Shown here piece after piece: positions 1-64,000 of a stretch of 64,000 nt of DNA (position 1 is its first letter; every line of letters starts with the position of its first letter). Source of the stretch: Utricularia gibba. Its lineage: Eukaryota; Streptophyta; Magnoliopsida; Lamiales; Lentibulariaceae. Where the stretch lies: NCBI GenBank assembly GCA_002189035.1, contig NEEC01000010.1, positions 1,922,001 through 1,986,000 of the forward strand, written 5' to 3'. A program made the position numbers and the translations under genes. The notes under the pieces were generated by a model. The model saw only the letters and a program-made list of their open reading frames with translations. It was not told where the DNA came from and ran no database searches.

Positions 1-1693
1 ACAGTATGATAGCACATGAAGAACTTCCACCCACATTACTTGACTCCAGGAATCACCTGGTCTATGAGTAACTACTAATACTGAAAAATAGAATATAGGT
101 CAAACCAAAAGTATCCAACCTGAAAGGTTTTCCTTCATCTTTAACTTGGATCAAGCATGAAGCTCGATGGTCTGACATACAGTATTTGCAACCTCTAGCG
201 ATCCGGCAAGGCAACCCCACATGGTCGGCTAGTCTCTGAACAAATAAGTTTTCTGTTAGGATCATAATGACAAGGAGATTTCTCGATCCAAAATGCAAAT
301 AAGAAAAGTTTTTTAGTCATGAAAAGGACACAAGAACACTAGATTATCTGCTAACCTTGAAAAGTAGTGCACGGTGTCTGCATAGTCCTGTGGACAGGTC
401 ACCAATTGGGAGTACAACACATTTGTTCATATCCTTCAGCCGCTGGCTAACCAGTTTCCAGCATAAATTAAGTTCACCTTGCTCTTCAGGAAATGAACCC
501 CTTAAATATGAATCAACAATGTAACATAGTCGTATGAAGAATCTCAATTCATGTTAAAAGCATAGATGTACCCCATAGAAACAGCAACAAGCTTTCCAAG
601 CTTCTCGGCTAGATTAAGTGTACCCCCCAAGGGTGAGCACATCGCATGAGCTTTATCTTCAAGTTCACGAAGCTTCATGTCCTCACACTGATCAACAAGA
701 GCCACCTCCAGTGAAGAATCCGCAGGATCAATTTCTCTTAGTGAAGTTAGAGGAGGCATCTTTTTACCTTCTTCCAAGTTATTTGACATCAACCATAGGT
801 GTGGGTTCATGCCCAAGATGCTATAAAACCCATCTGAAATTCTGTCAATATACGACAAACAACCATTCACCTGTTCCAACAACATATCAGGACACAAATG
901 ATAATCAATTTGAATAAAAAAAAAATCAAATTTCAACAAGGGCGAAATCTCATACCCAGAAATGATACGAGACAGTATCAGCATCAGAGGATCCATCATC
1001 CACTGAACAGACCACATTTCCATCTTTCACCATATGAAGGGGCTCTGAAGCAAGAGTTGCCTCTTCTGTTATCTTTTTGGCAAGCATTATCTGTAAACAG
1101 TATTTCTCAGTGAATCTACCTATCTCATCATCTGGTTTAGGCTCACTCCTCTTGTCCCCTACCACCGCCGCAGTTGAAATCTTTATAAAATCAGTAAAAG
1201 ATGATGAAAAGTTCCGGTCAGCTGTTGAATCAGAAAAAAAGCTCTCTCCGTAGCTCGTGCTTCCCCCACTCGACAGCATCCCCAAAGGAACCTGGCCTTC
1301 AAAGCCCCTTTTTGGTGACTGATCGAGGATGACTTCACTTGCATTACTCGATGGATGGAGCAGAGAATCCTCCCACGTCTTACTACCTTCATCTCCAGCG
1401 TCGAACAATCGAATATTGCCAGGAGCACTATCGGCCGGAGACTTTTCTTTTTGGTATCTGGAAACCCTCTTCGAAAAGTTACTCAACCTTTTCTGGTGAA
1501 TCCTGTCACCCGTGAACTCACGAGAAATATCACCACCACGAGTCGTTGCAAATCCTCCTCTATTGATTTGACGCTCAACATCCACCGCCTTTACGTCGTG
1601 GAGCAGAAATTTTTCCTCGTGATCTTCAACCGATTCCTTGAACTTGTGGTCCGAAAAATTTCTCGGGAAAAAGTAGGTGGCTTTATGCGGCAT
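1..1693 (-). CDS. CTR1/EDR1-like Raf-type MAPKKK, N-terminal part (runs off the left edge)
   Basis: Partial protein kinase gene read right to left. The first ATG of the open frame is at 1693 (protein begins MPHKATYFFPRNF). Exons are 1693-956, 870-572, 500-356 and 235 to about 100; phases agree across the first three introns. The first exon encodes a Ser-rich low-complexity region. Exons 2-4 encode the EDR1/CTR1 regulatory domain: a DGFYSILGMNPHLW segment, LREIDPADSSLEVALVD, CVVLPIGDLSTGLCRHRALLF and LADHVGLPCRIARGCKYC. The kinase domain lies beyond position 1. In plants this Raf-like (B3) family acts as negative regulators of ethylene or defence and stress signalling. The last splice before the edge, between about 130 and 70, is unclear. 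Family assignment is strong; which paralogue is not certain. Confidence 0.88.
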
Positions 1694-3986
1694 CCTTTGT
1701 TCACGCACTACACGCAACGCGAAGTTTACCCAATCAGGTTGCCGTTGTTCAAGGTCTAAGCACTCTCAAAGAACGCCTCCACCACCTCACGGAGACGCCG
1801 GGAAATACAAGTCCAGAATAAATTTCCGACTTTCCGAAGAAGCTCCAAAGCTCTCCAAAACCCAGATCAATTCACCGACCGAAACACTGATTGCTCATTC
1901 CAATAAAAGACATGGAGGAACCCACTTGTGCAAACACACCCATTACTCCAAATCTCACAAAAGCAATCGACTCTTAAAAGATAAGGTTTTTATCCAAAAA
2001 AGAGCTGTCAATCAAGACATCAGACTTCGTATCCGAAGGCAGTCGAAAACAGGGAGCAGCTACCCCACGAAAAAAGAAGAAAGATAAGGATATGTCCTAC
2101 CGTCAACACCATAAAAGAGCAGCAGAGCTCAAGTTGTGGCGTTTCAAGGGAGCACTCAAGGTTGAATTTTGAAGTACACCCTCCTCTACCCGCGCTGACC
2201 TCAGGACATCGGCGTGGGAGCGAACAACCAAGTTCCCCTTCAAGGCCGACATTTGTGCTATTTCTCCTCCCCCAACGAAACACAAACGAAATCCCACGTG
2301 GCGTGGGGAAAAGTCAGCACTTGTCCCAAATACCGCAGGCTTCATTCACAATCGTTTTGTTTAACAGTCTTGTAATAAAGCTATGCACTTTACAGATAGG
2401 AATTGGAGTCATCCCATTCTTCCCTATTGCATTTACACTCAGATACATCCAGACCTTGAAATCCTACGAACATGATGTCTCTGGCCATACAAAACACCGA
2501 AAGAAGGTGTGTTTCTTTGTGCCCACTTAGGCAGCTATTCAATTCAATGCACATTTGAAGTTCGGACAGAACGGGCGCCATTTAGATGGCCAACTTCGAC
2601 CAAACAAAAAGTTTCCTGAAACTGGGACACACGTCAAGTTATCCACTCCTATTCATTGGGTACGGGTACGGTCTACCCTTATCCTCATTTATGATACTGG
2701 TCAAAAAGAGAAAACTACTGTTCATAGTCAGGTCAGCATGGTTACTCTCGTAATTTACTTAGAAATTATTGGCTATTATGAATATTAAATTTTTCGAAAA
2801 TAGAAAAATAAGGATAATAAAGTTTGTAAATGATCAGGCATCCTTTTTATCTGCTCAGTCATTACAGGGCAGAGGCAGTAGTACACCCACGTACCACTAG
2901 TTGACTATTTTATTATATTCCAGATCTGCCCTATCTTCTAACATCAAGGAAAGCTCCATTACAAAGAAGAAAAAGCTCCAGGAAGAAGATACTTTGCAAT
3001 AATGACACGTCAGGATGAACTTTCGCTTTTCTTGTTCCGATCCTATTTATGAGAAGATAGATAGGTATTAGATAATACACGTATTTTTTTAATTAATGGC
3101 ATTTATCACCCACAGAAGCATTTATGTTACATGTTAGCAATGTAATTTGGCTATTAATTCATTTTCAAACATTTATTCGACTTACGTTTAATATGTATTT
3201 CTTATAATTTAAAAATTAAAGTAATTCAATAATTTATTATATTTAATTGTAATTAGTTATAAAAAATGAATAAAATCGTATAATTTATCCTAAAATATTT
3301 CTCAGAAATCACTTTTTGTAGAAGAAAATTTATTATACAAAAGTAATTTTACAAAAATATAATTAATTTTACAAGAATTGAATTGAAGTTATCTTTGGGC
3401 AGAGCCTATTCCACTTCTTTTCCATTTTCTTGGGTAGACAAAAAGATGACCCGTAAATGGATCGGGCCAAGCAATGAAGTACCAGGAACAACTTGGCGTT
3501 TCAGAGTCCACAGCGATTGTGACTCATCTTGTCTGGGCCTTGGGTGTTCTCACTTGTCCACTGTAGTTACCAGCATCAGCACACTTCAAGGTGCGGTGCA
3601 ATACGAATGAAGGAGAAAAACCACACCAGTTCTTCATTCCATTCAACCCGCATACATCAGTTGCTTCTTATAAAACTATCTATCCTCCATTTCTTCCACA
3701 CACACTATGCACAAAAAAATACATATAAGGTGGATAGATTTATCACATAGTCAGTCATTTGACACCGGGTATTTTTCAAAATCACCCTCAGTTCTACACA
3801 GGGAGAGGGCTGACACATGCTACACTACAACGAGACTACCTGAAAAAAGAGAGATTTTTTCGTCTCCAGTGCCATCCATCCCTTACCTGTCATCAAAACC
3901 AAGGCATCACTTTGCAGCTCATAATTCGTGTTACAAGAGTTACCACTAACAAGATACTTACCCTTCTTCGGCAATGACTATTGGAA
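1694..3986. other. Leader of the CTR1-like gene and intergenic DNA
   Basis: No protein-coding gene is recognised here. Positions up to about 2350 are moderately GC-rich and probably hold the 5' leader and promoter of the leftward kinase gene; two leftward open frames there (2345-2103 and 2283-2020) could be upstream ORFs but lack family features. From about 2760 to 3400 the DNA is very AT-rich. Positions 3400-3990 contain short open frames without recognisable motifs and probably include the 3' end of the J-domain gene's transcript. Confidence 0.5.
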
Positions 3987-5029
3987 CTAGGGATTCTTTC
4001 TTGGTCTGCCTCGCTTCCTCTTCTCAGCAGTTCCAGCAACAGGCGGCGGTTGAGCAACCGCTGGAGCTGCGGCTGAAATAGGGGTTACATTTTGGGGTGG
4101 TGGGGTTCTAGATGGTAAAACTTCTGCCTCGGCGGGGGTGGGGCGCTCCCATAGATCGGAGGCATCCATTTTGGAAAACCACCATCTTGTCCTTTCGCAT
4201 TGCCGGTGGTAAAGCTCATCGGGAAAAATCCCCAACAGCAATAGTAAGCTTCTTTGTCAGGCACAACTGGCGGCATAGATAAAATCTCGGTGGCCGTGAA
4301 TGCCCTCTTGCAACTCTGACACCTCAAGCAACAACCTTCGTATGTTTTCTGATACTCGTAGAGATTGTAACAGTATGGGCACGTAGTCCAGAAATTCTGC
4401 ATTGATTCAGTACTAGGTGCGCTGTTTTTCTTCCGGCCTCTTGTCTCGGTGCTCCTCGCATCACCGTCGCCATCCTCACCTTGGCCTCGGGAGCTACGAC
4501 GGACAGGCAATTTCGGCTCCGAAGCATCTTTCGTTTTTTGTTTCATGCGCTGATTAAACTTCTGCTGCTGCCTTTTCGACGCTGCCAAATCTACCTTGGT
4601 GAATCGGGAGACAACCTCACTGTCGTAGGCAGCTTTCTTCGCCGGATCAGACAAAACCGCCCACGAATCGGCGACTAGATGGAAAGCGGAGTCGGAAAAG
4701 GGGAATTTATTCTTGTCAGGGTGGAGGAGGAGCGCGAGATGCCGGTACTTCTTCTTGATCAATTCGACGTCGTCTGTGCGCTGCCCGAGTTGTAATATCG
4801 CGTACCAATCGGGACGATTGTTCGAGAGCTTGTTGCTGCTGTTGTCTCCGGCGAGAAGAACCTCGGCGATGGCGAGGATCTGATCTGAGCCTTCAAGGAG
4901 AGGCTCCGTTTCCTGGGCGAGAATGGCGAAATCGCGACAGGCGGCGAAGTCTTCGTTACCGAGAAGTTTCTCGGCGATTCCGAGTAGACGCTCAGCTTCT
5001 GCTCGGCTGGTGGTGGTATGATGCTCCAT
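3987..5029 (-). CDS. J-domain (DnaJ-like) protein with AT-hook, one-base frameshift near the C-terminus
   Basis: Single-exon gene starting at 5029. An N-terminal helical region of the type found in plant AT-hook/DUF3444 J-proteins is followed by a J domain at about residues 73-140, with the HPD tripeptide at about 103-105. A Cys-rich segment (CPYC, then CLRCQSCK) and a WGFFPM motif follow. In the starting frame the protein ends at 4085 after 314 residues with an unnatural tail. In the next frame the sequence from about 4143 to 3987 continues as a Pro/Ala-rich tail ending in KRKRGRPRKNP, an AT-hook typical of this family. One extra base in the C run (G run 4134-4138 or 4140-4143 on the plus strand) would join the two. 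The likely role is a co-chaperone, possibly nuclear or chromatin-linked given the AT-hook. The family is clear; whether the frameshift is real or an assembly error is not. Confidence 0.85.
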
Positions 5030-5343
5030 TCGATTTCTGCGAATTAGGTTAAAAAAAACCGGAGGGATGTCCGAGTCCCACGGTAGTTTGATCGGACAAA
5101 AACGACGGCGCCTCGCGTTCTGTTTTTTTTTTTTTTTTTCTTATCTATTTTCTTGTTCAATGTGTCTGAATTTAAAGAAAACAAATAAAGATAAAATTTC
5201 AATTACAAATTTTGATTTTTAAAATAACGGAATAATATTCTCAAACCTCCGGATCGCGCTAGCTCCAAAATTTCCTAAAATTCGTCGCATTTCAAACCCT
5301 AGAGTTCAATGTGATGATCTGTTGTTAATCTTGCTCCTAGAAA

Positions 5344-6751
5344 ATGGATCTGCTTGATATCAAAGGTGGTGTCACTGAGGCGCCATTTAGAAATGTGAAC
5401 TGGGCCAGCATTCCCTCCATGCTAAGGATGCGGTTCGTTGTCACAGTGCGTGGATATATTTCTTGGGGAGAATTGGATTATTAGATCATGCTGTGAATGA
5501 AAAGTATGTTCTGCTTTTATTTTCCGAAAAAATGATGCAACAGAAGTTCTTAGTTAGCAAATCATTGGTGTTGTCAACTCTGAAATAGTCTATCCTCATC
5601 AGCTTTGTTTTCATGAACTGGAATTTAAGCAAAATTTCGCGGAAACAATAGGGCTGTGATATGATTATCGTTCTCCTGAATCTTCTTGCATGTACTTCGA
5701 TATTATGGACAAGAAAATTTGATTGGATTGCTTTTCGAAAAAAAAAAATAGCGATTTTTTTGTTGGTTCTACAGTTGATATCTATCCCAAGAAGAATGGG
5801 TTGGGATATGCTTACACTGAAACCGGTTATGATGATCCTTCTAACTTAGACACGTTTCCGACTGAGGATGATGATAAGGTAGTACTTAACACTTATCTCT
5901 ACCAGAGAAATCTCAGATTCCACGAATGCTATTCTGAAATGAAATGTAATTGAACTGGAAGGAGGACTGCTGTTGTTAGCTTGATTTCTTGCTGAAGACA
6001 GAATTCCATGGCGTGTTTAAGAAACCCACTTTAGCTGACTCAAATGTATGCATGCATGGTCTTTGTATCCACTAGCAAACATCCTAAGTATTTTCAAATA
6101 ATTTCAGAATAAATCATTTTGGATAGCTTATGATGCTGATGCGACCAGGAGTGGAGGAGTTCTATCTGATGCCATAGAAAATAATGGTTTGATTGACCAA
6201 TTTCAGTTTATGTATTGCTTCATCCTATGTTTTCTGTTCTTTATTCTGCTCTGGCATAGATTTTTTAGTAGACCTGCTGTACCTTGAGACAGTGCCATGA
6301 CATTTTTCCATCTATGCTTCCTTTCAGCTTCTTGTGCTGAGCGACCCTCTGATGATTGTGCTCATCGTGGAAACCATTATATGGACTCAAAGCTGAGCTT
6401 CCGAAGAATGCATGTTGAAGTATGGAGAAACAAAAATATGAAAATGGACTAACTTTTCACGTTGGGTTGGATATAGAGGATATCCGAGCCAAATAAAATG
6501 CATAGAGGATAACGCATAGAACACTACTTTATTTGATACGGTTGTTGTGTTTAAATTGATACGGTCATTTATCATTTCTACTAGAGGTATTCATTAAACT
6601 TTTCCTACTTCAATATCCTGATTTCTGATTCCTCTCTTGAATGTTAATGTTTCTTACGATGCTTCTTTTTCACAGGATGGTTCTGAATGCCGAACCTATG
6701 GAAGCTGTTTTCCAGCACTTGAATGTAATTGCTGCTGCAACTGCCGACCCT
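5344..6751 (+). CDS. Unrecognised small split gene
   Basis: A possible gene starts divergently from the J-domain gene, about 315 bases away. An ATG at 5344 begins MDLLDIKGGVTEAPFRNVNW and stays open to about 5480. Three further exons join in consistent phase: about 5780-5879 (VDIYPKKNGLGYAYTETGY, ending DDDK before GTAGTA), 6109-6187 (NKSFWIAYDADATRSGG), and from about 6330 to 6420 (SCAERPSDDCAHRGNHYMDS). The last then joins 6676-6751 (DGSECRTYGSCFPALE, then a Cys-rich end at a TAA). The junction between the first exon and the second is uncertain. An alternative frame of the last exon stays open to 6829. I do not recognise the family; it could also be a decayed gene. Confidence 0.4.
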
Positions 6752-6862
6752 AATTCTCCAGGAGTTTTTCTGCTAGACGTTGCTCATATACCTTCACTGA
6801 ATGTCAATGGATCCTCCGGTTGCATCTAGTGAGCGTGGTCTGCTTTCCAGCTTTGACACCCA

Positions 6863-7129
6863 TCATTTCCTAGATAGCCACTTACCTCTCAACATGCCTT
6901 TTTTCCAGAGCTGCTCGATGATGCTCAACAAAGTAGCAGTTACCATGAAACCGGTGAAGGAAATTGCAATCCCTTGCTCCTTGAGATTTCCCCCGCCCAA
7001 ATCTGGCCTAGAAACAGTCTCTCGCATGGAGCCCGACAGCATGTTTCGAAAAGGGTGTGCATAACTGTGAAGAACTCTTGGATGGGTAACATCCTCTGAA
7101 AAGGATGCGGGAAAGCTCTGTCGTGTCAT
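6863..7129 (-). CDS. Possible small membrane protein, antisense ORF (doubtful)
   Basis: An 88-codon leftward frame lies just downstream of the unrecognised split gene. It contains a plausible hydrophobic segment (residues about 55-74, GIAISFTGFMVTATLLSIIE) followed by a basic tail. The opposite strand is also open over the same interval (6801-7064), so openness alone is weak support. No start context, intron or family match supports it. Listed because the hydrophobic-then-basic order is what a single-pass membrane protein would show. Confidence 0.2.
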   Translation of the reverse strand: MTRQSFPASFSEDVTHPRVLHSYAHPFRNMLSGSMRETVSRPDLGGGNLKEQGIAISFTGFMVTATLLSIIEQLWKKGMLRGKWLSRK

Positions 7130-7813
7130 AATCGTGATTAGGCAGGGATTATTAGTGAGTGATATTCGTTAATAGTGATTAAATATAAAATATAATTTTA
7201 ATGTAATTTATTTGAAATAAAAAAATGCATCGCAGATATTTAAAAAATGCAGTTACGAACACACCTCCGTAGTCTTGAATCTCTTTTTCATCAAAATATT
7301 GTTTTAATTTTTTAAATTATTTTTATACTGAAAAAGTGAAATGGTATAAATAAGCGATTGGAAATGTAGCTAATTCGTTTGGAAAACTTCTCCCTGGAAA
7401 ACAGGGGAGATCTGTAGCATAGACCAGTCGCACCAGATCGGAACTCCACGGTGTCCATCTCCCTGCTCCATAACTCCATTTTTATGCACGGAGATCGACT
7501 GCTTACCTTCCCTCCTCCACGCTAACCTCTCTTTGTCTATACAATAAACAGGCACTGATTGTATATATGCACATTGATTGTCCTCTTCCTAACATTACTG
7601 CGTTTCTTTCCACGTTTGTCTGACCGTTGAGCTGTCGCTTTTAATATTTTACTGCGAAGGTTTTGTTTCGTGATTCTTAAACGTGCTGATGCTTTTCCGG
7701 GATTCATGAAAGCTTTGGTTTTGTTTTCCCGATTGGGAACATGGACGGGAATCATGCAACCCCAAATGTGATGAGGACATTCGGGCGATCGTAACTCGTC
7801 TTTTATTCCCAGG

Positions 7814-10800
7814 ATGGGGCCTTCTCCGGCCAAGTTCTTGTTTGGGTTCCTCCTTATTTCAATCGCACTATGGTTTATATTCATGTAAGTATTATTGTAG
7901 ATGTGATGCTTACATGTTAAGCATTTGTGTGATTTGATGTTATGCTTTCTCCGATTGTTGTTTATGATTTGGTAAAATGTGGGAAAAAGGGACAAGACTG
8001 AAGATCTGTAAGGAGTATTTGATGTTTTTATGTGTGTCGTTTGGTAAACTTTGTTATTGAATGTTATGTTTGGCTGTTGGAATGATTGGGGTGTGTCTCT
8101 TTCAGGTTTGCATCCGGGTTACTTGCTTGGATACTCAGTCGAATTCTCGGAGCTTCAGTTAGATTTAGGGTTGGTGGTTGGAAATGCCTAAGGGACATTG
8201 TTATAAAGTTCAACAAGGTTGTATTCCTGACTAGCTATTTTATTCCCAAGGGGAGTGAAACCTATTACATTTAAATATGCCTATTTAGCCCCGTCAAACT
8301 TGATGTTTCAGTTTGAAGTACCTAATGATATACATTTCTTTATTTGGAGAATATTTTTGTGGCATTTCATTATGTGAATGTATTTCATCCCATCTTATTG
8401 GTTATTGCATCGCAGGGTGCTGTAGAATCATTATCTGTTGGAGAAATAAGGCTAAGTGTACGGCAGTCTTTGGTTATGCTTGGAGTAGGACTCATTTCAA
8501 AGGATCCAAAGTTGCAGATTTTGATTTGTGACCTAGAAGTAGTGATAAGGCCAACAAAAAAGACCACTCAGAAGACTAGACAAAAACGATCTCGTGGATC
8601 AGGGAAAGGAAAGTGGATGGTATTGGGCAGGATGGCGAGGCTTTTGTCTATTTCTGTGAGCGACTTGCTTATAAAGGTAGTATTTTGGTCGATATTCTTG
8701 CTATCAGGTTTCATGATCTTGTTGCTATTAGTTATTTTCCTTGCTGTATTTTGGGATAAAAATCCACGGTAACTTTCTGATCTTACTTCTGAACTCTTCT
8801 TACATGTAGATAGTATGAGATGGTCACTAGGTAGGCAAGTATCATTGTTTCACCTTTGTGCATCAGATAGTATGCATGCAGTAGATCTATGATGAATACA
8901 AATGAAAAGAACCGTAATGAGAAAGAGGATCAAGGATAATAATATATATTAACTCAAATCACAACCTTTTAAAACATTGAGCTTTACATATGGAGGGACT
9001 TGAGATTGCTTGGGGGGGGGGGGGAGGGAGATTAGAGCATGACTACATGAATTTTTGTCTTCTTTCATGAGAGAAATCAAATATAGGTCAGATGGTGCAC
9101 CTTGATTGAGATACTGCTGAGTGAAGTTTTAGCAAGCGAACCCTCTGAATTAAGAGCATCAAGAAAAAGTTCCTTAATCGTGTTTTTGATGCAGTAATTT
9201 ATATATTACTTACTTCTATGTCTAGGCTAACACTCCTGATCCTGCAGATACCGAAAGCTACCATTGATATTAAAGAACTGAGGTTGGACATATCCAAAAA
9301 TGTTGGATCCGAGTCTGGCCTATTTATAAAGCTGCAGCTTTTACCAATTCATGTCTACCCACCAAAAACTTATGATCAATTAGTACGTTTTGGTGGATCT
9401 TCTTGCCAGTTGGCAGATGGAGGCTGTTCTCCATTTAGCTGTGAAGAATTCTCTCTCTTGTGTGAACTCGCGCATAATAGGTGGTTCTTTTTTTATATGA
9501 AATCCAGCATTTCTTCTTTAAAATTTTCAGATCAGAACTGTGAAATAAAATGTAATTTTATGCAAATGACTTGATCTGCACTTGATTATTCTGTTGCTAG
9601 AACATTTTACTAGCTGATTACTTTATGTTTCATCAGAGAATTTGGGGAAGTACATTCTACATTGCTTCTTGAGAATGCAGTTTCTTGCTGTAACTGCACA
9701 ATGCTGTCAGCCTGTTGAGTTACGATTTCTAAAAACTTTTTTCATATGGTAAAAATATTCTGGGATTCCTCTTTCCAAGTTTACTTTAAACCTCAAAACA
9801 ATATCTCTTCTTGGTGATCAGCAGCGAGAGTATTTGAGATTCAGAATTTTCTTCATACAAAAAAGCTTTATCTTTTGTGGTGCTTGTGTTTCAAATGCGA
9901 GGTTTTTTGAAAGCCTTCCATTTTGAATAGTGAAGTTCTCCTTTGTAGTATGCTTACTGCCATGAAAATTGTCCAATTTTTACAGTAACATGTTCTTTTT
10001 ACCTATGAAGTGTGCCACTGTTGAGGAATTGTTCCATTAGGAGTAAGATATCATAGTATTTTGATATTTACGCTTCATACGATTTTTGAATAGGGAAACA
10101 GGAGTAGTAATTCAGAATTTGGATATTACAAGCGGAGATGTTCTTGTTAACTTGGATGAAGATTTGCTGCTCAAGGAAAAGGTTTCATCTGATTCATCTT
10201 CGGTCATTACAGAAGGTGCAGCCAGAAATAAGGAACCTGTGTCTTCAGAAAAGGTGCAGGAAAAACGTGCATTCTCTGGTTTGTTCAAGCTCACTTCCCT
10301 GCTTCCGGAAAAGGTTAGCTTTATTTAGGATTCCATTACAATATTTCCTGGTTTGTATCCTTTATAATCCAGAAAAGATGCTTACAATTAAAAATGCTGC
10401 TGAAGGATTTGAAGCACTAGACATAAATGAAACCGTTGAATAAGGATACAAGAATTGCGAATGGATGGGGGCTAGGCTTCATTGTGAGATATTAGTGTAA
10501 TATTTAGATGCTTCATTTATGTTTGTGGTTTTCTGATTTGGAGAGTCTCATTATGTGATTTTGGAGGCTACTCTTTATTCTGTCTTTGTGGTTTGTGGTT
10601 CCTTCCTGAGAACCCTGCTGAGTTTTTTTACATTGATTTGGTCATAGGCTCTACTGTTGCATTTTCAAGTACTTGTTTACTAAAACTAACATGAACTGGT
10701 GAAAATGATCTGTGCGTTTTTTTTTTTTTTCTGAACAGGCAGCATTCACTCTGCCTAAGTTTGATGTAAAATTTCTGCATCGGGCCTGTGGACTTGAGGT

Positions 10801-13800
10801 AGAGAATAACATAATGGGTGTTCAAGTGAGATGCGTGAAATCTCGATCAGTTGAAGATGCATGTGAAAGTACAAGGCTTGATGTGCATATGGAATTCAGT
10901 GAGATTTATGTGAGTGCAAAAGCTGAGCGTTATTTGTGTTTTTTCTGCGATATTCTCCTGCTCTTCTCTTATGCAGTCATATGTGCTGCAGTTTTTGAGA
11001 GAAGCTGGCATCTCTATTATGGAAATTCAGAAGCTTGATGTTGGATCTTTAATTAACGTCCCATTACAGGTATGAAGTAGCACCTTTTTTCCGCTTATTG
11101 TCATAGCATATAGATGTGAAAGTTTGCTGATGTGCTCAGATAACTTTCTTGTCCAGCCTAACTCCCATATTAGATCTGAAATTGATGTTAAGCTTGGAGG
11201 CACACAATGCAACCTACTACTGAACAGGTTAGAGCCATGGATGCCACTACGCCCTCACCCCAAACCAAAAAAGGATCTGCCTGGAGAAATTCCTTCTAGA
11301 GAGAAATTAAGGCCATCTGAACCAAAAGCAATCATGTGGGCTTGCACAGTTTCTGCCCCAGAGATGGCTGTTGTGCTGTACAGTCTGACTGGTTGTCCAC
11401 TGTATCACGTAAGGTTTTGATTATGTTTTTTTAATGAAGCAATATCTTTCGAAACAAATGTTTTACTTGTGGATTCTCTGATATTTATTTGTCCTAGATA
11501 AAATATGGAAACTCATGTTTGAATCACATAATATGAAATAAGACTGGATAGGCAAAGATCACCTCACACGTGTTTTAAAAATCTAATGTTTCTTGTGAGT
11601 TTCCATTCTGAGAGACCTGGTGTCTTCAGTTTACAGTAGATATATCACAGAATGTATTATTTGTTCTGACACAGAATCCTGTCTTAAATGCCTGTTGATG
11701 ATGCAGGGTTGCTCACAATCATCACACGTATTTTTTAATAACATTTCAAGCAATGGTGCAACATTGCACATGGAGCTTGGTGAGTTAAGCTTGCATATGT
11801 CTGATGAGTACCAAGAGTGCGTAAAGGAGAACTTGTTTGCCGTGGAATCCAATATTGGCTCATTAATGCATATTCCAAAGATTAGCTTTGACTTGAGAAA
11901 GAAGGGCACAGATCCCACTGAAGACGGTTCTAAGGTCAAGGCTGTTCTTAGTGCGGATGTAACAGGAATGGCCATATGCTTGAACTTCAGGCGTATTGAA
12001 TCGTTGATATCAACCATCTTATCTGTTAAGGCCTTCCTCAAAAAAATATCGAATTCTAGTAAGAAACCAGTCCAAAGAAAAGCAATGGGATCGTCGAGGC
12101 AATCTGGCAAAGGAATCCAACTTTTGAAGCTCAATTTGGAAAGATGCTCTGTGAATATCTCTGGAGAGGTAGGCATAGATGATGTAGTCATTGCAGATCC
12201 CAAACGTGTTAATTATGGATCTCAAGGTGGTAGAGTTTTGATCACAGATTCTGCAGGTGGAACTCCACGCACTGCACACATATGTTCCGCATTTTCAAAT
12301 GGATGCAGGACTCTTAAGTATTCCATATCTCTTGATATTTTCCACTTCAGCTTTTGCTTGAACAAGGATAAAAAATCTATTCAGGTTGAACTTGAAAGGG
12401 CCAGATCCATTTATCAGGAATTTCCCGAGGGTGAAAAACCTGGAACCAAAGTTTCCTTGCTTGACACGCACAATGCAAAGCTTGTCCGGAGATCAGGTGG
12501 TCCTAAAGAAATTGAGGTCTGCTCTCTATTTAGTGCTACAGATATATCTCTCAGGTGGGAGCCTGATTTGCATATTGCATTAGTTGAACTGGGTTTGCGG
12601 TTAAAGTCTCTAGTAGATTCTAGCAAAATTCAGGGACAGAGTGATGTGGAAAAAACAATTTTTATGAAAGACAATGAAGTGAAGAGCGGATACTCTTCAG
12701 ATGCGGTTAAGCCTGAAAAAACACTTCATAAAAAAGAATCCATTTTTGCAGTTGATGTTGAAATGCTTACTATATCAGCCGATGTTGGAGATGGGGTTGA
12801 AGCCTGCATCCAAGTTCAGTCCATCTTTTCTGAAAATGCACGAATTGGGGTTCTTCTGGAGGGTCTGATGATTCACCTGAATGAAGCCCGAGTTTTCAGA
12901 AGCAACAGGATGCAAATTTCTCGAGTACCTAGTACTTCAGGAGGTTCATCAGATATGAAGTGTGAAAAGATAAGTGTCTGGGATTGGGTGATACAAGCAC
13001 TTGACGTGCACATATGCATGCCGTTTAGATTGGAGTTGCGAGCTATTGATGATTCAGTCGAAGACATGTTGCGAGCTTTGAAGCTTGTAACTTCTGCCAA
13101 AACTAAATCAATACTTCATCCAAAGGAGGTGCCGTCAAAACCCAAAAAGGCAAGTTCAACAAAAACTGGATGCATAAAATTTAGTGTACGCAAGCTAATT
13201 GCTGACATCGAGGAAGAACCATTACAAGGTTGGCTTGATGAGCATTATCGTCTTCTGAAAAATGAGGCTTGTGAATTAGCTGTGAGGGTGAACTTTCTTG
13301 ATGAACTTACTGCAAAGGGCGATGAGAGTTCAGTGGCTGGCGAACTGAATGCTTCTGAACAACAGTTTCAGAATGATATTGATAAAAAGATTGATATTCA
13401 AGATGCTTCATCGATCCAGGAAAAGTATGATGAGATATACAAACGGTCTTTCCAGTCATATTACCAGGCTTGCCTGGGTCTCACTCCATCTGAAGGATCT
13501 GGAGCCTGCAAATTTGGGTTCCAGGCTGGCTTCAAGCCAAGCAAATCAAGGACCTCTTTGTTATCTTTATCTGCAACTGAGTTAGAACTGAGCTTTACAA
13601 AGATTGCAGGTGGTGATGCAGGGATGATCGAAGTTCTGCAGAAGCTCGATCCAGTCTGTCGTGCCCACAATATTCCATTTTCTAGACTTTATGGTGGAAA
13701 CATAAATTTGCGTACAAGTACTCTTGTTGTTCAGATAAGAGACTACACCTGCCCAATATTTTCTGCTGCAGACGGTCAATGTGAAGGCCGGGTTATTCTC

Positions 13801-16800
13801 GCTCAGCAGGTCTTAATTTCCTTTGTCTTAGTTTTACATTGAAAGTTTTCAGTTGATTTGTTTTTTTTCCTTAATTCATTGTTAAGAAAAGGAGAGTTAA
13901 TTCCTAAATCTATGATTTGTTACTGTTCCAAGAGCGAGGCTGACCATAATCTGAAATGCATGCATTTTTATTCTTCACTTTCAGGCAACTTGTTTTCAGC
14001 CCCAGATTCATCAAGATATCTACCTAGGAAGATGGCGGAAGGTGGACATTCTGCGTTCAGCAAGTGGTACAACACCACCAATGAAAACATTTTGTGACTT
14101 GCCCATCCATTTCCAGACAGGAGAAGTTTCCTTTGGTGTTGGTTTCGAACCATCTTTTACTGATATCAGCTATGCTTTTACAGTTGCACTACGCAGAGCG
14201 AATCTTAGCATTAGGAACCCAAACCCTATGGTTCAGCCACCTAAAAAAGAGAAGAGCTTACCGTGGTGGGATGAAATGAGAAACTATATTCATGGGAACA
14301 CCACTCTATATTTTTCTGAAACAAAATGGAATATCTTGGGTAGCACTGATCCCTATGAAAACGTGGATAAGCTTCAGATTGTTTCAGGCTATATGGAAAT
14401 TCAGCAGTCTGATGGCCGTGTTTTTACATCTGCTAAGGATTTCAAGATTTTCGGGAGCAGTTTAGCTAGCTTGTTTAAGAACACATTGAAACATTTTTCT
14501 GGTCCCCCTGTTCCTTTTCTTGAGGTTCCAACTTTCACGCTTGAAGTGACTATGGACTGGGATTGTGAGTCTGGAAACCCCATGAACCATTACTTATTTG
14601 CACTTCCCAATGAAGGCGTTCCCCATGATTTGGTTTTTGATCCTTTTAGATCTACTTCTCTTTCTCTGAGATGGAATTTCTCTCTTCGTCCATCTGTTTC
14701 ACCATCCAGCAGTGATAAGGGGGCCCGAGGTGATGCATCTGCTCCGTTGAAGATAGATTATGCACTGAATGACTCACCTACATTGAGCTTTGGTCATCAT
14801 GATTTGGTGTGGCTCATCAGATTCTGGAACTTAAATTACCTTCCACCTCATAAGTTGCGGACATTTTCTCGTTGGCCTCGCTTTGGTGTACCTAGGATTC
14901 CGAGATCAGGTAACTTATCTCTCGATAGAGTCATGACAGAATTTATGTTCCGCATAGATTCAACTCCAACATGCATAAGGCATATGCCATTACATGATGA
15001 TGATCCAGCAAAGGGACTGATATTTAAGATGTCCAAGTTGAAATATGAACTTTGTTTTAGTCGAGGCAAGCAAAAGTATACATTTGCATGCAAAAGGGAA
15101 ACTCTTGATCAAGTTTACAAGGGCATTGATATACATATGCTCAGGGTGTACATTGACAAAGAAGACTGCACATCCATTGCTAAAATTATTCAGATGTCTC
15201 GGAAGAAATCACAATCTTCATCAGTAGATAGGGTCCTGAGTGATAAAAAAAGCTCTTCAAGTAAGAGCATAGAAAGGCATCATGATGATGGATTCATGTT
15301 GTCCTCTGATTACTTCACAATACGCAGACAGGCCCCCAAAGCTGATGCTGCCAGTTTGCTGGCATGGCAAGAAGCTGGTAGAAATCTTGAGATGACTTAT
15401 GTCAGATCTGAATTTGAAAATGGGAGCGAAAGTGATGATCATACAAGATCTGATCATAGCGACGATGATGGTTATAATGTGGTTATAGCTGACAATTGTC
15501 AACGAATATTTGTTTATGGTCTTAAGCTTCTCTGGACTCTTGAAAATAGAGATGCTGTTTGGTCTTGGGTAGGTGGATTATCAAAGGCATTTTCCCCATC
15601 AAAACCATCCCCTTCTCGTCAATATGCTCAAAGAAAATTATTAGAGAAAAATTCATGTGATAAAAATGACGTGCTGCAAAATGATAGTCAGAAGCCTCAA
15701 TCTGTTGTTGCAGATGCAAATATTTCTTCCCAGCACACAGAGACTTCGAAACCTCTCCCTTCAAACCCAGAGAATGTGGAGCATCCGTCATCTGGTGCAA
15801 TAGGTAAGTTGGTACTTCCTTCTGGGTCCTATATGACATACACAGGCACATGTAAATCTTTTTTCAGCAAGAAACTACATAAGGGGTATAGATCAAATCT
15901 CTCGGGAGGTATTGACATGTTAGTCTGTGTTTGGTGTGTGGGTTAAGGGTTTGGAGGTGAGAGCGGGTACAAGCTATTAAATTAAAGAGTCAGTTAAATA
16001 AAATCTTAAATTGCAGCTGGGATCCAGACAGTCGATCTTATATGGTTTCTGCCTAAGCTCAAAAGATTTCCAATTATGTCTATGCTGATGCTCTCTTCTA
16101 TGTTGAATTTATCTTTCAAACACTCAGTATCTTTGTGCCAAAGGTTGACATCTATTGTGATTCTATACAGCAAATTATCATAAATTTGATGACTCTGAAG
16201 AGGAAGGCACGAGACACTTCATGGTGAATGTCATCGAACCACAATTCAATCTTCATTCTGAAGAGTCCAATGTAAGTTCCACAATTTGATGTCTTTGGGC
16301 TAGCATCACCTTTTTCTAATTAATGGGTAACCATGAACTATTTTTGCAATGAACATGCCTGTTTTGCATTACTCTTCAAGCCTTTGAAGGTCATTATGAT
16401 GTCTTTTTAACATTATTGTATCTTGTTTTTACAATACAGTTTGAGACCACAAATAGTATTAATTAGCATAATTTTCCGTGTGGTGCTAATTCCATTAATT
16501 TTATGATTTTCATCAAAAAAAATGATGTTCCAGTAGATCGTGTAAAAAAATGATGCATTTGACGTTTGCAATACTTCTCTCTTTCACTATATTTAATCAA
16601 TGTTATGGGTTTTATGAGTCTGTTGATGGGGTATGAAGATTGAATACGGTTCGAACCTTATAAAAAGTAACAATTAAAATTGGAATGATGAAATGGAAGT
16701 AAGAGTTCATTCTGCAATCATGTCAGTTACATTCAAGATACAACATTATTTACAGGGTAGATTCCTGCTTGCTGCTGTCAGTGGCCGTGTACTAGCTCGA

Positions 16801-19800
16801 TCCTTTCATTCAGTTCTTCATGTTGGTAGCGAAGTACTTGAACAAGCACTGGGTGAAGGAAAAATCCCTGAATCTCATCCTGAAATGACATGGAACCGTA
16901 TGGAGTTCTCTGTGATGCTGGAGCATGTGCAAGCTCATGTCGCCCCAACTGATGTAGATCCAGGAGCTGGATTACAGTGGCTCCCTAAAATTCGCCGCAG
17001 CTCCCCAAAAGTTAAGCGTACTGGAGCTTTGCTTGAAAGGGTTTTTATGCCATGTGACATGTATTTTCGCTACACAAGGCACAAGGGAGGAACTCCTGAA
17101 CTAAAGGTATTAAGTTACGCGTGGAATAATGTATTTCCAGCGGCAAAAATCTTATACAGAAAAATTCTGAGAGTTCTTAACATCTATTTCCTACAATGAT
17201 GTTGTTAAGGTTTATTTGCCTTTTTTTCAACAGGTGAAGCCACTGAAAGAGCTTACATTTAACTCGCATAATATAACTGCAACCATGACATCGAGACAAT
17301 TCCAAGTTATGCTGGATGTATTAACAAATCTCCTATTTGCTCGTCTTCCCAGGTAAGCACAAAAGCTTTACAGCTACTTTGAAGTTTGAAAGTTTAAAAT
17401 CATATTATGTTTCAGACCCCACTCAAAAGGATTTTTTATTTCCTGTCGAACTACAGAATGCTGACAAGTTGGCATTTAAAATTCAAGTTGTTCATGATGG
17501 CTTCCTTGCATCTTTAACTAGCCAATTGGATTAACTACTGTCTCTTGGTTAGTTTCTCTGAGCATGGACTTCAAGCCGTTCAATTGTTTTGTGCAGGCCT
17601 CATAGGAGTAATCTGACATATTTTGCTGAAGATGATGAAGGCCTTGAAGAGGAGGCAGATGAAGTAGTCCCTGATGGTGTAGAAGAAGTGGAGCTGGCTA
17701 AGGTTAACCTTGAGCAGAAAGAGAGAGTTCGGAGGTTGATACTAGATGATATTAAGAAACTGTCTGCACAGTCGAATGTATTTGGAGATGCACATCCAGA
17801 ACTGGAGGTGGATTTTTGGATGATAGATTGTGCAACACCCTCTTTGGTACGGCTTTACCATTCACACACCGAAATTTTGTATATTCAAGTCCAAATGCAT
17901 TACCTATGTTATAGAGTTGACATAGAGATTTTACACCATATACCTTCTCAGGTTAACAGATTGAAAAAGGAGCTTGTCAATGCGCAAAAATCTAGAAAGG
18001 CCGCAGCAGCTTCTCTAAGGGTTGCCTACCAGACTGCCGCCCATCTTAGGCTTATGGAGAAAGAAAAAAATAAGAGTCCCTCTAGTGCTATGCGTATTTC
18101 CTTGCAAATCAAAAAAGTTGTTTGGGGCATGCTCCTTGATGGCAAGTCTTTTGCTGAAGCTGAGATAAATGACATGGTGAGTCTGTTATCATGGTCACAC
18201 TTTCGAGTTGTCAATTGCAAAATTTATATGCGCTGCTATAATAACCTCTTCACCTTGGTACATTATCTATGCTGAAATTACTTAACAAAACTGTGTGTGG
18301 ATTATCAATTAATTGCCACTTCTATTATGTAGACAAATGAGAACATGTATCTCAGTTAAAGCAATAGCAATAGAACATGTATCTCCGTTGAAATTCTTGT
18401 ATAATTAATAATTTAATTTGCAGGTATTGTCTGTGAAGTTTGCAATACTTTTTAGGGTGTGCTTTTATCCGGATAGAATTTTGAGTGGGGCACTTTTTTT
18501 GCAGTTTTATGATTTTGACCGAGACTATAAGGATATTGGTATAGCCAAATTCACAACAAAAAACTTTTTTGTCCGGAATTGTCTTCCCAATGCCAAGTGT
18601 AACATGCTTCTCTCGGCCTGGAAGTCTCCTGATGATGATGACTGGGGAAAGTATGTTTCTTCTCATTCCCTCACTTGTGATTACCAAAATCAAGAGATGT
18701 AGCTGTTTGTGTATTGATTCTTTCCCATTTTTTTCGCTGCAGAAAAGTGATGCTGCGTGTAGATGCAAAACAAGGGTTCTCAAATGATGGAAACTCCCCA
18801 CTTGAATTGTTCCAGGTAATTAATGCGCTTTCTGAATCTAAATGACTGCTTTTTTTTTTTCTTTTCAAACAACTGCTGGTTTGAAAAGTTTCTCAAATGT
18901 GTGAATTCATCCTCCTTATATGTCAAGAGTCCATTGGGTATCCATCAAGGTTGTTTTTTGAAAAATGTAATGGCTATTGTTGTTTTTTTTCTTCAAATTG
19001 TTGCTTTTTAATTGAATCAGTGGTTACTTTTTCAAACGAGCCCAGAGAATGAATCACTATGCAGTGTTCATTCCATTGCTCGTGGTATTGAGCCTCAAAA
19101 AAACCTTTTGGATTTTCAAGCTTAATTTTTTTAATTTTCTTTACAAATGAGAACACATTTTTCCCATTAAAAATCACTCTCAAAACCACTAAATTCTGAA
19201 AAAAAAAATAGGCATATTGTTTTGTCAATCCAGTGACAGGATTTACTTATGCTGAATGTGCTCAACAACAATGATGAAGAGGATCTGTATACTATGGTTG
19301 GAAGTCCTTATGTATACGTCAGTTGAAATTTTTTTTAATTTTTATAGTTGCATTTCAGGTCGAGATCTACCCTTTAAAAATACATCTAACTGAGGCGATG
19401 TACAAACTGATGTGGCAATATCTCTTTCCGGAAGAAGAACAAGATTCTCAAAGGAGGCAGGTTGGTATTAGCCTTCAAGAGATTCAGTGAATTCAATTTC
19501 ATTTTATGCTTTCTCAATGGTGTATTATGTTATATTTAGGTGCTGCTGTGTGTTATTAACTTAAATATTCATTAAACCCAACTTTGGTTTTATACTCCGG
19601 CTTTTAATGTGCAGGAGGTGTGGAAGGTTTCAACTACAGCAGGTTCGAGGCGTGTTAAGAAGGGATCGATGGCTCATGACTCATCTACTTCTATCAGCCA
19701 CTCCACTAAAGATATTGAAGGATCCAAGACAAGTACATTTGCATCAACCAATTCAAGTGCAATTAACCAGTTTAATGCGCTTGCTGATTCTTCCCAGGTG

Positions 19801-21379
19801 ATTAATTTAGTAACCACTCGCATATGTGCGCTCTTAGGCAGTTACGCTTTGAATTCTTGACTTATTATAGTTCTTGGGGCATTCATTTCAAGGGACTATA
19901 AGGGGATTGGGTCCCTAGTATGGACAGAGATGATTCGAAGTATTTTAACCTACTGCAAGTTTCCACTAATTTCTAAACATGTTGTGCTTGTCAGGGATCA
20001 AGGTTGCAAACTCTAACATCAAACGATAGCTCACAACCAGAGCTAAGGAGAACGTCTTCATTTGATCGAACATGGGAAGAAAGTGTTGCTGAGTCGGTAG
20101 CAAATGAACTAGTGCTGCAAACAGTCTCTTCATCTAAAGGTGGTTCCACGAGTAACCTTGAACAGCAAGAGGACACTTCAAAGAATAAAATGAAGGAAAC
20201 CAAAGGAGCAAAACCTGGTCGCATTTCTAATGATGTGAAGAAGGGAGGGAAAGTGCAAGATGAAAAGCGATCTCAACCCCGAAGGCTAAGGGAGTTCCAC
20301 AATATTAAAATTAGTCAGGTGAACCTTCTAACTGTAGAATACGCTCCTTATTATCCCGGTGAAACGTCTTTTTGTTACCGTCTTGCATCACCTTCAACCA
20401 GGTTGAGTTGCTAGTCACATATGAAGGGTCAAGGTTTGCAGTAAGCGATTTAAGATTGCTGATGGACGCATTCCATCGGGTTGAGTTCACAGGCACTTGG
20501 AGGCGGTTATTCTCGCGTGTGAAGAAACATATAATCTGGGGTGTTCTGAAATCGGTGACCGGAATGCAGGTGAAGGATTTATTATCCTCCTATAGTGTAC
20601 TAATGACACCTGCTAGCAGACTTTTTGCAATTTTACTATGGTGGTCAACATTATTTATGACATAGTGATTTTTCATATGCAATGATCTTCGTGAATATGG
20701 GATTCTTAGAATGAGCATACCCGACTACCTGCCTTATGTTTCTGTCCCTGGACTTTTTGTAGGGGAAAAAGTTCAAAGATAAAGGGCACTCAGGTGGTGT
20801 TCCTGTTCCAGAGAACGACCTCAATCTTAGTGATAGTGATGGAGGTTCAGCTGAAAAAGCAGACGACCTTCCCATGGCCTGGCCTAAGCGCGCCGGTGAC
20901 GGTGCGGGAGATGGTTTCGTGACATCCATAAAGGGTCTTTTCAACTCACAGCGGCGCAAAGCAAAGGCTTTTGTTCTACGAACCATGAGGGGTGAGGCAG
21001 AGAATGAGCTCCATGGAGATTGGAGTGAGAGTGAAGCAGAGTTTTCTCCCTTTGCTAGACAGCTAACCATAACAAAAACCAAACGACTGATCAGACGACA
21101 CACTAAGAAGTTCCGGCCAAGGGGACACAAAGGTAATAATCTCTTTCCTACTCTCTGAAGTTCTTATCAGCTCTCAGCCGCATAAATGTTATATATCTCT
21201 GCACTTGCCTGTGGTGGAGTCTTCTGCCCAAGTGAAACCTGGAATTGAAAAAGCAACTTGTGTATGTTTCAGGTGGCAGCACATCATTTCAGCAGAAGGA
21301 GGTTTCCCCCATGGAGAACACCCCCTATGAAAGTGATTCCTCCAGTGAGTCCTCTCCTTATGAGGACTTCCAAGAGTAG
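7814..21379 (+). CDS. SABRE: SABRE/KIP-type giant protein (bridge-like lipid transfer family)
   Basis: Complete gene with 23 coding exons: 7814-7884, 8106-8217, 8416-8676, 9248-9480, 10094-10313, 10739-10909, 10977-11069, 11157-11408, 11707-13809, 13985-15803, 16171-16271, 16756-17106, 17234-17352, 17597-17846, 17952-18176, 18505-18650, 18743-18815, 19359-19460, 19615-19797, 19995-20318, 20402-20569, 20763-21132 and 21273-21379. Every junction keeps phase and the sum is 2618 codons with the stop, matching the roughly 2600 residues of SABRE. The N-terminus (SPAKFLFGFLLISIALWFIF) is the membrane anchor, followed by LLAWILSRILGASVRFRVGG, a hallmark start. The rest is the long repeated beta-groove of the Fmp27/Hobbit/BLTP2 family, with coiled-coil parts near 17950-18090 and a basic, Ser-rich C-terminus. 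SABRE controls oriented cell expansion, root cell shape, pollen tube growth (KIP) and cell plate formation. I see no frameshift. Confidence 0.97.
9012..9024. repeat. Poly-G run in a SABRE intron
   Basis: Thirteen consecutive G in the intron between SABRE exons 3 and 4, followed by a short GA-rich stretch. It has no effect on the exons. Long G runs are hard to sequence, so the exact length is doubtful. Confidence 0.85.
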
Positions 21380-21875
21380 TATTCTCCCCATACCCATAGA
21401 TCAGGCTGTATAAACACACACTCTTTTTTCACATCAATGCAATCTCCCATTGCTGAGTTTCTCCTTGCAACCTATGTCTTGAGGAGTCCATTGAATCCTC
21501 CATTTGCCCTCCTGGTGTTGCACATGTACCTCCTCTGTGTGTTGCAGGGAGCATCCATCAGATCAATCTTGAAAAGAGACAAGAGATATTTCCCAAATTA
21601 ATAATAATTATCATAATATATATATATATATATTATAGTATTTTATATTGGCATCATTGGAGAATGCATGGAGTACGAAAATTAAGTGGGAATTATCTGA
21701 AAAAAAAAGATGAGGAAGTGGAATAAAAGGGATTTTCAGTAGTCAGATCAGCGCCTCAATCTCATCGAGGATTCCCAGGTTGTGCTGACTGGAAATGGCG
21801 GATATTTCTAAGTAAGCTTTGCGCAAGGTTTGGGCTTTTGCTGCGGATTCTCCATTTTTCTCGCCGTCGTTCTCG
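21380..21875. other. Short spacer between SABRE and PGI
   Basis: Only about 500 bases separate the SABRE stop from the PGI start on the same strand. It must hold the SABRE 3' end and the PGI promoter and leader. A (TA)n-like run lies around 21618-21634, and an AAATTAAGTGGG stretch follows. No gene is visible. Confidence 0.6.
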
Positions 21876-24800
21876 ATGGCTTCAACGATCTCTGCTGTTC
21901 TTTCCTGGAAGTTGAGACCTCAAATTATGGCTCCCAGTATAACACATTTTCGGGGCCCATCTCTGGTTTCTTCAACTACCTCCATGGATGGTGGAGTATC
22001 CCGTTTCCGGGAACTTATGGTGGCGCGTGACGTTCATCCAACTTCCTATGGTGGCGTCCTGGGACCATCCAAGGCAGCGTCGCTGGAGAAGGATCCACGG
22101 GCGCTTTGGGAAAGGTACGTGGATTGGCTCTATCAGCACAAAGAGCTGGGCCTCTACTTGGATGTTAGCCGAGTTGGGTTCACAGATGAGTTCTTCGCTG
22201 AAATGGAGCCGAGATTACACAAGGCGTTGAAGGATATGGAACTTCTGGAAAAGGGTGCCATTGCCAATCCAGATGAGGGTAGAATGGTAGGACATTATTG
22301 GCTGAGGAACTCTGATCTCGCCCCTAAACCGCAATTGACTCAGCAGATTGAGAAAACGTTAGAAAGTATATCTAGCTTTGCCGAGCAAGTCATCAGCGGT
22401 AAGGTCAGATTTTCTTTTGTTCTATGTATTCCTTTGGGGAGGGGGAGTCATATACTTGCTAGTTTTCCTTCAAAAGTTTCTGTTTTTTGTTGTTGAGTGT
22501 GCGTGTGGTTGAGGATTTAACATAGAGTTTATACATTATATCGCGTTCATTTCGTAAGTTTAACCAAACCTGTCTCCCTTTTCTTTTACTAAATGTTAGA
22601 TTTTTACTTGTTAACTAAATATCATATATAAAAAGCTAATACCTTTACATCACTTTTAGCTAAATCCATCCCATAACTAACCACACCCTCAAGCTACCCG
22701 GGTGTATTAGGATAGGATTCCCTAGTGGTGAAGTAAAAATAAAACAGAGAAAAGAAAAAAAGAAAAGATTGGTCTTTGAACATTGCTTTGAGAAAAGAGT
22801 CAATGAAATTTAGTTTTGGAGTGAAGTGGTGTAAAAATCCTTTCTTTTGTTGTTTGCTCCATGAAATCTTTCTAATCTTGGAACCTCGTTAGTCACAGGG
22901 ATAATCTTGTATATGACTGCAATGTTTGTGATATAGGTGAGACCTCCGTTGAAAGACAAATTCACACAAATACTTTCCATCGGAATTGGTGGTTCAGCTC
23001 TTGGACCACAGTTTGTCGCTGAGGCATTGGCTCCTGATAATCCTCCACTGAAGGTACTTGCTATTTCTATTTTTCCTGTTATTACTTTGGGAAATGTATG
23101 ATTGTGGGATAAGTTAGATTTCTGTTTTTAGTAACAGAACCGATGTACTTATGGGTTGGAACCCCTCCTTTTATCCACCTACAGATTAGATTCATTGACA
23201 ATACTGACCCAGCTGGCATTGATCATCAAATTGCGCAACTTGGCAATGAGTTGGCCTCGACACTTGTTATAGTTGTGTCAAAGGTATATGTGGAGCTATA
23301 TTCCCTTTTTTTTTTCCATTTTAGCTGCAGCCAAACGTTGGCAGGCTAATCCACTGATTGTGTTCCCTAGAGTGGAGGAACTCCTGAAACAAGGAATGGC
23401 TTGCTTGAAGTTCAAAAGGCCTTCCGTGATGCTGGCCTCACTTTCTCGAGACAGGTTCTTGTTTGAGATTCTTGCTTCTTGATACTTGTGTCGGTGTGTT
23501 CCTTTTCCTTTTTAGTGAGTATATGTGCGTGTTTGATGTACTACCTGCTATTCGACAATTATAATTTCTCTAGATATCAGTACAAAAATCTCAGTTTGCA
23601 TTTATTCCTAGAACTTTAGGGAGTTGCAATTACACAAGAGAACTCATTACTTGACAATACGGCAAGGATTGAGGGCTGGTTAGCAAGGTTCCCTATGTTC
23701 GACTGGGTTGGGGGCAGAACATCCGAGATGTCTGCTGTTGGCTTGCTTTCTGCTGCACTCCAGGTTTTTTACAACCAATTGTCGATACTTTTTAATCTTT
23801 ACTAGTAATGATGGTTTGCATCATTTTCTACTTTCAGGGAATTAAAATACAAGAAATGCTTTATGGTGCAGCATTGATGGATGAAGCCAACCGGTCAAAA
23901 ATTGTAAGACCAGTGCTCCTCGCCGAAGAATAATTATGCTGAAGCAATGCTTGTTTTCTATGCGAAATTCAAAGAATTTAACATTTATATTCCATTGTGT
24001 GTGTAAGCTTTTTGCAATTCTTCCATGAAAGAGAATTGTCTTCATCGGGTTGCTCTTTCAACAGATCAAGAATAATCCAGCAGCACTGCTCGCGTTGTGC
24101 TGGTATTGGGCAACTGATGGAGTTGGGTCAAAGGTTTGAGTTGCTCTAATAAACTCTTAGTTTTTTTTTTTTTTCCAGTGCTTGTTTTGAAGATTCTACT
24201 TTAATGGCTGCTGCAGGATATGGTTGTCCTTCCGTATAAGGATAGCCTATTGTTATTTAGTCGATATCTACAACAGCTGGTCATGGAATCCCTTGGAAAA
24301 GAATCAGACCTTGATGGCAAAAGGGTAAGTAGAAGATTTTCATGTCAGTCGTCTTAATATTGTACACGAATTTGGGTTTTGGATTGACCTTTCTTCAGTT
24401 TTCGAGGCCATGAATGTTTCTTGGAAACTGATTTCTTACTTCACCTTATTATTCCATCTCTGTGTTTTTGCAGGTAAATCAAGGGATAACTGTGTATGGA
24501 AACAAGGGAAGCACAGATCAGCATGCGTATGTGTTGCAATGTTGGTACTGACGTTTCTGCCTTTCTGTTTCTGAATATTTCTTTTCTTCTTTCTCAGCTA
24601 CATTCAACAACTCCGAGATGGAATCCACAACTTTTTTGTTACATTCATTGAAGTTCTACGAGACAGGCCACCTGGTCATGATTGGGAACTAGAGCCTGGT
24701 GTCACCTGTGGTGACTACCTTTTTGGCTTCTTGCAGGTTTGAATTCCTCCTGTTCAATCCAAAATAACTGCATATCAAAATGTTGGGTTGCTCAAAGGAT

Positions 24801-25543
24801 TATGCTGTGATCTAACTTAAAAGAACAAGGCCCATGATCTTAAGTTGAAGTGACTGTCATTTCTTCGCTTAAACAATGAATCTTGCTAACTATGGATCCG
24901 ATATATAGGGAACCAGAGCTGCTTTATACGCCAATGATCGGGAGTCGATCACAGTCACCGTACAAGAGGTGACACCCAGCTCCGTTGGGGCTCTCATCGC
25001 ACTCTATGAGCGAGCCGTTGGCATATACGCTTCCTTGGTCAATATCAACGCCTACCACCAACCTGGTAAACGTTGGATCCCATGTTTTCTCAGAAGTCAA
25101 AATAAGTTCTTACGCTTTTCTAGCTTCACTGCAGGCGTTGAAGCTGGAAAAAAAGCTGCTGGGGAGGTTCTGGCTCTTCAAAAGCGCGTCCTATCCGTGC
25201 TGAACGAGGCGAGGTAACCTCCCTCCTGACCATCTTCATTCACCCCCATCCTTAACCCATTCCTTCCTTCTTCCAGCTGCAAGGAGCCTGTGGAACCCCT
25301 ATCGCTCGAAGAAGTGGCGAAGCGCTGCATCGCCACTGACAATGTAAGTACCTTCCTTGTCATCTCATGGATGCCGCCAGATGATCACATCATCCAATCC
25401 CTTGTCAGATCGAAATGATTTACAAGATCCTCCTCCACATGGCCGCAAACGATAGAGCGATAATCGCAGAAGGCAGCTGCGGCTCCCCAAGAAGCATCAA
25501 GGTGTTCTTGGGAGAGTGCACTGTGGATGATCTGGATGCTTGA
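21876..25543 (+). CDS. PGI1: Glucose-6-phosphate isomerase, plastid type
   Basis: Interconverts glucose 6-phosphate and fructose 6-phosphate; the plastid form feeds starch synthesis. Fourteen exons: 21876-22403, 22937-23053, 23185-23283, 23371-23454, 23620-23763, 23838-23903, 24065-24133, 24217-24324, 24474-24526, 24598-24736, 24909-25065, 25135-25213, 25277-25343 and 25409-25543. They give 614 residues, as expected for the plastid enzyme and longer than the cytosolic one. The first ~60 residues are Ser-rich and transit-like. Family motifs include [51 protein letters not shown], the active-site region [19 protein letters not shown] and [18 protein letters not shown]. The start at 21876 is the first in-frame ATG. 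All phases agree and no damage is visible. Confidence 0.96.
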
Positions 25544-26534
25544 AAGCCCACCATCATCATGTTCCAGACCCCCCGAGAGCTGAGTTATATACACCTGTAC
25601 TTGTACTATTCCTCCGGGAATCATCAGAAACAGACCTGGGGGTTGCTTCTGCTTTCCTCAGTTTTCTTTTTTTTTTTTTTTTTTTGTTTTTGTTGAACCG
25701 ACAGACAGACAGTACGGTTCTCCATTACCAGTTTCACATGTCCCTCTCTAGGGAACCCCAACCGTTAATCTTTTATGTGCGTGTTTTCACGGTGGTCCGG
25801 TCCAATTACGAGCCCATCAGGGCCCACTAACGTGCGTACCATGCCACGCGCGTATGCGTCAAACGTTGACTATTGTTTGATTAACCTATTTTTTTTGTTA
25901 TTAGTAAATATTCTTTTATTTGTTACAGATAAAAAAATAAACATTTTGAATATTGTTAATTTTTTTAAAAAAAATTATTCTGGATTTGAGGATGTGATCT
26001 AATTAGGTTCAATTTCGAATTTTAAAACACAGATCCAATTCACCCATTGATCATCACCATGGATACACAATAAAAAAAAATTAATTGTAATTTGAAATTT
26101 TAATGCAGGATTAATGTTCATAGAAAATTTTAAATGCATTTGATTGGTTGGGATCAAATCCGATTTCAAACGAATAGGCGTACGTTAGTTAGCGTGCGCC
26201 GTGGGACATTTAAGAATATAATGGAGGGCAATAACATGAGAGAAAACCGAAATTACGTGTGTGTATGTCCAGCTTTCCTACAGCAGGCCCCCAAACAAGG
26301 AAAGAAAAATGGCTTCTCGCACATTGATTTTTCCCCTCCACGTAATGGGAGCTCCCCATTCATGATCCAACAACGATTCTGCTTCCCAGATTTCAAATCT
26401 CGAGGACGAAAGGTGAACTCAATCGCCATGTTCCTGCCATCGCCATTTTTTCTGTTCCATCAATTTTTGCATGTGTGTTGTTCGTTTACAGGTGTCCGGC
26501 TGATGGGCTGCGTAACGCCTTCGTAGTGGCAAAA
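25544..26534. other. Intergenic region, PGI to REN1-like gene
   Basis: About 1 kb containing the PGI 3' end, a T-rich run near 25667-25684, an AT-rich stretch (25880-26110) and then the leader of the REN1-like gene. A rightward open frame at 26134-26526 has no recognisable domain and lies where the 5' untranslated exon would be, so I do not call it. Confidence 0.5.
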
Positions 26535-29500
26535 ATGACGAATGTGAATGCGGTTGCGGACGTATCCACGGTGCGGTCTAGAATGTGATCGCTCTGCTCT
26601 TGTTTATTCTATAATGCGTTGTAGCGTTTCAGGCTGAGGGAGGCGTGAAAAATGAGCATCCTCCACCAGCTGTGCCTTCCAGCCCCGCACTTCATGCGGG
26701 GAGCAAGGTATTCTATTCCTTTATTGGTCGTTTTGTGAGTGGTGCCCATGGAGGTGACGTTGATCCGTCACTGCTGATGCTAATCTTCGGATTTTCGTAA
26801 TGTTGTTGGAAAACGAAACCTTTATCGTATACAATAGTAGAAGATAGCTATTCTGAATGAGCAATTCATTTGGGTTCACTTTCGCTGTCATTGTAATAAG
26901 TAGCTCCTCATATATTATTACCTTGCAGGTTTACAAAAGCGGGCCACTTTATTTGTCATCGAAAGGTTGGTTGGTCGATTTTATCTAAATGCTATGTGTA
27001 AGCTTGATGCTTCTTTCTCCTATGATCCTTCTGGTATTCTATAAATATATGCAGGAATTGGATGGACTTCATGGAAGAAAAGATGGTTCATTTTGACACA
27101 AACCTCTCTGGTTTTCTATAGGATCGATCCTGTAAGTTTCATTACCTTTGGTAAATTGCTCTGCATTTAAAAATGGCACCAATCCAGCAAATACAAACTG
27201 TGTTGGAATTCAGCAAAGTATCTTCGTGTTTTTTTTTTTGGTTTAATTATCAAAGATCACAACCTTGCTGATTCATTCTTTGTCCAGAATGTCGTCCCTC
27301 AGAAGGGGAGTGAGGTCAACTTAACTCTCGGAGGCATTGACCTCAATAGTTCAGGCAGGTTGGCTTTTACTTGCTTTCCTTCCAACTGTATAGTTTCATG
27401 CATCCTTGTGTATTTTATATTCTTTGGTACTGAAAATCTTGAATTTTTGCATGTTTCCGACAACTTAATATCAAATGTATCTAGTTATCATTGCCGTTTT
27501 GCAGTGTGGTAGTCAAAGAAGAAAAAAAATTAATAACCGTGTTGTTCACTGATGGTCGTGATGGACGAACTTTCACACTCAAGGTGCTGTTCTATTTCTT
27601 TTCATCACTGAAATTTAAAGAGCATAACCACTATGTTATCCTTCATTGTTTGGAGATTCTCTTTTTATATCCATGCCTGATTTGATGTTCACGTGCCAGA
27701 GACTCGTTTGAAAGCTGTGAATTATACTCCTGTCAAATTGTAGGCCAATTTTCTACGATCTATCTAATCAATTCTTCACTGCCACATTTGTATATGGTTC
27801 CAATAACACAGGCAGAAACACTGGAGGATTTGCACGAATGGAAGTCTGCACTTGAAGAAGCTCTCTCACATGCCCCCAATGCACCTCATGTTGTGGGACA
27901 AAATGGTGTATTTAGGAATGATCACTCAAATGCAGCTGATGTTACTTCAGAACAATGTATGTTAGCTGGAATACTACTTTCCATTATAACCTAATAAAAC
28001 TTGATTGCTGTTCAATAGAAGAACATTATAGAAAGTCTTGTTATAGCCTTTCGTACAGTGATGAATTACTAAGCCTGCTTTTCACATCTAAAACATGAAA
28101 ACCAGCCAAGTTTTGGAGTTTAGTATTGTATTGAAGTTTAACAGTTAAAAATATTATTTATTTTCCCATGCCCTTCTTTAGATACACATTCTCTTTATGA
28201 ACTAAGATGGAGAATAATTGGAATGCTGTTTATCCCATGAAGCATTATAAAATGTCTTGATTTTCACATGGCGCCCTGGATATGTACCGTACTCACATAT
28301 GTTTTCACCATTTTAGTTTCTCATTTTTAAAGTTTTAGAATTCCTAAATAGAAATTTACATAGCCTCTTTGCTTGTAGCAAAAGACAGAATGGCCGTGAA
28401 ATCCTTGGTAACTGGACGCCCTATTCTGCTTGCTCTTGAAGACATCGATGGTACCCCATCTTTTTTGGAAAAAGCTCTAAGGTTCATTGAAGAATGTGGT
28501 AAGCCTTTTTTTCTTCACTCTTGCTTCTATAAATATTTTAAGCTTTTCGAGCTTTTCGTGTTCAAAGTTCATACCCACAGTGTATATATTCTGTCTTACA
28601 TGCTCTCTTTAGAGTTTATTATAACTTGGATTCCGTTTGACCATTTCTATCTGCCTTTTGATGACAAAATAACACCATCCATTTGCCTCTTGAAGTTGTT
28701 TTATTTATATATTGAAGTTATTTTGCAGGGATAAAGACAGAAGGTATCTTACGGCAAGCTGCAGACGTAGAAGACGTCAAGCATCGTATTCAAGAATATG
28801 AAAAAGGTTTCATTGCAGCCAAACTATGTTTCTTAGTTTTTACCTTACGGGGATTATCTGGGCATTTATAGAAACTCACTGGGCGATCCAGTATACCATG
28901 ATTGTTCAATGAAAGTGATTTAGTTTCTGATACCTTTGTGATGATCCTTGAATGATAGTGGGGTGTAATTTAGTTTTTGATAACTTCATCAAATAATGGC
29001 AGCATTTTGTCTGACATGTTCAGGGAAAATTGAATTTTCAACTGAGGATCCACATATTATAGCCGATTGCATAAAGGTGTTATTGATTTAAAGTTCATGA
29101 AGAACTGCATTTCCTTATAGTTATCATTCTCTTCTATTGGATTTCTTTTAATCTGTTTCATTAATTATGACCAGTATGTTCTTCGTGAGCTACCATCACC
29201 ACCAGTTCCTGCTTCTTGCTGCAAGGCTCTGCTTGAAGCATACCGTAAGCCTTCTCTCTGATTATTTCTACATGTATTTTCTCGGTTGCGTTTAAGTGCA
29301 CCTGTATATTGTCATCTATAGGGACTGACCGAAGCATGAAAGTTAATGCCATGCGTACTGCAATATGTGAAACCTTTCCAGAACCTAATCGTCGCTTATT
29401 ACAAAGGTAGCATAGTTTCAAAAATACTTTATTTTTATAATCTGGAAGTCGCTATCATACTTCCTTTGTTTTCTATTTTCTGGTCAGCCTGATAATGTTA

Positions 29501-32500
29501 TTCAACTGTGTTCAGCTGCTTTTCCATTTCCATGCAGATGTTTAATCCTTGTTATTTGAATTTGCCTTTCATTAAGTTTTGGGAAATTTTTTCCTTCTTG
29601 ATAAGTGAGGCATCCTTAACATTTTGAGCTATTCACATTTACTTGGCATCTCATCCATCAGAATTCTAATGATGATGCAAGCTGTGGCTTCTCAAAAAGC
29701 TGTGAACAGAATGAGCGTATCAGCTGTGGCAGCTTGCATGGCTCCCTTACTTCTCCGACCACTTCTTGCTGGTGATTGTGATATTGATCATGATTTCGAT
29801 ATGGGAGGTGATGGCTCTGTCCAGCTTTTGCAAGCAGCTGCTGCAGCGAATCATGCTCAAGCGATTGTTATTACATTGCTCGAGGAATATCATAATGTAT
29901 TTGGGGTATGGTTGCATTATGACTGCTAAATATATGTCCTCTTGCCTTTTGTGCGTCTTCTCTGGCCATTTCATTTTGTTAAGTTACATGATCCAAGATA
30001 CAAGGCAAGGAGAGTGTCAGAAATTATTTGGAATCCTACTTTTTTATTTGAATTGTAGTTTATGCTATTTACTGCTAACCCTTCAAAATGGTTTCTAGGA
30101 TGGTGCCATGACGCATGAGCCTTATACGGATTCAGAAGAAAGTGGGAGCGAGAGTGAGGAGATTACAGATGGTGACGATAACTATGATGATGATGAGGAG
30201 GAGGATGAGGATGAGGAGGAGGAGGAGGAGGAGGAGAAGGAGGAGGAGGAGGAGGGTGAGGATGATACTGATGATGATGGTGAGGAAGTATCGGAAGACT
30301 CTAGATCTGATGTGGATGAAAGTGCTGAGCATGAATCAGTTTCAGCTAGTAGCATGAAGGTTGAAGACCCTTCCAAGGAAAAGGTTACACGAGGCCTTCA
30401 GTTTTTGTAATGCCTTTCTTTTTACCTCATTTTGAGTTTGGTTTCAATACTGAATCAGTAACTTTTGAAAATGCAGATCCCTATTGCTCGTAGTCCTGGG
30501 TCTGACTCTTCTGAAGTGGATCGTGTTCTTGAAGCCAGTCGAAGTCTATCATCAAAAAAACATGATGTGCCGTTGATTCGGCATGATGTTAATGAAGTAG
30601 ATGGTAATGTTCTGAATCCTGGTGAAGTAAAACCGAAGGCTGATGACACATCTGAATCAGCTGAAGCTGATAATGGTGAAGCATCACTGGCCAAACTATC
30701 ATCGGAGCCACGGCAAATTGCTGCACCCAACATCCGCCGACCCACTGCTTTGGGTCGTACCCCTGTAAGTACATTGCATACTCAATCTTCTGTAACATTG
30801 ATTGTGTTTTTTTTTTAAAAAAAACATTGATTGTACTTGTGGAGTATGGAAACAAGGGAGATGTTTCAGGATGAGGATTAGTGCAGTATGAAAAACTAGC
30901 GGTCCTCTATGTATTACCGCACCATACGTGGCTTCGTTTCCTAGTTTTCTAGAAAAGGATTGTTGCTTGGTTTGTAGTCATGAGATGCCATTTCAACTTT
31001 AAACATATTTTCGGTATTGGATTCCAGGGAAAGAAGAATCTTTCAATGGAATCCATTGATCTTCCTGTAGAAAATACGTAAGTGATCATCTCTCAAACTC
31101 CCACCCCATTTATCTTCTTTTATTTAAAGCACCAATGAGATCCTCTGATATCACACTCAATCTTCTGTAACATTGATTGTGTTTTTTTTTTTTTTGGTTT
31201 TGGAAAGAGTGGAAATCCAAAATGTTAACCCAGCTGAAAAGGATCTTGAGCTCAAAATCTCAAATGAGGTAAGGCGAGAGTACAGATTTCCATGCTAAGG
31301 CTTCATTCGTCTCTTCTGGCTAATGTTAACCGAATGTTTATGGTAGCAGGCTACTACTGTGAGAGTGATTCTTCAAGACACTCTCAAGATGCGGAAGCAT
31401 GATTTATCCGAACGGCGTGTAGCTCTTGAGAAGGATGTAAGGAACTTTTTTTAAAATTGACCTGAAAGTTTTCTTCTGTCATAGCATCAGTTTATTTCTA
31501 ATACAACACTTTATTTGTCTCCATGCTTACCATTGAAATATTTGAATAGCTTGAGGATGAACTTAAATTGTAGGTAGCACGCCTACAAGTGCAGTTGCAA
31601 AAGGAGATGAGCCTGAGAACAGCACTTGAAGCGTCTTCGAGAAATTCAAAAATGCCTTTATCTTTTTCATCACTGATTGATGAGAAGGTCTGAGCGTGAT
31701 ATTCGTTCTATATGTTTTCACTCGCAGAAAATATGATCATCTTGAGAAGTAACCAAGTAATATTACTTTTAGATGAAGGCCGATCTGGAGGAAATCTCTC
31801 AAGCAGAGACAGATATCCAAAATCTGAAGAAGCAGGCTGATGATCTTGATTTTCAGCTCCATGAACAGCGTGAACAAAATTCTAGGATTGGACAGCAGCT
31901 TCATCAAAATTTCATGGATTATCAATCAAAAGTGTGAGTATATACATATTTCCTTTGGCTATAGAAAAACAGGGAAACTGCTATGCCAAAGTCTGGGACA
32001 AAACCTGAGTTGGCTTTCTCCAAATTCCTACCTGGGTTTTATTTTTTCGTAATCCTGGTTGCAGGAAGGATAAAAAGGTGGACGATAGAGTCACAGTTAT
32101 GGCAAGCACACCTGACAAATCTTCTGCAGTTAAGGTGCGTTACTTACACCCTTCAACAGTCATGCATTAGTGTTTATCAGAGAGAATCATTTCCATGTTA
32201 ACAATGCCTGTGTCATACAAAATCATGTTGTTGGACCTGAGCCAGCCAACAGATGCTGCTGTTCAGTCAAAAGCAACTAATAATCCGAAGTTGGCAAATA
32301 CCCCACAAAATCCAAAGGCGACAATTTCTCCTCAAAATACCAAGAGTAAAGATGTCCATAACTCAAAGAATGCTGGAGTTTCTGCTGTTGTGTCCACCGT
32401 AGATAAACCTGGAACTACCATAACTAGAAAGGCGAGTACAAGGACTGAGGTTGGTCTCTTTCATACCTGCCTTGTTTGTGTAGTTGGATCTTATTTATAT

Positions 32501-33103
32501 ACTGCGTAAATAAATACTGATGCTTCACTTCTGCTCTTAGCGCCAACAGTTGACGACTTTTCTCATATTGCACGCATGTTGAGAAAAAATCATGATCGTC
32601 CCTTGTTGGCGCAAATAGCACACTTATATTTAAATGCACCAAAATAAGATTGCATCAAGTGCAAGGTCACTGAAAAATAGCTCCTGCTTGTGTCATAGGG
32701 CTCTAGTTCTACGACTTCTGCTCTGTCAAAGCTTACAAACAGACTTAACTTCTTGAAGGAACGAACTTCACAAATCACAACCGAGCTGCAGAGCATGGAC
32801 AAAGTTCGTCATTCAACTCAGCCACTCCCATACTCTGCACCAGGTAAAGGATTTGATCCTCACCAGTCCCTTGAAAAGCCGGACAAACATCAAGAACCGA
32901 AACTGCATGCCTCGGAGAAAAGCCTTGAACATGAAAGGAATGAATCACATCGTAATTCTGGTCCGCACCCTCCTCATATGAGCGAAAAAGGTGAATCAGA
33001 AGGCAGCAACCACAGCCTCCTAGACTGGGGAAGGTCTGAGAGCTATTCAACTATGGACAAAGATCATCATTCTAAGGTCACTCCAAGAACATTTTCTAGA
33101 TGA
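26535..33103 (+). CDS. REN1: REN1-type Rho GTPase-activating protein (PH-RhoGAP-coiled coil)
   Basis: About 965 residues from 23 exons. The start is the ATG at 26535; the first donor could be at 26562 or 26571, both in phase. The PH domain (about residues 38-150) opens VYKSGPLYLSSKGIGWTSW and ends in LEDLHEWKSALEEAL. The RhoGAP domain (about 190-375) contains PSFLEKALRFIEECG, the arginine-finger segment EGILRQAADVEDV and AVAACMAPLLLRPLLAG. A very acidic Glu/Asp stretch, a Ser-rich linker and a coiled coil (about 620-740, DLEEISQAETDIQNLKKQAD) follow, then a basic Ser/Asn-rich tail. Arabidopsis REN1 inactivates ROP1 at the pollen tube tip and its relatives are similar in length. All exon phases fit and the frame is intact to the TGA at 33101. 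Confidence 0.95.
30186..30262 (+). repeat. GAG/GAT trinucleotide tract encoding an acidic run in the REN1-like protein
   Basis: A purine-rich run of mainly GAG, with GAT at its ends, inside exon 14 of the REN1-like gene encodes an almost unbroken Glu/Asp stretch of about 25 residues. The frame stays open on both sides. Such tracts expand and contract easily, so the length may vary between alleles. Confidence 0.9.
30780..30815 (+). repeat. 36-base direct repeat, copy 1 (REN1-like intron 15)
   Basis: Starts ACTCAATCTTCTGTAACATT and ends in a T run. The same sequence recurs at 31155-31190 in the next intron, 375 bases downstream. Copy 1 lies just after the donor of exon 15 and is followed by a second partial CATTGATTGT. 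Confidence 0.85.
31155..31190 (+). repeat. 36-base direct repeat, copy 2 (REN1-like intron 16)
   Basis: Second copy of the repeat at 30780. Here its T run lies just upstream of the acceptor of exon 17 (acceptor at about 31208), so it may serve as the polypyrimidine tract. Confidence 0.85.
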
Positions 33104-33820
33104 TGCCTGCTCACTTTCTATGACATGTGTCACGGGAAATGCTGGTGTTGGGAGCTGCTCCGTGAAGATACTCTGGTGCTTGTTCATTTTCTTTTTTTGG
33201 AGAACTCTGCTCTGTTGTACATGAATTCTCTTAACTCTTATCAGATTGACTAAAAAAGGGATGTAGCTCCAGCTCCAGGTCTGAGACCGAGGTTCATTGC
33301 AATGATAGTGGGAAGACATTATAAACATTTGAAAAGTTAAGGACAAATGTAGGAATCAACGATAGCTCAAAAAGCGGTATCAGTGCAGACATATAATATA
33401 TATGGATAGCAACATATCAATGTGTACATTATGTACAGGCCAATTATGTGAGCTGAAGCAGGAAACAGAGAGCGCAGAACAAAATGAGGAAACAAAACTG
33501 CACATTCCCTCAAAACTCAATGCTTCCTAACTTCATTCCTATCTCAGTTATCTAACATGTGAGCAAGATTTATTTAGCCCTAGATGATTAGTTCTCGCTG
33601 CAGTGACGAACTACAGATGACTTTGTTACGCCCCTGCATCTGAATTCTCTATATTCTACATGCACAGAACCATATCCCTGATTCTGATGATAAGTACCTG
33701 TAAGTTAAAATACTCCAGCCCCTGGTGTGCTGACTGTTGACAAGGTGTGGCGGCAACCGATAGTGTACATGAATCGGAGGTCACCGTTCAATCCCGCAAC
33801 TTTCCAATGTCGCTTGATAT
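33104..33820. other. Convergent 3' region between REN1-like and UBP genes
   Basis: About 720 bases between two facing stop codons. It must hold both 3' ends, possibly overlapping. I see no open frame with family features. Confidence 0.6.
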
Positions 33821-36800
33821 TTAATCCAAGTTTTCACCAGAGCTCGATGATTCTCGATTGCTGGTCTCTGTGCTGGTTGATCCACCTTCAGAGAAGAAGG
33901 ATGAGGAATACTCACTCGACGACTCGTCAGAGGTTGAACCTGTGTTTCTTTTGCGCAGGTAGCCACTCAACCCTGCAACTGAGGAAGCATTCCACGCATC
34001 CAGAGGATGACCTCCAATTTTTCCGCTGGCCTTATCTTTTCTAGGATCATGGAGATGGACTAAGCTCCGGGCTAGCCTTGGGGAACGAGGCGAACACCTG
34101 AGATTCAAGTGACGTTAATGCCGGAAGGGATAACCATAACTTTTTCAAATGCTAGTAGTTACCTTGCATAGAAAAGCATGTAAGCATCTCTAGATAATAC
34201 CTTTTCCAGCTTCACTTCCTCGACCTAAGCAAGACAAATGTCATAGCATGTCCCCTCATTTAACGACCAGAAACAAAACGAAAGAGGATTGAAGAGCATA
34301 CCTTGTTGTCATTAGCCTCAAACCATCGTCTCCGATTGTTCTGTACATAGCAGATGTAATGACCAGAAAGTGAAAAGTCAAGGTGAACCACCACACAGTA
34401 GAGATGGTAAACCGGGGATTGGTCACTCGTTCCACTCATGTATGGAGCTAGGTCCAGAAACTCAGGAAACTCGACTCTCTTATTTAGCTTTCCACATTTT
34501 CCACTCTGTGATAAAAATATCATAAGTTAGAGAGAAAGGTAAAAAAAAAAAAGTCGAACTTCAACGGCAAACTAACTAATCTCAGACACCTGAAATCTTT
34601 TAAGAGCAATCGTGAGGACATTTGGTGCCTCCAATACTCTCAGCTTCTTTTTTGCTTTCACATAGGACTTACATCTGTGACATAAGAAGAAAATCAGTGG
34701 CTGGTATTTTAGGAAACAATAAGCCACATATATGTGGCACCCGGTAAAAATAAGGAGCATCTAAATGACCCATTTTCTCTGTGATTCATCAAGACTTAAC
34801 TTAAAACCAACTTCATGCTAGTTAGAACAGAAAATGAAGGATATCCCCAATTAATCGATTATATGCGAGTTAGGTGTCATTAAAGAGCATACCTGCTGCA
34901 ATGATACTTGTTTTCGCCATCCAGGATTTCAGAGCGGGTGAACTGGCATAAAGCATCTTCTAGAGTAGATACATCTCCATCTATCTCAACGGCTAAGTCC
35001 ATCATCCTTTCATGCTGCTCGGAGATACCACCACATCGCAAGCACTCAATCTGCGCTTTGAATTCTAGAAGTTACAATCTTCACTCAAAGATAGTGGTGT
35101 GTACATGAAGGGATCAGGTTTGGCTACCTTTGAGCGGAGGTAGCCCCCAAATGTGAAACTCAAGAGAGTCGTTTCTTCATCCATAGGGGTTGGCACCTTA
35201 GCTCCAGCTTCCCTCAGGCAAGCAAGTTGCATACAGTCAATAGCATACCTGGAAAATTGAAAAATACATGTTGGGCTGAGAAATGGCACAACCCCCAAAG
35301 AATAATGTAAAATCATTGGAAAACCAACCTAAGAAACTCATGAGCATCTTCTTCCCTTCCATGGACCAGATGACTTCCGATGCTATTTATCTTTGACATT
35401 ATCCGACCTGGTGACACCGGATATCTTCCTGTATGGATTTTCTTAACCAAGTCTTCAAACTCACAGGAGAAGCACCATTCTGTTCTTTGGCCTATCGTGT
35501 GTAGAGGATGCACATAAGGAAAGTATATTAGAACATTCACGTTTTCATACTTCCAAATTCTGAGAGCGATAGATAAGATGCAACTCACAGTATTTTGAAT
35601 GCAGCCCTTGGAGAAAATAGGCTGTAAGAGGTGGGGTAAACACCAAGCACTGAATCACAGCATTTGCATAGCAGCTGCAGAATTTCTGTATGTTAGAGGT
35701 AACATTTTTCACAAATTTTGAGGTAAAGATACTCTTTCATTGCAAAATAAATTTCAACGTTTCAGCAGAAAACTAGGACCCTAGTTTCTAAAAACCTCCC
35801 AGTACAAAGTACATAGGAAACAGGTATACACAAATCATTGATCTGCCGTTTTATTGTAGAATGTAAGAAGAAAAAAAAGGTTGCAGCCTCACCTATTTCC
35901 ACAATTTATAAGTCCACAAGGGGATAATTCAACCTCATTCCAGTTGTAAAGCTTCACAAAATGTTCATATGAAAATGAACCCTGCCAAAAGAAAAGGTCA
36001 AATTATCTTTACTCTAATAGAGTAAAAATGAAACAAAACTATCATTCCCACCTTATATGTACCAATGATCCCATCCAAGGTACGGGAAGCTCCAACCTGG
36101 TGCACAATTCCCGTGTTATGATGACCATCTCTGGATCCAGCAGCCTCAGAATATCCATCCTTTTTCATCAAGCGCACTTCATTCTTACAGGCTATTTCAT
36201 TTCCTCTGGAGTTCAATTGAAGTGTGCTGGGGCTAGAAAACGCATAATTTTTGGAGGGTTCCAATTTGTTTACTTGGCATTTCCTAACCTCCAAAATAAT
36301 TGTGTCATTTTCGTGTCCAAGTTGCCCCTGCTGCAAAGAGTGCGGGCTATTGCATCCAGATGTATGCTTGGTTGGATTCTGCTCCTTGCACGTGCTTTCA
36401 AGAACATGAGAAGAGGACACTTTAGATTCCTCGGTAGAGTTCACGTCTGATGAACTACTACTCCTTGAATTTTGAACTGGTAGTTTGCTACTCAAAGAAC
36501 GGTGTCTCAGCTTGACGTCAGATTCACTTGCTTCCAATGATGGAGATACGACAGTTGCCTTTGCTGATGTAGAAGGCCCATTCTCTATGGATGTGTTCTT
36601 ACCTGAACTGGAGATTTTGATACTGGTGTTGACAAACTCATTAGCTGCATCTATCTTGGAACTGTTGCGATCACTGTTTTCCTCCCAGGAACTACTAGAT
36701 GGTGTAGAAGGCTCGGTAATCGAATGGTCTTCAGAGTCCACTGAACTGCAGTCAGATGAAACTGAAGATCTAGACTTTTCATCCGATGCACTTGAGAAGT

Positions 36801-37767
36801 CAAAGTGCCCAGGATTTGTTGAATTAGACCGATCTGAGAAGAGTGGTTTCACTGTCTCTGAGTTCATTGATGCACTCCATCTGCCTACTGCATTCCCTTC
36901 TTCCAATCTCTCACTACTGGTATGAGTCAAGCTTTTTGAAATGGTGGATGGAGCATGAATATCAGAAGGTGAGTTGAATAGGACCTTAAAATTCCCATCT
37001 GAAGTTTTCACATCAGTAGCTTCGGTTCCAGATCCCATATTCTCCTCAAATCCTTGAGGGACAGAGCTTGAGAACTTATGTCCATGAGATAACCCAACTG
37101 CTCCAGCAGTTTTCTGCCCTTCAAACTCGGTATCATGGTTAAACTCAAAAACACGAGAGTACACTCCAGCATCAGATTTTCGCTGAGCGGACAAGATTGG
37201 GCATTCATCTCTGTGACCCTGACGCCAATGAATAATCTGACACTTCCCAGAGCTGCAACATAATGTGATATAAGTACGGACTGGAACATCCAAATGCTAT
37301 GGCAAACAACGCTGAATTGATATCTTAAAAGGCAAAAAATTAAGAAAAAACAATCAGATAATTTTCTCAAATCCAAAACCATTAAAACAAAACCCTTTGC
37401 ACTGCTTCCAAAGTGGCCAATCAGCATACCAGTAATGAACGGATTTGCACTGCTTGCATCTCGTTGTGGTGGGGATGCCACAGACCTCACAGAGATACTG
37501 GACGTGCCTGGCAGGAGATGACGCCGAAAACGACGAAATCGGTTCCTCCACCCCCGGCTCAAAGTTCATAACCGAACCATATTTTCGGTAGCTAGCGGAG
37601 GCTTCAAGCTCAGCCCTTGAAGCCTCTGCCGCTGCCAACGCCATCCGTCTTCTCATCTCCTGATTCCGAGCAACCATTGCCCTCCATTTCCACCGTGCCA
37701 CAAACCACCCAATCCCTACCACAACCAGCACACCCAGAAAAGATGCAGGATTCACAATAAAAGACAT
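33821..37767 (-). CDS. UBP16: Ubiquitin-specific protease with MYND zinc finger (UBP15/16 group)
   Basis: Deubiquitinase of 927 residues in 11 exons: 37767-37430, 37252-36052, 35981-35893, 35674-35589, 35491-35329, 35248-35128, 35050-34893, 34674-34590, 34505-34302, 34224-34163 and 34097-33821. The N-terminus has one membrane segment ([17 protein letters not shown]). A MYND finger spans the first intron ([21 protein letters not shown], then [17 protein letters not shown]). A long Ser-rich linker follows. The catalytic Cys box is [18 protein letters not shown], split by an intron; the His box is [16 protein letters not shown]. This architecture is shared by Arabidopsis UBP15-UBP19. I favour UBP16 because its homologue neighbours REN1 in Arabidopsis, but the paralogue call is an inference. 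The frame is intact. Confidence 0.93.
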
Positions 37768-38743
37768 TTACAGTCGTTCAAAACAACCACCGCGATGGAT
37801 CAAATCGCATCGAGGAAAACCCAATTTTCTTCGAAATTCATAGATCACTCTTTCTCCTTCAACACAACTTCACCCGCAATCAACCCAGATGAAAACCCAC
37901 CCAACTCGATCGAGATTTACACTAGTATCCCCTAAACCCTCCTCCACTGCCCGATACTCCTGGAAAACCCACCACCCCCAGACAGTTAAACGATCGTGAT
38001 TTCAGGCGCAAGAAACTCTACAGTGGACACAAAGAAAAACCCAGAACTCCCGTAATTCTCCCAAGAAAATATTTTCCGAAAGGTAGAAGGAAATTTACAT
38101 TCCTTTCCCACGAGCTACGAAATGTCTGAAAATAAATGTTCAAGATTTCCATATACTTTTGTCTTCTTCTTTCAATTGCAAGAATCAAATCAACAGAATC
38201 TCATCCTCAATTTTCAAACCCCATGAAAATACTCCCACACCAAGAAAAGCATAACCCTTTCTTCAAGGATTTGGAGTTCCGACAGTTTTCCTCGAATTTT
38301 TAAAATCATATTATTGCACCAAAAATTTACGTAGAAAAAGCTTTATATTTTCTAATTTCAAAAAAGGTTTTCTAAAATTAATATATTTGATTTTCCAGTT
38401 TTGCCCTTTGATTGCTTTTCCGAAACGTGTGCGGCGAGTGAGTATCGAATCTTTCCGTGTGACGTGGCACTGGGTGACGCGGTTTAGTTTTTCTCATACG
38501 GTGTGCCCGCGATGCAGAGGAGTACGAGGGCTTTCTTTTCTTGTTTGATTGCAGCAACGGCTAGGTGTGTCTCCAGTTTGAACTTCGAACTTCAAGTTCT
38601 GCAATCACGCCACCGCGACCGGGCAGGTATTTCTTTTCCGGAACGGGTGCGCCGATATGGGTGGTTTTTACGAGTTTACGGTTTTTCTTTTTCAGATCTC
38701 GAGAATCTCAGGCTCTAGTTTTGAATTGTTTTGACGTTTTGAG
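37768..38743. promoter_or_regulatory. Shared divergent promoter region of the UBP and coiled-coil genes
   Basis: The two start codons lie 976 bases apart and point away from each other, so this interval carries both promoters and leaders. A TGACGTGGCA motif at 38460-38469 (bZIP-type ACGT core), followed by GGGTGACGCG, is the clearest candidate element. No gene is visible inside. Confidence 0.45.
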
Positions 38744-40385
38744 ATGGAAATTCCTCAAGAAACCGAGTATTACATTCGCGAATCGATAGATCACACCCTG
38801 GGCCTACGGGTGTCAACTGAGACTCTCTGTCATAAATTTCATGCCGTTGAAGCGGAGAATGTTAACCTGCGCAACCAGTATCTCTCTCTGCAATCGAAAC
38901 TCCGGGAGAAGGATGAAATTATTGAACGATCTAGGGTATTTGTTTCTTTTGGGAAATTGGAGCTTGTTTTCATACGTATGGAAATGGTTTACATTTCTTT
39001 TTTCCTTTTAGGCTGAAGCAAGCATGAACGCCTTGGCTTTAAAGAAATTCGTGGAGGAAAACCAGAAATTGGCCATAGAGTGCTCTAATCTGCTAGCGGA
39101 GTGCAATAAATTGCAAGGGGAGTGCTCACTGTACGACCATGATCGCGAGGCCTTGATGGATTTCGCAAACGAGGCAGACGAGAGGGCCAAGGAGGCTGAT
39201 CTTAGGAACCACGACTTGGAAGAGGAGAAGAAGAAACTAGAGGAACAGTTACAATTTTACAAGCTTCAATCTGAGCACAATGAGGTAAGTATGATTCAAC
39301 TTTCGTAATGTCCATATTTATCGCATTCTATCTAGTTTGGTTTCCTTTAATGACAAATTTAATCATTGAACCTTGAAAATTTTATTTTTTACCCTTTTTT
39401 GTGGGTCAGTTTTGGGTTCATTGTCATGTATCTATTGCATCCTGTAGCCTCTTTCTACATGTATTTTCAGAATATTAGGGCAATTGAGATTTGGGATAGA
39501 ATTTTGCGCAAAGGTCGAACCAATACCAAACTTACTTCTACTGCATCACGGCTTTTTCTGCGTATTAAGTTTGCATTTGTAGTTGGGGTTGACCGCTATT
39601 CTTATGTTATGCAGTTTGATGTTTCTAGCCATGGGTCGCAAGAAGAAAAAATGCTTCTTGGCAAACTACTGACAACAGTATTTAGCAGTGAAGAAAGAAC
39701 ATCAAGTGGATATAATTTCTTGGAGGCACATAGAGGTCTTCATGTTTGTAAAGAATTGTTGAACAGATGGACTAGGTGCGTTGTGTACTAGGAGTTGTCA
39801 ACAAGATTTGTTGTTTCAATCGATTGGATATATGAGCCCTTGTTGCAGCTTTGTGATTCTGTTGTCATTGTTTTTATTTCATGGCAGCTTAATGCCTTCA
39901 TCTCGGGAGATCATAGCACTGGTGGCACATGTAAAGAGCTTGGCGAAGGATAAGGATAACTTAACAGTTAACCTCCGTAGAGCCGAAGCTGAGGTACAAT
40001 CCATTTTAGTTCAAGCATCAATTTTGGGGTATTTTTTTAATTTTCATGTTTCATCAGGTAACTGTATTATTTGAAGAAAACAGCCTCCTAAATGAGGAGA
40101 TCAAGAGATTAACGAAGAAATGTTATAGGGAAAAGCATAACTCGGGCTCTGGAGGAGCTAGTAATTCCGGAAAGGTGTGTACTCCACTCATACATACTTC
40201 TGTTTCTGTATAGAAATAGACACTGCTAAATCCTTTCAAATCAACAGGGAAAGCGTAAATCTAGCCCTGCAATTAGCAGCCCGGAGATGAAGAAGGTTGC
40301 ATTCAATGATGATGAACTGCAAAGACGAGTGCTTTCACCACTGCAATCAAACTCACCTGAATACATCCGAATGCACAAGAGATAA
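38744..40385 (+). CDS. Plant coiled-coil protein of unknown function
   Basis: Complete six-exon gene: 38744-38935, 39012-39284, 39615-39775, 39888-39993, 40058-40174 and 40248-40385, giving 328 residues with all phases matching. Residues about 35-150 are strongly charged with heptad-like hydrophobic spacing (AENVNLRNQYLSLQSKLREK; EEEKKKLEEQLQFYKLQSEH), and a second coiled coil lies near 220-265 (ENSLLNEEIKRLTKKCYREK). Between them is a compact segment with EAHRGLHVCKELLNRW. The tail is basic and Ser-rich (KGKRKSSPAISSPEMKKVAF), suggesting nuclear targeting or phosphorylation. No catalytic motif is seen. I do not recognise a named family. Confidence 0.85.
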
Positions 40386-41792
40386 GGAAGGCTTTACAGT
40401 CATTGATTTTCAACAAACTGACTTAGCTTGAGGTACACATTGACCATTCATCATTTCTCACAAATCATGAAACTCATTTGATTTCATCCACGGCTCTTGT
40501 TACTGAAGTAGTGCTACAGTGCTCAATGGTCCATTTATTAGAAAACTTATGATGAGTGATCATGATGATGATGCTAAAATATGATCTGATTCGATAATTC
40601 TTTCTCCTTGTTTAGATTATCATTAGCGCTCTGCGTGTATGCAGAGCTAGCAAATCTTCTTACTGTTTGAAAAAGGCTAGGTTTAGCATCCCAATTCAAA
40701 ATTAGTAAATTTAAATCCGCATTTTTAGAAGTTAGTGAAAGTCCTGAAAGTGTTCCTCCGATGCTTCAGGGACACAACAGTAACAGCAATAACTAAAAGC
40801 TATATAGGCCTCTGAAAGAAACTTTAAGAATTTGAGGGTATTCACCAAGATTTTTCCACGAGTTTAGAGTTTAGAGATGACTTCTGAAGTCAAGCGGCTT
40901 CATGATTTGTTAAGGAAACCCTTTAGTGGATCTGTTCCCCAGTCCTTATCCTTCCATCAGCAAACCGGGTTCCAGTTCATGTACTCAATTGATGAGGCGG
41001 CTGCTCTGCTCTACTCAACTGATGAGTACATTTAAAATTATTTTGTGTAGCTGTTTTGAATGCATACATATTTAATGTTTACAGTTTTATATGTTTTTCT
41101 TATCAAAGAAAGTAGTCATGTGGAATTTGTTTAAGGTGTTATTTATTATTCACCCTTCCTGGAGAGAGCTCGTGGAAGAAGTAAACTCTTCTACTTATAT
41201 ATGTTCCAAATGAGGATTGACATCTGAGCTTTTCTGCCAAGGTTCAGTTTCTCCACCCGAAGTTCAATATGCATTGGAATAAACAATTCCAAACATAGTG
41301 AAAAGACAGAGCCTGATGCTAACGTGTTAGGTGCCTTGTCCACATCGTGTAACCAATTCTGCTACCCAATGTGTTGAAAATAGGCCCGGCGCTTTGCTTC
41401 GAAACCCATCAACCGAGCTGGCCCTCTCCTCTTTGATGATGATGGGATGTTTCTTTCTTTCTTTCTTTCTTTTTTTTTTTTAACATGTCCATCCCCATTG
41501 TCTTAAGCAGCACCATCCATGTCCATGGCTTTGATCTACACTCAAAAGCATTGTAAGAGACGACTCATGTGCATCAAACCCCATCATCATCTCCCCCTTT
41601 TTCACAGGCCGATGGATGTGTTGGATCCCTTACCAACTCCCCTTCATAAAGATGGCGTCCTTTTCATCTCCAAGGAATCAATGGTCATCGAACCATCTTC
41701 CCTTTCTCCCTTTCTTCCTCTCTCTATATATACCCATGCTATGCCACGCAGATATTGACATACATCATTGCTTTTAGGCTCAGTTTCAGAGG
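40386..41792. other. Intergenic region upstream of uclacyanin
   Basis: About 1.4 kb with no supported gene. It includes the 3' end of the coiled-coil gene, a TTTC microsatellite with a T run at about 41453-41480 and, at 41725-41732, a TATATATA box about 60 bases before the uclacyanin ATG. A rightward open frame at 41519-41758 lies in the promoter and is not called. Confidence 0.55.
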
Positions 41793-42453
41793 ATGATGAT
41801 GGTGGTGGTTGTGATGGCGATGATGATGGCTTGGTCTGGAATCCATGGCGCATCAGCTGCAACATACAATGTGGGAGACGCATCTGGATGGGGCGTAGGC
41901 ACTGATTATTCTTCATGGGCTTCGGACAAAACCTTTCGTGTCGGGGATGCTTTAGGTGAGCGAGTCTCCTACCATTCTAAGCCATTTCCTTCACAGTTCC
42001 ACAGATGATCAGTATTTCGTTTCTGTTTTTGTAATAACCCTTTTGATTACAACAAAAAATGAAGTGTTTAACTACCCCGGCGGGCATACAGTGGAGGAAG
42101 TGAGCGCAACGGACTACAGGGCATGCAACGCCGGGAACTCCTTAACATCTGACAGCAGCGGCGCCACCTCTATCACCCTCAGGACCGCCGGGACCCACTA
42201 CTTCATCTGCGGCGTCCCCGGTCACTGTTCCGGCGGAATGAAGCTCTCCGTGAAGGCGGAGCAACAGTCATCCAGTGAGACTACCCCGACTACTACTACA
42301 CCTTCCTCCGGAAGCACCACCACTTCCCCCGCCGCGACGATCCCAGCCCTCGGCGGTGCCGCTTCAATCCCGACTTCAACCGCGGCGATTTCGCCCTCCA
42401 GCGCCGCAGCTTCCGCCGCTTTGTTGGTGTTTTTGATCCGCTTCCTGTGGTGA
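41793..42453 (+). CDS. Uclacyanin-type blue copper protein (phytocyanin)
   Basis: Two exons, 41793-41955 and 42065-42453, give 183 residues. A Met-rich hydrophobic signal peptide is followed by mature [14 protein letters not shown]. The type I copper ligands are visible: His in [10 protein letters not shown], Cys in THYFIC, His in GVPGHCSGG and Met in GGMKLSV. A Met axial ligand marks uclacyanins rather than stellacyanins. The two disulphide cysteines are present (RACNAG and the C of PGHC). A Ser/Thr/Pro-rich arabinogalactan-like linker and a hydrophobic C-terminal tail suggest a GPI anchor at the plasma membrane. Likely extracellular electron transfer or wall-related role; the substrate is unknown. 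Confidence 0.95.
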
Positions 42454-42739
42454 AAACTTGGCCGGAGGCCAGGGTTGAGGCAGTGCCGAGTCCCCGTGTC
42501 TTTGATCCGTACTGTAGCCCCTTGTTTATCCCTTCCACATCCTCGTCATTTGTAATAAACAGTTTAAAGCATCATTTATTGTGTTTCCAAAGCCGGTCCA
42601 ACCGTTTTGCTATTTTTTTTTGTATCATTTATATATTTCAATTTTCAAGTATTATATTAACCGAAAATTGAGAAAAAATCATTATTCCCATATTTTCACA
42701 TGTAAAAAAGAATATTAATAAATATAATATTAACCGCCG

Positions 42740-42752
42740 CCCCCCCCCCCCC
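42740..42752. repeat. Poly-C run downstream of uclacyanin
   Basis: About thirteen C in a row after CCGCCG, in intergenic DNA between the convergent uclacyanin and AGP genes. The exact length is doubtful. Confidence 0.8.
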
Positions 42753-43076
42753 AAAAGAGAAGAACCACATGGGGGGTGTCGACCGCTTTCACCCCCAGCC
42801 TAGCTGTTTAAATCCAAATTTAAAGGCATTACCTTTTTATTTTAAATTCGTATAAAATTTATTACAACGACACGTGTCACCCAGACCGAATACACGTGTC
42901 GCCTCCAGAATATGAATAAAATCATTTCCGATATTTGTTTTCACGAGAGGGGGAATTAAATTGAATAAAAAGGGTTAAAGATTCAAATAAAACGGTCAAA
43001 TGACCAGGCAAAAGGAATGTGACTTGAAATCGGCATTCCGGTACTTGAAATAATAATTCAAAATCAAGGCGGAGAT

Positions 43077-43438
43077 CTAGAATATCAGGGCACCATAGGC
43101 CACCGCCACGGCGGCAGATCCAGCGACAGCGGCTGCTGCAATCTTCTTTCCGGCGGCTGCGCTAGTCGGCGCAGGAGCCGGCGCTTCCGCGATAGACGGC
43201 GAGTGAGGCGCGGGGGCGGTGGCAGGTGACAGTGGAGGGGCGGAGGGGAGGAGGATGCTGGAGGAACAGCCGTCGGGGGCGTCGCCACGACGGAGGGCGG
43301 AGGTGATGGAACCGCGGCGTGGTGCTGCGGACTCGCTGCCTTCGGAGCGGCTGCAGGAGAAACCTTGGGGGCAGCCGCCAGAGATTGGGCGAGAGCAGAT
43401 CCGGCAAACAGAGCAAATATGAGGAAGAGAACCGCCAT
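43077..43438 (-). CDS. Classical arabinogalactan protein, one-base frameshift in the middle
   Basis: Single-exon leftward gene starting at 43438. The protein begins with a signal peptide (MAVLFLIFALFAGSALAQS), then Ala/Pro/Ser-rich AGP repeats (AAAPKVSPAAAPKAASP). From about 43237-43255 the starting frame turns into a basic Leu/Arg-rich tail unlike any AGP and ends at 43085. In the neighbouring frame the same DNA reads APPLSPATAPAPHSPSIAEA, then a GPI-type hydrophobic end (IAAAAVAGSAAVAVAYGAL), stopping at 43077. Adding one C in the C run there would restore about 120 residues. A TATAAAAAGG box lies at 43510-43501, about 65 bases upstream. The product would be a heavily O-glycosylated cell-surface proteoglycan. 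The broken frame may be an assembly error. Confidence 0.85.
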
Positions 43439-43500
43439 TGCCGTCGAATCTCTGAAGCTCGAGGGACAGATGATTTTACTCCAGGGGATGGGAAAACGCT

Positions 43501-43510
43501 CCTTTTTATA
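43501..43510 (-). promoter_or_regulatory. TATA box of the AGP gene
   Basis: TATAAAAAGG on the minus strand, about 65 bases before the ATG at 43438, a normal distance for a plant core promoter with a short leader. Confidence 0.7.
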
Positions 43511-43599
43511 GAGCGGTTATATTGTTTATTAACTTTTATTCTCAAAAAAATAAAAAAAAATGGGAATTTAAAAGGCGTCTTTTATTATTTGAACCTTAT

Positions 43600-44900
43600 T
43601 TTATTATAAATATTTTATTCATTTTTGTGGGAAGTTGCTGAATTAGGAAGCTTGAGGAGCTTGTGATTATTCCTGAAAAGGAAATTATAATAATAATAGT
43701 AATCAATAAATAAGCATATTAAGCATTATTTATTACAATAATTTCACAAGGGGCAGGCCAAGAAAGCATCCTCATCGATTCCTTCGACCTAATTGCTTGA
43801 AAATCCTCTTGAACGAAGGCAGTGGAGGTCGTTCCCGCGCCTCCGATTGCGAGGGATAATGTCGAAGGCGGTTAGGCGGAGGTGGCCAGTGGTGATTATG
43901 AGGCGGTTATTGATGGATTTGCACGGTAGCTGGGATTGATCTGATGCTTTGCTTTCAGTTGCACGCTAACGACGGCATCAACACGTCACTGAAGATGACA
44001 AGGTTCCCGTGGTTTGTTTCGCAGGTGTATGCATTTCCGTTTTCCTTTTCGGTGTATGTGCTTTGTGGTGGTGAAAAGGACGAGACAATCTTCTGGTTGT
44101 GTCCTTTCATGCATCCTGGTTTGAAGGCGTAACCTGTGTCCCTTATCTTTTGCTTAGGGATTCGTCGGTTCAGTTTTATGTATGTTGAACACCGGGGGCT
44201 GTTCAAGAAATGCTGGTACGTATGCTGATATCTGTACCTATCAAAAACGGGTGGTGGCAATGGAAGTTTGAATCCTGAAAAATTATGGAACCCATCACCA
44301 AGTAGAGGTTCTATTACCTTGCTGAGACAAAGTAGTTCAAGCAAGACAAATATGAAATTTAGTTGAATTCTGAGTTCTGTCCTGCACTCTCTGTTGGTCT
44401 TTTTCTTAATCCAGGTGACATCTCGTAGTAAACGCAAACGGTGGCAGCAGGGGTTTCCATCTTCTGTCATTCTTTTACACAGTGGAGTACACTAACGCGC
44501 ATAAGAGCAAATTGGCTTGTAAGTGAGAGGGCAGACACGCATCTCACGTTCCCGTTCTTGTAAATTGCAGGGACCCATTGCAGGCGGAGAGTTTCTGTTA
44601 CGCAGATGAAAATTGCAGGGCGTACATCTTTACAGATGAATCATGTCTGGATTTCATCTTATCCAAAGGTGTCATTTGCAGAAACAATGAACTATCTTTG
44701 GCAATGTGCCAAAGAGTGAAACAATTGCAATGCTTATATTAGGGAGCACGAAGATGAAGTTTTTGGCTCATAAGTCTATCACAAACAGCAAAGGAAGGGC
44801 TTGGTTCTTGAAAAAGAAGCAGCCCAAGTTTTAACTTTTTATTCCTCAGTTGCTGAAAGACAGAAGCCTTCTTTAGTGACTGATGAATACTACTCGGGCT
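43600..44900. other. Unassigned region, possible exons of an unknown rightward gene or a non-coding RNA
   Basis: No gene can be assigned. There are exon-like blocks on the plus strand: an ATG at 43859 starting MSKAVRRRWPVVIMRRLL, a block ending FPWFVSQ before GTGTATGC at about 44023, one after an acceptor near 44415 (TSRSKRKRWQQGFPSS), and one after an acceptor at about 44570 that is open in two frames. They do not join in a consistent phase. It may be a decayed gene, a non-coding transcript, or untranslated sequence of COX6b. Confidence 0.3.
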
Positions 44901-46624
44901 CTAGAGTGGACCTGGGAACGTCCCATTTTCTCTTTGCTCATTCCACCTTTCAACCTGTTTCGAAAATAAAAAGGCATTTCTCAGTCTCGAGGAAAGAATG
45001 AAGAAGAGCAATTCCTGTTTCCTGGTCGAAGAACAATGCTTTCTAGTTTTTTTATGCAAAATTTAACTACTTGTCAATATGGAAAAGTCTGATTCTTTAA
45101 TCGGTGCAAAGAGCATACATACCCATTCACCAGGGCATAGGGAACGGTAGTACTTGGCAAACTTGTCACACTCCGGGGCTCCATCGCCCTTAGCTGCAAT
45201 ACATCTGATGACAGAATGAAGAGGTCGAGAATGATTAGACTTTAGAGACTTTCCTATTAGTCAGCAGGATTGCATTATAATATATTGCCAGGGGGAAGAG
45301 AACATGCTGAACCATGGAAATGAAGGATGAGCATCAAATGAAGTACAGGTAGGCTGACTTACCGGTGATATTCAATATATCTAGTGAAGCAATGCCTTGT
45401 CTGGTTGGTAGTTGGGAAACGGAAGTCAGCAGGTGCTGTCTCTAGCTGCAAGGCAAAGAAGAGTTAAGGTGCTGGGCCAGGAACATCACCTAGGCGTGGT
45501 ATTGGTATGGGCTTAGTAAAACCTTGATCTCAGCAGGCACTTCCGATTCTTGGTCATTTGTGTTCTCAGATTCCTCAACTTCACTGCTTTCTTCAACAGG
45601 GCTTGGTGCGATATCATCAGCCTTAGCCTCATCAGGAGGACTTGATTCCTCGCTTTCTTCGGCAGCAACACCAGTTGTTTTACCCTCTACTTCTGAAGCA
45701 GGAGCTTGAGTCCCGGAAACATCACCTACAGTTTCCTCAACAGTTACTGCAGCACTTTCCTCAAGAGGTGCATCAGTTGTTGGTTTTTCAACAGTTACTG
45801 CAGCGCTTTCCTCAAGAGGTGCATCGATTGTTGGTTTAACCTCAGGCTCTTCAACAGCTACTGGAGCGCTTTCCTCAAGAGGTGCATCAATTGTTGGTTT
45901 AACCTCAGACTGTTCAACACTTTGTGCAGCCGCTATGTGCTTTGGTGCTTCATCCTGTAGTAAATATTCCTACACTCCCAATGACTCAACAATAAGACCA
46001 ATTATAATGTTACATCCAAATCCACCAGAAAAAACACAAAGCAGGCAACAGAACAAACATCCCCGAACTCCAGCTCCAACGATCAGCAGAACAGGACATG
46101 AGAATCTGGACATATTTTAACTACATTTCCAACAAGGTTAGAATACTAGGAATTAACCACCCAATCTCCACTGATTGCTTGTTTTGATACAGTCAACCCC
46201 ACGGATTTAAAACCGTTTGTTTTTTGTCACACAAAATTGATGTCAGGCTGTGTTCTTATTATAGGGAAACAAGCAAGAAAAACAAGGATGAACTGCATCT
46301 CATAAACAACCCAGGAATTGGCATTCAGCGCATAATACATACTATTCAACCCAATTCAAGGGTAAAAATCTGTAACAGTATCGAATTCGGACCAGTCATG
46401 ATCGATGAAGAACACACAAAAATAATCAAAACCAAACATTGAATCCAGGATTTTCCGCAGGAGCAGCACAATCGCAGCTATCAACTAACTTTTTAATGCA
46501 AATTCAGTTAACAGCCCCAGACGACCAATACAACGAACCAATAGAATGCATATAATCTCTTGAAAACCACGATCCCGATTACCTCAGCTAGAGATTGGAC
46601 CTTTGCGATGTCTACCCCTGCCAT
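44901..46624 (-). CDS. COX6B: Cytochrome c oxidase subunit 6b with long acidic N-terminal extension
   Basis: Five exons: 46624-46583, 45954-45523, 45445-45363, 45204-45123 and 44954-44901, giving 230 residues. The conserved core is at the C-terminus: LETAPADFRFPTTNQTRHC, then FTRYIEYHRCIAAKGDGAPE, CDKFAKYYRSLCPGEW and VERWNEQRENGTFPGPL. It carries the four cysteines of the twin CX9C/CX10C fold that is imported into the mitochondrial intermembrane space. The ~150 residues before it are acidic and repetitive, as in the large COX6b-1 of Arabidopsis. The product is a nuclear-encoded subunit of respiratory complex IV. Phases are consistent and there is no damage. Confidence 0.95.
45738..45912 (-). 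repeat. Tandem repeats of 51-60 bases in the COX6b acidic extension
   Basis: Three in-frame units encode near-identical blocks around PTIDAPLEESA(A/P)V(T/A)VE. Two units include EPEVK and one is shorter. The shared DNA core is TTTCCTCAAGAGGTGCATC on the plus strand, seen three times, about 51 and 60 bases apart. Confidence 0.85.
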
Positions 46625-47150
46625 TGGAGAACGCTGGAATCCGATGAGTACACCTACGAAATCAACCACGAGCTGAGGTCGGTACAGAACAACAGTCCCG
46701 AGTACCGCATGGTGAGACTAAGATACCGTGCTTCAGGCCCAAAACGATTGATACAGGTAATAAAGCCCAAAATAAAACCCTTGGTGTTTCGAATCCCAAC
46801 AAAAAAAGAAAAAAAAAAGAAAAAGCGAACAGGGTTGGATAACAATGAAATTGAATATTCCAAACGAGAAATATTGTATATAATAAATCGAAAACTAATA
46901 TTGCTATTTAAATAGAAGAATTTAAATAATTTTCAGATTTTTATTTAATAAAGAAATATAAAATTGTAATAAATTAATTAAAAATGGATAACATAGTAAA
47001 ATCACATTGACACGGAAAAGATTGAACTTGGCAAGAAGCTCATTGCAGTGTTTTCATTTTGCTTCTAACATCATCAATGTCTGAAAGTGAAGTATTCTTT
47101 GGAACATAAGTGAAAGTGGGGAAGCTAAGAACTGGAGCTTGGAAGCTTGT
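46625..47150. other. Intergenic region, 14-3-3 to COX6b
   Basis: About 530 AT-rich bases between the 14-3-3 stop and the COX6b start on the same strand. It holds the COX6b promoter. A run of A with scattered G near 46801-46825 and a very AT-rich stretch (46860-46990) are the only features seen. Confidence 0.5.
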
Positions 47151-48356
47151 TCAATGTTGGTCTTCCTCCTCAGGCTTCGCAGCAGCTTCTTTCCCTTCGT
47201 CGCCTCCGTTTTCCTGCTTCATAAAACAAGAATGAGCATTGCGGAAGAATGGTATGTCGTAGAAAGCAGTTCCATTACCTGCATATCTGAGGTCCATAGG
47301 GTGAGATTGTCACGAAGGAGCTGCATGATCAGGGTGGTGTCTTTATAGGACTCCTCTCCCAGAGAATCCAGTTCTGAGATTGCTTCATCAAATGCCTTGG
47401 AAAATGCAGGCCGCATTTCAAAATCCACTTCTTCATAGAGCAGGAAAGTAAGAGGAAGGATCAAGTGGGTACCTGTTTGGCGAGATTACAGGCTCGATCT
47501 GGAGAGTTCAGGATCTCGTAGTAGAAAACAGAGAAGTTCAATGCCAAACCAAGACGGATTGGGTGCGTTGGAGCAAGCTCTGCGTTAGCAATATCCTGGA
47601 TTTCCAGAGGAGTCAAATTGATATCTTTCAACTTCACCATGAAATTTGCTTAGATTCTACTACGCTAAACAAGCCTGGAGTACATGGGGCTGACAAGAAG
47701 GAACAGATCATGATAACGGAAATGAAAATGGGAAATCATCAAACCCAGGAGAGGTTATCGCTCTGAGGCATGAATTCAGCAAATATAGCCGAAATTCATG
47801 AAGATCTACGGATGGAAACGCTTGATACGCAATCAATGTCATTTTAGATTAACAGGATTTGGAGAAGAGGGGAAACCTGTGCGGATTGGTAGGCGTTGAG
47901 CGTGCTCTCAGCCGATTCCTTTCTCTCGGCGCCTGTTTTGAACTCAGCCAAGTACCGGTGATAATCGCCCTTCATTTTCAGATAAAAAACTTTAGAATCG
48001 CTTGCGGAAGCGGAGGGAATCAGCCGCGAATCGAGAAGTTTGAGGATGCCATCGCAGATCCCGCAGAGCTCTGTCTCGATCTTCGATCTGTATCCCTTAA
48101 TCGCGGAAACGTGATCCTCGTTCCCCCGCGACTCCTCCTTCTGCTCAATCGACGATATAATCCGCCACGACGCCCGCCGCGCCCCGATTACATTCTTGTA
48201 CGCGACGGAGAGTAGGTTCCTCTCGTCCACAGAGAGCTCCTCATTCTCCGGCAACGCCATCGACACTTTCTCCATGAACTCCACCATCTCCTCGTACCGC
48301 TCCGCCTGCTCGGCCAGCTTGGCCATATACACGTTCTCCTCACGCGCCTCCGCCAT
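47151..48356 (-). CDS. 14-3-3 protein
   Basis: Four exons: 48356-47877, 47595-47473, 47395-47279 and 47213-47151, giving 260 residues. The start [20 protein letters not shown] is the usual one; an upstream in-frame Met would add an unrelated leader. The phosphopeptide-binding groove residues lie in conserved motifs: [49 protein letters not shown] and [12 protein letters not shown]. The C-terminal tail is acidic and Gly-rich as usual. The product binds phosphorylated client proteins such as H+-ATPase, nitrate reductase and signalling factors in cytosol and nucleus. The isoform cannot be decided from this sequence. The frame is intact. Confidence 0.97.
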
Positions 48357-48858
48357 GGATGGATTTGTCGGTGTTCTCAGTGAAGACAAAGGAAATTTGT
48401 GGCTCCCGAGAAAACTATATATCGGAAAAATGGGAAGCACTGAGGCGAACGAGGAGATTCCTTGGCCGCTACTGTGCAACGACTGCGGCGGACGCGGCGG
48501 CTACAATCACCTTTGACGGTTGGCCATTACTAATTTTAAACAGATCCTATTTTTAGGAATATTCCGGACATTCAATTGTCATTAATCCAGTGATAAAATC
48601 AGCAAATAAACAAATCATTTAAATTTAGTGTAATATTAAGAAAATTACAATATAATACTCATAATATGTCTACTTTTTTATAATATTCATAAAAAACTCA
48701 TTTTGAAATAAATATATTCGTAAATCTTTTATTAAACAAATGCTTTATTCGTGAACCGTACGCCCCAGACATCTATGGCGTCCTCAAGCAATATACATAC
48801 ACAGCAAACTCCATAGTACGGATTACGCTCAAGCTTGTAAACGGCGGCAACACGAGAA

Positions 48859-51165
48859 CTAATAGCTGCTCCGAGAATTCATCCTGCGTTTCCTGAGGCG
48901 CTCGGCGATGATGAAAGCAAGCTCCAGAGACTGGGAAGCATTGAGCCTGGGATCGCAGTGGGTGTGGTATCTGGAGCTCAGGTCGTCGAATGTCACCGTT
49001 CTGGATCCGCCGATGCACTCGGTTACATTTTGGCCGGTCATCTCCAAGTGCACACCGCCGGGGTAGCTCCCTTCTTGCTCGTGCACGTCGAAGAAGGCTC
49101 TCACTTCGGCCTGTCATGAGTTGAAATGGCAAGGTTCTTATCAGCAAGAAATAACTAGTCTTTGGGTAGTTTCTTATCAGCAATGGATTTGCAGTAATAA
49201 CAGTAGTAAGATGTAAGGACGCCATAGCGTTGGATATGGATTTTCCTTCACCTAACAGAGAAGTTTCTAAGCAGCCATCTATGAGCAAGATGCATCAACA
49301 ACCTCAAGAACCGTCAATGTTGACAATTCATTTTTTGTTTTAATTGATTTCAACATCTGAAACTGCTACTGTAGTATCCAAATTACTCAGCTGATGTAAA
49401 TCTCTATTGATTCCAAAAGGAAGTACTCAAATAAAACATGTGCGCACAGTTCAAGTATAGCTAGAACCCTGAAACTAATGGAAAAAGGTGAAAGTTGAGA
49501 GAGCTTACTCTTATGGCGTCGAAAGGGCGAGTCTTCAGACCGCAGGGTGCTTTGATGGTGTTTCCGTGCATGGGATCGGAGACCCATGTAACGATATGAC
49601 CGGCCCGACGCACTGCCCTGATCAAATGAGGAAGCTTCACTCTCATGTTCTCTGCTCCCATTCTTGTAATTATGGTTATTCTTCCTGGTTTGTTTTGGGG
49701 ATTCAAAATCTGTATCAGCTTCACTAGCTCATTGGGATCCATCTTGTCGCTCACCTGAAAACATGGATTACGGCATTGAGCATTCAAGAAACCAAGCCTC
49801 ATAACAGCAAAAACATATCATAAGTCGGATGGTAATACCTTAATTCCCAGAGGATTTGCGATTCCTCTTAGGAACTCCACATGGGCGCCATCCAATTGGC
49901 GGGTTCGTTCTCCTACCCACAAGAAATGGGCGGAGCAATCGTAGAAGAAACCAGATGTTGAATCAAGCCGGGTGAGAGACTGCTCGTAAGGCAAGAGCAA
50001 ACACTCATGGGATGTCCAAAACTCAGTTGTCTTCATCACAGGATGATCCATTGTCAACCCAGCAGCCTGCATAAATCCTAAGGCCTCATCCACACGGCTA
50101 GCAAGTTCCCGGTAGCTGCATCAAATATTTCAAACAATTTCACAACCATGAACACGGTGGCAGCCATGATCAATATATGAGGACATACCGATCTCCCTGC
50201 TCGCTGTGCTCCGTGAAATCCAAGTTCCATTGAGTAACCCTTTGCATCGCAGCGTAACCTCCAGTTGCAAAGGCTCTCAGCAGATTCAAAGTTGCAGCAG
50301 ATTGACAATAAGCCCTGATCATCCTCTGTGGATCTGGGATTCTAGATTTTTCATCAAATGCATCTCCGTTAATATTATCCCCTCTATAAATCGGCAACTT
50401 AATACCATTCCTTTCCTCAAAAAGACCAGATCTAGGCTTCGCAAATTGACCAGCCATTCTTCCCACCTGTTTCCAGATAATGCAACAAATCAATCAATAC
50501 TGCACTCGTTGCTTAGCATTCACAAGAGAAAGGGAATAGGGGAGCAATATCAGAATCAGGGGAAATCCCATAGCCCCTTTTGCATCAGTTTCACGAAAAA
50601 CAGAGACGGAAAAGGATGGAAAATTAGATACCTTTATGACGGGAAGTTGGCCACCGAACATCAAGACAGCGCCCATCTGAAGGAGAACTCTGAAAGTATC
50701 CCTAATGTTATTAGCATTGAACTCCTTAAAGCTCTCAGCACAATCCCCTCCTTGCAAAAGGAAAGCATTCCCCATAGCAGCCTCCGCCAGCCTTTCCTCC
50801 AAATTCCTAGCCTCACCCGCAAACACAATCGGCGGAAAAGCATCAAGAGTCCTCAAAACCGACTCCAGCTCATCCTTGTTCGGATACTCCGGCAACTGCA
50901 AAGCCGTCTTCGACTTCCAACTATCCAAAGCCCATTTCTTCCTAACAACCGCCGTCTCAGCCGCTGACACAGCGGGTGAAGCGGCGGCGGGAACAATGGG
51001 TTTCTTGGGGCTCGAAGCATCGGCGGAATGGATCGCAGAAATGGGTTTCACGGTGGCCGATTTGACGGAGAAAACATGCTGACGAACCGATGATACAGAA
51101 GAAGAGACATCGGAAATGCAGGTGGGCTTATTGGGGAGAAGGGAGTTGTTGGCGGCGAGAGCCAT
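48859..51165 (-). CDS. Plastid DAHP synthase (class II, shikimate pathway entry)
   Basis: Catalyses phosphoenolpyruvate + erythrose 4-phosphate to 3-deoxy-D-arabino-heptulosonate 7-phosphate, the first step to aromatic amino acids. Five exons: 51165-50632, 50466-50189, 50115-49839, 49754-49509 and 49110-48859, giving 528 residues. The first ~65 residues are a Ser/Ala-rich transit peptide. Class II motifs include [97 protein letters not shown] and [20 protein letters not shown]. The length matches plant enzymes. The start is the first ATG at 51165. All phases agree. Confidence 0.97.
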
Positions 51166-52434
51166 GTGCAAGAACAGCTAGTAAACAACCGCGGTTCAAC
51201 TCAGACACCAAAAATTCTCCTTGAAGCGGCAGACGAGAAACGGGAAGCGTATTTATGAACAGAGAAGGAGGTTGGGGTGGTTGGTGGGTGAAGCGCAAAA
51301 CCTTAGGGAAGCTCAATGGCGTTATTGGTGGCGCCATTGCCACGACCCCCAAGTCCCAACAACCCAATTTTTCTGATTTTCAAAGGGCAAAATCGTCATT
51401 AACACAAAACGCCCGTTGCATTTTTTAATTGAATATTCATTTTAGTAGCATATTTTCATTTATTCAATATAAAATATTTGTTGAAATAATTTACATAAAC
51501 ATATAATTTAAAAAACATAAATAATCAAATATAAAATATTACTCAATAGATGAAAAGCTGTATAGTTATTTTGGTATATAATATTCTCAAAAATCTTTTC
51601 AGAATAAAAGCGATGATATTAATTTTTATTTAACATATGAGGTCATGTTTTATTATAAATATTAACATAAAACATTTTTTTCTATTGTCGCATACGAAAC
51701 ACGAGAAATGGGCCTGAGCCCGAGCAACATCATCAACTCAATAGCGCTTAGCTCCAAAACCACCTCGTGCTGAATTGAATTAAGGCACGTGCCGGCAAGA
51801 CATGGGCAGCGTGCCCTATATTTCAAAATTCTAATTACTATTTATTTGCTTTTTCTTCTTTCCAATAAATGCAGCGTGCCCTAAATTTATTATTTATTTC
51901 CAGTATTACATAAATGGGTTTTTAATTTTCATACCAATTTTTTTCTATGAAAATAGGGCTTTAATTTCATTAGAAAATTTGGGAAAAATTAATGTGATTT
52001 TATTTGAAAAAAAAATAAATAGTCTTCAATAATTGGTCGGCATGCATAGGATTCCGAGGCACGCAAATATCGAAGTTCTGCGCGGCCAACTGGAGCCCAG
52101 TCATCTTTCCAGCCTGTTGTCCCTATCAGCCTACTTTTGTAAACTACTGAAATACCCCTAAAAGAGGATTTTGAAGTAGGGCGTCTAGGGGTAATTCAGG
52201 TATTACACGCGGCACCTCTGTATTGGGAAGCACGCGATTAGGAAGGAAACTGCGGGAATATGGACAGCTGTCTCTGCTGTGAAGTCCGATCTCATCCATT
52301 ACGCGTCCTAGCGAGTCGTATTTATATAGCCACAGGCTGGGAGGGTTTGTATCTCTGAGTTTCTCTGTTGGGTTTTGTGTAGTGAGAAGGAGAGGAGAGT
52401 TCTGTAGTTTAAGAGGGTTTTTGGTTCATCAACA
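51166..52434. promoter_or_regulatory. Divergent intergenic region, DAHP synthase to EXORDIUM-like a
   Basis: About 1.27 kb between starts pointing away from each other. A perfect palindrome GGCACGTGCC (G-box core) lies at 51784-51793. A TATTTATATAG element at 52319-52329, about 105 bases before the EXORDIUM-like ATG, is a good TATA box. The middle part (51420-51670) is very AT-rich. No gene is visible. Confidence 0.55.
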
Positions 52435-53358
52435 ATGGCGAGTACTGCTTTTTGGGTAATGTGGTTGTGCGTTTTAGCTCTTTTCCAGGTGGGCTTTGGT
52501 TCTGGTGAAGATCAGCAAAATTTGCTTCTCCGGTACCACGATGGGGCGCTCCTCCGGGGCAGAATCGCGGTTAATCTGATCTGGTACGGGAAGTTTAAAG
52601 CCGCCCAGCGGGCGATTGTCTCGGATTTCGTCAATTCTGTGTCGTCCGCAGCTGTGGGGTCGCCGACGGTGGGAGATTGGTGGAAGGCCGTCGAGAAGTA
52701 TTATGATATCGCGGGCTCTAAGAAACTGGCACCGCTGTCGCTTTACCTGGGGAAGCAGGTTTTGGTTGAGGATTACTCGCTTGGGAAATCTCTATCGGAG
52801 AAGCAGATTGTTCAGTTGGCGTCGATGGGTGACGATAAAAACGCCGTGAACGTGGTTCTCACGGCGGCGGACGTCGCGGTGGCCGGATTCTGCGTGAATC
52901 GCTGCGGCACCCACGGCTCCAAAAGCGCGATGATGAAGGGGAAGAAGAATTACAAAATGGCCTACATTTGGGTGGGCAATTCCGAGACCCAGTGCCCTGG
53001 CTACTGCGCCTGGCCGTTTCATCAGCCCGTCTACGGCCCCCAGAATCCGCCTCTCGTCGCCCCCAACAACGACGTCGGATTAGACGGGATGGTAATGAAT
53101 TTAGCCTCCCTTCTCGCCGGAACTGCAACAAATCCATTTGGGAATGGGTTTTATCAGGGTCCGGCGACCGCGCCCCTGGAAGCCGCCACCGCCTGCCCCG
53201 GTATCTACGCGAAAGGGGCGTACCCTGGCTACGCCGGCGACCTTCTAGTAGACCCTACTACCGGCGCAAGCTACAACGCCAACGGCGCTAACGGCCGCAA
53301 GTATCTGCTTCCGGCAATCTACGATCCCTCCACGTCAACATGCTCCACTCTCGTTTGA
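52435..53358 (+). CDS. EXORDIUM-like protein, tandem copy a (intact)
   Basis: Single exon of 307 residues, the usual form of this family (phosphate-induced-1 domain). An N-terminal signal peptide (about residues 1-22) is followed by [86 protein letters not shown] and [20 protein letters not shown], ending in CSTLV. EXORDIUM proteins are secreted to the apoplast and link brassinosteroid or carbon status to cell expansion; the biochemical activity is not known. A second, similar gene lies 1.05 kb downstream in the same orientation. Confidence 0.96.
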
Positions 53359-54410
53359 TTTTGAATTTTGTATAGTTTTCAGCTTTTGCATATGCACGAT
53401 TCATTTAATTTATAAAAAAAAACATCTATTCAATTTTTTCAAAAATTCAATTTTATGTTTCATATCCGGTCCGGGTCCTGCTCCATCGACCCGGTAGCCG
53501 GCCCCACAAATTTTACCAATAGTAGGTCTGGACTCTGGACCTGTTACACAACCCTTCTTTATCCGATAAAAGTAAACGCTATTAATTTAATTTGTTACAA
53601 TAAATAAAATAATTGAAATTAGATGCCATTATTATTTTTGGAATAAAAAAATTAATGGAACGCGATGTGGCGATTTTATTACAAGGCTTACTATTTAAAT
53701 ATTGTAATAGCCAACTGACACCTACAACCCGAGGGCGAGATTTCAAAGCCGGTGGTTTGTTAGGCAAGCCTAACCAACATCCTATCCAGCCTTTATCCAT
53801 TTTTTTATATTATTCTTTTTTTAATCGCCAAAAAATGGACCATTTCTCGATTTATACGTGTCACCGTGTGGGGCCCATATCATTGCACCGTTTTCCGAAT
53901 TTGGTAAAATTATAAATGTAATAAAAAATAATAAAATGGGTATATTTATCAATTTTATCTCGCATAATATGTTTTTATTTAAATATGGGTATTAAATAAA
54001 ATTTGTAATTTTTATTGTATGGATTTAAATAGATTAATAATTAATTTCTGTTAACATAATAAATTAGAATTTGGGTAATTGGGGATTGGGAATTGGGATA
54101 GGTGTGTTTTAGGGTTTATTGGTGTGAATTGATTTCTTTAATTTATTAAAAAGTGGAATAATGGAGTGAAGGACACAGCTCATCGATTAGGTTTTTGGTC
54201 AAAGGGGAATTAAAGAAATCAAACACGCTGACAGCTGCAGTGCACTGAACCGGTAATGGCGGAAATTGGGATAGGGACGCGCCATGCAAACCAACGGGAA
54301 GCCCGCAAGGGGGAAAGGGAAGCTTCATTTCGGGTTTCGTTTTCTTCTCTGTATAAAGACCTTAACATCGCCTTCCCTCCCAAACCAACAAGCGTCTCCC
54401 GCTATCAACT
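53359..54410. other. Spacer between the two EXORDIUM-like copies
   Basis: About 1 kb, AT-rich, with no gene. A TATAAAG box lies at about 54352-54358, some 55 bases before the start of copy b. I see no obvious remnant of a third copy. Confidence 0.55.
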
Positions 54411-55333
54411 ATGGCTCGAGTTCTTCTTCTTCTTCTGTTGTTGCCTGCCTTCTTCCATCTTTCTCTCGCTGCAACTCTCGCCCCTGAGGGTTCGTCCATG
54501 CCCTGAAATACCATGGGGGTTCTCTTCTTAAAGGGAGCATTTCGGTTAATTTGATCTGGTATGGGGAATTCAGCGCCGCCCAGAAAGGGGTGATCGCGGA
54601 TTTCGTTACGTCTATCTCCGATTCGTCGTCGCCGGCGCCATCGGTGTCCGCCTGGTGGAAATTTGTGGAGAAGTATTACCTGTTGGCGAACCCGAAGAAG
54701 CCCAATTCGGTGTCTCTGCTTTTGGGTAAACAAATTGTTGTCGACGGCAACAGCCTCGGGAAATCTCTGTCTGAGAAGCAGATCGTTCAGTTGGCGTCCA
54801 TGGGCGAGGATAGGAACGCCGTGAATGTTGTTCTCACGGCAGCGGACGTCACCGTTCCAGGATTCTGCGTTAACCGGTGCGGTACCCACGGATCCAAAAG
54901 CGCGATGATGAAGGGTAAGAAGAATCACAAATTCGTGTACATTTGGGTGGGGAATTCCGAGACCCAGTGCCCTGGCTACTGCGCATGGCCGTTTCATCAG
55001 CCCATTTACGGTCCTCAGAACCCGCCGCTGGTCGCCCCTAACAACGACGTCGGATTGGATGGAATGGTCATAAATCTGGCCTCTCTTCTCGCCGGAGCTG
55101 CCACGAATCCGTTTGGCAACGCATTTTATCAAGGTCCGCCCACCGCACCCTTGGAGGCGGCCACCGCCTGTACCGGTATCTACGGGAAAGGGGCGTACCC
55201 TGGTTACCCCGGCGACCTTCCGGTCGACCCCACCACCAAAGCAAGCTATAACGCCCACGGTGCCGCTGGCCGGAAGTTTTTGTTACCGGCGATATACGAT
55301 CCATCGACCTCCACGTGCTCCACCATCGTTTGA
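54411..55333 (+). CDS. EXORDIUM-like protein, tandem copy b, one-base frameshift after the signal peptide
   Basis: The ATG at 54411 opens a clear signal peptide ([20 protein letters not shown]), but this frame stops at a TGA at 54504. The rest of the protein continues in another frame from about 54505 ([21 protein letters not shown]) to the TGA at 55331. The body is complete and very similar to copy a, with [29 protein letters not shown] and [13 protein letters not shown]. The shift must lie between 54484 and 54506 because the downstream frame is closed before that. One extra base, for example in the CCC at 54501-54503, would restore about 307 residues. Given the preserved body, an assembly error or a very young lesion is likely. 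Confidence 0.88.
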
Positions 55334-55917
55334 CCCACCCATATTTGACTTTTTTTTCTGTTGAAAAGAAAAATAGTGATTTTTTTTTTTTTTGTGAAGT
55401 AGTGTTTGTTGATGAAAAGTAAACAAATATTAATTGTAAGGTGTTTTTTGAACTGTTGAATTAATGCGTAATTGGGCCTTGAACTTGATGGGCCTATCTG
55501 TATTGGGCCAACCAGGCGCAAACGGATCCAATTCATGTTTAAACATTTGTTCTCGAACAAAAAAGAAGCTTCTAAAATTTTTTGTGGCGCCACGTGGCGA
55601 TGAATCGAAGCGCGCCTTAGATATTAAATGGTCTTGGATGCTTCTAAACTTTCCAGAAGGTTCCAGGGATGCCTGGCTGCAAGTGGCTGATGATTCTAGT
55701 GGCCACGAAACTGCCACGTGTTTATGTGGGCCATCACGTATTCGACGTGGCAGCATGGCTAGTCCAGTATTGATACGATACACCTCTTTTTATTGGTTAG
55801 GGCACTTTAAGCGTTCGACTTTCGTTCCCGTCGGGTCATACATTTGCACCTCGAATTTGAGATCCCGAAGCTGCCATTTTGGTGGATTGGGTTCCAATTT
55901 TGGGGTTTTTGTGTCAA
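55334..55917 (+). promoter_or_regulatory. Promoter of the RCC1-type gene with heat-shock element and G-boxes
   Basis: A perfect three-unit heat-shock element TTCCAGAAGGTTC lies at 55651-55663. Two CACGTG G-boxes lie at 55591-55596 (inside GGCGCCACGTGGCG) and 55715-55720, and further ACGTG motifs lie near 55736-55752. All are within 330 bases of the RCC1-type ATG at 55918. Upstream, 55360-55400 is the T-rich 3' end of EXORDIUM-like b. Function is inferred from motif matches only. Confidence 0.55.
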
Positions 55918-58411
55918 ATGAATGGGAATAGAAGTGAACAAGATCTGAGAATGGAGGAAAAATTGGTGTTCATGTGGGGTTATTTGCCCGGAGCTTTGCC
56001 ACAGAGAGCGCCTATTTTGTCGCCGACAGTCGTGCCGCCGCCGCAAGGTGAAGGATTGTGGAAGGATGTTTGTGGCGGTGGCTGTGGTTTTTCTGTAGCT
56101 CTTTCAGGTGGTTTTGAGTTATTCAGCAATTTAGTTTTCTTCGACTTGTATTTTCCATTCTATTACATTCGCCCGCTTTATTTTTTTATCACATTTAAAC
56201 AACTTCCTTTGATTCCCAGACTCCGGAAAACTAATTACATGGGGTTCAGCGGATGACTTGGGTCAAAGTTATGTAGCATCTGGGAAACATGGGGTAATAG
56301 AATGTACGATGTTTTTCTTGTTGTTGAAGCGAGACCCTCGATTTCGTTTGTCATAACTAGCTGTTTCACACTGATATTGTTAAGGAAATGCCAGAGCCTT
56401 TTCCACTTCCCTCTGGGGTTGTAATCGTGAATGCTGATGCCGGATGGGCGCATTGCGTTGCCTCAACAGGTAGTTTTTGAGTTACTCGTTAGAGTCAGCG
56501 GATTCTGAAAATTGACTTTTGGAGTACTAACGGTTGAATTCAGTGGGTGGAGATGTTTACACTTGGGGCTGGAACGAATGCATTCCTTCTGGAAAAGTTC
56601 TTGAGGACTCTAGCGTATCAACCACAGATAAGGAGGAGGAAAGGCTAGACAAACAAGGTTCCATGTCGAACGAGCAGGGTATTGCTGCTTTTTCCTGGAC
56701 AAAAATTACGTACAGACTCTCTTGTTCATTTCACATGTCTAATTTGTTGTAGAGTGACTCAGTTTCAGTGAGTTCTCATGCGCAAGGAAGATCAACTGGT
56801 GGTTCTGTGTCAGCCAGCGATAGTAAAGGGTCTGATGAGGTTTCAAAACGAAGACGTCTATTGAATGCTAAACAGGCTGCTGAAACCGCATTCTCAGGGG
56901 ATGACACGCTTTCAGCAGTGCCGTGCTTGGTAGCACTCAACCCTAGTGTAAGGATTCTTTCTGTAGCTGCTGGTGGTCGGCACACATTAGTATTATCAGG
57001 TAGCTCATTATATTGTTCTAATTTATCTTTTTTGAATGTGTTGCGTTATCTAGGAGTACCATAATTGCTCATCTCCATTTTCTGTTTATCGTCAAAGTTA
57101 CAGATGTGGGACAGGTTTGGGGTTGGGGCCATGGAGGTGAGGGGCAGCTTGGTATGGGTTCGCGGGTCAGAATGGTGACCTCACCACATCCCATACCCTG
57201 CATTGATTCATCCTTTAACTCTGGAAATAATCTATCGGAGGGTCAGGCATCAAGGGTTCCTGGTAGTTATGTAAAAGCAATTGCTTGTGGAGGGAGACAT
57301 AGCGCAGTAATTACAGGTTGGTGAACTAGAGGTTATGCTTGTGAATATACCTGTGTATGAAAGTTATCTCATGCATATTTGCTTGCTTCAATAGATGCAG
57401 GTGCACTATTGACTTTTGGTTGGGGGTTGTATGGGCAGGTGAGTTTCTTCCTTACCTGGTTCTATTGTTGCCATGTTTTTTTCTGTACTTTGGAATTGCT
57501 TGCAAAAACAAAAGGTAGAAAGCATTTGTAGCATACGCTCCCATAAATATAACTATATAATGCAATGATGCTACCCTGATCATGAGAAGGAAGTACTTTT
57601 GTCACAAGTAAATGAATCCATTTCTCGATCCGTCAGTTTGGCTATCTGCTATGTATTTGTTATAATTGGTGACTCTAAAAGTTTGTATCTTGATATTGCT
57701 GTAGTGCGGTCAAGGAAGTACAGACGACGAATTAAGTCCCATTTGTGTTTCTTCCCTACTCGGCATCAGGATAGATGGAGTAGCAGCAGGACTTTGGCAC
57801 ACTGTATCCATTTCAGCGGATGGCGATGTCTATGCATTTGGGGGAAATCAGTTTGGCCAGCTAGGAACAGGGGGTGATCTTGCAGAGGTACACTGCATGT
57901 TTACTTCTCTCAAGTATCTATGACCTCCCTCCCATTCCTCCTAGTACTATTGACGATGGGCTGTTTACATCTCGCTGGTAGACTCTGCCCCGGCTCCTCG
58001 AAGCTCCAAGTCTCGAGAATACAGTTGCCAAAGCAGTATCGTGCGGAGCTCGGCACAGCGCCGTCGTTACAGGTTCGTTGTTTACCTCCCTGAGCCTGTG
58101 CTGCTCGGTCATTCATACATTTCCTGGCTTGCTGCCATGTTGCTTATCCAAGTTTCATCATTTTTTATTGAAGATGATGGGCAGTTAGTATGCTGGGGAT
58201 GGAACAAATACGGACAGGTACGATGTCTCAACTCATGCAGTTTACTCAATCCTGCGAGCACCCATTAACAAATGAGCCATCCAAACAGCTCGGTCTGGGC
58301 GACGTGATCGATCGCAACACGCCATGCCATGTCCCCCTCGAGGGGTGTGTAGCGAAGAAGGTGGCCTGTGGCTGGTGGCACACGCTCCTGCTCGCCGAGC
58401 CTCGACCGTGA
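55918..58411 (+). CDS. RCC1-repeat family protein
   Basis: Eleven exons: 55918-56107, 56220-56293, 56385-56469, 56544-56678, 56763-56999, 57104-57316, 57395-57438, 57705-57887, 57982-58072, 58174-58217 and 58289-58411, giving 472 residues; phases match throughout. The repeats of a seven-bladed RCC1 propeller are clear: CGGGCGFSVALSDSGKLITW, DAGWAHCVAST, AAGGRHTLVLSD, ACGGRHSAVIT, AAGLWHTVSISADGDVYAFG, SCGARHSAVVTD and ACGWWHTLLL, each followed by a W/F-G-x-x-GQ blade. A charged, Ser-rich insert (about residues 120-190) with KRRRLLNAKQ breaks blades two and three. It resembles a plant RCC1 protein of similar size in Arabidopsis. Possible roles are GTPase regulation or scaffolding; not known. 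Confidence 0.93.
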
Positions 58412-61094
58412 GGAACGCTTTTAACCTCCGGCCGCCGTGCCCGGAGTTTGGACGAAGCAGGGAACAGTTTTGTTTGCTAGGAGTTTCGAGCACCAGACAG
58501 GAGTGTTGGAAGTGAAGAACCACACGCTCTGCCTTCAGACAGACGTAGCCTCTCATCGGACAACTAAACCTTTGCAGCCCTGTAATGTTATGTATGTAGC
58601 AGCCACCGCCATTCTCCTCTCTGTAACTTCCGCTGCTTCTTCCATAGAAACTAGAAACCAGGTTTCACGTCAGGTGTACTATTTATATCTGTACTTGAAA
58701 CTCCATCAGAAAATGAACTGTACTTGGAGTGTACTATTTCAAGTCCAAAAACCCCCACTTATATTCTATGAATTAATTTATAGAAAACAATATTACATAT
58801 TTTACAGGGTCGTTTTATCAATGAATTAAATTTAAACGACAAAACAAACATTTATTAATGTGCTACTTATCAAGATGAGTCATGGGCAGTTAGATTAAAC
58901 ACATCAAAATATAAAATTTTATAATAATATTATAATGTCATACCAATCCAGAAACAACAGTTACCAAACGACGACGCATGTATCCCATTAATAACTTTGT
59001 CAGGTAGCAACTTGTTTCACAAGGTCCACTAAACAATAATATTAACTATTAGAAAAATAAGATCATCATTCACATTTCAATGTCAAAAAACAAAATTTTT
59101 TGTCCTAACCTAAAGTGGCAAAACAAAAAATCACAATATAAGTTTCAAAACATTGATATATACTAAAATTGCATAAAAAAAATATCCATCTTAAAAAAAA
59201 TAAAATAGATTAATAATATGAAAGATTTGTTCTGTTTTATAAATTTATTAATGTAATTTTTTTTAAATTCTTATAGATTTTTATTTTTTATTTGTAGTAA
59301 AATTAATAATTCCAGTTTTGAGATTAAATTCAAAAAAATATTGAATTTCCTTAATATCTATTTTAGTTTATTAAATAATAAATTAAATTAAAAATGATAT
59401 TATATATACATATATTAAATTTTATAATAATTTAATATATTAAATTATATAACATAATTTTATGCAAAGTTTTCTAATATCAAAATTGATTATATTCAAA
59501 TTATCTTAAAACTAATTATATCATACGAAACCATATATTAAAACAAAGAACAGCTCATTGCATCAATCAATTAGTATACAACTAACTAAGTAAAATAATC
59601 AATTCTTTAATAAAATATAAGATTTAGAGTATTGAGAAGTCATTTTGGATGTGCATTTCAATGATTGAGGGTTAGGGGTGGAATCGAGTGCAGGAGGTGC
59701 ATGTGAACCAGGACCGGGGGTCAGAGTACGCGGTGCCCAAGTCTCTTTTCTCAAGCTTGTCGCTTCTGGGAGACTTCTCCCAGCCTTTGTCAACCTGTCA
59801 CACCTAGATCTCGACCTTGATAACGATTAAATAATTTCAATAATTCAAAAAAATGTCCAATTTATTCAATTGGATGATGAATTTTTTAAAATTGTTTATT
59901 AAAAAAAGAATGGAATTTTTGCATAGTGTGGGGGCGGACAAGAAGGTTTCATTCACATTTGATGAAGTGTGTGTGGGGGAAGGCAAAACAGTTCATTTCT
60001 TGAACCATCAATTCGATTCATGATCTGCGTAATGGGATGTAAAGAGTTGTGATTGTCGGCTGCTGCTATGAAAATGGACGTCTGGTTTATGGGGGTCGGA
60101 TTCGGATTGGCAATCGGCGTTGCGGGGTGCGTGGTTGTGTGTGTATAGGCGCGTGTTGTGTGTATGTATATAATGGACGGCAACTTGCGCTTGTCTTTCT
60201 CGATTTCAGCGTTTTCACCCTAAATGGTACAATGGGTGGCGATCTTGGCATTTTTTTAATCTAGGAAAAGAATCCGAAGCTGCGGTAATGAGGGAAATCT
60301 TGTGAGGGGGGGTGTTGAATGAGTGGGTCCTGGGAATTTATGGGAATGCGCTGCTGTGTAAGCTGGGCCTCAGTAAGAATCTTTCTCTTCCGTCGGTGGA
60401 ATTGAAGATTTCGCAGCTTTTTAAGGTACTGCTTCAGCTTGTGTTTCAGTGAGTTCGCTGTTTTTTTCTGGGTGTTTTCTCAGTTTGCTGCGTTGGATCA
60501 AAATGGGTGCTATTTGGTAGAAGCTTCCCACTTATCCATTCCAGGGGATCGTTTGATCTTCAATTTATGGAGTTATGATTTGAGTGGCAGTCCCTGGCTT
60601 ATCTGTTGTTCCTTAGTTTTAAGGGAACTGCTGATGTTCATGCTCGTGAGTGAGTTTTTGTTTGTTATCTATGCCTGTCTTTTTTTTTCGTTTGTTCCCC
60701 TGCAATCTCCTTTTAGATGAAAGGACAGTGCTTCCTGTAAAGTTCTTCCTTTGGGTTTCAGTTTGCTTTTTCAGAGTCATGTGACTAGTTTCACAGATTA
60801 CTTTAATTATATCGTCGGTGCCCTGCAGAGTTGCACTGCTGATACTAGATTCATCGAAACTGGTGTTTAAATAAGAGAATCTAAAGGAAATTCATTGTTT
60901 CTCAATTGGAAAAGCCTGTTATGTGAAAAGCCTTTGGTGGGATCCGAGCAGATCCAACCGATGGTGCTGATCATTGTTGCATTGGTGCTGAAAAGCCTTA
61001 TCTGTGAATGATATGACTTTCCTTTTTTTGCGCATCGGGTTCTGTTCTGTATGCTTCCGCATGGTTCATGCTTCGATATTTCTCAGGTAATAAA
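58412..61094. other. Long intergenic region, RCC1-type to QUA2-type gene
   Basis: About 2.7 kb. From 58740 to 59640 it is extremely AT-rich. A compact GC-richer island lies at about 59650-59800, with one leftward open frame that has no family match. From about 59930 on, GC content rises and the promoter and 5' leader of the next gene probably begin; an untranslated exon followed by an acceptor at 61086 is likely. No gene is supported. Confidence 0.5.
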
Positions 61095-63743
61095 ATGTCC
61101 AGACCTCTTCTTCGCAATATAACCAGTGGAAGAGGAAGCTTTTCACAAGGTAGCAATGGGTACTGGCCAGATTCTCAGAAGAAAGAAGAAGATGTAGATC
61201 GAAACAGCAAAAAAGGTGCTGATGATGTGCATTCGTTCTCAATGGATTCTGCTTTAGCTATTCTTACACTGACAGTATCTCTAAAACACAGGTGGTATAG
61301 AGAATGGTATTGTATCTGAAACCTTCAGTCCTGTGCTGATAAGGAGTCGACACAAATCTATTGTTTCTTTCCTCAGATATAGTTCCATAGTTATTGTTGT
61401 TCTTGCTCTTACTGGTTCCTTGTTGTGGACGCTTTCCATAACCTCAGTCTCGAGTCATAAACCTTTCCGGGGTTACAGGCGACTTCAGGAGCAGTTGGTA
61501 TCAGAGCTTTATGAAATAGGGGAGCTTTCTCTTGGTTTGTCAAGGTCAAAAGAATTGGAATTCTGTTCAGAGGAATTTGAAAACCATGTCCCCTGCTTCA
61601 ACGTTTCTGAAAATCTTGCCCTCGGATTTTCTGATGGTAAGGAGTTCACTCGCCATTGTGAAAACATCATGAAGCAAAATTGCTTGCTTCTACCCCTGCC
61701 AGTTACAGAACCCCCCTACGCTGGCCAACCGGAAAAGATGTCATATGGTTGGCAAATGTTAGAATTACTGCACAGGAAGTTCTTTCGTCTGGAAGTTTAA
61801 CTAAAAGGTTCTTTTTCATCCATTGTCTCTATTGTTGGCTAGCGGGCTTGACTCATTGTTTCTTCTGATTGTTCTTCTTTTATGTGTCAATGCAGAATGA
61901 TGATGTTGGATGAAGATCAGGTTTCTTTTCGTTCTATGTCAAACGCTTTTGATGTCGAGGATTACTCCCATCAAATCGCTGAAATAATGGGGCTAAGAAA
62001 TGTGTCCTACTTAACACAAGCAGGAGTACGTGGATTACTCCCATCAAGTTGAAGCTTCTTTTGATAATGTGTGCTTCTATGAGGCAGCTTCATCTTCTGC
62101 GTTTTATCTCAGGTTAGAACCATTCTGGACATCGAATGTGGTTATGGCAGTTTTGGAGCTCATCTCTATTCGCATGAAGTATTAACAATGTGCTTAGCAA
62201 ACTACGAGTCCTCTGGGAGCCAAGTGCAGCTAACTCTCGAAAGAGGCCTTCCTGCCATGATTGGTTCCTTTACAACTAAGCAGTTGCCATTCCCTTCTCT
62301 TTCATTTGATCTCATACATTGCGCAAGATGCCATGTTGAGTGGGAGAAAAAAGGTATACTTGATTCTTCTTTGATGATAGAATGGAGCAATCTTCTTTGA
62401 TTTGTGATTCTTCGGATGTGGTTCAGAGGGGATACATTTGGTTGAAGCTGATCGGCTGCTGCGCCCTGGTGGGTATTTCGTGTGGACTGATCCACTTACA
62501 AATTCTCAGCGCTCCCCTAGAAAAAAAGATGGCCGGAAAAAATGGAACGCCGTGCGGTTGCTTACAGAGAATCTCTGCTGGGAGATGTTGCCTCAACAAG
62601 ATGAAACTGTGATCTGGAGAAAGACAAGCAAGAAGAGTTGCTATGCTGCCAGGTAAGGCAACTAGTGCCATCAGATGTTCTCCTCCTCGGCCGTATGTAG
62701 TGACAGTTTGTATGGTATCAATGGGGGCGATCTTTCTTTGTAGGAAAACTGCCTCGCCGGTGCTGTGCAGCAAGGACCGTGATGTTGAAACTCCGTACTA
62801 CAGAAATCTCCAGCCCTGCATCGGAGGATTCGCTAGCCGCCGCTGGGTCCCCATTGAGCATCGCAGAAGGTGGCCGGCGCAGGCTGAGCTCAACTCCACT
62901 GAACTTGGACTGCACGGTAATGCTTTCATTGCTCGTACAAGATGGAGGGAAAAGTAGCTTCGTTGTAATGGAGTTCCCTTCTTCACAGGCCTGCCATCTG
63001 AAGAACTTGCTCTGGATGCCGGCTTCTGGCAAAACGCTGTCACCAACTATTGGTCTCTGCTGTCGCCCCTTATCTTTTCCGACCACCCCAAACGACCTGG
63101 GGAAGAAGACCCTTCACCACCGTACAACATGATGAGAAATGTCATGGATATGAATGCTCGTTTCGGCGGACTCAATCACGCCTTGCTGCAAACTGGGAAA
63201 TCTGTATGGGTCATGAACGTCGTTCCTACAAAAGGGACCAACACTTTACCACTCATCCTTGACAGGGGATTCTTGGGAGTACTTCATGACTGGTGAGTTT
63301 TCCATCTCCTTCCACACTGCGCACTCTTTCGTGGCAAAACAGTCCAATTTCGCAGCCGTGATTCGCAGGTGCGAGGCGTTTCCGACGTACCCGAGAACAT
63401 ACGACCTGGTTCACGCACAGGGGCTACTCTCTCTCGAGTTTTCCGACAAACCAAGATGCCAGATGATGGATTTGTTTGCTGAGATAGACCGGATGCTTCG
63501 CCCCGAGGTTCATATCCCTCCTGAACTTGCATCTTTTATACATTCAGATGCGTTAACAGGCATGGCTGATGGCTTCAAATCCAGGGATGGGTGATCCTGA
63601 GGGACACCATTCGCTTGATCGAGCTGGCGAGGTCCCTGGCGACGCACTTCAAGTGGGAGACGCGCATCGTTGAGATCGAAAGCAGCAGCGACGAGCGGCT
63701 CCTCATCTGCCAGAAGCCCTTCCTGAAGCAGCAACCGAGTTGA
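61095..63743 (+). CDS. QUA2/QUL-type putative Golgi methyltransferase, one-base frameshift in exon 2
   Basis: Nine coding exons: 61095-61291, 61377-61807, 61896-62025, 62113-62353, 62427-62652, 62744-62916, 62989-63292, 63369-63507 and 63585-63743. Type II Golgi protein: cytosolic start, one membrane segment (SIVIVVLALTGSLLWTLSI), then a lumenal DUF248 domain. Motifs include VPCFNVSENLALGFSDG, TPLRWPTGKDVIWLANVRIT, the SAM-binding region ILDIECGYGSFGAHL, QVQLTLERGLPAMIGSF, ADRLLRPGGYFVWTDP, YWSLLSPLIFSDHPKRPGEE, DPSPPYNMMRNVMDMNARFG and FPTYPRTYDLVHAQGLLSLE. The family is needed for pectin (homogalacturonan) methylesterification and cell adhesion. Exon 2 shifts frame at the CCCC of 61693-61696: the starting frame would stop at 61800, while the family sequence continues in the next frame. 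One extra C gives 666 residues. All other junctions fit. Confidence 0.92.
61693..61696 (+). other. Frameshift site in the QUA2-type gene
   Basis: Before this C run the frame reads KQNCLLLP; after it the conserved sequence YRTPLRWPTGKDVIW is one base out. Adding one C to the run joins both into the expected family motif. Confidence 0.85.
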
Positions 63744-64000
63744 TTGATGATCGATCATACGAAACTACAGCTACCCAAATACAGCACACTTTTTGTTACA
63801 CCCATCTTCTCCGAAAGCGGTGAAGCTGAGAATTCTTTTTGAAAGGCTGCCGGATTGCAGGCGTGCGGCGGAAGTGGAGCTCTGTAAGTGAACATAAAAA
63901 GGCGAAATGGCTGTGTTTCTGCTGTAACGGGACGATACATTGCGCTATCTTTAGACGGAATATAGAAATTATTTATTATTTAAATTATATATTTATTTTC
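63744..64000. other. 3' region of the QUA2-type gene
   Basis: About 250 bases after the stop, turning AT-rich towards the window end. It probably contains the 3' untranslated region; no gene is visible. Confidence 0.5.

Follow-up and report, generated by a model that had tools for sequence, protein, structure and literature searches.

Are the four genes that lose their reading frame within a single stretch of the Utricularia gibba genome recent pseudogenes, or have they been written incorrectly in the assembly? The window analysed here, i.e., the whole stretch of 64,000 nucleotides (C304:1922001-1986000), contains a J-protein, an AGP, an EXORDIUM-like and a QUA2-like gene in each of which three-frame translation revealed a single frame switch in the direction of a lost base. 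Up to a C run, each protein is read in one frame, and beyond it in another, which is reached by supposing that one base was lost. A preliminary description of this DNA had claimed that each of the four genes needs one additional base at or beside a C/G run and that none needs a deletion. The translations agree with both statements, with four losses, zero gains and C runs of three to five bases at all four sites. The genes, their breaks and an intact paralogue are as follows.

3988 to 5049, minus strand: J-protein gene (DnaJ domain, zinc ribbon), no intron, intact apart from one break
4134 to 4143, minus strand: break in the J-protein gene at CCCC A CCCCC, apparently one base short, site GCGCCCCACCCCCGCC
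43078 to 43438, minus strand: classical AGP (arabinogalactan protein) gene, split between two frames, with a signal peptide and a GPI-signal-like C-terminus
43237 to 43248, minus strand: break in the AGP gene at CCCC TCCG CCCC, one base apparently missing, site CTCCCCTCCGCCCCTCC
52432 to 53358, plus strand: EXORDIUM-like a, intact tandem paralogue that served as control
54411 to 55333, plus strand: EXORDIUM-like b gene, Phi_1 domain intact (389 bits)
54501 to 54503, plus strand: break in EXORDIUM-like b at a CCC run, apparently one base short, directly 5' of a false TGA (54504-54506)
61285 to 63743, plus strand: QUA2-like methyltransferase gene (Methyltransf_29), other exons clean, splice sites plausible
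61693 to 61696, plus strand: break in the QUA2-like gene at a CCCC run, apparently one base short, frame uninterrupted here in paralogues, site CTACCCCTGCC

In the QUA2-like gene, the join at 61693-61696 reads ...HCENIMKQNCLLLP and then ASYRTPLRWPTGKDVIWLANVRITAQEVLSSGSLTKR. A paralogue at C451:1926357-1926866 (71% identity) has one open frame across residues 6-175 of the read-through query, which confirms the read-through frame, and two further paralogues also span the join. The remaining exons, followed by eye, displayed plausible splice sites and zero further shifts. In EXORDIUM-like b, the run at 54501-54503 lies within ATGCCCTGA; one base added there, after the signal-peptide part, brings back a motif present in EXORDIUM-like a, and this paralogue and other EXORDIUM genes align to EXORDIUM-like b starting at the residue after the join. 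The J-protein site holds two runs (4140-4143 and 4134-4138), and its join reads ...WMPPIYGSAPPPP and then AEAEVLPSRTPPP..., the second frame running to a stop after KRKRGRPRKNP. A paralogue match to this tail was sought in the genome and none was found, and the tail therefore rests on the reading itself and on its composition, with the end KRKRGRPRKNP. The AGP site likewise holds two runs (43245-43248 and 43237-43240), and the gene reads as a signal peptide, a Pro/Ala-rich part and, past 43237-43248, SPATAPAPHSPSIAEAPAPAPTSAAAGKKIAAAAVAGSAAVAVAYGALIF; support for this join and tail comes from the composition and the GPI-signal-like end. On short segments, codon-position GC (GC3) gave too weak a signal to back the frames.

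The ten other main genes of the window had been described as clean, and a partial check upheld this for the genes that could be matched. The reading frames of SABRE follow Pfam Hobbit profile positions in order from 466 onward, and the frames of EXORDIUM-like a, 14-3-3, DAHP synthase and the plastocyanin-like gene are unbroken over their matched parts.

Recent, real decay of the four genes would be expected given the repeated genome duplication and gene loss of this lineage, and the loss of the QUA2-like and EXORDIUM-like genes might be tolerated because both have paralogues. Natural one-base deletions also outnumber insertions (PMC10731980). Decay would, however, add stops, gains and larger indels. 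Pseudogenes are recognized by more than one disabling lesion or by relaxed constraint, and each of the four genes carries a single lesion, flanked on both sides by intact domains and splice sites. We thus consider it quite improbable that the four genes are decaying. The uniform sign of the breaks is nevertheless weak evidence for an artefact when the four window cases are taken by themselves, as four losses out of four have a chance probability of 0.06 at a ratio of 1:1 and of about 0.2-0.3 under natural deletion bias. For this reason, the rest of the assembly was tested, and it is the genome-wide tests that bear the main load of the inference.

The assembly tested comprises 100,091,633 bases in 516 contigs. 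The sign test covered mostly intronless families (Exo70, BAHD, HSP70, KCS and GRAS), and a frameshift was scored where adjacent matches lay in different frames and in register with the profile. Match pairs were hand-picked from the tables, with KCS and GRAS limited to loci with closely adjacent matches, and breaks in the profile tables were taken modulo 3 unless resolved in sequence. Among offsets of at most 2 bases, a shift of -1 was observed 19 times and of +1 not once, with three cases of -2 and two of +2, while all near breaks in the five families amounted to 31 of the loss type vs 5 of the gain type. Both +2 cases are a single HSP70 gene present in two contigs, and one of the -2 cases (a GRAS gene on C244, L075) consists of two separate one-base losses once resolved in sequence. 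The probability that 19 of 19 one-base breaks are losses is 2e-6 at 1:1, 4e-3 at 3:1 and 2e-5 at 62:47, the last being the ratio of deletions to insertions of 1-28 bases in pooled Arabidopsis lines of one resequencing study (PMC10731980). For the subtilases, which were searched last and scored from match tables only, nothing but losses had been predicted beforehand. A shift of -1 was observed once, in a weak match, and one of +2 once, while +1 did not occur, an outcome that agrees with the prediction but carries very little weight. Contig C81, a possible further replicate for C451, was dropped, the subtilase copies differing by 5 bases in length.

Loci of the EXORDIUM, KCS and GRAS families were also compared with intact paralogues by frameshift-aware protein-to-DNA alignment. 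Over about 100 kb of coding sequence, in which a few loci enter twice, this gave 14 losses and 1 gain. A break was counted if the support on each side reached 19 or more and the identity exceeded 0.5, a threshold chosen after the list had been seen. The losses are located in L028, L037, L040, L042, L044, L045, L061, L067, L068, L075 (two), L076, L077 and L078, and the single well-supported gain is at residue 518 of L044, a KCS gene that also carries a loss at GGG. Poorly supported or low-identity breaks were left uncounted (L030, L031, L033, L035, L069, L070, L073 and L079). The tally of the sign of coding indels that the preliminary description had put forward as a check thus came out on the side of losses by both routes (19 to 0 and 14 to 1). 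The claim that independent mutations would not give the uniform pattern is supported by the genome-wide sign and context tests, but the four cases on which it had been founded were insufficient.

Sequence context points in the same direction. Twelve of the 14 losses lie at a C/G run of 3-6 bases, two (L037 and one in L075) are without any run of three, and an A/T run alone accounts for none of them. The coding DNA aligned here holds 2187 C/G and 2607 A/T runs of at least three bases (54% A/T), and the chance of 12 C/G cases out of 12 under the C/G share of runs is about 8e-5. Slippage in really decaying genes would also strike the commoner A/T runs. Decaying pseudogenes have disrupted frames in common with the genes studied here, which however display one sign, one context, no other lesions and otherwise conserved sequences. 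In the GRAS family, four loci (L075-L078) all lose frame at an RPGGPP-like motif, where the observed runs are GGGG, CCCCC, CCCCCC and CCCC, while the remaining alignable GRAS genes are in frame at this motif, with C/G runs that are shorter in most of them. Breakage of related genes at long runs is a prediction of run-length-dependent error. Programmed ribosomal frameshifting at C runs would account for the slippery look of these sites and nothing more, whereas there is no common heptamer and no fixed position, the intact paralogues keep frame without a shift, and the affected genes are unrelated and spread genome-wide; we regard it as scarcely credible.

One GRAS gene offers a direct comparison, as the same 4.1 kb locus was assembled twice, on contigs C316 (L061) and C412 (L062). 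One substitution and 10 indels separate the two copies, and every indel is a loss in the small contig C316, seven of them of a single base (T, A, A, T, G, G and C) and three of 2-7 bases, some of which, in the AT-rich flank, could be allelic. Within L061, a change from GGGG to GGG leaves an open frame of 412 amino acids, against 615 in L062, and L061 is therefore one false pseudogene seen directly. The A/T losses in its noncoding DNA confine the C/G-only rule to coding sequence. The earlier statement that C/G runs, and not A/T runs, are affected is accordingly upheld for coding DNA, with no loss at an A/T run alone, but not for the noncoding flank of this locus.

Not every break needs to share the same origin. 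One HSP70 gene is present on two contigs (C304:2235823-2237462 and C241:16598-18237) and is interrupted in an identical manner on each, at C304:2236266 and C241:17791; this break could be systematic or real and is a candidate for a real frameshift. Identical match scores were observed for the contig pairs C187/C4 and C241/C304, which, like C316 and C412, are probably redundant. On C413:4947230-4997561, KCS (fatty acid elongase) genes form a tandem array, and some of its members, interrupted by stops, could be real pseudogenes next to intact ones. A mixture, in which most breaks are errors but at least one of the four window breaks is real, together with others such as the shared HSP70 break, would accommodate the break common to two contigs, the robust gain in L044 and the stop-bearing KCS copies. 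On the other hand, no feature separates any of the four sites from the error class, and we hold such a mixture to be unlikely, albeit the least unlikely of the alternatives.

Residual errors of the same kind are documented for long-read assemblies. According to a review, the U. gibba assembly was produced with HGAP from 88x PacBio data, with a contig N50 of 3.4 Mb (PMC5793159). In an HGAP3 assembly polished with Quiver, a further 205 indels had to be corrected with Illumina reads, almost all of them at homopolymers of G or C (PMC4832174), and an Enterococcus faecium consensus still contained 561 single-base homopolymer deletions after three rounds of Quiver (PMC4888979), i.e., one per 5.7 kb in a genome of about 3.2 Mb. 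As in these PacBio CLR assemblies (PMC4832174, PMC4888979), the breaks here are single-base losses at homopolymers that would result in false frameshifts. The preference for G or C runs (PMC4832174) is likewise found here in coding DNA, and the rate of about 1 loss per 7 kb of coding DNA (14 in 100 kb; four in an estimated 20 kb within the window) is similar to that of PMC4888979. Unlike in those reports, the genome is that of a plant and the errors were deduced without short reads. The errors also differ from those of an AT-rich Plasmodium assembly, which were located in very long homopolymers and TA repeats (PMC5964635).

We propose that PacBio CLR assembly and polishing would write C or G runs of 3-7 bases one base short. 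Each lost base would shift the frame of an otherwise intact gene and lead to a false stop downstream, and the same process would act throughout the genome, with roughly one frameshift in every 5-7 kb of coding DNA. The observed bias towards losses, their C/G-run context in coding DNA and the two copies of one gene set apart by such a loss, together with the published HGAP/Quiver errors, bear out the preliminary attribution of the breaks to homopolymer contraction in the consensus, which we consider the very probable explanation of this class of frameshifts. We infer that the four sites are errors introduced at the consensus or polishing step, and for any single one of them, an error is the likely reading. 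A real mutator that deletes bases specifically at C/G runs and breaks a noticeable share of the genes of this plant, with the assembly being right, would likewise yield one-way run losses and the 1:10 ratio of substitutions to indels between L061 and L062. Conserved families would not, however, survive about 1 break per 7 kb of coding DNA, the doubly assembled gene is broken only in the small contig, and the pattern fits documented Quiver errors, which makes such a mutator very improbable.

Homopolymer contraction is a known artefact and not new biology, and its recognition is useful for annotation. At one false frameshift in about every 5-7 kb of coding DNA, if this rate holds, several thousand would be present in the gene set of this assembly, and claims of gene loss, truncation or pseudogenization based on it should be checked against reads or transcripts. 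Published gene-loss claims for U. gibba are not made wrong by the artefact, as the truncation of DCL3 was verified by its authors with RNA-seq and 5' RACE (PMC8333044). The sign test needs no reads and is applicable to any assembly.

For the interval 43000-62000 of the window, which includes three of the four sites, a second assembled copy was sought and none was found, the best matches being paralogues of 69-88%. The part from 43037 to 58486 is repeated in reverse order on C451:6204076-6222005 with 68-88% identity, and the two stretches likely represent a duplicated (homeologous) block.
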